The notes below the pieces were generated by a model. The model ran no database searches and had not been told where the DNA came from. It saw nothing but the letters and a program-made list of their open reading frames with translations. Made by a program: the position numbers and the translations under genes. Below are positions 1 through 64,000 of a DNA stretch of 64,000 nucleotides, one piece after another. The stretch is from Sphaerolaimus hirsutus (Eukaryota; Nematoda; Chromadorea; Monhysterida; Sphaerolaimidae). The number at the start of each line of letters is the position of its first letter. Position 1 is the first letter of the stretch. Where the stretch lies: assembly GCA_964036195.1 (NCBI GenBank), contig OZ038460.1, forward strand, positions 19,803,526 to 19,867,525, given 5' to 3'.

Positions 1-147
1 TACAAAATTTTTACAAAAAATCGAATTTTTATACAATTTTTATTTTTATTCTTAAATTTTCCATTTTATTTTATTTTATTTTATTCTTGAATATTCCATT
101 TTATTTTTATTTTATTTTTATTTTTTTCTGAGATTTTGCCAACCCTG
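1..147. mobile_element. Right end of a hAT-like element, TTTTATTTTA type
   Basis: Only the right part lies in the window. It is built from TTTTACAAAAATT and TTTTATTTTATT runs and ends GCCAACCCTG at 147. The same internal sequence and the same terminal CCAACCCTG occur in the complete element at 12659-13694, which has perfect 8-bp target duplications, so this is read as the 3' end of a second copy. No coding capacity is visible. Confidence 0.7.
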
Positions 148-162
148 CTCTCACCTATTTAG

Positions 163-957
163 CAGAGTTGCGAAAGTGTATTTACACTTACCCGAAATAC
201 CCGGGTAAATGGGTATTTATATTTACACTTACAGTTACACTTTCATAAAATACCCATACACTTTTTTTACACTTTCCTGAGCAAAATACCCGGGTACAGA
301 AAGTGTATTTTTTTTTCTTCAGATGGCCCTGTTTCATGCATTTGAGAAAGCATAAAATAGAGTCATGTACAAAAAAATAACTGCACGGTGCACACATGCA
401 GTTATGCATTGAGTGTAGAAAATATGGCAAATGTACAAACTAGCCTTTGATCTCCAACCTTTGATCAGTACTCATGGTATTCTTCAGTTTCATCATACTT
501 TTGTAAAAAGGACAATATCAATGGAAATTCACCAGCTGGACACAAAGTCAACTGGCTTTTGCATTGACATTTGCTGCGTGTCCAATCTTGCATTTAAGCA
601 GTGTTTATCACATTGCTTAATCAGTAAATATCAACACTGAAAAAGTGCCATTATTAGTGAACATCATACAACTACAGTATTTGCTACAGTCTGAAATGTT
701 TCATAAAAGGCAGTAAAATGTGAAATGATGCATAAAAATGACAAATACATTGATCTAAATGTGAAAACAGTGGTGTATTCTAATGCTCAACAGTGAGAGC
801 TCTTTCTAAAAAAATTTTTTACACTTACACTTTTTTTTACACTTTCCTAGGTATTTTTAAAATACCTTACACTATTGGTATCCATACTCAAAATTTGGAA
901 AGTGTATTTACACTTACACTTACACTTTCCAAAAATACCGGTATTTTAACAACTCTG
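163..957. mobile_element. hAT-like non-autonomous element, AGTGTA/TTTACAC type
   Basis: The ends are CAGAGTTG at 163 and CAACTCTG at 957. An 8-bp direct duplication, CTATTTAG, flanks them at 155-162 and 958-965. Both ends are crowded with AGTGTATTTACACTTAC and AAATACC motifs in both orientations, while the middle (about 320-790) is plain AT-rich DNA with no recognisable gene. hAT transposons make 8-bp duplications; assignment to that superfamily rests on the duplication and the end shape, as no transposase is present. Confidence 0.85.
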
Positions 958-1094
958 CTATTTAGAGCTGGAATTGCAATCGTGCAACAACCAGTACTGG
1001 CATCAAATTTAAAGTGTAGTGGACAAAGGGTGTAAACAAAAATTGGAAATTTGTTAACTACTCTAAAAAAATCTCAGAAATTATAAACACCTAC

Positions 1095-1215
1095 CGTAAA
1101 TATTTCCTCGAATTACCCCCCCCCCCCTCGAAATACCCCCCTCGAGATACCCCCCTCAAAATGGGCACTATGAATTAATAACCCCCCCCCCCACCGAAAT
1201 ACCCCCCCCCAATTG
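1095..1215. repeat. Fragment of the CTCGAAATACCCCC element family
   Basis: Begins TACCGTAAATATTTCCTCG and contains several CTCGAAATACCCCC units and the phrase CACTATGAATTAATAACC seen in other members, then CAATTGAGTGTAAAGAGA. The matching right end is missing. Complete relatives are at 2652-3088 and 46878-47734. Confidence 0.7.
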
Positions 1216-1369
1216 AGTGTAAAGAGACCGTCAATGACAAAAGCTGCGGTTTATGACCTGGGCAATGCATAACACACGTTAAAAACAATGATTGTGTACT
1301 TTAGAACATGGTTAATACCATCTACACACGTATGTCAGGCGGTAGACTCTTTTACATGGTTGCATTTTT

Positions 1370-1885
1370 CATTTCGGGAAAGACGGGAAATACGGGAAAG
1401 TGTTTTGCTCTTGCCAGAAAGCGGAAAAATATAAAGGCTTGGGAAACAGAAAACGGAACAACATGGAAACAGAAACAATTGCTGAATTTTTTTCAGAAAC
1501 AAAAAAATTTGCTGGGAAAAGAAAAAAAAATATGCAGAAGATATGCAGAAGATTTGAAGATGAGAAAATATGACAGAAATGAGGAAAAATCAGAAATTTT
1601 GCTGGAAGCAGAAAAACTTCATTCAATTGAAAACATGCATGCATGCAACCAGTTTGGCTGAAATAGAAAACAGAAAGTTGAGCCAGAAAATGAGGTGGGA
1701 AAAACAGAAAATTTAGCCAGAAAATTGATAAAAGCAAACAAATCCATAAATTAAGCGAGAAAACGGAAAAAGGCAGAACAACCGAAAAGTTACCTAGCTG
1801 GAAAAGGGAAAATGATCCGGAAAAACAGAAATGGAGAAAAAAATTAACAGCCGGAAAATGGAAACAGAAACGGAAAACGGAAAGT
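1370..1885. mobile_element. Degenerate CGGAAA-type element
   Basis: A 500-bp run of variants of GGAAAACGGAAA, with the internal phrase CCAGTTTGGCTGAAATAGA also found in the copies at 29926-30476 and 34551-35840. The ends are decayed and I found no target duplication. Open frames here on both strands are by-products of the purine-rich repeat. Confidence 0.65.
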
Positions 1886-2002
1886 TGAAAATGCGCAGTC
1901 ACAACGTTCGCACTGACCGCGACGCAATACTCTCCCGCTTTGCAAGCCACAGCCGCCGCCACTGTGCGCTCAGTTCTCAGCCCCGCGTGCCTGGTCGTCT
2001 GG

Positions 2003-2193
2003 TGCCAGTCCCAGACCCTGTAAAATGCCCTGTAAAATGTGAAATGTCATGCAAAGTGTCAAAAGTCATGGAAAATGCCCTGCGAAATGGCAACCGAGTT
2101 GCCATTTCGCCAGGCATTTTACATGACTTTAGACACTTTGCGTGACATTTGACATTTTACAGGTCATTTTACAGGGTCTGGGACTGGCACCTG
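2003..2193. mobile_element. Foldback MITE, TGTAAAATG/GTCAAA family
   Basis: A near-perfect hairpin: the left arm starts GGTGCCAGTCCCAGACCC and continues with TGTAAAATGCCC units; the right arm is its inverse and ends GGGACTGGCACC. Close copies are at 7771-7954, 41791-41976 and 48906-49071, with longer or half copies elsewhere. No protein is encoded. Superfamily uncertain, because target duplications are unclear. Confidence 0.85.
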
Positions 2194-2485
2194 AGTTTCG
2201 CAAATTACGTGGCCGGGCCAAAATTTTCCCCCCAGCGTGCCGCCCTCGAATTGAATCGACGGCGGCAGATCTGCCAGAGACTCCGCGTATTCTTTGGTAT
2301 CGCATAGGGTCACGTCGATTACGTGCCATCCGGTCGCTGCGTGTTTTATGAGAAGTTGCAGTAATTCGAGCGTATAATTGGTTCGAGTATTACGGTACAT
2401 GCCTGGTGCTGGACCCTCCCCCCCCTCCCTCACGATTTCTACTCTGAAAGCAATAAAAATCCCGGGGGGTAATTCAAGGAAATAC

Positions 2486-2641
2486 TGTACTGTATTTCCT
2501 CGAAATACCATCGTAGGAATACCCCTTACAAAATACCCACTATGAATTAATAACTCACCGCCTTCGTAATACCCCCTCCCCTCATAATTTGAACTATGAA
2601 AAAATAACCCCCAGGGGGGTATTTCGAGTAAATACGGCTAA
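2486..2641. mobile_element. Small CTCGAAATACC element
   Basis: Left end ACTGTATTTCCTCGAAATAC, right end GTATTTCGAGTAAATACGGC. It lies directly beside the larger relative at 2652-3088 and shares its CACTATGAATTAATAACTC and AACCCCC phrases. Confidence 0.65.
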
Positions 2642-2651
2642 TTCATCAATG

Positions 2652-3088
2652 TACCGTATTTCGTCGAAATACCCCCGGGGTGATTGTTTCATAGTGCTCC
2701 CGAGAGGGGGGGGGGGGTTAAAGGAGAGGGGGGTCTTTCGAGGGGGGGGATTATTATTTCGCACGAAAGTTTTTGAAATCCTAGTACAAAATCGTTGTTT
2801 GTGATGTGCGCTGGGGTAGAAAAATGCATCAATAACTGACATGGATAGACTCCTGTCGACTAATATTAGTACGTAGATGGTAAAACATTGTTCTAACGTG
2901 ATTCCGACACACTGTTTTAACGTGTGTTCTGCACTACGCAGAACACATATAATACTGCGGTATTTGTCATGTACGTTCTCTTTACACTCAATCTGGGGGG
3001 GTACTTCGAGGGGGGTGATTGTTTCATAGTGGTCTCGAGAGGGGGGGTCAAACGAGGGGGGGGGGGGGTATTTCGAGGAAATACGGTA
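2652..3088. mobile_element. TACCGTATTT-ended element with CTCGAAATACCCCC interior
   Basis: Terminal inverted repeats run from TACCGTATTTCGTCGAAATA at the left to GAGGAAATACGGTA at the right, with TA at each boundary. Next to each end are G- or C-rich runs (TCTCGAGAGGGGG). The core (about 2770-2990) holds GTACGTAGATGGTA and a short hairpin around TTCTGCACTACGCAGAA; the same core is in the copy at 46878-47734. TA ends suggest a Tc1/mariner-like mode of movement, by inference only. Confidence 0.8.
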
Positions 3089-3190
3089 GGTAAATTGTAG
3101 AATTTTTATCTAACCTCGATGGGAACAGAGCACCCGATCGATATTGGTTGTTTCTGCGCAGTTGAAATTTTTTGAAAATTGATCAATGTA

Positions 3191-4095
3191 CATGGTCCGG
3201 CTGAAAAGTCCCCGAGCAGTGCTCGCCATTCGCGCTAGGGGTGAACTATGGTCATAAAATTTTGTCAGGTTAAGATATCAGGTGTTTTGAGTTACCACCC
3301 AAAAATTTCACCCCTCTAGCTCCACCCACTGCGGAACTGTACTCATGTACAGATTTTGTACTCATGTACACATGGTGCTCTAACTCAATGCTGCTTTAAG
3401 TTGTGATCATGAAACTTTGACTAGTGTAAGCCACCAGTGTTGGTAATGTGCTGATAATATTCAACACTTTTATCAACATCATTGCTATTAAGGTATAATT
3501 AATATGCAGATCAGGGTGATGTGCAAGAATCATGGGAACTGTGATGGATGTTTTGGGGATCATGTTGTAATGCAGTGATTTTAATGTTCTTTTGAAATGT
3601 GCAGTATAAGTGAGTTATGTGTTAAAATTATTCCTATGTTTCAGTACTAATCTGTAGTGGACACATTACCTGTGTTCAACAGCAGTGTGCATGCAAAATG
3701 CATCCTGTATTAACCACTTTTTGAGAAGGAGAGATAGAATGATGAATTTGGTAGTGAGAGTAGTGACAGTAATGACAATATAAACTAGGCTTATGTTATC
3801 ATAGCTAATGTTGGTTAGTGCTGGCGGATTGCCAACCCTGGTGGCTTACACTAGCCAAAGTTTCATGATCACAACTTAAAGCAGCATTGAGGTAGAGCAC
3901 CATTTGTACATCAGTACAAAATGACCGAAATTGTAACCCCCACAGTTCTGCAGTGGGTGAGTGGAGCTAGATGGATGAAATTTTGGGTTGAAAACTCAAA
4001 ACTCCTGATATCTTAACCTGTCGAAATTTTTTGACCGTAGCTTACCCCTAGCGCGAATGGCGAGCACTGCCCGGGGACTTTTCAGCCGGACCATG
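3191..4095. mobile_element. 905-bp MITE with long terminal inverted repeats and TA duplication
   Basis: Starts CATGGTCCGGCTGAAAAGTC and ends with its inverse. The inverted arms run about 250 bp, with scattered differences. TA is present on both sides (3189-3190 and 4096-4097), as for Tc1/mariner-type elements. The 380-bp middle is AT-rich with no transposase frame. It is the only copy in the window. Confidence 0.85.
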
Positions 4096-4249
4096 TAACT
4101 GGTTATACAGAGCATGGTTTACAAAGAATATTTTGCCATCTTTTGAAGAAAAACATCTGTCCCGTCTCATGTGATGTAATCTTGCCATTGGAGGCTTTTG
4201 GCGCTTGCAGCGAGAATGAACCGATTCAATATCAGCTAATGGTTGTAAT

Positions 4250-4390
4250 TACCGTATTTCTTCTAATAGGAGAGCGTCGTTCTATTTTTTCGTCAACTTT
4301 TTTATCTGCCGTTCTATTGGAGGCTGCCGTTCTACTTTTTTCACCAACTGTTTCACACATTTTTTATCTGAAAACAATTCTATTTTGATG
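4250..4390. repeat. GCCGTTCTATTGGAG element, left part
   Basis: Starts TACCGTATTTCTTCTAATAG and contains GTCGTTCTATTTTTTCGTCA and GCCGTTCTATTGGAGGCTGC units. The right end is not clear. Related to 5080-5165, 5905-6154 and 38165-38245. Confidence 0.6.
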
Positions 4391-4930
4391 TAAACTCGAC
4401 GGACATTATGGAAGTCAATGCTCTACGGGATTTTCGTACAACTGCGTATATTCGTAGTTGGCACTCGTCCAAGTTACCGTTTGAGAGAATGTTACCCAGT
4501 ATGAAAGATGCAGGATTTCCGTCTGCGTCACCAAAAATGGGGGCCGGAATGCGATTAAGCGAACGCAATTGGTCGCTAATGGCGGCGCACACACGAGTTG
4601 ACACACATGTTGATTTAATTGGATACCGCGGTCATTTTCGTTGACGAGAGCGGAAATCTAGCGTCTTTTACCTCATTCGTATTCAACGCAAAGGTAACTT
4701 GGATGCACTGGGAAGTTCATACGTTCTTTTTTGAAGGAATTCGTCGAGACTGCGACGATAAGATCCGACCTAAGACCTTACAATCTGGCTTTCTATAACG
4801 ATTTGTCTATCAAACTCATCTCGTTCTCGCATAAAAAGTTGGATTGAATCAAAAGTATCGTGAACCGAATGGAATCCGTCCATTCAAGTTCAAATTAAAA
4901 AGATACGTCATTGGTAACCAAGGGCCGAAT
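4390..4930. other. Low-repeat stretch with coding-like frames on both strands
   Basis: Unlike its surroundings, this stretch has balanced composition and overlapping open frames on both strands (plus 4408-4644, minus 4606-4380 in two frames). One minus frame is proposed above as the last exon of the secreted-protein gene. Downstream to 4930 the plus frames are interrupted. I recognise no domain; it may be an old captured gene fragment. Confidence 0.3.
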
Positions 4931-7900
4931 ACCTGATTCGTTTCATGTCTGCCGAGTTTAACTTGTGCAACATTTTAATGTCAGACCATCAATTTGTAAT
5001 TTAATAGAAACATTTTAATACCTTGAACGTTCACGCCATATATCAGTGTGTTCTGGCACCCTTCCAACGTAATATCTACCTGCCGTTCTATTGGAGGCTG
5101 CCGTTCTATTGTATTCGTGAGTGCAAAAAAGAGCCAAAACCTGCCGTTCTATTAGAAGAAATAGGTACGATAGTTGAATATCTACATTTTCGCATCGCAT
5201 TTGCATGCTCAAATTCATTCGCAAACCTACTGAATTTTAGAAGAAAAAAAAAAAATAATAATAATTTACCTGAATTTACAGGAACCAATTCTGTGTTTAT
5301 GTTGTTGCCAGTCTTTGTGATCTTCAGAGTTAGAATGTCACCCACCGCACCAGCTGTGACATAATATAAACATAAATTGAGGCAATGTTGCAATATGTTG
5401 TCTTCAGACCAGAGTTGTTAACATACTGGTGTTTTTGGAAAGCATAAGCGTAAGTGTAAATACACTTTCCAAACTAAAGCAAGTGTTTATACTAAAGCAT
5501 AAAATACCGAGCATAATATATTCCTCACGTTTTTCCTGGGTGCTTCAACTACCATATACTTTCCTTTTGTGGAAAAAATATTCTGTTTTGTTTTTGTTTT
5601 TTTTCTGAGGTATGTGATTATTTCTTCTAGCTGGAATTCACCCATTTCTTTCTTGGAGTTGCAAACATATAACAATCTTTCCACATTCAGCAAAAATCCC
5701 AGCTATCATCTAAACGAACCCTTGAATGGAAAACGAGACACATCGGGTTTGGTGCCATCCAAATACTGTAACTTTGACCAATCCCCAGTGTTCTTTGTCT
5801 GACCATCCATATTATATTTACTTGTTATTTCATTCCACACGTAGCCGCCCACCGCAAAAGTGTACTCCCAGTTCGCAGCTGAAAATTTGACAGTTTCACT
5901 GATATACCGTATTTCTTTTAATGGAACGGCGCCGTTCTATTTTTTCGTCAATATTTTGACCTGCCGTTCTATTTGAGGTGCCGTTCTATCGGAGGCTGCC
6001 ATACTATTCTTTTCATGGATGTAAAAAAGTGCCAAAAACCTGCCGTTCTATTGGAGGTGCCGTTCTATTGGAGGTGCCGTTCTATTGGAGGTGCCGTTCT
6101 ATTGGAGGTGCCGTTCTATTGGAGGTATGCCGTTCTATTAGAAGAAATACGGTATTAAGTTATATGATCACCATCTGTTAAGCGGGAATTAGAGCTCAGC
6201 GTCGATTCGACATGAAATGACGACGTGAAATGATGTCGTGAAATTAATTACACGAGTGTGGATCATGCTACGGGTCTACAATTTTCTAAGGACCCTGCAA
6301 ATGGGGGGAGTGTTTTATCCAGTCAAACGTATGCCACGCTCATCGGAGGCAGTGTGATGCAATGATTCGGAAATGTCTATATGGTTAATGTGTACTAAAT
6401 AGTGAGTGAGTGTATGTTTGAGAGGAGCGTAACCTCTTAGGAGGTAAGGCTCCATATCTCTTTAACAAAAATAAAATAAAATAAAAGGATAATATATGAA
6501 TCAATACCTTAATCGTGTCCAATACTGAGTGTTATCAGCCACAACTAGAGCGAATTGAAAAATTCAATTTTTATCATTTCACGTCATCATCATTTCACGT
6601 CACAGTGTTAGGGAACAACTTGACATTTCACATCAGACTGCTGCTTGCAATAGTCTGACGTGAAATGTCAAGTTGTTCCCTGACGTAAAATGATGACGTG
6701 GAATGATAAAAATTGAATTTTTCAATTCGCTCTAGTTGTGGCTGATAACACTCAGTATTGGACACGATTAAGGTATTGATTCATATATTATCCTTAGAAA
6801 ATTGTAGACCCGTAGCATGATCCACACTCGTGTAATTAATTTCACGACATCATTTCACGTCGAATCGACGCTGAGCTCTAATTCCCGCTTTATAAACAGT
6901 TGATAACTCTTTAGAACTTGAAGTAGGTATTTTTGGACAAATTTAGTAGATATATTTTAATAAAACGTGTTCCTTGAAAAAGTGTTGAGGAAGAACTTAC
7001 AGCGCAGTAGGGTTCTTCTTTTGCAAATACAAATAGTGGGGAAGTAATTAATACATGTTTTTGTTGATTACATGTTCACGCTTCTGTGACTTAACTATTC
7101 ATATACCTATTTTAATAATCTTGCATCCTACCGCATTTGCTTGAATAATTCCCCTGGGCAATTTTTAGTCAGACTTTTTCAGTGGACTATTAGAGGGGGA
7201 CTATTCAAGCGGCGGGTTTATTATTTTGTCAAATTTTCAAGCACGTGTCAATCTACTCATTCCACAAAATATGCTTGTTTAGCACCATAAATGGTCGTTT
7301 TTGTAAATTGAACACAACAAATTAATCGTATACCTTGAGGGGAAATTATTCAAGGGGGGTTATTGTTTCCTCGGTCATCTTACAGGGGGAAGGACTTTTT
7401 GAGGGGATAAAATTCAAGCGGGAATTATTCAAGCAAATATGGTACATACAGTTGTCTTACTATTCACCTAGTTTACCATTACCACCATAGACAAGTAACG
7501 GCACACACACAAAAAAAAACTTTTAAAAAAAATCAACAAAAAACTCTAGCAATAAACCCACAACAAACCATTGTCCTGTTTTTTGATTGATTTCACTATC
7601 TCTTCAACAACTTCATCTAACTCCTCCTTATTTTGGAACGTTGCCGAAACTGCATTCAATTGAAGTTGGCAAAATCGCGTGTGATTGAATATACTTTGAG
7701 TTTTCACTTTCCATCCATCCGCTGAATCGGGTATGTGGAAACATTTTCCCGTTTTCGACACCAGGGGGCACTCCCGGACCCTGTAAAATGCCCTGTAAAA
7801 TGTCAAAAATCAAGGAAAGTGTCTAAAGACATTTAAAATGCCATGTAAAATGACAAATTCGTTTGCCATTTTCCAGGGAATTTTCCAGGACTGTAGAAAC

Positions 7901-10900
7901 TTTGCATGACATTTTACATTTTACAGGGCATTTTACAGGGTCTGGGAGTGGCACCAGATGCCGTCTAGTATTCTGACTGAATTCCGCCTGTCCACCGGCA
8001 AAACTTCCATAAAAGTCACAGTCAATTTGGTCAGCTGATATGATCGAGGGGGGGGGGGTTGTTTGGGACAAGTGAAGTTATTTTAAATCTTAAATCTGGG
8101 TAGTATTTAAGGGAGGGGGGTTGGCCTAACGACGCAGTTATAAATCCAGAGCTGCTTCGCCATTAATGTCGAAAAATATTACTCTTATTCCCTCGAAATA
8201 CCCCCCCTCGTTTGACCCCCCCTCTCGAGACCACTATGAAACAATCACCCCCCCCCCCTCGAAATACCCCCCTCGTTCAACCCCCCCCCCTCTCGGGAGC
8301 ACTATGAAACGATCACCCCCCGGGGGGTATTTCGAGGAAATACGGTAGAATGATAATTTTTTTGGTGGGTTAATTTGAAGATCCATCCGTACGTGACCCT
8401 TTTGAATAGCGCTTGGCGCTTGTGGTCCCTTTTCTTTGGAACCCTTGCCATTGGCGTTTTAAGGCAAGTTTTGAGGCGGGCTTATTCGAGGGGGGTTGAC
8501 TATTGACCATAAACTCACGGTGGAACGAGCACCCGTGCTTTTCGAATATATTGATGTCGCACACATAATCGTGGGCATCCCCTGTATTCACGGCGATGGA
8601 ACAGAACTCGAAAATGCTGCTGAACTGCGACTCCGGTTGTTCCCGTCCTGAATTCAAGGTAGGTCGTTAGTTAGGTATTTTAATGTGTGCTCAGTTAGGT
8701 AAATACATATTTACAATTATAATGTAAGAATAATTTATTGACTGAATAATGATACCATACCCTATGAAACTTCACCAATTACCGTACGATAAAAGTGGAT
8801 GTGTTCCACCCTTAAATTAGGTAGGTACGTACGTTTGCCAGTTTCCAGGGCATTTTACATGACTTTTGACACTTTGCATGACATTTGACATTTTACAGGG
8901 CTTTTTTACAGGGTCTGGGAGTGGCACATGAAGTGTTATGAAGTGTCTTCATGCAGACACTGAAGGCACTAGGTACCCTTCACTCTATTTACTTTCGACC
9001 TTTCAAAAAAATACAACTGATGAGGCGTCTAATTCTAAAAGTCGACAAGTCCACAAAATGCGATTTTGAGTAAATCGTATTTTAAGTTGCACTGTCTGTG
9101 GATTTGGCCGTCCAATTAGACTCTCTCATTTTTTCCATTAAGTTGCATATGAAGGGTGTGCTTCTAAAAGTACCGATCTACGAAAAATTGATTTTGAGAT
9201 AATTGCACTTGAAAGTTTGAAGTATGCAATACCCATACATGGGTATCAGGTATGAGAATTTTGTGTATGGGTATTTGGGGTATAGTATTAGGTATCCAGA
9301 TGCATGGGTATAATATTTGAGAATACACATAGAACTAGCTATATAAAATTTAGTGATACTGATACTGATAAATCTACTGTTGATGGGTACTTTTAGTGGC
9401 ACAAATTGGGTAATGGCATGCAGTTAGGTACTTTTAAAAGCACAAACTGCACATCGGTACTTTATCAAAGCACAGATAGTTGAATTTTCTGTACATCGGT
9501 ACTTTTAAAAACACATTTAAGAAAACAGATTTTTATTGCAGATTTCAGAATTACCGAAAAAATTGTGCATTTGAAAGTACCGATCTAACATCGGTACCTT
9601 CAGAAGCACAAATCTACTAAATATAGGGTGGTACTTTTACCAATACAAAAAAGCACAGAATAAGTTTGCTCTTAAAAGTGCCGATCTAACATCGGTACTT
9701 TCAGAAGCACAAAAAATAATGTGCAGATCGGTACTTTTAAAAATACACATTTTTTAAAAGTGTGTAGATCGGTACTTTTTACATTTTCATAACTTTATTT
9801 TGCAATTTTTTCACATTTTTCAACCCCCCATATCTCAAAATCTAGTTTCACCCCCCCCCCCCACTTCTTAAAACTTTTTGTGAAGCGCTTTTCAATGGGG
9901 ACCCCAAAAATTGTCTTAACTCAAACTTGAAAATTTTGTAGATCAGTACTTTTAGAAGCAGACCCTTCATATGTTGACAATAAAGTGTCAAATTTTCAGC
10001 CCCGACTCTCAACCTGCATGTAAAAAATGGGTTGTCCATAAAATTCCATTTGTTCAGAGCAAAACTGTTTGGGGAGGGAAATGGACTTGTCGACTTCTTG
10101 CATTTTGGTTCCCGCCGTCATAGCGCCTGTGGGCAATTTATGGACTTGTCGACTTTTAGATATCGGTGTCCACAGTATCACATTTCTTGCCTTTTCCCAG
10201 CAAAAAAAGGATGCGGAGGATGGACTTGTCGGCTTCTTGCCCATTTTTTTGCATTTTTCCCAAAAATGCTAAATTTGACACTATCCTGGTAAAATTAGGC
10301 ATGTGACGTCACTAAATTTATAGAAAATAAAAAAAATGTGCGGGAGTAGCCCCAGATGACATTTCCAGGCCTAACTCAACCTTCCCTATAGAACTTATCG
10401 ACTTTTAGAATTGGACACCTCAACTCTGTGCAGCATGCATTCCGCTCGGAATGTAAATAACAAACAAACCCCAGAAAGTGTTGCCTTTCGCGGTGTTGGC
10501 GCCGAGGTACTTGGACCCGTCTGCGTTGACGAAATCGCCGAACGCCCACAAGCTCTGCGCTCCGCTCACCGTGTTGGGCCCTGAAATATACATGCGTCGT
10601 TAAACGTATTTACCGTACTTACTCGAAATACCCCCCCCCCCCTCAAAATTGCCACTATGAATTACTAAACAAATTGAGTGTAGAAAGAACGTAAATGACA
10701 AAAGCTGCGGTTTGTGATTCGGTTACCTAATAATTCACTTTTTTGATGCAAAAATAATGTTCAAAACTAGTGATGGAAAGGAACCGGAGAACCGGTGCCC
10801 CGGTGCTGGTGCGGTGCCCTTTTTCCCAGTGCCTTTACCAACACTGTACAAAACTTAAACCTTCCCAACATATTATGAGAGCCAGCATTTTCAGTTCGAA

Positions 10901-13900
10901 TGAAAAAGTTTGATGAAAAATGTGCCTAGGTACGTAAAATCAATTGTTAGTGGCTGATTTTGAGTCGTTCATTAACCGACGCAAAAACCGACGGAAAATG
11001 CGTTAACGTAAAATTAATTTTACGTCGGCTTGTTTTAAGATACCTAATTTGTTTTTCATTAAAATTAGAAAATTTGATATGATAAATTTTGCAGAAAATT
11101 GGTATTGAAAATGCCTAAAATTTCATAGATACGTTTTCTGTACTCCAGTACTTTCAAAAAGTATATGTAAAAACCGGAGTACAGGAACTTTTTCGAGGAA
11201 ATGTAAACGTACCTATCTACTCTGTACTCAAGTAAATACGTTTTAACAACTACATAGGTATGTCCCAACCCCCAATCTCACAAAAACGCTGCTTTTCTTT
11301 TTCCGTAGTGATAGATCCGGGCGCGGCGCCATCCGTTCCACAATGTGTCAAATGTTCCTGGACTCTCTTCGGGCCGCCCAGGGTGCATTCCCAGACCCTG
11401 TAAAATGCCCTGTAAAATGTCAAATGTCATGCAAAGTCTAAATGGTCTGTCAAAAGTCGTAACCCTGCAACAAATTCCCTGCAAAAAGCCGAATGAAAAG
11501 GGCCATTTTACAGTGCATTTTCAATGGTTTTAGACAGGACATTTTACACGACCTTTGACACTTTACATTACATTTGATGTTTCACAGGGAATTTTACAGG
11601 GTCTGGGAGTGGCACCAGTTGACGAGTGTACAGGCACCGCTGGCCAGGTGTTTCCCACGTCAATGCAGAAAAGAAATCTCCCTTTGCAAAATTGTGATTC
11701 TGACAGCCGGAGGCACGTCGGACTGCGAAGCGTAATTTTTTGGGGCTGTACGATTAAATTTTAAAAAGATGCAAAGGTGAAGTTACAGCATAACGATAAA
11801 ATAGAAGGTGATAAAACAAATAAAACGTCACCGAAAAATTCACCCTTTTTTATTTTTATTCAAAATTCATGTTTCATACTCTATTTTTCGCAAAAAAAAT
11901 TTATGTGCGAGGTGTGAAATTCGAATTTGACTGGAAAACGTTCGATGAAAGATGGTCCGCCCTAAAATCAATTTCACGGTGATGCCCTCAAATCAATTTG
12001 TCGTCTTCAAGTCATGCAATGAAACTTGAAACTTGAAGTGTAAAGTAAAGTGTCAAATGTAAAGTCAAATGCAAAGTAAACTGTCAATTGTCATGCAAAG
12101 TTCAGTAATGAAATCTTTTCTTTTTTGTTTTGATTGACACTTTACTTTATTCATTTGACTTTACATTTGACACTTTACTTGACACTTTACTTGACACTTT
12201 ACAGGGCTTGAGACTGCCACCAGCGCCAACTCACTGGCGACCACTTTATTCTTAGGATCCTCGCCGCCAGGCGCTTCTGCCGCCTTGTCGCACAGTTTCT
12301 CAGGATCGCCGAAAGTGACCACGGGCGAGTTCGCGGCCACCGTGCTGTCTGCAGCCTCGAACAGCTTCAATTCCCCCTCGCTGAACTGGAAGCGGACGCG
12401 CAGGTCGCGCTGCGGGGTGGATTGGGATTTGTTTGGTTGATTGGCAGTGTGAAATGCGAAGGGTTTTGTGTAGGGGGGTGAAAATTTCCTGTAAAATTGA
12501 ATGTAAGTTTAAGTTAAGTTTTGAAGTTTTTCCTTGTAAGTTTTTCCATCCAATTTGAACAAAAATTACATGTTATTTAGTAAATAAAGCATTTTTCATG
12601 AAATCAGTTCATAGAAAGATGCTTTAAAATTTTGACGAAATAATAATTCCCCCTTGAACAGGGTTGGTTTTATAAAAATCATTTGTATACAAATTGTATA
12701 AAAATTGTATAAAAATGTATTTTATTTGTATTTTATTCTTGTTTCATTTTATTTTATTTTATTCCAAAATCAAAATAAAATAATAAAATGGAACCATTTT
12801 ACAAAAATTTTACAAAAATGTACAGAAATTTTACAAAAAATCTGAATGTTGCATGCAAGGCCAAAAAAACTTTATAATTAGACCTAAAATGAAAAACGGG
12901 TGACAAATATTTCCATTACTTTGCAGAACTTACATGCAGTAGGTAGTTGCATGCAATAGGTAGCAAGTGTAAAGTAACAATTCTGATAATAATGGTTTGC
13001 ATTTTCAGTAGGAGTACTGGAGTGTGCGGGGAAATTTGTAAAATGTCATGCAAAGTGTCAATTGTCATGATGAATGTAAAGTAAAGAGCCAATTGACATC
13101 TCAAATGTCAGGCAAAGTGTCAATTGTTATGATAAATGTCATGCAGTGTCAATTATGTATCCGAATCTTGTGTTTTTGTATCCAAATCTTATGTTTTTGA
13201 ATCCAGATCGTATTTTTTGTATCCAGATCTTATTTTTTGTATCCAAATGTTGACATAACATTTGGATACAAAACCAACAACAAGATTTGGATACAAAACA
13301 CTATTTGAATACAATTTGCTTGACAGTTGCCACTTTAATTGTTATTTGTCATGACAATTGACACTTTACTTAACATTTGTCATGACAATTGATGCTTTGC
13401 ATGACATTTCATATGACATTTGACACTTTACAGGGCTTGGGACTGATCCAGCTCCATGTTGAACATGTTGAACATGTTGAAAACATGTTGAACCATAAGC
13501 AAGAAGAGAAAAATTTTACAAAAATTATGAATTTTTATACAATTTTTACAAAAATATGAATTTGTATACAATTTTACAAAATTTTTACAAAAATTCGAAT
13601 TTTTATACAATTTTTATTTTGAAATTTTCCATTTTATTTTATTCTTAAATTTTCCATTTTATTTTTATTTTTTTCTGAGATTTTGCCAACCCTGCCCTTG
13701 AATAATTCCCGCCCTTGAATAGTTCCCCCTCAAAAAAGTCTGACGAAAAATAATTCCCCAGGGGGATTATTCGAGTATATACGGCATTCGAGGTACTAGT
13801 AAACTAGTGTGCGGCGACATTCAGTACAATGTCATAAATACATTTATCTCCTGTATCCAACGCTAGCGAATGTTCACACATAGGATGATATTGCCCCTTC

Positions 13901-14061
13901 AAAGGGGACAGATAGCTCTAGTAGGGGGGGGGGGGTGGACACATAGGCAGAGTACCCCCTTGGAGACCCCCGCTTACATAGTTGGTCCACTTGGAGCAGT
14001 GCGCCGGTACCAGGGCGGCAGCCAGCAGCGCCAACGGCAGGCACACTCGTTCCATCTGCAT
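4415..14061 (-). CDS. Unrecognised secreted protein, multi-exon
   Basis: I do not recognise the family. Exons in transcription order: 14061-13978, 12409-12235, 10580-10470, 8647-8519, 7721-7569, 5878-5720, about 5353-5270, and a tentative last exon 4575-4415 with stop. Exon 1 encodes a classic signal peptide (MQMERVCLPLALLAAALVPA, then HCSKW) and ends at GTAAGC. All later introns are phase 1 and the frame stays open, about 350 residues. Exons 3 and 6 encode similar modules sharing aromatic-x-F, a G, SKY and TxNxG/TAxGN spacing before a W, so the protein seems to contain an internally duplicated beta-rich unit. Three cysteines fall in exon 4. The final exon is the least certain: acceptor and phase fit, but a GCCGTTCTATT element lies close by. 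Confidence 0.6.
5080..5165. repeat. GCCGTTCTATTGGAG repeat fragment
   Basis: Two tandem GCCGTTCTATTGGAGGCT units, a spacer with GTGCAAAAAAGAGCCAAAAC, and a terminal GCCGTTCTATTAGAAGAAAT. It is the right half of the family seen whole at 5905-6154. Confidence 0.6.
5905..6154. mobile_element. TACCGTATTT-ended element with 17-bp GCCGTTCTATTGGAGGT array
   Basis: TA-bounded ends: TACCGTATTTCTTTTAATGG at 5905 and GAAGAAATACGGTA ending 6154. The right half is a tandem of a 17-bp unit (GCCGTTCTATTGGAGGT), about five copies from 6041 on. As 17 is not a multiple of 3, the frames read through it cycle and are not protein. Confidence 0.75.
6181..6889. mobile_element. Giant hairpin MITE with TTA duplication (PIF/Harbinger-like)
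   Basis: An almost perfect palindrome: AGCGGGAATTAGAGCTCAGC at the left, its inverse at the right, flanked by TTA (6178-6180, 6890-6892), the duplication typical of PIF/Harbinger elements. Arms of about 250 bp meet near 6640. The left arm is interrupted by a 192-bp insertion (6293-6484) that the right arm lacks. The centre contains TGACGTGAAATG motifs in alternating orientation. Confidence 0.8.
6293..6484 (+). mobile_element. SINE-like retroposed insertion
   Basis: 192 bp starting CCCTGCAAATGGGGGGAGTG and ending in a simple AAAATAAAATAAAAT tail. It is bracketed by a short duplication, AAGGA (6288-6292 and 6485-6489). The intact right arm of the host hairpin reads straight through the equivalent site, which proves this is an insertion. 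I see no convincing tRNA-type promoter boxes, so it may instead be the 3' end of a LINE. Confidence 0.6.
7129..7444. mobile_element. TACCGCATTTG-ended element, TTGAATAATTCCCC type
   Basis: Starts TACCGCATTTGCTTGAATAA and ends AATTATTCAAGCAAATATGG then TA. Interior units are CTTGAATAATTCCCC, GGGGACTATTCAAG and relatives. It lies between exons 4 and 6 of the secreted-protein gene, just 3' of exon 5 in transcription order. Confidence 0.75.
7771..7954. mobile_element. Foldback MITE, TGTAAAATG/GTCAAA family
   Basis: Hairpin with GGCACTCCCGGACCCTG at the left and CAGGGTCTGGGAGTGGCACC at the right, with a small loop near 7850. It lies within 50 bp of exon 5 of the minus-strand gene. Confidence 0.85.
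8190..8346. mobile_element. CTCGAAATACCCCC element
   Basis: Left end decayed (TATTCCCTCGAAATACC), right end GTATTTCGAGGAAATACGGT then TA. Two internal phrases, CTCGAGACCACTATGAAACA and CTCGGGAGCACTATGAAACG, show a duplicated unit. Confidence 0.7.
8831..8928. mobile_element. Half copy of the TGTAAAATG MITE
   Basis: Only the right arm is present: TTTGCCAGTTTCCAGGGCA through GGGTCTGGGAGTGGCAC. The left arm has been lost. Confidence 0.7.
9019..10413. mobile_element. TTGAGGCGTC-ended element, AAGTCGACAAGTCC motif
   Basis: Left end GATGAGGCGTCTAATTCTAA, right end TTAGAATTGGACACCTCAAC. GACTTGTCGACTTTTAG and its inverse recur near both ends. The related copy at 15010-16078 has the same layout. A different element (9151-9969) is nested in its left part. 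Confidence 0.75.
9151..9969. mobile_element. Nested element, ATCGGTACTTTTA motif
   Basis: Inverted ends TGAAGGGTGTGCTTCTAAAA and TTTTAGAAGCAGACCCTTCA, with TA on both sides (9149-9150, 9970-9971). The interior repeats AAAAGTACCGATCTA in both orientations at least eight times, with a low-complexity centre. No coding content. Confidence 0.75.
10612..10725. repeat. Left half of a CTCGAAATACCCCC element
   Basis: TACCGTACTTACTCGAAATAC followed by a C-run, CCACTATGAATTACTAAAC and TTGAGTGTAGAAAGAACGTA, as in 1095-1215. No right end found. Confidence 0.6.
10766..11262. repeat. Short-motif repeat remnants
   Basis: 10766-10860 is built of CCGGTGCCCCGGTGCTGGTG units, another short-motif filler seen only here. 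11090-11262 has TACTTTCAAAAAGTATATGT and GTACTC-rich phrases like those of the element at 21716-22170, ending TTTTAACAACTACA. Ends are degraded. Confidence 0.45.
11390..11618. mobile_element. Foldback MITE, TGTAAAATG/GTCAAA family
   Basis: GGTGCATTCCCAGACCCTG at the left and CAGGGTCTGGGAGTGGCACC at the right; arms are less perfect than in the 2003-2193 copy, with a longer centre. Confidence 0.8.
12028..12222. mobile_element. Foldback MITE, AAAGTGTCAAATG variant
   Basis: A hairpin whose units are TGTAAAGTAAAGTGTCAAATG-like rather than TGTAAAATG; right end CAGGGCTTGAGACTGCCACC. It ends about 13 bp from the donor of exon 2 of the minus-strand gene. A longer sister is at 39676-39882. Confidence 0.75.
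12659..13694. mobile_element. hAT-like element, TTTTATTTTA type, complete
   Basis: Ends CAGGGTTGG (12659) and CCAACCCTG (13694), flanked by a perfect 8-bp duplication CCCTTGAA (12651-12658, 13695-13702). The outer zones are TTTTACAAAAATT and TTTTATTTTATT repeats; the middle carries GTATCCAAATCTTATGTTTT units and half-MITE pieces (13022-13441). The target was itself an element of the CTTGAATAATTCCCC type, whose remaining part continues to about 13788. Confidence 0.85.
13022..13441. mobile_element. GTCAAATG MITE pieces inside the hAT-like element
   Basis: Alternating CATGCAAAGTGTCAATTGTC phrases, with a 13141-13310 core of inverted GTATCCAAATCTT units and a right end CAGGGCTTGGGACTG. The half copy at 17085-17230 shares the same core. 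Confidence 0.6.
13695..13790. repeat. Right part of a CTTGAATAATTCCCC element
   Basis: CCCTTGAATAATTCCC units, then TCTGACGAAAAATAATTCCC and the terminal GATTATTCGAGTATATACGG. The left part lies before 12651, separated by the hAT-like insertion. Confidence 0.65.
13978..14061 (-). CDS. First coding exon with signal peptide
   Basis: ATG at 14061-14059, with a second in-frame ATG two codons later. A hydrophobic leucine/alanine core of about 14 residues is followed by AHC, a likely signal-peptidase site. The donor GTAAGC follows codon 28 exactly (phase 0). The exon sits about 385 bp from the 22-bp tandem array that lies upstream of it. Confidence 0.75.
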
Positions 14062-14128
14062 GTATTTGCCTGGACCCAAATTCAAAGACAACGTAGTGAG
14101 TGAGACCCACGCGTGAGTAATGTCTTCA

Positions 14129-14331
14129 CGCACACTAGTTGACGACCATAACTTTCAAAGTGGATCAATTTTGTGTTATAATTTCAAACACAATCGAGTT
14201 CACCAGCATGAGGATTCAGTCAACTACTTTCGACGGAGATGAAATTTTTTCATCACACGGTAAACTGAAATGTTGTTAAACATATTGATGAATTTGGGAG
14301 ATTTCGGCCGTCAACTAGTTCGCGTGCGGCC
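14129..14331. mobile_element. CACTAGTTGAC foldback
   Basis: Inverted ends CGCACACTAGTTGACGACC and GGCCGTCAACTAGTTCGCGTG, with a 160-bp loop. Same family as 47767-48335 and 62848-63057. Confidence 0.55.
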
Positions 14332-14446
14332 AATCGAGTGAACTCGTGCGCGCCCCACCTTCCAATCAAATTTGGTGTCTGGTCGATTTTCAATCCACAC
14401 TGGATTTATCGACCGAGTTGACACCTTCAGTTCGCTAGGGGTCCGG

Positions 14447-14710
14447 GGTGCGGCTGGTCAACTGCTGGGGTGCGGCTGGTCAACTGCTGGGGTGCGGCTG
14501 GTCAACTGCTGGGGTGCGGCTGGTCAACTGCTGGGGTGCGGCTGGTCAACTGCTGGGGTGCGGCTGGTCAACTGCTGGGGTGCGGCTGGTCAACTGCTGG
14601 GGTGCGGCTGGTCAACTGCTGGGGTGCGGCTGGTCAACTGCTGGGGTGCGGCTGGTCAACTGCTGGGGTGCGGCTGGTCAACTGCTGGGGTGCGGCTGGT
14701 CAACTGCTCG
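14447..14710. repeat. 22-bp tandem array, 12 units
   Basis: Twelve essentially identical 22-bp units containing GGTGCGGCTGGTCAACTGC, the last one diverging. 22 is not a multiple of 3, so any frame cycles through all three; the 177-codon plus frame across it (14372-14905) is an artefact of the lack of stops in the unit. The array lies upstream of the secreted-protein gene and could act as a clustered binding site. Confidence 0.9.
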
Positions 14711-15009
14711 GCTGCCGCACGTAAACTGCAATCGCTCCTCCTTGGACTGCCCGCGGCGCTGGGGCGCCGGTTAAATTCCATGTTTTTGGATGGTTTTCTT
14801 GGAAGTGTTCGTTCGTATTTGGGCAATTTTTCAATTGAAATGCAGTTGGTGTTTAAATGTGGAAGTGGGCAAATATGGATGTTGCAGGATTTAGGTTGGG
14901 ATTGAGTAACGCTGACGTGACAAATTTCATGAAAATTCATCGCCATCACTTCTCTTTGGCACTCTTCCCAATTAATTGAATGTAGCATTAATGTGTTTCG
15001 CTTATTCTA

Positions 15010-16078
15010 ATTGAGGCGTCCAATTCTAAAAGTCGAGTAGTCAAAATATGAAAATTTCGAGTTAGGCCCGGAAACGTCATCTGGGGCTACTTCCGCACAT
15101 TTTTCATCATTTTCCATAATTTTTTGACCTCACATGCCCATATGGCATAGTGCCAAATTTGACATTTTTGGGGAGAAATGCAAAATTTTTTTGGCAAGAA
15201 GTCGACAAGTCCAGTCCACTTAGTTTTGGGCTAAAAGTCGACAAGTCCAGTCCACTTAGTTTTGGGCTAAAAGTCGACAAGTCCATCCTCCGCATCTTTT
15301 TTTATGGGAAAAACGCAAGAAATGTGATAAGTCCACTATGGGCACCGATTTCTAAAAGTCGACAAGTGCATAAATTTCGGGCAGGCCTGATACGCACATC
15401 TGCCTGATACGCACATTTTCCCGTTTTTTCACTTGACACTTTTTCAAGTGATTTTCAGATATGAGTAAAGTGAAAAAAGTTGCGCAATGACATTAGTGAA
15501 CTTTTTCACTTCACTCATATCTGAAAATCACTTGAAAATGTGTCAAGTGAAAAAAACAGTGAAAAATAGCCATTTTTCACTGTTTTGACTTGACACATTT
15601 TCAAGTGATTTTCAGATATACGTGAAGTGAAAAAAGTTCACTAATGTCATTGCGCAACTTTTTTCACTTTACGCTTATCTGAAAATCTCTTGAAAAAGTG
15701 TCAAGTGAAAAAAACGGGAAAATGTGCGTATCAGGCAGATGTGCGTATCAGTGCACCTCCCATAAATTTCCCATAAGGCAGGAAAACGGAGGGCGGGAAC
15801 AAAAATGTTCTCGCGTGCAAGAAGTCGACAAGTCCATTTCCCTCCCAAAAACAGTTTTGCTCTGACCGAATGGAATTTTATGGACACCCCATTTTTCACA
15901 TATACGTTGAGATTAGGTGCTGAAAATTTGTCACTTTAATGTCAACATTGGAACTTAATGGGAAGCATGAGAGAGCCAAATTGAACACGCACCTAGGGCC
16001 TGGAATTGGGGTTGAATTGGGGTTTACTCAAAATCTCATTTTGTGGACTTGTCGACTTTTAGAATTAGACGCCTCAAT
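15010..16078. mobile_element. TTGAGGCGTC-ended element, TA duplication
   Basis: Inverted ends ATTGAGGCGTCCAATTCTAA and TTAGAATTAGACGCCTCAAT, each bounded by TA. AAGTCGACAAGTCCA occurs four times at the left and inverted at the right. A different element (15379-15761) is nested inside. The right end lies only 286 bp before the LTN1 start codon, so the element may supply promoter sequence. Confidence 0.8.
15379..15761. mobile_element. Hairpin element with 9-bp duplication, GATACGCACATCTG ends
   Basis: Starts GGGCAGGCCTGATACGCACA and ends TGTGCGTATCAGTGCACCTCCC, with ATAAATTTC on both sides (15370-15378, 15762-15770). The interior is a multi-arm palindrome of TTTTCACTTGACAC, AAGTGATTTTCAGATATGAG and their inverses. 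Nine-bp duplications are typical of Mutator-like elements; superfamily inferred from that only. Confidence 0.75.
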
Positions 16079-16363
16079 TATATTGTAAAAAGGGCATGAA
16101 AAATTGCTGTAAAAATTGGCCCAATCTCGATTGATCTTTGAAAATATCAGTCCTTGCGTAGATTCGAACGGCTCTGGCGATTCGCTGTTGGTAAGATTCC
16201 AATGTTTATTTCGAAATATATTTTTTTTGGATACGCTCAGAATGTGAAACATCTTTTGTAAAAAAAATAAAAAAAGTTGCGTAACGTTTCCCCATCGTTT
16301 CAGCGTTTTCCAGTCGATAAAGCTGTTTCAGCATTTAAATATCGCGATTCAACTTCATCAAAA

Positions 16364-16689
16364 ATGCCTCAAAAACACCAGCAAAATCAGAGGGCGAAAC
16401 ACAAGGTACGTTTAGTCATTTCACGCGCAAATGTCTCTCTTGGCCGTGTGCCAAAAATTTGCTTTCTTACACATCGCAGCCACTGAGTAGCGGTCGGGCG
16501 GCGCAGTTACTTTCGGAACAAAATGGCAGTCCAAATTTGCTGAGTTTTGGCAACGTGCCACAAAGTTCGTCCAATGCAAAAGAGCAACACGTTTTGGGAT
16601 TCGGGAACGCTTCACCGCCGTTTAAGGCGCTGTTTAGAAAGTTGATTAAAAAGGATCCAGTCACTAGAGCGAAGGCTAGATTTTATTTT
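16364..16689 (+). CDS. LTN1: LTN1 N-terminal exons 1-2
   Basis: ATG at 16364, chosen because the 14-codon basic leader (MPQKHQQNQRAKHK) ends exactly at a GTACG donor and joins, phase 0, to PLSSGRAAQLL, the conserved start of listerin. Exon 2 runs to FKALFRKLIKKDPVTRAKA; its donor is not clear and GTTGGC at 16690 is the best phase-0 choice. The N-terminal region of listerin contacts the 60S-bound NEMF (Rqc2). Confidence 0.8.
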
Positions 16690-19600
16690 GTTGGCGGCGG
16701 TAGATTGAATTCTTTTCAACTAGTTTGTTGTAGGGTTAAAGTGGGATACCGAAAGCCGGTAATTTTCGGGATACAACGATCCCAAATTTCCGTTCCCGAG
16801 GGTTTAATCCCGATCTTGAGGCCCGAATCCCGATCCCGTAAATTACAATCCCGATCCTGAAAACTCAATCATGTTTGGACCCTTGTTTGTATAATCTATC
16901 CACCACTAAAAATAATGTTTATTTTTTCCCATTCATTATTATTATCAAAATTATCACATTCAGGGTGCATCAGAGTTGGCCGATCTGATCGAAAGCACTG
17001 GCGACAATCAAATTCTACTTGATGCCGCCTATGCATGGACAAAGCTTTGCCCAAAATTGACACTGGTTTGTTTTTCGATTTGGATTTGGATACAAAACAT
17101 AAGATTTGAATACAAAACATGAGATTTGGATACCAAACATGAGATTAGGATACAATTTGCTTGATACCTTACTCAACATTTGTCATGACAATTGACATTT
17201 TACATGATGTTTGACACTTTACATGGCTTGGCAGGGACGTATCCAGGATTTTTGAGCGGGGGGGGGGCTGCTTGTTTACTGGGGCCGGCGAACGGGGGGG
17301 CTCAGCCCCCCCTCTAAATTTTTGCCCTATAAAGGGACGGAAAGGCGTTTTGGTGCTAGCACCATACAAAGGCGCCACGCCATGGCGCTATTGGCGTTGT
17401 TGCCAACGCCAGGAACCACTTTAGATGCATGTAAATATACATACATATACAGCTAAAGTCGCAAAAATGTGTTCATTTTCAAGGATATTGGTTTACATGG
17501 ACCGATCCGCTGAAAATACAATGCATGGGGAAGAAATTGCGCGAAGAAAATTTTTTAAGAAACATCGAAAAATATAGCAAAAGTTGCATTTTCGGGGACT
17601 TTTTAGGTCTCACCCCGGGAAGGGGGGGGGGCTGCAGCCCCCCCCCCCCGCCCCCCCTGTATACGTCCTTGGGGCTTGGGTCTCCAGTTGCAAGAATAAA
17701 CAGGTAGAAACTCCAGCAACAAGATAAAAATTTTACAAAAAATATGAATTTTTATACAATTTTACAAAAATACAAATTTTTATACAATTATTACATTCTT
17801 TTATACACATTTTATTATTATTTTGAAATTTCTACTGGATGCCGCCTATGCATGGACACAGCGTTGCTCAAAATTGACACTGGTGTGTTTTAGCAAAGAA
17901 AAAATTCGCACACATTTGTATCTGTGAGAATATGAGCATTGATTTTTACATTAAAAATACAGCAATAATAGATTTGTTACTAAAAATAAAACAAACCCAA
18001 TGCAAACAACCCCCAATGTTCCTTTGCATGTGAAATTGCACGATTGTGTGCAAAAGATAGCTAAACACCTACTGATTACGTACTGAAAAATTCAGCTGCT
18101 GTCAAACAACTTAAACAACTTAAACAACACTCTACATTTCTGTCGCCTTAACAATTTTCCAATCTCACAGGACGGCGATGCCAAAGTCCGTCACCTGTCC
18201 AACGTGTGCACCGACTTGTTCCTAGGCAAGCTCGGCCCCGCCATGGACAAGGAGCTGTTAAACGACACGCTGCCTTATTTCGTTTTGGCTACCTGCGATC
18301 CATTCGAAAGGGAGGTTCAAAAACCCGCGCTGAAAGTGTTCAATGGGCGTTTTTCTTCTTTGGACAAGAAATTGGCCGTATTTTCGATGTGTAGGAGTTC
18401 TTTGATCGCGGTTAGCAAAAACATGTTTTTCTCTCAGTATTTCAGTCATTTATGTATTTATGTAATGAAAATGTATTGTCGCAGCTGTGCCGCGATATGC
18501 TGTTGGAGCAGAATCAATTTTCCAACATGTTGGTTTAATTATTTTCAGTTTTATTTGATTTGCGAACAGACACATCAAAAATGGCTGTGTGGATGCGCGG
18601 TGAAGCGTCGGGAAGTGTCTTCACGCTGACGCTTCCCGACGCTTCACGCGCTTCCACACACATCACGAAAATCTGCGTGAAGGCACTTCACGCTTCCTTA
18701 TATTGCACTCCCACACACATGTATACATACGGGAAGCGTGTGGAAGACTCTTCACTGAGATTTTCGTGATGTTGGTGGAAGCGTGTGGAAGCGCGCCGCT
18801 TAACGCGCATCCAGGTCGCTTCCACTCGCTTCACGGATCCATTTTTTGCCATGTGTAGTTGACAAAGGGACAAAAATTGTACCAAAATTTCGTTCCCAGA
18901 TTTTTGCAACCAGAGGCCTAATATTTATAAAGGCTTTTTCAAGGTGTAGAAGGCGGAAAAGTTTAAAAATGCTTAAATATGTTAAAACAAGCAAAAACAG
19001 GTTTAAAGTGGCGAAAAAATTTATCTGATATATATATATGTATAAAAAACGTGTAAATTCGCGTAAATTCAATTTGATCACCACAGGTCAGACGACTCGG
19101 AATCAATCGAGCCAGTAGCAATAAAACGCGTCCGGCTGCAGCGCACTGCACTGGAATGCATGCGCGCACTGCTTTCTGTGGCTCGGACGGGCGAAATTGA
19201 GTCAAGTTCGAAAACCGCTGGAAATTATCTCGTGCAGACACTGAGTGAGATGAGAGATGCGTTTTTTGAGAGTCAAGCTTTTTGGAAATTGCATGGGCAG
19301 AAGGGGGTTGATGTCAAGGTTTGTTTGTTGGATTTATTTTTAATCTTTGTTAAATGACAAGGCGGCTATCAGCAATCACCGTGTCGAATGGGGTTTAAAC
19401 GAGGGTGCACTAATACGCACATCTGCCCGTTACGCACATTTGCCCGTTTTTTTCACTTGACAGTTTTTCAAGTGATTTTCAGATATGAGTGAAGTGAAAA
19501 AAAAGTTGCGCACTGACATTAGTGAACTTTTTTCACTTCACTCATATTTGAACATCACTTGAGAAAGTGTCAAGTGAAAAAACGGGCAAATTTGCGTAAC

Positions 19601-22600
19601 GGGCAGATGTGCGTATTAGGCATGTCCCGGTTTAAACTATACGGGCTTTTCGATAGTTTACTGAAATTTATCAGCATGTTTCGACAGTGTAACAAACACC
19701 TTGGCGCGTGGCGTTTTTCGCGAATGTCGCCACATTTTTATGTTTTTTTTTCTACATTAATAATATTTTTTCATTGCTAATATGGATTTGTTTTCTATTT
19801 TTCTAATCAATGAATTTTGAAATAATTATCCCTGCATGCAGGTGCACGCCGCGCTATGCCGTTTCCATTCAACTTTCGTAAATTGCGGCCCTTTGGACGC
19901 GCCATGGGCGGAAAAGTTGTGGCTGTGTTTGATGCAAAAAGTTATCTTCAATGATTCGGTTTTGAGCTCGGATGAGAGCTCGCACGCCGCGTGGAAATTG
20001 GCAGTTGATCTTATGAATGTGGCTGGATTCGATGTGGTTGGATATGGGTTTGGGTTTTTAGTGAATTGCGATCGGAATTGTTGCCACTGAATTACAACAA
20101 AATAATTTCGGGTGGGATTTCTTTTTTCACTAGAAATTTGGACCAAGTGCGAATTAATTCTGCATATGGATAAGTGGCAATAAAAGTGGTAGGTAAAAAT
20201 AAAGCCAAGCGACAAGTGAACTTCGGTGACAAGCATTGTCAGTCAGCATTTTCATTCACTTATCTGGGTTGTTGTCACTCGATTTCTCACTTGAGACTTT
20301 CCACTTTTCTTGTCACTTGACCATTTACGGAATACTACCTATGGCCATGGAACACCATTCAATAATTTGATATGTTTTACTACGTTGTTTCGCAGATACA
20401 AAATTCGTGTGATCCCATCAAAACATTCAAAAACAAGTGGTTGTCTTTGATTGGCGCCGCATTTAAAGGCAGAGCTGTGATTTTATCAGAAATTCAGGGT
20501 ACCGTAATGCGATGGTTGCTCAAAAATGGAATGCCCGGGACATTTTTGATCGAATGCCTGCGGCATGCGCACGATGAGTGAGTTTATTGTTATATTAATT
20601 TTTCCGCATATGTACTTTACAGAAACTGTTACCGTGTTTTGATGAATAAATTTGCATTACACATTTTGCACCGATGGTGAAAGCGGCGTGATTAGACATT
20701 TTTATTTTCTATTCAGACGGTATATGGTAGCGACCGGTCAGTAGGCTATAATGTTCGATTCGATTTATCTACAATATAGACATTTGATACAAATTATGAA
20801 AGCATAGATCACTACTAAAACTTTGTGAAAGATCTGACATCAAAAAATCATATTTACCCTCTGAATTGCGTGGAAAAGCACTGATATTTTTTAAGAAAAA
20901 CTGCCAAAAATAGCCAAATGTTTATATTTCAACATCCCAGAATTTCCACATGCACATCTGGTGATGCTTTCGTCAATCCCAATGTGGGCGGAGTCTGTGC
21001 CATTTTTGCTCATTGGTTCGATTTGTTTATGGAAGATGTTGAATGTGACTCTTCACAGTTCTCTCAATTGGCAGTGAGTTTTTTGTTTTGTTTTTCCGAA
21101 TGGGCAGTGAGTTTTTTTTCCTAATAATGCGATAATTTCTTTTGTAGATTATGTCAGCGGAAATTTGGGCAAATTTGGCTAGTTGCCAAAATGTATTGAA
21201 CATGCGCCAGTCTGATAGAAATTCGCTTTTTGCTCCTATAGAACGGTGTCTGGTTAAAGTGAACACAATTGGTGAAAAAGAAATTTGGATTGAGGCTATG
21301 AACAGAATATTGGTGAGTTTTTTAAAGTAAATTTTTTTGAAAAACTGAATCACATTATAACTAATGCTTACAGTCTGCTCACGAGCGAAATGGAAATTTG
21401 TTCGCACGCATTATACATTCAACTAGCGGAGATGAATTTCTTGAAATTTTACTGCGAAGCGATTGTGGCATTTTGGACAAATTAATTTCTGATGTGGTGG
21501 CAAATAAATATACTTCAGACCATATTCTTGCTGCGAAAAGACTTTTGGTTTTGCATCCTGAAAAGTTTCAGGCATGGTGAGTTTTTGGATTTTTTCATAC
21601 CTTTTTTTTAACGTTTTATAGCTTTTTACGCCTGCTATAGTCCTCTTTTCAAAGTTGGACTGTGTGGCTTCTGTTTTTCAAGAGTGGATAGCTTGTAAAA
21701 GACATTCCACTACAACAGAGTTGTTAGAATTACTCAACTTTTTTCAAAAGTATATGTAAATGTAAGTATTTTATTTTTACCCACCACAAAGTATAGAAAA
21801 TGTAAAATACTTTTTTTTTACTCGTACTCATGCGTAAATGTGAGTAAAATACTTTTTTCCCAGGAAAATGTAAAAGCGAGTACTTTCCCCTTGGAAAACG
21901 TAAAAGCTACTACTTTTTACATGTGAGAGTGTCAGTTTTACTCTGACAGGCATAATGGATGTCGTTGTTTAGTGATCATATAGTATTTTTTAGAAAAATG
22001 ATATGATTTCTTCTAAATTTTCTTATTTTAGCAACAAAAATACATTTTCTCTGTACGCGTGTACTTTTAAAATGTACGCGTAAAAGCGAGTACATTACTT
22101 TTTTCAAAAGTATATGTAAATGTATTTAGCGTATTTTAAGAGTAAATGTATGTACATTTGAACAACTGTGCACTACAAATGGGGGGGGGGCTGATGTGCC
22201 AGCGAGAGTTCAATCAGGATCCCAGTTCCGATCCAGATTCCGATATTGTACATATTGGAGAACACGAACAGTTCCGATCCCGACAACCCGGTCTATAATC
22301 CCGATCGGGAAACCGAGTCTCCTCGGTCCGTACTGGGGCTGATGGCTGTTTGTATGTTAGATGTTTACCCAACACCATGTGTGATAACAATTCAATTCAA
22401 TTCAATTCAAAACATGCATTTTGGATCAAGATCACGCGTACCAATAAACGCTCTGTCACATACGCGCTTTCTTTGCGGCCACACAAGTTTCGTTGCTCGC
22501 CGCTCCGGGATTTTCCATGTGAAAAATGCCTAAAGGGCAATGTACGCATGTTAAAGAGTTTAGTATTGTGATGCTTACTATATACCAAAATCAGAGACTG

Positions 22601-25600
22601 TACACCTGACGTTCACGGATCATTTAATTTAAGTACCATTTATGAAAATGTACGTGTTCAGTTTTACTAAACGTGACGGAATAACAAAATTTATAACTGG
22701 CCCTCGACATTTGTTTTTGATTTAATTAAACCACTTGTCATATTTCAATTTTTTCAGCGCATCGGCAGGCACCGCATTGCTCAGTGCGGACATAGACTTT
22801 TCCGACGATTTGTATGATCTATTCTGCGAAATTTTGCTTCTAATTGACAACGAGAAGGAGCTGGAATTTTTGTTTGACAACATTCAGGTGATTAATAAAA
22901 TTTTGGAATTGTGGAGCAAATAAAAAATAAAAATTCATTTTTTTTCGTGCAGAAATCTGGTTTGAAATGCGTGAATATCATGGCGCGCTTTTGTCGGTGC
23001 GAAAAGACTCGCAAAATTATTCAGAAATACACATTTGCACAGAAAGTGTTATTTATCACAGCTTGCAAATGTTTCGGAGAATTTTCGACATCAAATTCCA
23101 GTGTTTCAGAAGAAATGGTACAGGAATTGGCGGCTAATACGTTGCTACTGTGCCATACTTCACTTGGTCAGTTTGAACACCTGCGCACCCCCCTCAGAAA
23201 AATCTGCGAGGTTCATAATCTTTTAGAATGGAGTTTTACAAGATTTTTTAGAAGTGCCCCCCCCCCCCCGAATTTAGAATTTTTCATAAATCCTTTATAA
23301 TTTACGTCAGGGCCGTATCCAGGGCGGGGCGGGGGGGGGCTGCAGCCCCCCCCCCTTCCCGGGGTGAGACCAGAAAGTGGCTGAAAAATGCAACTTTCAA
23401 CGTCAGCGTAAAAATTTTTTGCGCGCAAGCGCGCATTTTTCACCAGACGTAATGTATAAGTAGCAGATTTGCTCCCTGTGGCCGAAATCTTTATAAATAT
23501 ACGCAAATGTGTGCTGTTTGCTGTATTTGTATGTATATTTACATACGTATACAGCGTTCCATGGCGCTGGCGCCAACGCCATGGCGCCATTCCGCCACTT
23601 TGTATGTAAAATTTTAGGGGGGGGGGGGGCGCCGGCCTCCGTAAACAAACAGCCCCCCCCCCCCGCTCAAAAATCCTGGATACGTCCCTGATTTACGTTC
23701 CTACTACAATTCATAAACACTGTCCGTGTAAATCATGGTTCATGTATAGTTGGTGGTAGACCACGAACCTGCGCAGAATCCTATTTACTGCATAAAATCT
23801 TGTGATAAATTTCGTAAATAATAATTCCATTGTAAAAACGAAATATTATAATGAAAAACAATATAATTTTTGGTTCATCATTCAGATGGGTTATGGTAGG
23901 TTTCCATACTAAGTGTGATCTCCGCCGAGTATAAATCCAAAACTTGCACATTTTCACAAGTATAGAAATCTGTCTACCATTTTTCAGTTCCGACCGAGTG
24001 GAGTGCAAAATTCACATCAAGAGCGAGCGTTTCGGATAAATTTTCACACGCCTGCCTTACGTATCTGGCGAAAAAGTGTGCCAATTTTGATGAAAATGAT
24101 ACTGAAAATCATTTAGCAGTGCAGCAATTTTGCAAAGCGCTTCATCACGCGCTTTTAGCTGGTTAGTGAGCTGTTAGAAAAAAAAAATTTTTTTTCAGTT
24201 TTACTTTTGGTGAGATATATAACTTGCAGGGGTGTCCAGGAGGTGAAGCATGTGGAGCAAATTTTGAGCGATTTTTATACAAAATCGCTAAATTTTCCTT
24301 CATTTTTCTATTTTTCACCTTCAAAATCGCAATTTTGGATATATACATGTTTTTGTACATATTTTGTAGCTTTTTTTTACCTATTTTGGCTACTTTTCAC
24401 TTGTTTTTAACTAGCTACTTTACGGTTCAAACGGGATCGACTTTTCGGGATCGGGTTTGTTCAGGGGTCTCCTAGGGGGGGGGGGCTGCCCCCCCCCAAA
24501 TCGGCCAGCTATCTATCTATCCCGGACGCCGCTCAGCTATCTATCTATCACGACGCAAAATTTTTGGCTACTACACCCAAAGACCCCCCCCCCCCCAAAT
24601 CGCTCAGCTATCTATCTATCTGGAGTGGTTTTTGAGTAATTTTGCCCCAATTTTCGCTCAAAATCCCTAATTTTCACACCTTTTTATAGTTTTTCACCTT
24701 CAAAATCGTGCTCTCTGGCTATATGCATGGTTATATGCCTGTTTTTAGCCATTTTAAACCTACTTTTAACTAGGGTTCAAACGGGATTGACTTTTCGGGA
24801 TCGGGATCGGGATTCACTTTTTGAGATTTCGGGATCGGGATCGGGATTGGGGTTTCGGGATCGGGATCGGGATTGGTATTTTGAGATTTCGGGATCGGGA
24901 TCGGGATTGGCCGGGATTGGGGTCACGGGATCGGGATCGGGATTGGCATTTTTTCGGGATCGGGATTGGGGTCTAGGGATAGAGATTTTCGTCACTGTTC
25001 TGGCATTTACAGTTGTTCATAAAGGTCTCAGAACACTGTTGGATGCCAGAAAAGTGACATAAAATGGACGCTGGGGGTTTGCGTTCACATTTTTGCATGC
25101 AAAAATGTCATTTTTTCACTTTTTAAAATTTCCACTATTTTTTCCGGGATCGGGATCCCGGACTTGGGAGATTCTCGGGATCGGGATCGGGATTTGAAAG
25201 TTTTCGGGATCGGGATCGGGATTGGTATTTTTGGATTTCGGGATCGGGATCGGGATCGGGATTGGGGTTTCGGGATCGGGATCGGGACTGCTAAATCCCG
25301 GAATTTCACGGGATCCGGGATCGGGATCGGGATCCCGTTTGAACCCTACTTTTAACTGATGTTTAGCGATTTTTTCCCTTTCGGCCTTCTATGCACTGAA
25401 AAAGCCTATATATTTTGCCCCCGCGAGTAGGGTGTCAAAAAATTTTTTTTACGGAAAACGGAAAACGGAAAGGTAAAATTTTTTCACTTTACGGAAAACG
25501 GAAAACGGAAAGGTAAAAAAAAAATTTCTGCCGGAAAACGGAAAACGGAAAGGTAAAAAAATTTCACTCAGCGGAAAACGGAAAACGGAAAGGTAAAAAA

Positions 25601-28600
25601 AAATTGTCAGCCGGAAAACGGAAAACGGAAAAATGAAATGCCGGAAAACGGAAAACGGAAAGCAAAATTGTCACGGAAACGGAAAAAAATCAAGTGAAAT
25701 TAGCACAGTAATAGACAAATTTCAGAAGGAAAACCTGCATGCAGGTTTGCCTGTTTGGCTTTGATTGTGGTAGCTGTACATTCTGCAACTATGGATCATG
25801 CCTGTAACTTCACTTGTAGTTCAAGCTTAACTGAACCAACAAAAAATCATCAAAAAGTAGCCATAGTGGCCATAGGAAAGGAAACACTACAACAATTTCA
25901 CAGTCTAGAAGCAGTGGGAATCACTGATGACCCCTATGCAATTGATGACAACATTGCAGAGGAGATGATAATAAATAGCATAAAATTCAACAACAACAAC
26001 AAACAATACTATATTGACTGGCCGTATAAAGAGAGTATCAGTGACCTGCCCACGGGAAAAGGAGAAGCCTTGGTGCAGTTTAAATCACTGATAAGAAGAT
26101 TCAACAAAGATCCAAACTTATTCGAACAATACCAGAAAGTTTTGGATGACCAACTAGAAAAGGGAATAATTGAGATCTGTGATGACAATACAGACAACAA
26201 GGGGATTCATTACCTGCCACACCAGCCAGTAATCACACCGGGCAAATCAACATCATGCAGAATTGTGTACAATGGGTCGTCAGGTAAGCCCAGTTTCAAC
26301 GAGTGCCTTTTTAGAGGACCAATTACAACACCATTAGCACTGGGCCTACTCCTGAGGTTCAGGGCAGGCAATCTAGCATTCATTGCTGATATTGAAAAGG
26401 CATTTTTGCAAATAGGATTGCATGACCAAGCTAGAGACTACACACGATTTTTCTGGCTGAAAGATGCCTCAAAACCAGTAACTGAAAATAACTTAATAGT
26501 ACTTCTTTTTAAACGTGTACTGTTTGGACTTCAAGTCTGTTTGGACCTGGAGCAGTCATAAAATACCATTTAAATGTGACAATAAACAACATGAATGAAT
26601 ATGAAGAAAAAGAAGGGGAACAAAACCAGTTGGCAATGATAATAAACAGCATTTACATTGATAACTTCATCATGAGTGTCACAAATGAAGTTGAAGCTTT
26701 AGAACTATATTACAAAGTCAAAGCTTTATTTAACCAATGTTCTATGAACATGAGGGAATGGCTGTCAAACTCCAGATCAGTCATGAATGAAATAGCAGAA
26801 AACGACAGGAGTCCAAAGGTGAATAAAATTGTCGCAGTAATGGGCATGAAATAAAATCACCGAACGGACATGCTGGCAATATCAACACCAAAATTGCAAA
26901 TTGACAGCATCACAACACCAACCAGACGAAACTTGAATAAATTATTGGTGTCAGCATATGACCCAATTGGGTTCACAGCACCTGTTTCACTGACCCTGAA
27001 ATCCCAGTTGTCAATGCTGCTCCAAGAGACAAAAACAACACAATGGGATGAGCCAATTGAAGATAAATACAGATTGGAAAAACAATGGAAAAATGCAAGA
27101 AAACTGAAAATCGAGCCTGAAAATGGAAAAATGGCCTGGTAAAACGGAAACGGAAAGGAAAAATTTTTTCAGCCGGAAAACGGAAAAATGGGCCGGAAAA
27201 ACGGAAACGGAAAGGTAAAAAAATTTCAGCTGCCGGAAAACGGAAAACGGAAAGGTAAAAATTTTTCGGCTGCCGGAAAACGGAAAACGGAAAGGTAAAA
27301 ATTTTTCGGCTGCCGGAAAACGGAAAACGGAAAGGTAAAAAATTTTCCTGCGGAAAGGCGGAAACGGAAAACGGAAACGGAAATTTGACACCCTACCCGC
27401 GAGCCCACCCCAGACCCCCCCCCCCAGAAATTTTTTTCAGCTATCTATCCCTCCGGAGGAGCGATTTGCTATCTATCCAGCCCCCGCGAGGGCCAAAATC
27501 TTGGAGACCCCTGGGTTTGTTCTTTTGAGATTTGGGATTGGGGATCGGGATTAGGGTTGGGGTGCCGGGATCGGGACGACCAAATCCCGAAATTTCTTGT
27601 GATTCGGGATAGGGTGGCAGAATTTACCGTACCGTACCGTACCGTACCGCATTTTTGGAAAATTTACCGTACCGTACCGTACCATTTACCGCACTTTTAG
27701 AAATTTACCGTACCGTACCGTGTACCGCATTTTCCAAAATTTACTGTACCGTACCGCGTACCGCACCCATTTACCGCAGAAAATGCGGTAAATTTTACTC
27801 AGATTGACCTTAAAAATTCACCTTAAAATTGACTTTAAGATGTGGTGTTCTGTAAAGTTTTTGCGCGCAAGCGCGCAATTTTGGCAACATTGTTTTGACT
27901 GATTTGAAACCCTTCCATTTCCACATGCAATATTGCTGTAACGTGTTTTAAAAATCAAGCCATGTGCTTCAAATCTCACTGTAGTTGTTTTACACCATCC
28001 TCAATGTTTTGAGCTTATTTGTTGCAGGTACATATGTATGCACTTATATACTTTTTACCATTTTCACCCACTTAGCAATTTTTCACCCACTTTTAGCAAT
28101 TTTTCTCCATTTCTTCCTTCTAAACCTTAAAAAAGCCTATATATTGAGCCACTGCATTGTGGTTAATGTAATTCTATGTTATCACAATGTTATTGTGTTC
28201 TAAAGTCCATCAACAGATTGCATAATTCAATTTTCTGTCAATTCATGAAGTAAAAGTTGTCTGTAGTCCGGCATTGGTACATTTCTGACAAGCGAAAATT
28301 TACCGTACCGTACCGCAAACCGCAATTTTCAGATTTACCGTACCGTACCGTTTACCGCAAAATGAAGATTTACCGTACCGTACCGTTTACCGCATAAGAG
28401 AAAATTTACCGTACCGTACGGTTTACCGCAAGGCCGTACCGTCTGCCACCCTAATTCGGGATCGGAATCCCCTTTGAACCCCTTTGAATTGATACCTTCT
28501 ATATGTCTTGAAAAATCCTATAAATTTGCCACTCAGCACTTTATTTGAAATGCTGTCAAATATGCCATCGCCATTTTCTGCTGTTACGATTTCTAGTTGC

Positions 28601-31600
28601 CTATTGATCGAAACGAAATTTTCATTTTTATCTCAGGTAATCCGCTGAATTCCGACGTGATGCAGATTTTGAATGACACCAAAAATCAACATTTTCGCAA
28701 ATCGGTGCTGCTTTATTTTTCGAAGCTACTTTTTCAATCGGAAAATAGTGAAACTGGAGAGGTGCCAAATATTGCCACGCTGTATGAATTTTTGGGTGGA
28801 GATTTTGTTGGCGATATAACCGCTGATAAATTTGTTTGGCAGTCTGTTATCGATGTGTTGGAAATTGTGGTTGGTTTATTTTTACATTTTACATTTATAT
28901 TGTGGAATTATTTATATTGAATTGATAATAAATTTTTGGGCTCTTGAAAGTCCTCCTAAATTTCGAAAATTCTGGACCTTAATTTCGAAAATTCTGGTTT
29001 TCACCAACTTCTTTGTATGGTAAATATCTGGGTTGGGAGCGTTAGCCAAAATATGTAAAACTACCTAGCTAAAAATAGGTGTATATCCTTGTATATAGCT
29101 ATATTATAGTATACTCTTGAAAAGATATAGGTATAATAACATTGCCCCTTACTTTACCTGAAACGAAAAAATTAAACCGTTCTTTTGAATTCATTTTTTT
29201 CACGCAGGCGAATACATCAGCTGTTTTATCGTCGAAAATTGCAATTTGTGATAATACTAATTCATTAGCTGACATAAATAGTCCGGACCTGTTTACTCAA
29301 TCTTTCATGGATTGGATTGGCAAAATTTTGGATCAAATCAAATTTATTGAGCCGGACCGACTTTCCGTGGACCATTTGACAATTTTGGCACTGTTTTTGG
29401 TGATCTCCGGTGGGTTTTACGCGGTAAATTTTTTTAAAAATTTTCTGAGAAAATCAGAATCGCAATTTCAGACTCGAGGGCGGATTGCTCTCTTTGGCTC
29501 CGTTCGGAAATTCTAGATGGACTGTTGGAAAAATTCACCTGTGTTTTCGAAAATGTGAAAAGTAGCAGGAATTTGGTGAACACGATACTCACCATACAGG
29601 TAAAATGTGTAATATGTTAGGCGTTCTGCAAACTGCTCTCCAAACTACCGCATTTACTCGAATAATTTGCCCTTGAAAAAACCCCCTTTTGAATAATTCC
29701 CTGCTGTCAGACGAGTGAGGAAAAATGACTCCCTCCTCGAATAATCTCCCCTCAAACAGCCCCCCCCCTTCAAAAAGTTTGACGAAAAATAATTCCCCGG
29801 GGAATTATTTGAGTAAATACTGTAGTTTGCATACCCGCAGACTGAAATTTTTGCAACTTTTAGCAATTCTTGGAGGGATGTGGTGCAAGGACGTAGCCAG
29901 GGGGGGGGGGCGGGTGGGGCGGCCGTAGGGTGTCAACAAAAACTTTTTGGCGGAAAACGGAAACGGAAAAAAATTTGCACTTGCCGGAAAACGAAAACGG
30001 AAACGGAATAAATTTTCCACCTGCCGGAAAACGGAAAGCGGAAAAATGAAAGGACGGAAAACGGAAACGGAAAAATTTGCTGAAATTATGCTGGAAACAG
30101 AAAAAATTTGCTGAAATTTTGCCGGAAACGGAAAAAAATTGCAGAAATTTATCCAGAAATCAAAAAATTTGCAGAAATCTTGCTAGAAATAGAAACAATT
30201 CACATAATTGAGAACCTGCTTGCATGTTTACCAGTTTGGCTGAAACAGAAAACAGAGAATTGAGCGAGAAAATGAAAAAAGGTTGGAAAAACAGACAATT
30301 GAGCCGGACAACGGAAAAAAGGCGGAAAAACTGAAATTTTAGCCGAAAAAAGGGGAAATGAGCAGGAAAAATGGAAACGGATAAAACGGAGAAAAAAATT
30401 TAGCAGCCGGAAAACGGAAACGGAAAACAATTTGCCTGCGGAAAGCGGAAACGGAAAACGGAAAGTTGACACCCTAGGCGGCCGAGCCCCCCTCCCCGGG
30501 TCGGATAAGGTAATATGCCTGAAATGGCACTTCTTTAAAGCGATTTTGTTGGCAGTTCGGAAAAATTTTGGTATATTTTAGTCATTTAGGTTTAGGACCG
30601 AAAAAGCACTCAAAATATGCCCCCGTCGCTGTATATGTATGTAAAATACATACAAGTACAGCCAATGGCGCCATGGCGTCGCGCCTAGGAATGGCGATGG
30701 CGCCATTCCTATTCCACAGGGGTCAAATTTTTGGTGGGGGGGGCGCCGCCCCCCCGTTCGCCGAGCTCCGTATACAATCCCCCCCGCTCAAAAATCCTGG
30801 CTACGTCCCTGATGTGGTGCCATAATCCCATAGTTCGCACACACAACTATTTACTAGTCCTGTTTTACCTGGGAAAAATCTCGATATATTTTTTGGCACT
30901 TTTCCAGGAAAATGTTGGCAGTCTTGTGATAAGATATGGACTTGAATTGTTTTTGAAAAAACTTGACCCTGGCACAGCAATAGAGCCGACATCATACGGA
31001 GATGATTTTGTTCATCTGGCAGAAAAGTGTAAAATGGAACAATGTGATATTTTTGCAACTTTGGATACATTGATTACCGAATTATTTGCCAAATACGAGG
31101 CTGAATTGTTGTTGTGCGCGTAAGTTTTTTTTAAATTCTTAAAAAATTTGCCGATATTGATTATTAGAGAAAATGTTATTCGGATGCATAGTGTATCTAA
31201 GCTGGAATTTCTGACATTATTTCGATTGTGGCAAGAATGCAGGGAAAATTTTCCGGTAAATGTGTGAACTTTCCGGTAATTTTACCGCACGGTTTATCGG
31301 TGGTCCGTACCAACTCCGTTGGAAACGCTGTTTTTAGGACCAAGGAAAAAAAAATAAAAAAAATGTTTTTATTCTCACCCTACTTTAAACTCATTTTCAT
31401 TTAATTTCACCTCATCCATCCATGACCATTTAAATTGAATTTGTACGCAGCCAATTGAATTCTGAAACGACCAAAGAGAGGATTACGTTGACTACAAATT
31501 TTGCGCGGCTTCTGAAGGTGCTCACAAATTGTATGATTGAGAAATCGCTTTTTGCAAACAATAAACATTGGGATTTTCTGTGCTGTAATGCACTGGCCTT

Positions 31601-34600
31601 ACTTCAGGTATATTTTTTATGTTACAATTTTTATATACCGTGAATCCTCGAATAAGTCCTCCCCCTCGAATAACTCCCCCCTCGAATAATTTCCCCCTGT
31701 TGTGAGTGTGAGAAAAAAATAACCCCCCCCCTCGAATAACTCCCCCCTCAAAAAATTCTGACGAAAAAATAACTCCCCCGGGGACTTATTCGAGGATTTA
31801 CGGTATTCTATTATGGAATTTTTTACTTTTTTGAGCTTTCTCAATTTCAAAAACTCTTCAGACATGTCAGGATTGTGCGAGCAATCAAGATGCCCGGTGT
31901 TCACATCAATTTATATGCCCTCTCATTTTGGAAGTTTGCCAATTTTTCGATAATTTATGCAAGATGGCATCGGCAGTGGAATCGAAAAATGAGGATGGAC
32001 TGAAAGAATTCCTGGAGTTTCACTTGCCACCCGCTTTTGAAGCATTTTGCAGGATTCTTTTGGCCCAAAATTTCTTTACTGGAAAAGACGTTTGGCTGGT
32101 TGGTAATTTTTTGAAAATGTTGAAATCAATGTTTGATATAAATATCTCTATGGTAGCAACATTATGTGAAATTACATAACGTAAATACGACATAAATTTT
32201 GCGGCAAAACTGTTTAAAAAAGAAATGTATTCTGTAAGGTTTTTTTCAACGACAGGGTTTACCGTTTTTTTTCAAAACAGGGTTTTATGTTAAAATAAAA
32301 CCGTTTTTTTTCAAAAGCTCCCAGATATGGTTATGAGTCAACATATACAGGTATATCAGACAGGTGACCGTGTGGTGTTATATTGTGGTGTTATATTTAG
32401 CCATATAATGGCTGTGGAGCCATGGGATATCATTATAAGTGGTGATTTCTGTCAAAAAATATCCGTTTTATGTCGACTTATTACATATCGGCTTTTGTGC
32501 AACATTTGTGACTTCAAGTGAAGTTGGCCTTGGAATAGTGTTTAAATTAAGTTACAATAGAAGGCAAATTCATTAGAAGTGATTTTCCCACTGTACAAGT
32601 ATATGGAGGCACATTGATTGGATATTATATAACTAACATATCACGGCTTATTATGGCACAATAGCATGAAGAAATGGAAGCTTTTACACTAAAAATGTTG
32701 CAAAACCAATGAAAACAACCACAAAAAGTAATGTGCATGTGAAATTGCGCGCTTGCGCGCAAAAAAATTGCGAAATAGCTAGTTCTTAGTACAAAAACTT
32801 TTGGTCAAGGTTTAAAAAAAAACCGTTTCGATGGTCGGGTTTTTCTTAAAAAATAATACGTTTTTTATTTAAAAGAAAACTTTGAAAAAACCCGTGGCCA
32901 TCCCTAGTATTCTGATAAAACTTGAAACTTCAAGAAAATCAACTCAAAACATTTTCTGGCTAACAAAACGCCTTACCAGACACCTTTCACATCAATCCAG
33001 CCCAATTCTCAGAACTCGGTTTACCAGTGCTGTGTATCTGACTGCATTCTGCACTGCACCGTAACCAATCAGCGAACGAGAGATTCTCTGGCTGTGCCGC
33101 AGTTGGAAAATGGACTCCGCCCACTTTTCGACCCGATTTTGGATGAGTGCGGGTCAGTGTTTTTATGTTGCTGATTTGAGGCTTTATGGCATAACCGTGG
33201 ATGTGCAAAATACCTGTTATACCCTGTCTGTTATGAATTTTTTAGTAATAGAAGTAGAAGTAGAAATTTAGTGGTATTTAGATATGTCATTTTTGCGTTT
33301 TTCGCCAAAAATAATCGGAAATCCAATGGTGGGTAGAAAAATGTAGCGATCAAAATTATTGGCATTTTTATACACTCTATAAACGCAGTATATGCTTCTT
33401 TTATTTAGTTGGTGGTACTTGGTGATGAGTGATATGGTCTCAGTTCTATTGATAAGTCATAAGCGAGAAGGGAAGTGAGATGTAAACTCGCAGCGATGCA
33501 TAAAATGATCATCTGTGAAAGTATTTACTGGTCTCTTATGGGTAGGGATGGAAAAGTGCTTCTTCAACGATCTGATTTTTTTAAATGACGTTTTTAAGTG
33601 ACGTTTTTTTTAAAAAGGCGCTGGACATTCCTAGTTATGGGGTAACTAGTCACTTATCACCTACAACTTATCACTTGACAAATGCTGACGCCAGCGGATC
33701 TCTTAATCCCCGCCTACAGATATCCAGAGTGGCTGCAGACGGTCATTGTGCGCTGTGTCCAATTGTTGAGTGGTCCAAAAGTTGTGGGACGAGCCGCCTA
33801 CTCATTGCTTTCTATGTTAGTGTACCGTTTGTGTCAAACTTGGAATAGTGCCAAAAAGTGTCCCCGGTTTCAGGTACACCGCGCAAATCGCCGAAATAGA
33901 TTCGAAACGAAATGCTGATGAAACGGCTGAAATTGATGTTCAGAAGTGCGATGAAACTTCAGCGAGTAATGCGGCTTATACTAATTTCATTTTGACATCG
34001 CTAAGTGGGCCCAGGGAACAATTTCTCACGATTCTGCCAGTGTTGCAAAGTGATGTCGATATTAAAGGTCAATGTGAAATTCCCATGGCTTATGTGCATT
34101 TGTGGAATTTATTGCTGAATTACATTCAGTTGGTTGCACTATCTTATATTTACACAAAAGTGATTTTGGCAAACAGCCAAAACCATCAAGTCTTAACTCC
34201 CATACATTCAGGCAATTATCCGCTGAAAGTCGGCCCGCTGTCACAAAACTGTTGCAAGATGAAAAGCAATTGCACAACTTAATGGACGACCTGTTTGGCG
34301 CACTCCCCCAGTCCCTGCCATCTGTTGTGCTCTCCAGCCAATCAGCAAGCGAGTGCGAGCCCTGCGAAATGCTAATTGGCCAGAGTGATCCTGAACCCGC
34401 AATTTTGATGTTTCAAAGGGCGGCGCTTGATTTGTGTATCAGTGCGATGGCTGTGCTGCCTGCGCTTGTCAGAAATTGGTATGTGAATCAGAATAGAGCT
34501 GATGCAGTGGAGATTTCCAAGTGGGTTTTCAATCGTTTTTCACTCTAATTTAGGGTGTCAAAAAAAATTTTCTATGCAAAACGGAAGCGGAAAATTTTTT

Positions 34601-37188
34601 TTCAGCTGCCGGAAAACGGAACGGAAAACGGAAAAAAATGTGCACTTGGCGGAAAACGGAAACGGAAACTGAAAAAGAGGCCAGAAAAACGGAAACGGAA
34701 AAATCAAATTAGCACGGAAATGGAAAAACTTGCTGAAATTTTGCCGGAAAATGATAAAATTTGCTGAAATTTTGCTGGAAGTAGGTTTGGCCGATGTTTT
34801 TTTAAAACGTTTTTTATAAAAAAAAACGTTTTTAAAAACAAACAAACATGACGTCCGAAATGTTTTTTTTTATTAAAAAAAACATCGACCAAAATTTTTA
34901 GTACTAAGCACTAGGTATTTTGCAAAATTTTTGCGCGCAAGCGCGCAATTTCACACACACATTGACATTGGTGGTTGTTTTCATTGGTTTTGTGGCATTG
35001 TTAGTATCAAAGTATCCATTTATATATGCTACCATGGGTTAATAAGCCGTCATATGTTGCTGTAGTATATAATATTGAGGTAATGTGCTTCCATGTACCT
35101 CCACAGTGTGTAAATTCACTCCCAAAGTAACAACCTCGTTTAAAAACCTTGTTTGATCACTATTCCGTGCCAAACTTTACCTGAAGTCACGAACATTCGA
35201 CTATAAGGCAATATACGAACGATATGTCGACGAAAAATGGATATTTTTGACACAAATCACCACTTATAATGCTATCCCATGGCTCCACAGACATACTATG
35301 GTCATATATAACATCACAGAGTATTGCCACTGTCTGATATACCTATATATGTTGACACAAGGTTATATCTGGGAGCTTTTAAAAAAAACGTTTTTTATTA
35401 AAAAAAACGTTTTTTTTTATTAAAAAAACATCGAGTTAAAAAAAAAACGTTTTTTCCAACCCTAGCTGGAAGTGGAAAAATTTTGCAGTAATTGTGCTGG
35501 AAACAGCAAAAAATTTTTCATATCATTGACAATCTGCATGAATTTTTACCAGTTTGGCTGATCAGAAAACAGAAAGTTGGGCCAGAAAAAAGTAAAATGG
35601 AAAATTGAGGCGGAAAATGGAAAAAAGGCGGAAAAACTGGAAATTGAGGTGGAAAGCGGAAAAACTGAAAATTTAGCCGGAAAACGGAAAATGAGCCGGA
35701 AAAACGGAAACGGAAAAAAAAGTTGCTGGAAAACGGAACGGAAAACGGTAAAAAAATTTCAGCAGCCGGAAAACGGAACGGAAAACGGAAAAAATTTGCC
35801 TGCGGAAAACGGAAACGGAAAACGGAAATTTGACACCCTACTCTAATTGAGAAATTTTGGACTGCTTGAGCATGCCGTCACAATTTATCATTTTTTGCAG
35901 ATTTGTAACGAAATATGTCAGCCCGACAATTTGCACTGACGAACTGAATTCCGTTCGAAATGCGGCGACAAGTGAAAAATTAACTGGTCTTGAAGTGTGT
36001 TTTTGTATATTTTTATTTTTCGTTCTTATTACTTAAAAAATATTCCTCACACTTTCACCCCCCCCCCAATCCAGATCCAGGTACGGTCAATAGTTCGGGA
36101 ATTAAGCGCCAATTACATTCACGATGACTGCAAATTGGGGCTAAAAATGTCCCTGGCGCCTGACTACCCCTTGACCCCAGTTTCCGTTTCCAGTGAAATT
36201 GATAAGACTGTCTCAGCGCAGAGGGATGTCACTAGAAAATGGCTGCTTCAGTTGAACGTGTTTTTGACGCATCAGGTTGGGGTTTTTTGGGGTTTCAGAC
36301 GGCAGTCCCGCACTCTGTAAAGTGTAGAGTAGAGTGTCAAATGTGATGCAAAATGGCTTAAATTTGTCAAATGTCACGCAAAATGTCGAAGGTTTGGTGA
36401 CAATATCGTGTTTTTTATTGACATTTTACATGACAATTTGAGACTATACTAACAGTTTACAGGGTGCGGGACTGCCCCCTGAATGCTGAATTTTGATTTG
36501 TTTTTGTCTGTGCGTGTAGACTGAATTGGCAAAATTGTTAAAGTTCAAATACATGCAATGCAATGCGTGAATCTTGTAAAATCGAGAAAAATAAAGTCGC
36601 ATTTCGCACGCATTTGCAGTTTTATCCGCTATAGATTTTTTTGAATGGGAAGTTTCATAAAACTAAGAGGTATTATTTAGCCGCTAGGCTTGATTATGTA
36701 ATATCGCCGCTGGTGTAAAATCTTATAAATTTTACGAAAGCCATCGTATAGAAAAATTTAACTGTTTTCTTGTCTCTTGACGATAAATTTTCGAACAATT
36801 GACCACTGAAAGTGTAGAATACAAAACAGGATCTTTTAATTTTTTATTGTTTTGACCAGCTCGCACCTGATTGCTCACTATTAATCCCCAATCATATCCG
36901 AATTTTAACTTTTTCGACATTTTTGGCAATCAGCCAACAAAAAATCATCCCTCTACTCAGAATGGTCGATTATGCACGGCGCTTTCAATGTGGAAATCTT
37001 CACTGGACAAATATTTATCCGGGGGTACAGAGTGCTCGATTTGTATGATGTTGATTCATGCAAATAATTATAGACTTCCTAATGTCGCCTGCAGGAGGTG
37101 CCACAATAAGTTCCACAATGCCTGTTTATATAAATGGTTTACTACCAGCGACCAGAGTACTTGCCCCCTGTGTAGGCATGTGTTTTAG
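16364..37188 (+). CDS. LTN1: Listerin, RING E3 ubiquitin ligase
   Basis: Listerin binds stalled 60S-nascent chain complexes and ubiquitinates the nascent chain in the cytosol. I could thread 28 exons in unbroken phase, about 1,630 codons (human about 1,766): 16364-16405, 16480-16689 (end uncertain), 16964-17065, 18171-18410, 18485-18528, 19087-19318, 19842-20036 (end uncertain), 20396-20577, 20941-21073, 21148-21312, 21374-21576, 22758-22887, 22953-23166, 23988-24161, 28637-28869, 29208-29409, 29472-29599, 30908-31119, 31168-31263, 31451-31607, 31862-32098, 32980-33152 (or from 33013), 33720-33815, 33874-34128, 34212-34520, 35901-35994, 36075-36275, 36961-37188. The N-terminal SGRAAQLL and KKDPVTRAKA segments, the long helical-repeat middle, the RWD-like C region and the terminal RING all match the family. 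Introns are stuffed with transposons, but no exon is broken. Confidence 0.93.
16740..16862. repeat. Degenerate GGGATC-type repeat in LTN1 intron 2
   Basis: Contains ATCCCGATC and CGGGAT units, with a worn start TAGGGTTAAAGTGGGAT. No clear second end. Confidence 0.5.
17013..17071. repeat. LTN1 exon 3 tail, original copy of a duplication
   Basis: Direct partner of 17829-17888. It covers the last 17 codons of exon 3 and its donor GTTTGT. Confidence 0.8.
17232..17671. mobile_element. hAT-like G-rich element, GACGTATCCAGG ends
   Basis: Starts CAGGGACGTATCCAGG and ends TATACGTCCTTG; flanks TGGCTTGG and GGGCTTGG agree at 7 of 8 bases. Internal order: poly-G tract with CAGCCCCCC complement, GGCGCCACGCCATGGCGC cluster, ATGTAAATATACATACATA, a decayed GCGCGC dyad, then TCTCACCCCGGGA and a poly-G/CTGCAG/poly-C stem. 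Five other copies in the window share this order. Confidence 0.8.
17829..17888 (+). pseudogene. Partial second copy of LTN1 exon 3
   Basis: Repeats the 3' half of exon 3 (LLDAAYAWT then a KLTL-ending segment) and a donor GTGTGT with only a few changes and an open frame, but lacks the exon's 5' half and an acceptor. The 757 bp between the copies are repeats, including an 8-bp-duplicating G-rich element. It could act as a decoy donor or a cryptic exon. Confidence 0.75.
17940..18090. repeat. Decayed copy of the GCGCGC-dyad cassette
   Basis: AAACAACCCCCAATG, TTTGCATGTGAAATTGCAC and TGTGCAAAAGATAGCTA match, in order, the cassette at 32690-32790, but the GCGCGC hairpin has mutated. Confidence 0.5.
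18590..18840. mobile_element. Multi-hairpin repeat of GAAGCGTG motifs in LTN1 intron 5
   Basis: At least three overlapping hairpins: GCGTCGGGAAGTGTCTTCAC against its inverse, CACACACATCACGAAAATC against GATTTTCGTGATGTTGGTGG, and GGAAGCGTGTGGAAG units in both orientations. No target duplication recognised. Confidence 0.6.
19401..19628. mobile_element. Short GATACGCACATCTG-type element with 9-bp duplication
   Basis: Starts GAGGGTGCACTAATACGCAC, ends GTGCGTATTAGGCATGTCCC, flanked by GGTTTAAAC (19392-19400, 19629-19637). Same CACTTGACA hairpin interior as 15379-15761 but with a single arm pair. Confidence 0.75.
20120..20335. repeat. AAGTG-motif repeat in LTN1 intron 7
   Basis: Alternating CACTT and AAGTG phrases (GGATAAGTGGCAATAAAAG, GACAAGTGAACTTC, CACTTGAGACTTTCCACTT). 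Looks like another short-motif element, but the ends are not certain. Confidence 0.4.
21716..22170. mobile_element. hAT-like element, AAAGTATATGTAAATGTA type
   Basis: Ends CAGAGTTGTTAG and GAACAACTGTG, flanked by a perfect CACTACAA duplication (21708-21715, 22171-22178). Filled with AGTACTTTT, AAAATGTAAA and GTAAAAGCGAGTAC units. Sits in LTN1 intron 11. Confidence 0.85.
22190..22335. repeat. Degenerate CCGATCCC repeat
   Basis: TTCCGATCC and CCCGATCGGGA units between a G-run and CCGTACTGGGGC. Probably a worn GGGATC element. Nothing else is seen between here and exon 12. Confidence 0.4.
23308..23690. mobile_element. hAT-like G-rich element, perfect 8-bp duplication
   Basis: Inverse orientation of 17232-17671. 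Starts CAGGGCCGTATCCAGG, ends GGATACGTCCCTG, flanked by ATTTACGT (23300-23307, 23691-23698). Includes TTGCGCGCAAGCGCGCA near 23420 and the GGCGCC cluster near 23565. Sits in LTN1 intron 13. Confidence 0.9.
24771..25348. mobile_element. hAT-like GGGATC element
   Basis: Ends TAGGGTTCAAACGGGAT and ATCCCGTTTGAACCCTA, flanked by a perfect CTTTTAAC duplication (24763-24770, 25349-25356). Both sides are GGGATCGGGATCGGGATT arrays; the centre has GGTCTCAGAACACTGTTGGA and a TTTTTGCATGCAAAAATG hairpin, kept in the copies at 49108 and 60257. Arginine/aspartate-rich frames read from it are artefacts. Confidence 0.9.
25428..27395. mobile_element. hAT-like CGGAAA element containing a BEL/Pao fragment
   Basis: Ends TAGGGTGTCAAAAAA and TTTGACACCCTA, flanked by a perfect CCCGCGAG duplication (25420-25427, 27396-27403). 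Outer zones are GGAAAACGGAAAACGG arrays. Between about 25745 and 27135 the filler is replaced by retrotransposon pol sequence. Confidence 0.9.
25740..27135 (+). pseudogene. BEL/Pao retrotransposon pol fragment (reverse transcriptase)
   Basis: The frame 25755-26561 contains the BEL/Pao reverse-transcriptase signature (HYLPHQPVITPG, RIVYNGSSGKPSFNECL, RFRAGNLAFIADIEKAFLQI). A shift near 26540 leads into a second segment with YIDNFI at the catalytic-site position; a stop near 26852 leads into a third (SAYDPIGFTAPVSLTLKSQL). Gag, protease, RNase H, integrase and LTRs are absent. The piece begins right after GTTTGGCT, a phrase of the host CGGAAA element, so it was inserted into or captured by that element. 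Confidence 0.85.
27610..28453. mobile_element. hAT-like TACCG element
   Basis: Ends TAGGGTGGCAG and CTGCCACCCTA, flanked by a perfect ATTCGGGA duplication (27602-27609, 28454-28461) lying inside a GGGATC element. Both sides are TACCGTACCGTACCG arrays with ATTTACCGCA spacers. The centre holds TTTTTGCGCGCAAGCGCGCA and a piece resembling the CTATC-element core. Confidence 0.9.
29646..29824. mobile_element. TACCGCATTTA-ended element, CTCGAATAATTTGCC type
   Basis: Starts TACCGCATTTACTCGAATAA, ends TTATTTGAGTAAATACTGTA. Interior phrases CCCCTCAAACAGCCCC and GTTTGACGAAAAATAATTCC are typical of the family. LTN1 intron 17. Confidence 0.75.
29886..30811. mobile_element. hAT-like G-rich element with a nested CGGAAA element
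   Basis: Starts CAAGGACGTAGCCAGG, ends CTGGCTACGTCCCTG, flanked by a perfect ATGTGGTG duplication (29878-29885, 30812-30819). It is split by the element at 29926-30476. The GGCGCCATGGCG cluster and GTATATGTATGTAAAATACA palindrome are near 30630-30700. Confidence 0.88.
29926..30476. mobile_element. hAT-like CGGAAA element
   Basis: Ends TAGGGTGTCAACAAA and GTTGACACCCTA, flanked by a perfect GGCGGCCG duplication (29918-29925, 30477-30484) from the host. Filled with CGGAAAACGGAAACGG and AATTTTGCCGGAAACGG; retains the CCAGTTTGGCTGAAACAG core phrase. Confidence 0.9.
31636..31805. mobile_element. TACCGTGAATC-ended element, CTCGAATAAGTCCCC type
   Basis: Starts TACCGTGAATCCTCGAATAA, ends TTATTCGAGGATTTACGGTA; interior CTCGAATAACTCCCCCCTC units. 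LTN1 intron 20. Confidence 0.8.
32235..32906. mobile_element. hAT-like element of the AAACG/GCGCGC cassette family
   Basis: Flanked by a perfect GTATTCTG duplication (32227-32234, 32907-32914). The left end is worn (TAAGGTTTTTTTC), the right end is GGCCATCCCTA. It carries, in reverse order, the cassette of 34782-35464: CCCAGATATGGTTATGAGTC, GCCATGGGATATCATTATAA and TTGCGCGCTTGCGCGCAA. LTN1 intron 21. Confidence 0.8.
33543..33633. mobile_element. 91-bp hAT-like mini-element
   Basis: Ends TAGGGATGGAAAAG and GACATTCCTA with AATGACGTTTTTAAGTGACG inside. Flanks CTTATGGG and GTTATGGG agree at 7 of 8 bases. One of the smallest elements in the window, nearly all ends. Confidence 0.65.
34551..35840. 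mobile_element. hAT-like CGGAAA element with a nested hAT-like element
   Basis: Ends TAGGGTGTCAAAAAA and TTTGACACCCTA, flanked by a perfect CTCTAATT duplication (34543-34550, 35841-35848). CGGAAA arrays on both sides; interrupted at 34782-35464. It begins 30 bp after the donor of LTN1 exon 25. Confidence 0.9.
34782..35464. mobile_element. hAT-like AAACG element with GCGCGC cassette
   Basis: Ends TAGGTTTGGCCGATG and TTTTCCAACCCTA, flanked by a perfect GCTGGAAG duplication (34774-34781, 35465-35472). The ends consist of AAAACGTTTTTTATAAAAAAAAACG; the core has TTTGCGCGCAAGCGCGCAAT near 34932, then a stretch shared with 45434-46038. Confidence 0.9.
36312..36478. mobile_element. GTCAAATG foldback MITE
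   Basis: GGCAGTCCCGCACTCTGTAAA at the left against CAGGGTGCGGGACTGCCCCC at the right, in LTN1 intron 27. The rest of that intron (36480-36950) shows no recognised feature. Confidence 0.7.
36961..37188 (+). CDS. LTN1: LTN1 terminal exon with RING-CH type finger
   Basis: The exon follows CTCTACTCAG and encodes 75 residues and a TAG stop. The zinc ligands are ordered CxxC, 15 residues, CxxC, four residues, HxxC, 12 residues, CPLC, the C4HC3 pattern typical of listerin, with the conserved FHNACLYKWF. The RING recruits the E2 and gives ligase activity. All eight ligands are present, so this copy looks active. Confidence 0.95.
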   Translation, partial: NGRLCTALSMWKSSLDKYLSGGTECSICMMLIHANNYRLPNVACRRCHNKFHNACLYKWFTTSDQSTCPLCRHVF

Positions 37189-37320
37189 GTTGGGATGAAT
37201 GTATTTGTTGTTTTTGGATTTTTTGTTAATTATTCTATTTATTATTTTAGTTATTTTAGTTCTCAGTTTTTTGTTTTGTGCCTTTTTGATGTTTTGGATA
37301 CAAGTTTCTTATATAACTGT

Positions 37321-37326
37321 ATTAAA
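37321..37326 (+). promoter_or_regulatory. Possible LTN1 poly(A) signal
   Basis: ATTAAA, 133 bp after the stop codon and just before the repeat at 37347. It is the best match to a polyadenylation hexamer in the first 200 bp downstream. Confidence 0.35.
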
Positions 37327-37346
37327 ATGTCAGTATGTATTATTCT

Positions 37347-37733
37347 TACCGTAAATCCTCGAATAAGTCCCCGGGGTAATTATTTTTTCGTCAGAATTTA
37401 TTGAGGGAAGACCTATTCTAGGGGGAAGTTAGTCGAGGGGACGAGTTATTTTTTCGTCAAAATATTGAGGAAAATGCATGATCAATAAATTGCATGAATG
37501 GGGTTAAATTCATTCATGAATCGATATGTAAGGCAATGGAATCAATGCTAGTGAACATCAACTGCAATAGGACACATTCTTTTTAATGTACACACATCTA
37601 TAACGTGTTTATACATGCACGTCGTTTCCACCCATAAAGTAGGGGGGGAGTTAATCGAGGGGGGGGGGTATTTTTTCCTCAGTCAGCTAATGGGGGGAGT
37701 TATTCGAGGGGGGATACTCGAGGATTTACGGTA
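37347..37733. mobile_element. TACCGTAAATC-ended element downstream of LTN1
   Basis: Starts TACCGTAAATCCTCGAATAA, ends CTCGAGGATTTACGGTA, with TA at both boundaries. Interior includes GTTATTTTTTCGTCA and GGGGGGAGTTATTCGAGG. A likely source of 3' flank sequence for LTN1 transcripts. Confidence 0.8.
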
Positions 37734-38423
37734 ACTTGTTTTTAGCTGCGGTTGTTGTATGGAATACCGTTCGAAGTATTCAGTGATATTTATTTTGCGG
37801 TTCAGTTTTGATGGTTATGTTGGTTTTGTCTAGAACTACATTCACTTGTTATTTTTTATGGTATTTTTTGTTTGATTATCAAAAAACTTCGAAAATCACT
37901 TTGAAGAATCAAACTGGTGAAAATTTCGCACTTTGTCAAGTGCTAATTGAGGTGGAAAACTTGTAAAGTTTACACACTTTGCTCTGAAATCTACCATATT
38001 TCATATATTATGAGAAACAAAAGTTTGTTGGGTAATTTCCTCCCAATCAATGCATTTTCCAAATTGGGGAATTTGTGCAGAATTTTATCACAGAATCCCA
38101 TCAAATTATTCGTCAAAAAATGGTAACGCTCTGTGGAAATCATGTAGTAGGCGCAGTAATATTCAAATTAAAGCCGTTCTTTTTTCGTCAACTTTTTAAC
38201 CTGCCGTTCCATTGGAAGTGTCGTTTTATTAGAAGAAACACGGTACTGCAACTTTTTCTTGCCCATCACTTTTCACTTGACAAAGTGCCGAATTTGATCC
38301 CCAAAGAAGTCCGTGTCTCGCTGTCGCAAACACTCTTAACGTGTTCATTTCCTTTCAATTCAAAATCTGTCCCCCTATTTTTCCCAGCACCTATCTTTGA
38401 AAGCAAAAAAAATCCAACTACAG
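37734..38423. other. Intergenic DNA after LTN1
   Basis: AT-rich, with no recognised gene. At 38165-38245 there is a worn GCCGTTCTATT element (GTCAACTTTTTAACCTGCCG, GAAGAAACACGGTAC). Confidence 0.5.
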
Positions 38424-38579
38424 GGTGTCCCGCAAAATGACTAGAGGTCGAGGGTATCGGGGCAGGGGCCGTCCCCCGAAAAGAAGTTATGTCTCGGATT
38501 ACGGTAGAGGCGCGTCGGCCAAGGGTGCGAAACTTTTGACCCAAAATGCACCGATTTCTGATGTCGACTGCACTAGCAG
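38424..38579 (+). CDS. Orphan coding-like exon with an AT-hook
   Basis: Acceptor CAACTACAG, ATG at 38437, donor GTTTGTG after codon phase 2. The frame encodes a glycine/arginine-rich start with GRGRPPKRSY, a good AT-hook core (GRP flanked by basic residues), as in many chromatin proteins. I found no following exon that joins in phase with confidence, so the gene is unknown. It may belong to a gene whose other exons lie in the repeat-rich stretch to 51 kb, or be a lone pseudo-exon. Confidence 0.4.
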
Positions 38580-40599
38580 GTTTGTGGGAATTTTTTTACA
38601 TTCTTGTTGTTGTTTTTGGCGGCGTGCCAGATTGTGTGTATAATGCACTTAACACCAGGCACTTGGCATTTTGCCATTGATGTAGGTAAATTTCTAACAA
38701 TGAGTTTTTGGAAGATCAATATAGCCTCGGAATTTTTCCGTTTGACGTCTAGTTGACCGGTATCCTGTAACTTGTACCTCCAATAGGAATTCGGAATTTT
38801 ACGTGTCATTTTTAATGCACAAAAATACTTTTTATGCCATGTAGAAAACACGTCATTTTGGGGAGGGGGGTAGTATTAAGCGAAATAATAAAATGCCCTG
38901 ACTTCAGACCTTGTTGTGATTATTCAGATTTCTATCATTTGCTTTGCGAATACTTTCGGTGCCAAAATTTTCTGTCAACCGATTTTCATAGCAGATTTTT
39001 ATTTTCATTTATCCTTTTAATGCCGCCATGTAAAACAAATCGCTATCATCTACCTAACTTGATACTGCAATAGCTACAAATCGCTCAATTAAACTCAAAT
39101 TGCAATTCCCTAATCACATGCATTAATTAAAACGATATCTCTCTTTAAACAGACACAAATACAATGCCAAAAATAGCCCATGTCCAAATTAAATATACTC
39201 CATGCCACCGTATTTTATTGATTGCATGTTTCAACCAATGTACTCACAACGCGTGTATTGTGTTATGTATGGGGTGAGGGTGCTATCATGCAAATGCGTG
39301 TGTTCCTTGTTTTGATGCATGATTTCTTTCCAGGGATCAAATTCAATGTGCCCGACATTTTGGGTAGCCCGATTTGTTGGGTAGAGATTTTTTACACTGT
39401 TTGATTAAATTTGGTTGGGAACACTTGTTGACAGTCGATCATTTGTCGACTGAACATGTTTACCGATTTATTTACACCGGTTCACCGGTTTTGTTAACCG
39501 TTACATAACTTTTTATGAACTGTCTTTAATCCGAACATGTCTATAATTGATTTTTCAGTTGACCGGAAAGCGACTGTCAACTTGATGTTCGTCTGGCTCA
39601 AATTTGGTTCTGATTAGTATTATATTTATGAAAAGTTAAACTTTTGAAAAAAAATGTTTTTAAGTTATATCTGGGGGCAGTCCCAAGCCCTGTAAAGTGT
39701 TAAGTAAAGTGTCAAATGTAAAGTCAAATGCTAAGTAAAGTGTGAATCAAAACAAAAAAGAAAAGATTTTATTACTGAACTTTGCATGACAATTGACAGT
39801 TTACTTTGCATTTGACTTTACATTTGACTTTACAAATGATTTGACACTTTACTTTACACTTCACAGGGCTTGGGACTGCCACCTGATATAATCTGTCGAA
39901 TACCATACATAGTATAGAGCACTTTTACAAGTTGAACATCACTCATTTGTCGATAAAATAATCGGGCCGCCCGACAAAATGCGGCACATCTTACGTTCAA
40001 ATTGGATCTGGCCCCTGGTCTGGGTGACCCCTGGAACCCGTTCGGCTATATTAAACATGAGCTCATGTTGCATGTGCTCACCCCTTGATGATTTTTATTA
40101 CATTACGCTTGCGTTGCAAATGTTTGGGGGTTCCGTTCTGTTTGCCTCAGCTTGTATTTATGTATGTACCTGATTTTGTGGTGGTATATTGATTGAAATG
40201 GAGATTTACAGGGTGTTTCAGATTTTTTGATGGACTTTTGATGTTTGAATGGCTTGTGGTGTTGTGTGGATTTTTCTATTGTGTCTATTAGCATTTTATT
40301 TATGTTTATTATTTCGCTTTTTTCATTCTCATGGGAATTCTCATTTTCTTCACTCATCTCATTTTATCTGTCTTTATCATCATATTTATGCCATTTGTGC
40401 GTTTACTTTTCTCTTTTCAAAATTATTTCATTATCGTTCATTCAACTTCTAATGAGTACTCTTTTTGTTTTTATATCCAGAACTGAGTCCAATTATTCGG
40501 TTCCATACAAACTTTTTAATGGCTTTATAGCTGCACACAATAGTTTACCCACAGTAAGCTAACCATTTAGTAAACTCAAAAATCAACTTTGAGTGGCAT
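38580..40599. other. Intergenic stretch, few features
   Basis: Mostly AT-rich unique DNA. The one clear repeat is at 39676-39882, listed separately. Open frames here have no recognisable domains. Confidence 0.5.
39676..39882. mobile_element. Foldback MITE, AAAGTGTCAAATG variant
   Basis: GGGCAGTCCCAAGCCCTGT at the left, ACAGGGCTTGGGACTGCC at the right, with AAAGTGTCAAATGTAAAGTC units and an AAAACAAAAAAGAAAAGAT centre shared with the copy at 12028-12222. Confidence 0.8.
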
Positions 40600-41073
40600 C
40601 AGGGGTCTCCAAGATTTTGGCCTTCGCGGGGGCTGGATAGATAGCAAATCGCTCCTCCGGAGGGATAGATAGCTGAAAAATTTTTCTGGGGGGGGGGTCG
40701 CGGGGGCAAAATATATAGTTTTTTTCAGTGCATAGAAGGCCGAAAGGGCAAAAAAATCGCTAATAATCGGTTAAAAGTGGCCAAAAGTAGGTTTAAAATG
40801 GCTAAAAACAGGCATATAACCATGCATATAGCTGGAGAGCACGATTTTGATGGTGAAAAACTGTAAAAAGGTGCGACAATTGGTGATTTTTAGCGAAAAT
40901 TGGGGCAAAATTTCTCAAAAACCACTCCAGATAGATAGATAGCTGAGCGATTTGGGGGGGAGGTCTTTGGGGGTAGTAGCCAAAATTTTTGCCTCGGGAT
41001 AGATAGATAGCTGGCGGATTTGGGGGGGTGGCAGCCTCCCCCCCCCCCCAGCCCCCCCCCTAGGAGACCCCTG
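40600..41073. mobile_element. hAT-like CTATC-type element
   Basis: Starts CAGGGGTCTCCAAGATTTTG, ends CTAGGAGACCCCTG. Flanks AGTGGCAT and AGTGGGAT agree at 7 of 8. It gives the near-intact form of the element at 24462-27513 in reverse orientation, with GATAGATAGATAGCTG arrays near both ends. Confidence 0.8.
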
Positions 41074-41346
41074 AGTGGGATTTAAGTTTGCTGAAATTAC
41101 GCCTTCGTAAAATGTAGTTGGCTGAGGGAAAAAAATAACTAATACACTAAACTCAAATGCGTTCAAGACTGATTTATGAGTTTACTAATTTAAAAAAATT
41201 TCATTAGTAAACTAGTGTGTGTAGCGACTTTCTATATCAATATTCAGCATAAAAATAATCGGTTTTCAATATTCTATATATTATAACTCGTTACAATAAA
41301 TCCAACCTTATGCTATATAACTCTGTGTATAAACTACTGAAGAATA

Positions 41347-41582
41347 TACCGTATTTGATTGAATAATTCGTCTTTGAATAATTCACCCTCTATAATAATA
41401 CCCGCCTGTTAGACGAGTGGAGAAAAAATAAACCCCCACCCTCGAAAAATCCCCGAAATATGCCTGAAAATTGTGGCGAAATAATAAATTGCTCCTTTAA
41501 TACTTCCTCCACTTGAAAAATCCCCCCCCCCTCAAAAAGCCTGACGAAAAATCCCAGGGGAACTATTCTAGCAACTACGGTA
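41347..41582. mobile_element. TACCGTATTTG-ended element, TTGAATAATTCACCC type
   Basis: Starts TACCGTATTTGATTGAATAA, ends ACTATTCTAGCAACTACGG then TA. Interior CTCGAAAAATCCCC and GCCTGACGAAAAATC. Confidence 0.7.
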
Positions 41583-41756
41583 TTCTCAGTACAACTAGAA
41601 CTCAGTATAAACTAAGAATATATTTATAGGGCAGCGGTTTGAATGACCGTCCATGTCACGCAATCATTAATACTCCCTTCTCTCGTTACTTTGGCTCGCT
41701 CGCCTAGAGTTTGAGCTCAATATAATGTGATGTTTCTAGAACAGCCTTGTTTGAAA

Positions 41757-42123
41757 TAGGGATGGGAAAACGGTTTTTTAAACGAACATGTGCCAGTCCC
41801 AGACCCTGTAAAAAGCCCTGTAAAATGTAAAATGTCATGCAAAGTGTCAAAAGTCATGGAAAATGCCCTGCAAAATGGCAACCGAGTTGCCATTTTGCAG
41901 GGCATTTTCCATGACTTTTGACACTTTGCATGACATTTTACATTTTACAGGGCTTTTTACAGGGTCTGGGAGTGCCCCATGTGTTTTTAATATTTATTAT
42001 GTTTATTATTTAAAGAAGGGTTTTAAAAAAAATCATAAATATGTTGATGCGTCAGGCCGTCAGCAATGCATGCAAGTTTTCAATGCATGCTTTGTTTTTA
42101 AAATCAAAGTTAAAAATTTCCTA
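41757..42123. mobile_element. Probable hAT-like element with a nested MITE
   Basis: Starts TAGGGATGGGAAAACGG and may end TTTCCTA at 42123; flanks GTTTGAAA and GTCTGAAT agree at only 6 of 8. A clean TGTAAAATG MITE (41791-41976) occupies the left half. Confidence 0.45.
41791..41976. mobile_element. Foldback MITE, TGTAAAATG/GTCAAA family, near-perfect
   Basis: GCCAGTCCCAGACCCTGTAAA at the left and its inverse at the right; arms pair almost without mismatch through GGCAACCGAGTTGCC at the centre. Short matching flanks (ATGTG). Confidence 0.85.
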
Positions 42124-42342
42124 GTCTGAATGTCCTCCTATACTTCCTCCTATACTTGTTAAAAAATGTAGGAATGTATGTGGTGAGGGCTGTTCTGAAA
42201 GTCGGACACATATATATTTGTGACAATTAAAATAATTGAACCTCTTTCACTATTATTCACCTTAACTAGACATAAATCATTAGTGGGGAAAATTATTTTA
42301 GAATTTTTTTTCAATTGCCATAACTTAAGTGTGAGTCGAGTG

Positions 42343-42510
42343 ATAGGGTTGGAAATTCAAAATTTTCGGTTCCGGTTCTCGGTTCCAAAAGATTTCGGTT
42401 CGGGCATCGGTTCTCTGTTCCTGATAAATTTCCGGTTCTCGGTTCGGTTCTCAAGCTCGGTTCCAAAATATTGCTCGGTTCTCGGTTCGGTTCGGGTTCC
42501 CAACCCTAGT
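42343..42510. mobile_element. GGTTCTCGGTTC short-motif element
   Basis: Starts TAGGGTTGGAAATTC, ends GTTCCCAACCCTA; filled with GGTTCTCGGTTCGGTTC. The end shape is that of the hAT-like set, but an exact 8-bp duplication is not seen (AGTGATA recurs on both sides). Confidence 0.65.
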
Positions 42511-43084
42511 GATATAAGGTCTCGAAGGTGTTCCCCTTCTTATTTAATTATCCTTAACAATCTTTAAAATGTAATTTGCATGAGTGAACTACTTTGCGAA
42601 AGCACCTGGCTTGAGTATAACATTGATTAGTAGCTGACGCAAATGTCTGAAAATGTCTTGTCATTTCCAGTAACAAGTCTAGATTCAAGTATCAAAGAAG
42701 GTTTTGAAAAAAAGTGTCAAATGTCAACGACAAATGCACTTACATTTAACTTTTCGACTCACATTCAATTGTCAACTTTGTCTTGACACAATTGTGTCCC
42801 TTGGCGGCGTTCATATGGAATTTCGATCTAGATTTTATACACAATATTTATCCAATATTTTAATTGAATCGGCTGTCGTTGGTGAATAAGAGAGGGATAT
42901 TGCTATTGCTAATGATAAAGTTCATTTCTGCCAAGACAATTTGTGCTTGATTGAATTGGGCAAGTAATGTTATTCGTTTACAAAATGGAAAATTGGGACT
43001 GAAACATCGCCAGTGTTGGCTGGATGTCATTAGGTAACCTTGATTGGATAATTTTGCGGTAGTCGGCCAACAAAAATTTAGGCT

Positions 43085-43470
43085 TTCACAGCGGTTCAAT
43101 ATATAGGCTTGTTCAAGGTGTAGAAAGAAAAAGTGGCTAAAAATAGTTGAAAATAATTATGAACTGTCTATAAGCACATATAGCCTAAAATAGTTGAAAA
43201 TAGGCAATAATTGACATGAACAAAAATGATTTTGAAGTCTTAAAAATCGTGCTAGTGATTTTGAAGGTGAAAAACTTTAATCTAGATGAAAATTAGTGAT
43301 TAAAAAATGAAAATTGTGGCAAAATTTTTCAAAAATTGGTAGATAGCCTGTCAGTTTTTCTTCGGGGGGGGGGGGGGGGGTTGAAGGATAGTAGTCAAAA
43401 AATTTGCCTTTTGATAAATAGATAGCTGGAGAATTTGGGAGTGGAGGGGGTTTAGCCCCCACCCCATATT
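43085..43470. repeat. Degenerate CTATC-type element
   Basis: TTGTTCAAGGTGTAGAAAG, GGTGAAAAACTTTAATC, GATAAATAGATAGCTGG and a G18 run follow the order of 40600-41073. Ends lost. Confidence 0.55.
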
Positions 43471-44102
43471 GAACATTTGATATGTAGGGTAATTGCTAAA
43501 CAGTTTGAATATGATAAAAAGGCAACAGGTTAATTTCTATAAGATCGGCTCAAAATTATCAAAAATATCTCAAATCATAACCAATTCCCCAGCATCTGTC
43601 CACAGCATTTTAGCAAGTTACCAAACGCTCAATTATCCAATGCACACAAACCGCAGACTGATTTGTATTCCGGGCGCGATCTGCCTTGACCAAAAGCGGA
43701 ATTTGCTAATGACTGTTCAATTTCGGATCGGATAGCTTTTATGTAAATGAAATAAGCGGGGCGAAATGTTATGTTGTGTATGAATTGCCCTGTGCCTGGC
43801 TTCTGTTGCATTGCTTTTTAAATATTTTTGTTGTACTAAATGTGTGTTTAGTTTGATTTGATGCAGTTGAAATTTGTCGATTTCGAGTGGTTTTATGATT
43901 GTGAGGTTCATTAATTAGTGAGATTTGATTTTGTTGTAATAACACCAGAAATGTCACTAATTCTTTTGCAAAAATCAAATTTACCTCTCAGATCTCAAAC
44001 TATTTATTAACCCTAAATACATTCCATTCCACATCCACACATTCATTTACCAACAATCTATGAAAAATAAATAAATAAACTTCACCAAAAAAACCCGACG
44101 CC

Positions 44103-44360
44103 ATGCAATCTCTACCGCCCTCGTCGGCGAGCTCGGTCAGCTCGCTGTTGGTGAACACCTTGGACACGAGTACGCACCTGCAGCACTACGGCTCCAATAT
44201 TATGTTGGATGCGGATAGAGGAGTCTACGGTCAAAATCAGGCGGCGGTTACTAGCAGCGCTGGGGCTTCGCACTCGAGCGGGGGGTCTGGATGCGGACAG
44301 CACTCGATTTTGAGCACGGCTGAGAATGCGCTCAATCAGTATTATGCGTGGAGGAGGTGG
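44103..44360 (+). CDS. Candidate first coding exon, serine-rich
   Basis: ATG at 44103 in CGCCATGC, followed by 84-86 open codons rich in Ser, Gly and Gln (SLPPSSASSVSSLLVNT at the start), more GC-rich than its surroundings. Donors: GTGGGT at 44357 (phase 2) or GTTGAT at 44361 (phase 0). The phase-0 donor could splice in frame to an acceptor before 51569 and extend ARNT at the N terminus. Alternatively it starts another gene. Confidence 0.4.
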
Positions 44361-45015
44361 GTTGATTTTTTTTTTGGGGGGGGGTGGGTAAAATGGTTTG
44401 ATTGTTGGGTAGCCCGGTTCTTTTTAATTGAGATTTCAGAGACAATGACCAGTATTTGTAAACAGGCGGTTATTCCGGATCCCGGGAAAAAATTTGGCGG
44501 CATGCCAATGCCCATTTTTTTCTGCCCTGTCTATTTCTATTTGTTCATGAAATTCAACACTCTTAATTTCATTGTCATAAATGTAAAATTTCGCAATTAT
44601 GTGTCACCATTACAATAAACACTTCCCCTTTTCATTACAAATAATTTCGGACACTCGAATATAAAGTTTCAACAAACTTTCTACACTTTCATACTGTCTC
44701 AATTGTACATATTACATTGTTTACTCTTCAAAACAATGGTAAAATGTTTTTCAAAATACGCCCAAAGTTGTTCACTTCCACAATGATGTTCCTCTCATAA
44801 GTGTGCAAAAAAAAATTGTTGCTATGCAAATGTCTTTTTATTCGAGCGACCATGGGGGAAACTAGTTTTTGCGCGGCCCACCTGTGCAAAATGTCAGAAG
44901 AATTTTTGAATATGTTGAAATTTCTCGCAAAATCTCTCTACCTATTATTTTTATTTGTTTATTTGCTTGCTAGCTGCCCGCCTGTGTAGGGGTGGGAAAT
45001 TGGCGTGACTTTTGG
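44361..45015. other. Unannotated AT-rich DNA
   Basis: No repeat or gene is recognised apart from a short G-run at 44376-44388. If the 44103 exon is real this is intron. Confidence 0.4.
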
Positions 45016-45345
45016 GACGTACAAACTAGTTGACAGCCAAAACTGATAAATCTGCTTTGAACACATTTGAGTTTACTTGAATGAAAAATTTTGGATCTTT
45101 GTCAACTGTGGACTCCTTATTCCGGTGAACTCATGTGTTTAAAACAGTTTTGTCACCTGTGGACTCCTTATTCCGGTGAACTCATGTGTTTAAAACAGTT
45201 TTGTCAACTGTGGACTCCTTATTCCGGTGAACTCATGTGTTTAAAGCAGTTTTGTCAACTGTGGACTCCTTATTCCGGTGAACTCATGTGTTTAAAACAG
45301 TTTTGTCAACTTTGAAAGTTTTGGTTGTCAACTGCGTTGGGTCAT
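45016..45345. mobile_element. Hairpin with an internal 51-bp tandem
   Basis: Outer arms CTAGTTGACAGCCAAAACT and AGTTTTGGTTGTCAACT enclose four copies of a 51-bp unit (45101-45304) that begins GTCAACTGTGGACTCC. 51 is a multiple of 3, so one frame stays open (45091-45315), but it has no start context and the unit repeats the hairpin's own GTCAACT motif. Confidence 0.8.
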
Positions 45346-45433
45346 TTCTCTGAATTTCGTTTGGTAGATTTCATGATTTTTGCTGTGGCTCCTGAAACCC
45401 TTTTGTGCGCATTTTTGGTGTTACAGATTTGTT

Positions 45434-46038
45434 TAGGGTTGGCCGATGTTTTTTTTAAACGTTTTTTTAAAAAAAAAAAACATGACGTCCGAAATGTTTA
45501 AAAAAAAAAAAACATCGGCCGAAATTTTTAGTACTAAGCACTAGGTATTTTGCAAAATTTTTGCGCGCAAGCGCGCAATTTCACACACAAATTGACATTG
45601 GTGGTTGTTTTCATTGGTTTTGTTGCATTTTTAGTATCAAAACATCCATTTCTATGTGCTACCATGGGTGAATAAGCCGACATATGTTGCTGTAATATAT
45701 AATATTGAGGTAATGTGCTTCCATGTACCTCCACAGTGTGTAACTTCACTCCCAAAGTAACAACCTCCTTTTATAACCTTGTTTGATCACTATTCCGTGC
45801 CAAACTTTACCTGAAGTCACGAACATTCGACTATAAGGCGATATACGAACGATATGTCGACGAAAAATGGATATTTTTGACACAAATCACCACTTATAAT
45901 GCTATCCCATGGCTCCACAGCCATTATATGGTCATATTTAACATCACAGAGTATTGCCAGTGTCTGATATACCTATATATGTTGACACTAGGTCATATCT
46001 GGGAGCTTTTAAAAAAAAACGTTTTTTTTCCAACCCTA
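45434..46038. mobile_element. hAT-like AAACG element with GCGCGC cassette
   Basis: Ends TAGGGTTGGCCGATG and TTTCCAACCCTA, flanked by a perfect GATTTGTT duplication (45426-45433, 46039-46046). Close sister of 34782-35464, with TTTGCGCGCAAGCGCGCAAT near 45563. Confidence 0.9.
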
Positions 46039-46046
46039 GATTTGTT

Positions 46047-46830
46047 ACCAGTTAAAACAAAACGATCAATTTTTTTTAATAATCCAATTTTTGTAGATTC
46101 AGTAAATATTAAAAAGGAGCCCATTTCCTCACCATATGAAAAATTCCTTGCGACTTTACATATAGTTAGTGTAGTACTGGTCTGGCCACAGATATTTTAC
46201 ATGACAGTTTGCATTCAAAAATTGATTCATTTACACAAACACCATTCATCAGCGCCATAGACCATGGCGTCAGCGCCAAACTTCCCACTGCGCAGTTCCG
46301 AATTTTCTGCACTGTTTGTCCAAGTTTCAAAGAGTTTTTTTTCCGCGCTAGCATTCAAATGTCCACTGCTGTTTTACTAGGTATATACTTTATTAGTAAA
46401 TATGTGAAAAGTGTGTTGAAAATGTTGTTTCGTATAAAGTGTTTCACTTTTTACATTTGTTTTGCACTTAACTACATGGAAGAATTGTGTCATTGTTCAT
46501 TTTTCCCTCATAATTGTAACGTTATTTACAATTATCATTATTTTCACTAGGATTTTTGAAGACGATTATTCATCATTGTGCATGAAAAGTGTGCTTATTA
46601 CATGCAGATTTTTTACCAATCGATTCAACCCAATTAAATCTAATGTTAGTTAGGTGCCAACGCGCAACCGCCATGCATCTATTGTCCTGTCAACTGTCAA
46701 GTTGCAAATCTTTGACAAAGTTTCATATTACTAGTTAAGTGTTTACACGGAATGTGACACTTGACTTGTCATCTGACAGGCCATTTGAAACTTTTATATT
46801 TATTTAGAACCGTTTACTCCATAATTTCTA
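46047..46830. other. Unannotated DNA
   Basis: AT-rich, with a short GC-richer patch (46245-46375) containing CAGCGCCATAGACCATGGCG and an open frame from ATG 46264. No domain recognised and no in-phase partner exon found. Confidence 0.35.
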
Positions 46831-46877
46831 GATAGCTAGATAGCTGGCCGATTTGGTGGGGGGGGGGTCAGGGGAAG

Positions 46878-47734
46878 TACCGTATTTCCTCGAAATACCC
46901 CCCGGGGGTGATTGTTTCATAGTGCTCCCGAGAGGGGGGGGGATTAAACGAGGGGGGGGGGGTTATTTTTTCGCCAGAAATTTTTGGAAATGGTCAGGGA
47001 CGTATCCAGGATTTTTGAGCGGGGGGGGGCTGCTTGTTTACGGAGGCCGGCGAGCGGGGGGGCTCAGCCCCCCCCCCCCCTAAAAGTTTACGTACAGAGG
47101 GGCGGAATGGCGCCATGGCGCTGGCGCCACTAGTTGGCGCAACGCTATGGCGCCATTGGCGTTGGCGCCAGCGCCATGGAACGCTGTATATGTATGTAAA
47201 TATACATACAAATACAGCAAACAGCACATAATTGAGTATATTTATAATGATTTCGGCCACAGGGAGCAAATCTGCCGATAATACATGATGTCTGGCGAAA
47301 AATGCGCGCTTGCGCGCAAAAAAATTTTACGTTGACGTTGAAAAGGTGGCATTTTCCGGCCACTTTCTGGTCTCACCCAGGGAGGTGGGGGGCTGCAGCC
47401 CCCCCCCCTGGATACGGCCCTGGAAATGGTAGTACAGAATCGTTGTTTGTGATGTGCGCTGGGGTAGAAAAATGCATCAATAACTGACATGTAAAGACTC
47501 CTGTATACTAATATTAGTACGTAGATGGTAGAAACACTGCTCTCACGTGATTCCGACATTGTTTTAACGTGTGTTCTGCACTACGCAGAACACAAACTGC
47601 AGTATTTGTCATGTACGTTCTCTTTACACTCAATCTGGGGGGGGGGTATTTCGAGGGGGGGTGATTGTTTCATAGTGTTCTCGAGAGGGGGGGGGGGTCA
47701 AACGAGGGGGGGGTATTTCGAGGAAATACGGTAG
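46878..47734. mobile_element. TACCGTATTTCC element interrupted by a G-rich hAT-like element
   Basis: Starts TACCGTATTTCCTCGAAATA and ends GAGGAAATACGGTA. Core phrases (GTACGTAGATGGTA, TTCTGCACTACGCAGAA) match 2652-3088. Split at 46995-47422 by another element. It is itself inside a worn CTATC-type element (GATAGCTGGCCGATTTGG before, GAGATAGATAGGG after). Confidence 0.8.
46995..47422. mobile_element. hAT-like G-rich element, perfect duplication
   Basis: CAGGGACGTATCCAGG to GGATACGGCCCTG, flanked by GAAATGGT (46987-46994, 47423-47430). Contains the GGCGCCATGGCGCTGGCGCC cluster, a TATGTAAATATACATAC palindrome and TGCGCGCTTGCGCGCAAA. Confidence 0.9.
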
Positions 47735-47766
47735 CCAAAAAATTTGCCTCCGAGATAGATAGGGCC

Positions 47767-48335
47767 CACACACACTAGTTGACATCGACACCAAATGTCA
47801 ACTGGTTCCGATCCCACTTGCTGACGAGCCAACGAGCTATGTTCGAATGCAAGCATGGAATTGGGATCGAAACCAGTTGACATTTTGTGCCAATGTCAAC
47901 TAGTGTGTGTGTGGGGCCGAAGCATAGGCGCTCCACACGCTGGAAACGCTGGAATGTCAACTGGTTTGGAGTCAACTCATTTTAGCTGAATTTAGGTAGC
48001 AGGATTATTTTCAAGTGCATATGTGGCAATGTCGAAAAGGAATCAATATTGCCATGTGCATTTGAACAAGGTTTCGCGACCCATAAACTTAAATCTTGAT
48101 GAAAACCATTGGACCAGTTGACATTGAGATGTCAACTGATGTCAACTGCACCAACCGGGTTTCATCAAGATTTCAGTTTATGGGTTCCGAAACCATGTTC
48201 AAATGCACATGGCGAATTGATTTCGTTTCGACATTGCCACGTGTGCACTTGAAATTGCCATGCAACCAAAATTGAGCTAAAATCGAGTTGACACTGAAAC
48301 CAGTTGACATTCCAGCGTGTAGAGCGCCATAGATA
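47767..48335. mobile_element. CACACTAGTTGACAT double hairpin
   Basis: First hairpin 47767-47918 (CCCACACACACTAGTTGACA against its inverse). Second 47930-48335 (GCGCTCCACACGCTGGAA and GTCAACTGGTTTGG against AAACCAGTTGACATTCCAGC and CGTGTAGAGCGCC). GTCAACTGG recurs throughout. Related to 14129-14331, 62556-62744 and 62848-63057. Confidence 0.65.
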
Positions 48336-48905
48336 GCATGAGCATGCACGAATTTTTCAATGCTGCGATTTAAAAAATAACATGCCAACCCATTGATGAC
48401 GTGGCGGCATGCTTTGTATTCATAAATACAATACAAAGAACGAAAAAATATGTTTGAGGCAATGATTGTCAAGGAAATTATTTTGATCTCATCTGTTGTC
48501 AAAGGTTTTCAAAGAAATATTTACATTTTTACAAAATACGTTAAAACCTGCGCGAGATTTTTTTCTGTTTTTTTTTTCTTTTTTCTGGAAGCGTAAAACA
48601 TGGGAAATGTTTTCGTCGTTGACATTTACGTCATTTTATGGTGATTTGATTTGAATTTTGCAATCTTTGGACGTTTTCAGAATTCTTTGTGAAAGATCTC
48701 TTAACTGAAAGTGCCATAAAAATGACATCATTCATTCAAAAACAATAACTTAAATTTTCAGTTTACAGAGTGAAGCCGCTCTCGCGCTCCGACAAATCCA
48801 TTTAAGACACATTTCAGTTTGTCAGAATGAATAATTGTTACCTCCGTTAACTAGTGCGTTCAAAACAGAATTTCAGCTTTGAAAATTTCTGCATTCCCCC
48901 AGGGA

Positions 48906-49071
48906 TCACTCCTAGACCCTGTAAAATGCCCTGTAAAATGTCAAATGTCACGCAAAGTGTCTAAAGTAACCAAGTAACCGAGTTTTTTTGCAGGGCATTT
49001 TCCATGACTTTAGACACTTTGCATGACATTTCACATTTTACAGGGCTTTTTACAGGGTCTGGGAGTGGCAC
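48906..49071. mobile_element. Foldback MITE, TGTAAAATG/GTCAAA family
   Basis: Left arm CTAGACCCTGTAAAATGCCC, right arm ending CAGGGTCTGGGAGTGGCACC. Its right arm plus 35 bp of flank is duplicated at 49553-49653. Confidence 0.8.
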
Positions 49072-49653
49072 CAGCACAAACTGCATCAATTTTTTCGCAC
49101 TTTCACTTAGGGTTCAAACGGGATTGACTTTTCGGGATCGGGATCGGGATTGTTTTTTTGAGATTTCGGGATCGGGATCGGGATTGGCCGGGATTGGAGT
49201 CACGGGATCGGGATCGGGATTGGCATTGGCATTTTTTCGGGATCGGGATTGGGTCTTGGGATAGAGATTTTGGCCAATGTTCTGGCACCCACAGTTGTTC
49301 ATCAAGGTCTCAAAACACTGTTGGATGCCAGAAAATTGGCACAAAATGGACGCTGGGGGTTTGTGTTAACATTTTTGCATGCAAAAATGACATTTTTTCA
49401 TTTTTTATAATTTCCACCAATTTTTCCGGGATCGGGATGCCGGACTTGGGAGTTTCTCGGGATCGGGATTTGAAAATTTTCGGGATCGGGATCGGGACTG
49501 CTAAATCCCGGAATTTCACGGGATCCGGGATCGGGATCCCGTTTGAACCCTACTTTAGACACTTTGCATGACATTTCACATTGTACAGGGCTTTTTACAG
49601 GGTCTGGGACTGGCACCAGCACAAACTGCATTAATTTGTTTCTCACTTTCACT
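49008..49653. repeat. 100-bp direct repeats bracketing a GGGATC element
   Basis: 49008-49107 and 49553-49653 are near-identical (CTTTAGACACTTTGCATGAC to CTTTCACT) and abut the inserted element exactly on both sides. Differences include ATTTTAC/ATTGTAC and GGGAGTGG/GGGACTGG. Confidence 0.8.
49108..49552. mobile_element. hAT-like GGGATC element
   Basis: TAGGGTTCAAACGGGAT to ATCCCGTTTGAACCCTA, with GGGATCGGGATCGGGATT arrays and the ACACTGTTGGATGCCAGAAA and TTTTTGCATGCAAAAATG core. The immediate 8-bp flanks differ, because the element sits at the junction of a 100-bp duplication. Confidence 0.85.
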
Positions 49654-49989
49654 TTCCACCCGCGCCACTCGAAATCCACCCATGGAAACGATCCCAATTT
49701 TCGATTCTCTCTCATCTCGTCGATTTGCCGCGCAATTTTTACCGGCAAAAAATTTTGCCGCCATTTTTATTTATATTGCGCGGATTATTTGACGTTTTCA
49801 AGTAGTCGCTGCCTAAATAGTCGCTTTGTGGCATTATTTCAATAATAACGTGGAGAGCTGAAACTTGAAAATCCATGGGAAAGAACGGCCGATACGCATG
49901 CGTTCGTTGCTCAGTTTTTACACGGTGGCTCATTTTTTGGATGGAAATCTTTTTTGCGGGTCGTAAATGTCTTTTCATTTGTGTTTAAA

Positions 49990-50405
49990 GGATTGTTTTC
50001 CATATATGATACTAAATTTACTGTTTTCCCGCTTTTCCGTTTTCTGGCTCAATATCCTATTTTTCCACTTTTTTCATTTTATAGCTCAATTTCCTGTTTT
50101 CCACCCTTTTCCATTTTCTGGCTCAAATTTCTGTTTTCTGTTTCAGCCAAACTGGCAAAAATGCCTGCATGTTTTTCAATTATGTGAATTTTTACTGTTT
50201 CCAGCAAAAGTGCCGAAATTTCTTCTGTTTTCCAGCAAATTTTTTTTGCTATTTCCATTAAAATTTTGCTTTCCATTTTTCTTTTTTCCAGCATTTCATT
50301 TGTCTGTTTTCCATTTTCCGGTAAGTGCACATTTTTTCCCGTTTCCATTTTCTGGCAAGTGCAAATTTTTTACTGCTTCCGTTTTCAGGCAAGTGCAAAA
50401 ATTTA
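49990..50405. mobile_element. Degenerate CGGAAA-type element, reverse orientation
   Basis: TTTTCCGTTTTCTGGCTCA, CAGCCAAACTGGCAAAAATG and TTTCCAGCAAAATTT units are the reverse complement of the 29926-30476 interior. Ends worn away. Confidence 0.65.
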
Positions 50406-51550
50406 TGTAAATGTAAAATTAAATAAGAAGTTCACATAATTACTTAATGCAAATGTAAAATCCATAGTGAAACCGTGTTCTTATCTAGCTTTTGTGACTA
50501 TCAAACCCTAATGCCAATATACTCAATGGACCGCAATTTCATTTTGGACCACCCGGCAATGTGCGGCATTCCGATCGGATGCCTTAGTCACCTGTGTGGC
50601 GCTGTTTACTCCCAAAATATGAAGTGCCTTTTACTATGTTCCATTCCATAAATGCGCAACTTTCACTCTTTTCGCACGGTGTTGCGACAAAACTTGTCTG
50701 ATATTTGGCAAATGTCGATGATCATTTTTGGCTCATTTTTGTTCGACATTTCTGTACGATTTGAGAATTTAGAATTTTTTTTTTTGAAATTTTACGCGAA
50801 GATTCACGCAAATTTTTGTCGCGACACCGGAAAACATCGAAAAATCCCCCCTTGGAGTGGTAAAAATTCATAGAATATTAGTTTGTTTGCTCAACTGCGT
50901 GCTGTGAAAATGCATGTGTGTAGATTCACTGAAACCGCAGATTTACACAGCAAATTGATGCTATTTCCGCACAAATTGAAAGTGGTGCTCACTTTTTATG
51001 TATACTTTCTAATTTGGTGATTTAGTTTAACATTTTTTTTTTGCAGGTACTTAAATATTTATCTTTGTGTTTGTAAATTTGATACACCGTGTATTTTTGC
51101 GCCGGTCTGAGTTAGCAGCTATTTTTGTATTTGTTTCATCTTTATTTGCATTTAAAATCGAACTGTTTCCTTGTTACGAGTGATTTTACGAGCCGGGATA
51201 AATGTTTTATTTATAACGCGCTTTTTGTATGAATTGATAAATAATTTTGACGTTTTTAAATTGAGAATTTTCAATTTCAAAGTGGTGCTGTTCACGCCCG
51301 TTTACTTACACCAGTAAACTCAAAATTGGGTACTCATAAATCAGCGTTGGAAGTATTTGAGTTTGCATTTTGATGACAGTCAACTGGAAATAAAATGCAA
51401 ACTGAAAATTAACCTCAAATAAAAAAAAGCTTTTATGAGTTCTCAAATTTCAGTTCACTTGTATTAGTAAGCAAGAGTGTGGAGCGACAATTAATTCCCC
51501 ATATTCATGAACATTATTTTTATCTTCACACAATCCATCCATCTATTGCA
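50406..51550. other. Upstream region of the ARNT gene
   Basis: Mostly unique AT-rich DNA. 50510-50680 is a little more GC-rich, and 51290-51480 resembles the GTTTACTT...AGTAAAC foldbacks. The ARNT promoter or a 5' non-coding exon probably lies here, but I see no convincing core promoter. Confidence 0.4.
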
Positions 51551-51643
51551 TTTCAATCTCATTTCCAGGTTAAATCCGGTAGCTTCCATGAAGCAAGACT
51601 TAATTCGATATATCTACCGTATTTCTCAACATCTAGCCCAGTA

Positions 51644-54600
51644 ATGAGCACCGTTTTACCGCTGGTCAACGGGTCCGGAAGTCACGAAATCGCCGCAAAC
51701 TCCGCCCACTTTTACCTTCAAAATGCGAGAAATTTATCGGCCGCCCCTCCTACGATGGTCAAAACGGAACTGAGACATTATGACGTCACTCTCTCTCAAG
51801 TTTACAGTCATCACCATCAGACACATCAAGCCACATCCGGTGTACACCTGAAACAGCCCCTGGGGCACTATTCAGCAGATTACTGTAGCCATTACAACGA
51901 CGGCCGCTCCCTTCCCGGCTACAGTAACCCGTGGAATGAAGCGCAGCACTACATTAATCAGAGGAATAGCGCGCAAACTCAAAGAGTGACCACTGGTCAC
52001 TCAAAAAGTGGCGATTTGGCAGATGTTTTGTGGACGTCCAATGGTTCTTGTACGACGATAGATTCTAACTGTGAATCTTCACCTATTGTCGATTGTGCGG
52101 TAGCTGGTGGATTTTACAACCCTTTGCCTGGAACTAGTGGGCTCAATGGGCAGGGTTACGGTAGTGCGACGCAATTGGCACAGTTCCAACAATTGGAGGA
52201 TGGCTTTGAGTTTGTTGTTGTTGTTTTTGGATTTGGATTTGGGCTCTGTTTTTAGTGCTTGATTTGTCAATGTTGTGTTACTTTTGGAGTGAATAATATT
52301 TATTGTATTATTTTTCCATTATCACCCTGTTCGCGATCAAATTGGTAAATAGCTTAGTTTCTGGAAATTTTGCTATTTTATCATGTCTTATCCACTTCAA
52401 ATAAATTTACATTAAAACTGTCTTGTATGAAATCTACTAAAATACTTATAGACTCATTTATCCTGTGATGATAGTTGACTGGCTTGTTTTTCATGATAAA
52501 AACCCTCATAAAAAGTCGACAAAAATTATTGAATGGTACTGATTCACCTGGAATTTTGAACTTGAGCTTACATTACATCATTATAAAAGCAACGTGGATA
52601 GTACGGCTACTGCAGGGGTATTTTCAATTTTGACCCCCCGGGTTGGATAGGTAAGCACATCGCTTCCCCGGAGGAACAGATAGCCGATCTTTTTTTTTTT
52701 TTTGGGGGGGGGGGTTCCCAACCCTTCCCCTTTCAAGAACCCTGGACTACTGCTTAAAATTGGCTCGAAACGGCGTGGCTCTAAGCCAAGCTTATGACAA
52801 TTTTGGAAAAGTTTTCATCATTCAAAACAGGGACGTATCCAGGATTTTTGAGCGGGGGGGGCTGTTTGTTTACGGAGCCCCGCGAACGGGGGGGGGGCTC
52901 AGCCCCCCCCCCTAAAATTTTCTCTACATAGTAACGGGATGGCGCCATGGCGCTAGCGCCATTCGTAGGCGCCACGCCATGGCGCTATTGGCGTTGGCGC
53001 TGACGCCAAGAGCAGCGGTATATGTTTATAAATATACATATATACACAGCGACAGGCACACAATTGATGGCATTTTCAGGGATATGCGTGTACAGGGACC
53101 GATCTGCTGAAAATACCTATGTGTGATGGAAGATTGCGCGCTTGCGCGCAAAATTTTTTACGCATACCTTCAAAATTACTCCCCAAAATCGCATTTTCCG
53201 GGACTTTTCTTGTCTCACCCCGGGAAGGGGGGGGGGGCTGCAGCCCCCCCCCCCCGCCCCCCCCTGGATACGTCCTTGATTCAAAACTACATTTAAAAGG
53301 GCCCAAAAACGTCATTATCCATCCCTAACCCAGACCCCTATCACTTTATCACCCCCCCCCCCACTTTACAGTTCCGAAGATGAGCCAAACTCGGCAACGA
53401 AATATGCGCGGATATCATCAGAGACAGCCGGCCAAGCGAGTTCCTCTGCTATTGGTGAGGGGTTGGGTTGAATGTTTTGTTGAGAAAATTTAGAAAAATC
53501 TTTTAATTGTGTATTTTTAGGGTTAAAAATTGAGATTTTGCTGGATTTGAATTAGTTCTTAAAATCCGAAACTCACGCTTAGCAATGAAACCTACGGTAT
53601 CCAAATCTCAGAGGGAAGAATAAATAATTTGAATTTTTAATCTCAAAACATCGTTTCCAGTGTGCAATCGATAATTTCGCAATCGCACATGATTCCATCA
53701 CACAACATAAACAATCCACCGAACAAACAATCTTATTCTACCCCCTAAACAACCCCCCCCCCCAATTCCCCCCCCCCCCACCAACAACACCCCCACCCAA
53801 ATAACACCCCACCCATCCAGGGGGTCTCCTCGCTGCAGCGGGCGGGGGTGCCAGCTGCGGAAATGTCGGCCCCACAGGGGGTGCAGTTGGTCACGTTAGA
53901 CCCACTCATAACCAGGGGCCTGGCTCTGTTTTCGATGAGCAGTTAAGCAGTGAGAAGGAGAGATGTGCTAGGTAGTTTTGGCAGTTTTGTGGATGATTTT
54001 TTGGGTACTTTTTTGTTTTTGCAAGTGGCAAATTGTTATATTTGGCTAACAAACGAGTGTTGTATGATCCGACAAACCCATCCACGAACCAAAAAGAAAA
54101 AAAAACTAATCTGATTTTACACAATTTACAAAAAAAAAATTACCCCAAAATTTTCCAGAGAGAACCACAGTGAAATCGAGCGTCGGCGGCGCAACAAAAT
54201 GACGCACTACATAAACGAGTTGGCGGACATGGTGCCCCAGTGCGCTGCTCTTGGCAGGAAGCCAGACAAGTTGACCATTTTAAGAATGGCCGTGTCGCAT
54301 ATGAAGTCGATTAGAGGTTGGTTTGGTGGCGAATTTATTCAGTTGGGACGTACCTAAGGCGCTCGTTGGGACCTTGTCCAGTCTAGCACTTTGTAAAGTG
54401 TCAAATGTCATGTAAAATGTCATATAAAGTTGCAGATGTCATGCGAATCTTCAAAAGTTGAGTAATTTTTTATATTTAAGTATATTTTAGTAAATTTAAG
54501 TATATGTAATTTAAGTATATTTTTAGATTCAAATTTTTTATGGCATTTCACACTTACTTTACAGTTTACATGGTGCGGACTGTCCCATTGTAAGTAAGCG

Positions 54601-57600
54601 CTTGAATCTCACTGTAAAAAAAATGAATTTTAATAAAATTGTTTGTCCATCGCAGCGAACACTGGAAACACCAATGCAGATGGTTCATATAAACCGTCGT
54701 TTCTCACCGACCAGGAACTGAAGCATCTAATTTTAGAGGTTTGTTACTCGAAAATTAAAGTAAAAGAAATCGTTTGCGATGAAACTTTCGTCTACATTTT
54801 TGCCGTATTTTGGCAGGCTGCCAACGGTTTTCTATTCGTGGTTTCGTGCGACACGGGTCAGGTGCTCTACGTGGCCGACACAATTCTCCCGGTGCTTAAT
54901 TGCTCGCAGGTATGTTTGTTGGATGTTTGCCAAGTGGGCCTATGATGTGCAAAATTTTGTTGATGTGTAGATTAATGTTGTTTAGGATAGTTTTTGCCGC
55001 ATAGCTAATTCCACGTTACTTCTAGATCCTGTAACATGTCAAATGTCACGCCAAGTGTCAAAAGTTATGTAAAATTTTTTTTGATATTTTGTAAACTTTT
55101 TCCAAATATTTTGATGAATAAGGTCACCTGAAAATTGTGCACCTTATTAACGAGAAGTGAAAAATTTAATGCCTGTCCATATATTCGGATGGAATATGGT
55201 AGATTTCATGCTTAGGTGTGCCGTCAGTAGTCTATACTGATAGATTCATCAAACCGTCGATTCGACATACAGGCCGATTGGTTAGATCGATCGATTTTCG
55301 ACCTAATTCACCCTGATGACGCGGACAAAGTGCGCGAACAATTGGCCAGTACCGATAATGCGGCTTTGAGTAGAGCGCTGGACTTGAAAACTGGCACTGT
55401 GAAGAAAGAGACTGCGCACAGTGAGTTGGATGCTTTTTTGGAGGGGTTGGTGTCGATTAAAGGGCCTGTAAAATGCCCTGTAAAATGTAAAATGTCATGC
55501 AAAGTGTCTAAGTCATGGAAGATGCCTTGCGAAATCAAAATGTTATGAAAAGTGTCGAATGCCACGAAAAGTTTCTGAAGTCGTGTAAATAAAATGCTTG
55601 GCAAAATGTCAACTCTCATTCAAAGTGTCAAAAGTCATGGAAAATGCTCTGTAAAATAGTAGTCGTACGTTTGCCATTTTCCAGGGCATTTTACATGACA
55701 TTAAACACTTGCATGAATGTGACGTTTTACCTGGCATTTCAAAAAATTTCAGTGTATCTTCTCATTAAATCTACCACTAGGTCATCAACATTCCCCCAAA
55801 AAATCCCCCACCAACCTAAAAAAACCCACAGGCTCCCTCCGCTTGCACATGTCTTGCCGGCGTGGTTTCATCTGCCGCATGCGGCTAGGCTCCGCCCACT
55901 CGACATCAAGCTCCGCCCACAATGGGAACAATAATGGCCAAAATGTGGGAAGTACGGGCGCCCAGTCTGCGTTGCATAGACTGAGACATCGGAGGCCCAT
56001 TTTTACGCATAATGGCGGACAATATGTGGTCGTTCATTGCACGGGGTATATTAAGAATTGCCCCCCGCAGGGTTTGTTTTTGTAAATTTGTTTTTATTTT
56101 TGACTTTTCAATGTTGAGAGTGCGGTTTTTTGGTATATTTCCGTGCAGTCGGGTAGAATTTTTTTGACAATGTATCGGCAATGACAACTTAAATTGTTTT
56201 AAATTTCTATCATGTGATAAGTAAAGTGTCCGAAGTAGGGTGTCAAAAAAAATTTACGAAAAACGGAAAGGTAAAAAAAATTTCAGCTGCCGGAAAGCGG
56301 AAAGAAAAAAATGTTCGTGCGGAAAAGCGGAAACGAAAAACGAAAACGGCAATTGGACATTCTAGTCCGAAGTACCACACTGTCAGTAAAAAAATCGGCC
56401 AAATTGTTATCGCACAAATTTATTTTAAAAAAAGGTTCCAATATTTTAAATAACACATTTTTATATCCGAAACAATAATATCCAAAACCCCCCAAAGGTC
56501 TCGACCCCCAGTCGTCAGCAGAGATGGCACCTTTGGCACCAGGGCTGGGTTCCTGTTTAGTAGCCATAGGTCGGCTTCAAATCAGCGCCATGCCTCCAAC
56601 ATCCCAAAATTCCGGCACACAACAACAAACTGCGAATGGCCATGGAGTGGCTGGGTTGGATGAGTGCCAAAATCAGTTTATGATGCGTTTTGATGCCGAG
56701 GGTAGGATCACTTTTGTGGATCAGAAGTGAGTGGAGAGATCTTTTGGGATATTTAAGTGTCAGACTTTTTTGTTTGTTTTTGTGATTTGTAGTTGATTAG
56801 GAGACATTAGAATGTCATATGAAAGTATTCATACCACGTCATTTCCTCGAACTATCCCCTGTGGTTTATTATTTCGCTAGCAGAATATTTTTTTGGAATG
56901 GGGGGGTGGTAATTCGAGTGTTTGATTACTTTGCCAGAAATTTTTGTGTAGGAGCTTAGTGGAGTTTAGGCCTTTACGTACCCAAGACTGGTAATAAATG
57001 TGACCATACGTGATATGTTAGGTAGGGTTCAAACGGGACCGCGGTCCCGGTACATGGTTCGGCAAAAAGTCGGGACTGGGGCGGTCCCGGTCCCGGTCCC
57101 GGTCCCGACACCCCAGTCGCGGTCCCGGTCCCGGTCCCGACAATTCAAAAAAGCCAGTCCCGGTCCCGGTCCCGGTCCGGACCACCCAGTCCCGGTCCCG
57201 GTCCCGGTCCGGGAATTTTGTAGTGGTCCCGACAAGGGATGAAGAAAAATGTATTTTTAATGACCTTTTCAAAAAATTTGCCAGAAATGCCACTTTTCTA
57301 AAGATTATGTAGGCACATCTAAAAACAATTTGTGCGCGAGCGTGCAAATACCCACCCAATGATTACATGTCTTTTTCTGTAATAAAACAGCGTTAGAAAG
57401 GTCCCCAACACAATTCTAGTATGAAATATTTATAGGTATATAAAGATACCTAGATAGTAGACATTGGCGCCAATGCCAGCGCCAATACTGCCATGGCGTT
57501 GGCGCCTACAAATGGCTCTATTTCTTAACTATAGGGCCAAAATTGAGGGGGGGCATTACTTGAATAATGTTCCAAGAAAGGGCTAATACATTGAGCGTGG

Positions 57601-60600
57601 TCCTTCACACAGTGGAGGTGTGTGGAACAACATTGGCCGGATATTATGTACCAATAGGTTCAAACGAGACCGTGGTCCCGGTACATGGTCCGGCAAATCC
57701 CAGTCCCGGGACCGACCCCCCAGTCCCGGTCCCGGTCCCGGTCCCGACAATTGAAAAAAGCCAGTCCCGGTCCCGGACCCGGTCCCGACGCCCCAGTCCC
57801 GGTCCCGGTCCCGGTCCCGACATTAGAAAATTTCTGGTCCCGGTCCCGGTCCCGGTCCGAAAAACTGGTCCCGTTTGAACCCTAATGTTAGGGCATATCA
57901 ACGCACATCGCTACACAAACTAGTATACGTGTAGCTGCGATGCAAATTGGTGAAAAAAATTACATCACATACATATATTGCATACATGATGTACATCCAG
58001 GAACCTGGAAGTGGAACCTCATTCAAAACGTAATTGCGATTTAACAATCCATTAACCTGTTCTTTCCAATTGCCCAGGATGCACTCACTTCTTGGCTGGA
58101 AGCCAACAGAACTGACTGGCGAACCTTGGTGGCACCTGGCATATCCCACTGACGAACGGGCGCTCAGAGACACTTTTGAGCAGGTGTTGTCCACTTGAAG
58201 ATTTTTGTTGGCCCAGTTGGGAAATGATAGTATCGATGTTTCGTGTCTAGCGATGGGAGAACGCAAGAAAAATGGAGTCAAACTCCACGGCGCCACAGAA
58301 AATGGCGCCATGCCGCCATTGCACCACCAATCGTGGCGAACTTCGAGCTTTTTCGATATTGATCTCTCGATATCGAAAATGTGGGCAAATTATATAGAAT
58401 GTTGGCAGGGCACCTCGATACGACAGTCCATCGTATGTCTACATTGAGTACATTTTCATATCCGAAAACAATCCATTGCTCCAGTCCTAATCACTGGTCG
58501 TTTTCATCGGGTCAGGCCTATTACGCATCTAAACCCATTGCGCATGCAGACCCATTATAGACACATTACACCCGCGGGGGTAAGAAAGGGAACGGGTAAC
58601 CCCACCCCAAACCACCCAGCTATCTATCTATACCAGAGGCAATTTTTTGACTACTTTTCCCTGAACAGCCCCCCCCCGCAAATTACCTGGCTGTCTGGAG
58701 TGTTTTTAAGCAATTTTACCCTACTTTTCACCCAAAGTCCATAAATTTCATATTTTTTATGGATTTTCACCTTTAAAATCACTAGGTCTTTAAAAACATT
58801 ATGTGTGTTAAAAACATTATGTGTTAAACAATGTGTTTTATTGCATATTTTCAGCATGTCGGGTATGGTTTAATGCGTGCCGGGTCTACATGCGTGATGG
58901 GTTTACATGGCACAGGGCCGGTTTCATCAAATAATTTTTTTATTTTTCAATTCCCAGGCGCTAAAACACAAGGACACCACGTTAACGGTGCAGTGGCGCT
59001 GCAGACAAAAATTGCCCAGTCAACAACAATCGTCCGCCGATTATTATCCAATCACCTCCAGTCTTTATAAGTTCCTCAATCCGTATTCGGACGAGTTCGA
59101 GTACGTGGTGGCCACGCACACGTTGTTGCCTGGTGCGCAGTTGCCCAGCGCGCAGTTGCCTACTGCGCACGGCGTTGTGGGAAGTGAATCGGGCATGGGT
59201 GCTTTAAATCAGGTGGGTTAGGCTGTTTTTTAAATCATTTTTATCGCGTACTGCCATACCATAGTAAATATGATAGCGAAATTCAGTAAATATGTGTTTT
59301 TCTCCCGAACGTAAATAATCCATGCACAATCGTGTTGCTTCTTGCGGATTGAGTTTCTCACACAAAAATATTCTAGAGAACATTTTGGCACACTGTCATC
59401 TACCGTATTTCCTCGAAATCCCCCCTGAATTACCCCCCCCGCCCCTCGAAATACCCCCTCAAAATTCATCCCTCAAAATTCATCCCTCAAAATTTTCACT
59501 CTGAAAAAAATAACCCCCTGGGGTATTTCGAGGGAATACGGTTTCTTCATAACTTTTCACTGTATGTTAGTGGAAGTCTATCTAAAAATTTCAAATTTTC
59601 AGCCGGACTCACTTTCTGGCACTTGGCCAAGTGCCATGCACGACCCGCAGGCAAATTTCGGGACATCATATGCCGCAAGCGACGCCTATGCTAATTTGCC
59701 ACCGATGCATCCTGGTGGGTTTATGTACTTTTCTATTTTTTGTGGTTTTTCATTTTTGTTTGATTTTACACTGCTTCTTTTGGTACCGTAATGTGTCGTT
59801 TAAGAACCCATTGTGCCTGCGCACAGGACGTATCCAGGATTTTTGAGCTGGGGGGGGGGTTGCTTGTTTACGGGGGTCGGCGAACGGGGGGGGGGGCTCA
59901 GCCCCCCCCCCTCCCCCTAAAAAATTTTACCGTATAGGGACGGAAAGGCGTTTTGGCGCTAGTGCCATACAAAGACGCCACGCCATGGCGCTATTGGCGT
60001 TGGCGCAAGCGCCAGGAACCTCTTTATATGTATGTAAATATGCATACGTATACAGCGAAAGTCGCAAAAATGTGTTCATTTCGAAGGATATTGGTTTACA
60101 GGGAACGATCCGCTGAAAATACAATGCATGGGGAAGAATTTGCGCGCTTGCGCGCAGAATTTTTAAGAAATATCGAAAAATATGTTGGAAAAGTTGCATT
60201 TTCTGGGACTTTTTAGGTCTCACCCCGGGAACGGGGGGGGGGGCTGCAGGCATAGGTAGGGTTCAAACGGGATTGACTTTTCGGGATCGGGATCGGGATT
60301 CACTTTTTGAGATTTCGGGATCGGTATCGGGATCGGGATTGGTTTTTTGAGATTTCGGGATCGGGATCGGGATTGGCCGGGATTGGGGTCACGGGATCGG
60401 GATTGGGATAGGCATTTTTCCGGGATCGGGATTGGGTTCTAGGGATAGAGATTTTGGCCATTTTTCTGGCATTCACAGTTGTTCAGAAAGGTCTCAAAAC
60501 ACTGTTGGATGCCAGAAAAGTGGCATAAAATTAACGCTGGGGGTTTGCATCCACTTTTTTGCATGCAAAAACGTCATTATTTCACTTTCTATAATTTCCA

Positions 60601-63342
60601 CTAATTTTTCCGGGATCGGGATCCCGGACTTGGGAGTTTCTCGGGATCGGGATCGGGATTTGAAAACTTTCGGGATCGGGATCGGGATTGGTATTTTTGA
60701 GATTTCGGGATTGGGGTTTCGGGATCGGGATCGGGACTGGTAAATCCCGGAATTTCACGGGATCCGGGATCGGGATCGGGATCCCGTTTGAACCCTAGGC
60801 ATAGGGGATTTTGGGGTTAGCATTTTGAGGGGGGGGGGGTCAACCTGCCGGCACGTGCTTATAACTCGGGAACCGCTTGGCGAAAAATGTTGAAATTTGG
60901 ATATGATATGGTTTCAGGTTGGGGCTACGCACAATTCCGACGAAATTTTCCTACGAGCTCCCTGAGCGGAGATAGGGTGGGTCTATAAAAAGGGGGCAGG
61001 CCTGATACGCACATCTGCCCGATACGCACATATGCCCGTTTTTTTCACTTTACACTTTTTCAAGTGATTTTCAGATATGAGTGAATTGAAAAACGCTGCG
61101 CAATGACATTAGTGAAACTTTTTTCACTTCACTCATATCTGAAAATCACTTAAAAAGGTGTCAAGTGAAAAAAACAGTGAAAAAAAGCAATTTTTCACTG
61201 TTTTTCACTTGACACATTTTCAAGTGATTTTCGGATATGAGTGAAGTGAAAAAAGTTCACTAATGTCATTGCGCAGCGTTTTTCAATTCACTCATATCTG
61301 AAAATCACTTAAAAAAGTGTCAAGTGAAAAAAAACGGGCAAATGTGCCTATCGGGCAGATGTGCGTATCAGTGCACCCCCTATAAAAAGACGGTAATTTT
61401 CGAAATTTATGGTGTGTTTCAGAAAATGTAAAGTTTGAACATCAATATCTGGACTATTTCTAGGCCGATTTTAGTAATTTCACTTTTAAAGGGATGACAA
61501 ATGCTTGAAGAGTTCATTTCTGAGGTCAAATAGGCGATACAAAATTGTGTATATATCGATTTGGCCGGATTTCGTAATGCAAAATTTACAAAAAAAATCT
61601 CTTTTTGAACATGCTATCTTATACTCCTGATCGAGAGAAACACCATACCGAAAGAATGGGATCGATATCTCTCTCCAATCAAAAGTTATAGCACTTCAAA
61701 CTTTCGCCTCCCATCCATGTAAATAACCGCAAAATGCGCATGTAAATAACCGCATAAGAGTCCAGTTGTAAGTTTAAATTGTCAATATGCTTTTTCATAA
61801 TGATAATTTCATACAAGAGTTTGCATTATTTTCTTCTGTGGGTAATTTAAGTTAGGATACAGATAAGCTGAGCATGCAAATGGTATCTTCAGGTTATTCT
61901 GATCATTTTAAGTGTTCATTGGTAAAAATCGGCTGAGAAATGGTCGAGATATGGAGTTTTGAATTTCAACGCATTGACCTTCATGCGGTTATTTACGTGG
62001 ATGGGAAGCGAAAGTTTGAAGTGCTATAACTTTTGATCGGAGAGAGATATCGATCTCATTCTTTCGGTATGGTGTTTCTCTTGATCAGGAGTATCAGATA
62101 GCATGTTCAAAACAATAAATTTTGCATTTCGAAATCCGGCCAAATCGATGTATACACAATTTGGTATCGCCTATTTGACCTCATAAATAAACTCTCCAAG
62201 CATTTGTCATCATTTTAAAATTGAAATTACTAAAATCGGCCCAGAAATAGTCGAGTTATTGATGTTCAAAGTTTGCATTTTCTGAGCGACACCCAAAAGT
62301 TTCGAAAATTACCGTCTTTTTATAGACCACCCTATCTCCGGTCAGAGGGCTCGTAGGAAAATTTCGTCGAAATTGTACGTAGCCCCAACCTGAAACCATA
62401 TCATATCCAAATTTCAACATTTTTCGCCATTCGGTTCCCGAGTTATAAGCACGTGCCGGCAGGTTGACCCCCCCCCCCCCTCAAAATGCTAACCCCAAAA
62501 TCCCCTATGCCTGCAGCCCCCCTCGCTCCCCCTGGATACGTCCTTGCCTGCGCACACTTATTTTCACACGAAATTTCTAAAACTCACAAATCTGCTTAGA
62601 ACGCATTTGAGTTTTCTACTACGAGATGGCCGTCAACTACAGTTGGCGCAGATTAAAAATAACTCATCGTGGAAAACTAAAACATGTTCAAAGCTCATTT
62701 ATGAGTTTTCAAAACTTCGTGTGAAAACTAGTGTGCGCAGGACCATTGGGTGGCTGCAAAATTGTTTTTTTTAAGAATCGCGCTTTTCGTTTGGATGAAC
62801 TTTCGTCGTAGCATTGGAAAGTAAACTGCTCGGGTTAATACCGCTGCACACACTAGTTTACTAACAGAAAAGTAAGAATTTGGTAAACTCATTTTTTAGC
62901 TTCTGCGTGCATCTGAGTTTACCGGAATGTGTTATTTTTAATCTCCGTCAACTGTAGTTGATGAACAGCTCATTCCGGTAAACTCAGATGCGATCAGAAG
63001 CTGAAAAATGAGTTTACCAAATTCCTAGTTTACCGTTAGTAAACTAGTGTGTGCAGCGCCAATTGGTGCAGATCGCTGTCACCTTCGAGTCGAAAAACTT
63101 TGAGGGTTTCGTGCCGCCAGAAATGTATTGATTCCATTCCATACTCCCTAATATTCCCAAAAGCGTTGTGAGTAAAATGAAAAGTATGTAAGAAATTTAA
63201 CTTTTTAAAAAACTTTTTAAATAATGGAAAATCTTTTTACAACACAGAGTTGGTGGATTCGCTGGGACAAGTGGCTGCAGCGGAACAAGCTATGAATTCG
63301 TACCAGAGCGCTCATTGGCCCAGCACAAATGCTAATTTTTGA
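51644..63342 (+). CDS. ARNT: ARNT/tango, bHLH-PAS transcription factor
   Basis: ARNT is the shared nuclear partner of AhR, HIF-alpha, SIM and trachealess-type bHLH-PAS proteins. Thirteen exons join in unbroken phase, about 772 residues: 51644-52209, 53372-53454, 53821-53971, 54159-54316, 54656-54738, 54817-54909, 55273-55420, 55832-56071, 56498-56726, 58078-58183, 58958-59212, 59603-59714, 63248-63342. Order: long N-terminal region (about 265 residues, Ser/His/Gln-rich), bHLH, PAS-A, PAS-B, short tail ending WPSTNANF then TGA. The ATG at 51644 is a choice; the frame stays open upstream to an acceptor before 51569. The N terminus is much longer and the C terminus much shorter than in vertebrate ARNT. 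Introns carry many transposons; no exon is disrupted. Confidence 0.92.
52613..52744. mobile_element. Short hAT-like element, CTATC-type remnant
   Basis: CAGGGGTATTTTC to AAGAACCCTG; flanks GGCTACTG and GACTACTG agree at 7 of 8. Interior GGATAGGTAAGCACATCGCT and CCGGAGGAACAGATAGCCG mirror the right end of 24462-27513. ARNT intron 1. Confidence 0.65.
52828..53278. mobile_element. hAT-like G-rich element, perfect duplication
   Basis: CAGGGACGTATCCAGG to GGATACGTCCTTG, flanked by ATTCAAAA (52820-52827, 53279-53286). Contains the GGCGCC cluster, a TATAAATATACATATATAC tract and TTGCGCGCTTGCGCGCAA near 53137. ARNT intron 1. Confidence 0.9.
54159..54316 (+). CDS. ARNT: ARNT bHLH exon
   Basis: The preceding exon ends with [11 protein letters not shown] and this one adds [15 protein letters not shown] (basic region with the His, Glu and Arg that read the E-box half-site), helix 1, a loop with [13 protein letters not shown] and helix 2 [11 protein letters not shown]. 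This is the most conserved part of ARNT and fixes the family. Acceptor phase 2, donor phase 1. Confidence 0.97.
54385..54592. mobile_element. GTCAAATG foldback MITE, worn
   Basis: CACTTTGTAAAGTGTCAAATG at the left and TTTACATGGTGCGGACTG at the right, with an AAGTATATTTTAGTAAATTT centre. ARNT intron 4. Confidence 0.6.
54656..56071 (+). CDS. ARNT: ARNT PAS-A exons
   Basis: Four exons. They include the ARNT signature [18 protein letters not shown], then [20 protein letters not shown], a HPDD motif and KTGTVKKE, then [11 protein letters not shown] and [15 protein letters not shown] drives dimer choice. Between RMRLG and HRLRHRR there is a Ser/Asn/Gly-rich loop, which varies between ARNT proteins. 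A foldback MITE lies about 45 bp after the donor at 55420. Confidence 0.93.
55466..55735. mobile_element. TGTAAAATG MITE, extended copy
   Basis: Starts GGGCCTGTAAAATGCCCTG; the arms are long and interrupted, the right part being TTTGCCATTTTCCAGGGCA and onward. It begins just after ARNT exon 7, and the exon's open frame runs into it if unspliced. Confidence 0.65.
56236..56364. mobile_element. 129-bp hAT-like CGGAAA element
   Basis: TAGGGTGTCAAAAAA to TTGGACATTCTA, flanked by a perfect GTCCGAAG duplication (56228-56235, 56365-56372). A minimal copy of the CGGAAA family in ARNT intron 8. Confidence 0.85.
56498..59212 (+). CDS. ARNT: ARNT PAS-B exons
   Basis: Three exons carry the linker with [13 protein letters not shown], then FVDQK joined to [14 protein letters not shown], a region in place of the usual FCHPED ([17 protein letters not shown]) and [13 protein letters not shown]. 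The Pro-Thr-Asp in place of the common HPED motif is a small oddity. PAS-B binds the partner's PAS-B and coactivators. Confidence 0.88.
57023..57884. mobile_element. hAT-like GGGACC element with a repeated left end
   Basis: TAGGGTTCAAACGGGACC to GGTCCCGTTTGAACCCTA, flanked by a perfect ATGTTAGG duplication (57015-57022, 57885-57892). Filled with GGTCCCGGTCCCGGTCCC arrays. The left-end sequence recurs inside at 57656 (TAGGTTCAAACGAGACC). Between the two array blocks lie GTGCGCGAGCGTGCAAA and a GGCGCCAATGCCAGCGCC cluster. ARNT intron 9. Confidence 0.9.
58290..58800. repeat. Worn repeats in ARNT intron 10
   Basis: GGCGCCACAGAAAATGGCGC near 58290, a TCGATATTGATCTCTCGATA hairpin near 58355, then CTATC-type remnants (CCCAGCTATCTATCTATAC, TTTTCACCTTTAAAATCAC) to 58790. 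Confidence 0.45.
59401..59543. mobile_element. TACCGTATTTCC element, short
   Basis: Starts TACCGTATTTCCTCGAAATC, ends GTATTTCGAGGGAATACGG; interior CTCGAAATACCCCCTC and three AAAATTCATCCCTC units. ARNT intron 11, close to the acceptor of exon 12. Confidence 0.75.
60257..60797. mobile_element. hAT-like GGGATC element, duplication verified by the opposite arm
   Basis: TAGGGTTCAAACGGGAT to ATCCCGTTTGAACCCTA, flanked by GGCATAGG (60249-60256, 60798-60805). The opposite arm of the host palindrome has GGCATAGG once, confirming the 8-bp duplication. Confidence 0.92.
60993..61380. mobile_element. GATACGCACATCTG hairpin element, 9-bp duplication verified
   Basis: GGGGCAGGCCTGATACGCAC to GTGCGTATCAGTGCACCCCC, flanked by TATAAAAAG (60984-60992, 61381-61389); the opposite arm of the host palindrome has it once. 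Interior is the same four-arm palindrome as 15379-15761. Confidence 0.9.
62556..62744. mobile_element. CACACTAGT-type foldback
   Basis: CACACTTATTTTCACACGAA against TTCGTGTGAAAACTAGTGTG, with AAAACTCA/TGAGTTTT inside. The G-rich element 59824-62546 inserted at its left end. Confidence 0.65.
62848..63057. mobile_element. CACACTAGTTTACT foldback
   Basis: CGCTGCACACACTAGTTTAC and TGGTAAACTCA against their inverses, meeting near 62950. The right end lies 190 bp before the last ARNT exon. Confidence 0.75.
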
Positions 63343-63494
63343 TTGAATTTTTTATCATTTATTTATGTGTCACAATCAGAGTTGCGAAAATGTAATCACA
63401 TTTATTTTGTCTCTGGAAATCTTTGTCATTTTGCGTTATTTTTATTCAAAAGTGGTGTATTTTAACCTTGATGAAAGTCGTTACTGGTGATAAC

Positions 63495-63701
63495 TATGGA
63501 TGAAAAAGCATTTTTTACACCCCATTTTGAATAAAAAAACATCTAAAAACGTGTTTAAATATAAATCTCCAGAATTTCTTCAATCTCCAAAATCTCTTCA
63601 AAAGTTTCCAGATATGGTTATGAGTGTACAAATGGAAGCAATTACACTAAAATGCCTTAAAACTAATGAAAAAAACCTTTGAAAAACACCCGCCATCTCT
63701 A
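63495..63701. mobile_element. hAT-like mini-element, perfect duplication
   Basis: TATGGATGAAAAAG to CGCCATCTCTA, flanked by GTGATAAC (63487-63494, 63702-63709). Shares CCAGATATGGTTATGAGTG with the AAACG cassette family at 32235-32906. Confidence 0.75.
63530..63535 (+). promoter_or_regulatory. Possible ARNT poly(A) signal within a transposon
   Basis: AATAAA 188 bp after the stop codon, inside the mini-element at 63495-63701. If used, the ARNT transcript end is transposon-derived. Confidence 0.35.
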
Positions 63702-63725
63702 GTGATAACCATTTTTGTAACTCTG

Positions 63726-64000
63726 ATCTCACAATATTATTTTGTGCTTGTACAAAACGCGAGTCTTTCTGTTGTCCATTTTATTTATTTATTTAAAGTT
63801 GGATGTCGCTAGACTAAAATGCAGATTTTTTAAAAGAATTAGCATTGCATATATTCATAATTATCTTATAGGGGATTTTCCTGAACACTGTCATCTAACA
63901 AATGTCAGACAAACTTTTAAATTAGCGTCAAATCGTACTTAATGTTTCAAATGGGCTGCCAAGTCAAGTACAAAGTCGTTCCTGGTTCCAATTCCACAAG
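63726..64000. other. Downstream flank
   Basis: AT-rich, no recognised gene or repeat. A short open frame (63742-63942) has no known domain. Confidence 0.4.

Follow-up and report, generated by a model that had tools for sequence, protein, structure and literature searches.

Non-autonomous hAT transposons with similar ends and different subterminal hexamers in the nematode Sphaerolaimus hirsutus

Insertions in the window and their target duplications

The window, a stretch of 64,000 nucleotides of the S. hirsutus genome, contains a series of non-autonomous hAT transposons, some of them nested, which are listed here with their strand (where one was assigned), ends, repeated motif and flanking target duplication.

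163–957, minus strand: non-autonomous hAT element, CAGAGTTG ends, AGTGTA; duplication CTATTTAG
5410–5569, plus strand: decayed CAGAGTTG end with AGCGTA layout; 2 AGTGTA, 1 AGCGTA and 3 AGCATA in the 160 bp examined
12659–13694: hAT element, CAGGGTTGG ends, weak AT-rich repeats; duplication CCCTTGAA
21716–22170: hAT element, CAGAGTTG/CACAGTTG ends, weak AATGTA repeats; duplication CACTACAA
23308–23690: hAT element, CAGGG[AC]CGTATC ends, newly found; duplication ATTTACGT
24462–27513: outer hAT element, CAGGGGTCTCC ends, CTATC near the ends, two nested insertions; duplication GGTTTGTT
24771–25348, plus strand: hAT element, TAGGGTTCAAAC ends, CGGGAT x37; duplication CTTTTAAC; empty site found
25428–27395, plus strand: hAT element, TAGGGTGTCAA ends, CGGAAA x41; duplication CCCGCGAG; empty site found
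27610–28453, minus strand: hAT element, TAGGGTGGCAG ends, CGGTA(C); duplication ATTCGGGA
29886–30811: outer hAT element, CA[AG]GGACGTA ends; duplication ATGTGGTG
29926–30476, plus strand: hAT element, TAGGGTGTCAA ends, CGGAAA, nested in 29886–30811; duplication GGCGGCCG
34551–35840, plus strand: hAT element, TAGGGTGTCAA ends, CGGAAA; duplication CTCTAATT
34782–35464: hAT element, TAGGTTTGG/TAGGGTTGG ends, motif AAACGTTT, nested in 34551–35840; duplication GCTGGAAG
42344–42508, plus strand: CGGTTC array, TAGGGTTGG ends; flanks TCGAGTGA/GTGATATA do not match
45434–46038: hAT element, TAGGGTTGG ends, few AAACGTTT copies; duplication GATTTGTT
46995–47422: hAT element, CAGGG[AC]CGTATC ends, newly found; duplication GAAATGGT
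49108–49552, plus strand: third CGGGAT copy, TAGGGTTCAAAC ends; duplication not preserved (CTTTCACT/CTTTAGAC)
52828–53278: hAT element, CA[AG]GGACGTATC ends, newly found; duplication ATTCAAAA
56236–56364, plus strand: short CGGAAA element, one end off consensus; duplication GTCCGAAG
57023–57884, minus strand: hAT element, TAGGGTTCAAAC ends, CGGGAC x32; duplication ATGTTAGG; empty site found
60257–60797, plus strand: hAT element, TAGGGTTCAAAC ends, CGGGAT x30; duplication GGCATAGG; empty site not found

A preliminary description of this DNA had counted about 17 insertions with perfect 8-bp duplications. For the 13 that it named the duplication is perfect in every case (13/13) and directly precedes the first base of the element, which is the coordinate it had given. 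A blind scan requiring an exact duplication, terminal inverted repeats of 12 bp that agree at 9 or more positions, and YARNG at both ends returned 15 pairs in the window at a duplication length of 8, and 1, 2, 0, 0 and 0 at lengths of 5, 6, 7, 9 and 10. Ten of the 15 had already been described; the extra five begin at 23308, 24462, 29886, 46995 and 52828. Short terminal inverted repeats of the YARNG type, which hAT ends in general follow, are present in the scanned elements, while three named elements (21716, 34782 and 56236) deviate from the consensus at one end and are missed by the strict scan, their duplications being kept. No matching duplication flanks the CGGGAT copy at 49108 or the CGGTTC array at 42344. 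Consistent 8-bp duplications beyond the window, which the preliminary description had set as a test, were found in 20 random 10-kb pieces of the genome (200 kb), with 29 pairs at length 8 and 4, 1, 0, 0, 0 and 0 at lengths of 5, 6, 7, 9, 10 and 11. The excess at length 8 over neighbouring lengths, in the window and in the random sample, led us to reject chance duplications.

When the flanks of 20 insertions were joined by script, a match running through the junction (an empty site) was found for 10 and not found for the remaining 10. The elements are 129–1968 bp long, except for the 3052-bp host at 24462–27513, which contains the copies at 24771–25348 and 25428–27395. No match to the hAT dimerisation domain was found within the window, and a Pfam search of 10 of its 55 listed open frames gave no transposase, the sole match being an LTN1 fragment.

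Hexamer arrays, end classes and sister families

Multiple short subterminal repeats are present across the motif-rich elements, with CGGGAT found 37 times in 24771 and 30 times in 60257, GTCCCG 32 times in 57023, TACCGT 22 times in 27610 and TACACT 12 times in 163; CGGAAA reaches 41 copies in 25428, 22 in 29926 and 27 in 34551 (nested element included). The proposal that a single end design carries different dense arrays holds for most of the named elements, the exceptions being 12659, 21716 and 45434, where the arrays are weak. CTATC, which had been counted among the motif families on that design, belongs to the outer element at 24462–27513, with its other ends (CAGGGGTCTCC). Nor does the motif fill the interior as had been thought: the arrays are restricted to two repeat arms of about 110–260 bp around a core, and what had been taken for an invading filler looks like the usual hAT subterminal repeat confined to those arms. 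Hexamer clusters in the arms are mostly of one orientation, and since the arrays run in one direction the element ends are not mirror images. Between copies, the motif units per slot range from 1 to 5; this unit-wise gain and loss means that the suggested amplification of the motif does happen.

The word TAGGGTTCAAAC occurs 16617 times genome-wide, against 37 for the reversed word. In the DNA examined there are 28 TAGGGTTCAAAC ends, each with one dominant word, which is CGGGAT in 16, CGGGAC in 6 and CGATAT in 6. The three classes are nearly exclusive by word, so the motif swap is real. They have the 12-bp identity TAGGGTTCAAAC in common and a similar layout, and the terminal repeat ends, on its inner side, in a copy of the hexamer, as the preliminary description had it. 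Their spacers are only weakly alike (z 2.4, 1.0, 2.0, -0.3 and 3.1), too little to establish firmly that the classes descend from one element, and spacer homology across them is not claimed. Each of the 30 TAGGGTGTCAA ends has 3–15 copies of CGGAAA, which lie on a single strand, and lacks the other CGG words tested as well as CGATAT. Motif class follows end type, then, both at the 28 TAGGGTTCAAAC ends and at 30 of 30 TAGGGTGTCAA ends, which runs counter to the notion of random microsatellites unrelated to the ends. The loci L001–L028 used in this work were obtained by searching for transposases and form no random sample; L010, which overlaps L009, and L017, which lies beside L016 with the same duplication, were left out of the counts of end classes, arm layout and AGCATA.

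The cleanest pair of classes is AGTGTA/AGCGTA, whose arms, motif apart, can be aligned base by base and whose cores are unrelated. Between the arms of the AGTGTA element at 163 and those of the AGCGTA element L006, the third motif base differs in 12 of 13 copies, the other motif bases at 0/64 positions and the remaining bases at 29/225; the same comparison of two AGTGTA elements gave 0/13, 0/65 and 17/226, respectively. In L026, of the AGCGTA class, there is a changed copy, and third bases differ from AGTGTA at 6/8. Genome-wide there are 4455 AG[CT]GTA triples, of which 2081 are all-T, against 9 for the control. Of the first 100 triples, all from the initial 12.2 Mb of one contig, 7 are mixed and 93 pure, against an expectation of 27.4 pure; triples that overlap entered this count one by one, and the arms within an element are not independent of each other. 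The motif arrays are nearly pure, and their purity is not total: AACGTA ends carry 0–2 AGCGTA, and L038 is mixed.

Transposase fragments and the probable role of the hexamer

A hAT domain lies inside eight CGGAAA and two AACGTA elements with perfect duplications, and also in one CGATAT element with a 7-of-8 duplication. These coding copies hold only a C-terminal piece of transposase; a full-length gene was not seen. The fragment types differ among CGGAAA, CGATAT and AACGTA elements, those of CGGAAA and CGATAT being identical at 27/53 positions. In a test of protein type on 23 of the 28 loci (L010, L012, L017, L023 and L027 left out), the lowest identity within a class was 0.41 and the highest between classes 0.66, values that partly reflect family copies; shuffling gave 0/2000, a weak result because copies of one family are related. 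Each motif had been expected to match the subterminal repeat of some coding partner; this is borne out, as far as the C-terminal fragment goes, for CGGAAA, CGATAT and AACGTA. No coding partner was found for CGGGAT, CGGGAC, CGGTAC, CGGTTC, AAACGTTT, GGCACC or GCGCCA, nor for either side of the cleanest pair, AGTGTA and AGCGTA. None of the elements yielded a DNA-binding domain. There are eight zf-BED matches genome-wide, and the one examined lies within a host-like gene.

The two-arm layout of the arrays is that of maize Ac/Ds, and the hexamer is therefore most likely what the family's own transposase recognises through its DNA-binding domain. Taken as a whole, these are probably non-autonomous hAT elements whose arms are made of transposase-bound hexamers, the hexamer changing along with transposase specificity. 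This account is built on ends, duplications, some empty sites, arrays and their purity, changes in unit number, and the fragment types of three classes, all of which are observed; from these we infer that the transposase binds the hexamer, that co-evolution caused the change, and that copies arose through slippage or gap-repair copying. The short terminal repeat would serve cleavage, and would stay because catalysis constrains it. The hexamer would change once a transposase lineage alters its specificity, and nearly every copy in both arms would then change, the likely route being unit-wise gain and loss of hexamers together with selection by the new transposase.

It might instead be supposed that the motif classes are independent hAT families with their own subterminal repeats, their ends being alike by constraint, so that no swap took place. 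This we consider unlikely, though less so than the other alternatives. It gains from the general adherence of hAT ends to YARNG, from cores that are wholly different between classes and from the weak likeness of the CGGGAT, CGGGAC and CGATAT spacers; it is opposed by the TAGGGTTCAAAC identity and similar layout of three classes, and is hard to hold for AGTGTA and AGCGTA, given the base-by-base alignment of their arms. Some end types may nonetheless be separate hAT families, alike since hAT ends are constrained. A further reading, with a clearly smaller chance of being right, is that recombination or gene conversion moves whole arms onto new cores, the classes being shuffled modules without any change of transposase. 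The alike arms and unrelated cores of AGTGTA and AGCGTA elements would be so explained, but the single-base change in nearly every copy would not; moreover, the arms either side of a core agree in 33/34 pairs (from the first 100 triples), so that under such exchange the arms would have to move together.

The same agreement of arm pairs across a core bears on neutral replication slippage, by which the arrays would be role-less microsatellites grown inside the elements. Motif number per slot does vary between copies, and a tandem repeat finder reports the arrays, but the two arms share one word, which in the TAGGGTTCAAAC series recurs in the terminal repeat. In five CGGGAT elements, moreover, divergence in the motif is roughly a fifth of that in the core (9/996 letters off consensus against 42/888, copies with two or more changes not being counted). 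With such low divergence and the agreement of arm pairs, slippage was judged improbable. Least probable of all is that AGTGTA is simply AGCGTA after loss of methylated cytosine, which would make the swap an artefact of mutation. The step from AGCGTA to AGTGTA is indeed a CpG transition, and the counts of other CpGs in the arms (5 and 2 in two AGTGTA elements, 8 in L006) lean towards it; but such decay should yield AGCATA about equally, and the four full AGTGTA-class ends, with 7, 7, 7 and 8 AGTGTA, have 0 AGCATA. The decayed ends, L045 and that at 5410 in the window, have 3 AGCATA each. The difference between CGGGAC and CGGGAT, besides, is not a CpG change.

Returning to change of the hexamer along with transposase specificity, it is tempting to suggest, as a tentative proposal given slightly less than even weight, that sister hAT families keep their ends, spacers and arm layout and, through a one- or two-base change of hexamer that extends to almost every copy, become orthogonal parasites within a single genome. 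The question at stake is how the specificity of a transposase can shift when many sites in many elements must change too. Here both sides of a specificity change would be present in one genome, as sister families whose motif triples run to thousands and whose sites nearly all differ by one base, and with such a pair binding and cross-mobilisation assays can address the question directly. The elements also offer a natural set of words for the way in which hAT DNA-binding domains read DNA. Were such recognition-word speciation true, the genome would be a record of a hAT recognition code, readable against DNA-binding domains, with the words CGGGAT, CGGGAC, CGGAAA, CGGTAC, CGGTTC, CGATAT, GGCACC, GCGCCA, AGTGTA, AGCGTA and AACGTA.

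Comparison with known systems

Among titles and abstract openings in the open-licence literature, no motif-swapped hAT series was found, only the precedents cited here. One of the closest is maize Ac/Ds, with which the present elements share 8-bp duplications, short terminal repeats, subterminal regions of about 200 bp rich in a hexamer, deletion derivatives, and elements with unrelated cores; the Ac transposase binds AAACGG repeats within the terminal 200 bp (PMC3260210). The CGGAAA elements hold many copies of this same word (27 in 25428–27395). Unlike Ac/Ds, one genome here has several motif classes on one end design, and the arrays are dense and nearly pure. In other hAT elements, namely Herves, Tag1 and Tol2, every transposase has a short subterminal repeat of its own to which it binds; these are single elements in different species, and the available text of that source describes no sister pair that differs chiefly in its motif (PMC3143072).

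The soybean CACTA elements Tgm1 and Tgmt* form two subfamilies with conserved terminal repeats and differing subterminal motif and transposase, for which co-evolution has been raised; they differ from the elements described here in superfamily, in their 3-bp duplication, in having two subtypes and in their longer motif (PMC2613891). Galileo, of the P superfamily, has internally repetitive and structurally changeable ends, and the available part of its description mentions no swapped recognition word on constant ends (PMC3573991). Unusual coral MITEs, with conserved cores and variable ends, are the reverse of the present pattern (PMC2872659).

A parallel for the hexamers themselves comes from the BED/Hermes domains of hAT proteins, which prefer diverse words, usually with CGG or CGC and some AT-rich; for each of the four hAT proteins the words fit its own subterminal regions (PMC8097297). 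There is a likeness to the CGG-binding proteins and hAT-19, in that related domains have differing words that match their own subterminal regions (PMC8097297). That work is a cross-species survey by protein array (PMC8097297), whereas here element DNA was read; in one genome we find CGG words, GCGCCA and AT-rich words, together with an array-wide change between sister families.

Insertions and their target duplications

The window occupies C16:19803526-19867525 of a 348-Mb genome of 762 contigs, and its genes and repeats are eukaryotic in appearance. The 13 perfect 8-bp target duplications named in the preliminary description are all present and all perfect. A blind scan of the window, in which the duplication had to be exact, 9 of 12 terminal bases had to match and each end had to fit YARNG, gave 15 pairs at length 8, against 1, 2, 0, 0 and 0 at lengths 5, 6, 7, 9 and 10, respectively; five of the 15 had not been listed previously. 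The same scan of a random genome sample (20 pieces of 10 kb) gave 29 at length 8, and 4, 1, 0, 0, 0 and 0 at lengths 5, 6, 7, 9, 10 and 11. With matching relaxed to 8 of 12 bases, 31 elements cover 17,371 of the 200,000 bases and occur in 11 of the 20 random pieces.

For 20 insertions the flanks were joined minus one duplication and compared with all DNA sampled from the genome. A junction-spanning match, indicating an empty site, was obtained for ten; the sampled DNA contained none for 60257, 163, 21716, 56236, 45434, 34551, 49108, L012, L020 and L021 (window elements are named by first base; L numbers are loci elsewhere in the genome).

Empty-site matches per insertion
24771: 10
25428: 10
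57023: 5
29926: 1
27610: 1
34782: 9 (may be partly due to surrounding repeated sequence)
12659: 13 (may be partly due to surrounding repeated sequence)
L001: 4 (two within L001 itself)
L022: 3
CGGGAT element in L035: 11

Insertions are also nested: 29926-30476 lies within 29886-30811, 34782-35464 within 34551-35840, and 24462-27513 hosts both 24771-25348 and 25428-27395. The window holds the following further features.

Other features of the window
6221-6862: two perfectly matching inverted 72-nt copies, separated by 498 nt, around a second pair (106 nt, 99% complementary)
14445-14729: 22-bp tandem unit, 13 copies, 97% matches, with an open reading frame
15416-15721 and 61039-61333: two copies of one repeat with inverted arms, period about 157-159 bp
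25704-26854: open frames inside CGGAAA element 25428-27395, by eye resembling BEL/Pao reverse transcriptase; no Pfam match
34078-34548: open frame resembling an exon, with a match to the HEAT-repeat region of LTN1, adjoining CGGAAA element 34551-35840
45098-45311: 51-bp tandem unit, about 4 copies, 97% matches
60829-62478: long near-palindrome, foldback-like, about 1.65 kb, core 252 nt, with three inverted arm pairs (152, 186 and 140 nt; 95, 89 and 92% complementary)

Word arrays and end types

The motif had been taken for a filler of the whole element. This proved not to be so: the repeated hexamer, or word, is confined to two arms flanking a core, defined as the largest gap between word copies.

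Arm lengths
24771: 196 and 204 bp (core 178 bp)
60257: 176 and 187 bp
57023: 209 and 210 bp
25428: 258 and 251 bp
29926: 209 and 165 bp
27610: 167 and 153 bp
163: 111 and 138 bp

Word copies are clustered, frequently in threes, separated by AT-rich spacers, and favour one strand (CGGGAT 37 against 3; CGGAAA 22 against 0 in 29926; GTCCCG 32 against 3). In the TAGGGTTCAAAC series both terminal repeats have one word copy as their inner portion, so that the right-end copy faces the array head-on. Among seven CGGGAT copies the spacers are still recognisable, whole blocks are missing from short copies, and the words per slot range from 1 to 5. Departures from the majority base in five CGGGAT elements amount to 42 of 888 letters in the core and 9 of 996 in word copies, the latter figure being a lower bound that excludes copies with at least two changes and two fixed near-words.

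The 28 TAGGGTTCAAAC ends in the sampled DNA comprise 16 with CGGGAT, 6 with CGGGAC and 6 with CGATAT, the last drawn from loci selected by transposase search. Per 160 bp, CGGGAT ends carry 3-16 copies (11-16 in 15 of the 16), with CGGGAC present once at most and CGATAT absent; CGGGAC ends carry 8-14, with CGGGAT absent except for one copy in L042; CGATAT ends carry 12-14 and neither of the other words. Each of 30 TAGGGTGTCAA ends has 3-15 copies of CGGAAA (mean 11.1), and the other CGG words tested are absent from all of them. The two TAGGGTGGCAG ends have CGGTAC; TAGTGATG ends accompany GGCACC in some elements and GCGCCA in others; CAGAGTTG ends accompany AGTGTA, AGCGTA, AACGTA and weaker classes, some having none of the words tested; and TAGGG[TA]TGG ends accompany AAACGTTT, CGGTTC (42344) and, weakly, AAAGGTTT. 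Genome-wide, TAGGGTTCAAAC occurs 16,617 times against 37 for the reversed word, and CAGAGTTG 31,676 times against 6,578.

In 352,639 bases examined, 57 of 66 CGGGA[CT] triples are pure, and seven of the nine mixed ones show the T-T-C form of a fixed right-arm site. Most CGGGAT copies have one CGGGAC per right arm, at this apparently fixed site, which does not follow the class word; it is possibly a relic, or has a different function.

A one-base difference between the words of homologous arms

Element 163-957 (AGTGTA) and the element at the start of L006 (AGCGTA) have homologous arms and unrelated cores. Their arms differ at the third word base in 12 of 13 copies, at none of the 64 other word positions and at 29 of the 225 positions outside the words; the corresponding figures for 163 and L039, both AGTGTA, are 0/13, 0/65 and 17/226. 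An AGCGTA-class end in L026 is less clean, with third bases unlike those of the AGTGTA element in 6 of 8. The one unchanged copy in L006, an inverted AGTGTA adjoining the first triple, is also kept in L026, and AGTGTA may therefore be the older word.

Triples of AG[CT]GTA, in which each word may have either base, number 4,455 genome-wide against 9 for a control, 2,081 being all-T (AGTGTA). The first 100 listed, all within the initial 12.2 Mb of contig C1, comprise 93 pure triples (38 T, 55 C) and seven mixed ones, against 27.4 pure predicted from base frequencies. The 93 do not stand for 93 events, since a longer array contributes several overlapping triples, each scored on its own, and the two arms of an element are non-independent. 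When same-strand neighbouring triples 300-1300 bp apart in this set are taken as two arms of one element, the arms agree in 33 of 34 pairs, a figure reached by none of 5000 shuffles; opposite-strand neighbours at that distance are absent from it.

AGTGTA differs from AGCGTA by a CpG change, and the AGTGTA class might have arisen by CpG decay. Two AGTGTA elements retain 5 and 2 other CpGs in their arms against 8 in L006, and some CpG loss has therefore occurred. Decay would however yield AGCATA as well, and four AGTGTA-class ends have 7, 7, 7 and 8 copies of AGTGTA with no AGCATA, as has a partial fifth (L023; 2 and none), whereas the decayed ends L045 and window 5410 have three AGCATA apiece. 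Decay seems an unlikely source of a pure class.

Coding partners and known hAT systems

The hAT dimerisation domain has 28 matches listed genome-wide, all of them outside the window. CGGAAA arrays contain or adjoin eleven, and eight of these are enclosed by elements whose duplications are perfect. A further four adjoin CGATAT arrays, and one of the elements concerned (L011) retains its two ends and a duplication matching at 7 of 8 bases. AACGTA elements flanked by perfect duplications enclose two, and one is beside a single CAGAGTTG end (L003). Seven belong to a family of 1.1-kb elements that have ends of TAACGATGG type, perfect 8-bp duplications and a hAT C-terminal domain (L013, L014, L016, L017, L018, L024 and L026), L016 and L017 having one duplication in common. 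Three matches (L012, L023, L027) have no assigned host element; L012 has a CGATAT element nearby, with the domain outside it. The earlier proposal that each motif is the subterminal repeat of a coding partner thus has partial support for CGGAAA, CGATAT and AACGTA, from C-terminal pieces of transposase only. The pieces differ between classes, identity being 27/53 for CGGAAA and CGATAT, 44/67 for AACGTA and L003, and about 0.3 for other pairs; the lowest identity inside a class is 0.41. Of 8 zf-BED matches in the genome, the one examined (L049, 2398-3222) lies in a host-like gene and not in a transposon; by eye, a further zinc-finger-like open frame lies upstream.

On the best reading, each motif class would be an array bound by a transposase lineage peculiar to it, and a change in transposase specificity would have been followed by replacement of the word throughout the array. 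Known hAT transposases each bind their own short subterminal repeats (PMC3260210, PMC3143072): the target of the Ac protein is AAACGG, in the terminal 200 bp (PMC3260210), and that of the Herves protein is CGATTCAT, Tag1 and Tol2 differing (PMC3143072). In a survey, the words preferred by hAT-derived binding domains usually contain CGG or CGC, some being AT-rich, and agree with the subterminal regions in all four hATs for which motifs were obtained (PMC8097297); the words of the present elements are of the same kinds. The literature searched (open-licence, mostly titles and the starts of abstracts) contained no description of a hAT series that keeps its ends while its subterminal motif varies, and within it a one-base change that runs through the arrays of homologous arms appears new. 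The general principle is not new: soybean CACTA subfamilies combine constant ends with different subterminal motifs, and co-evolution is raised there (PMC2613891).
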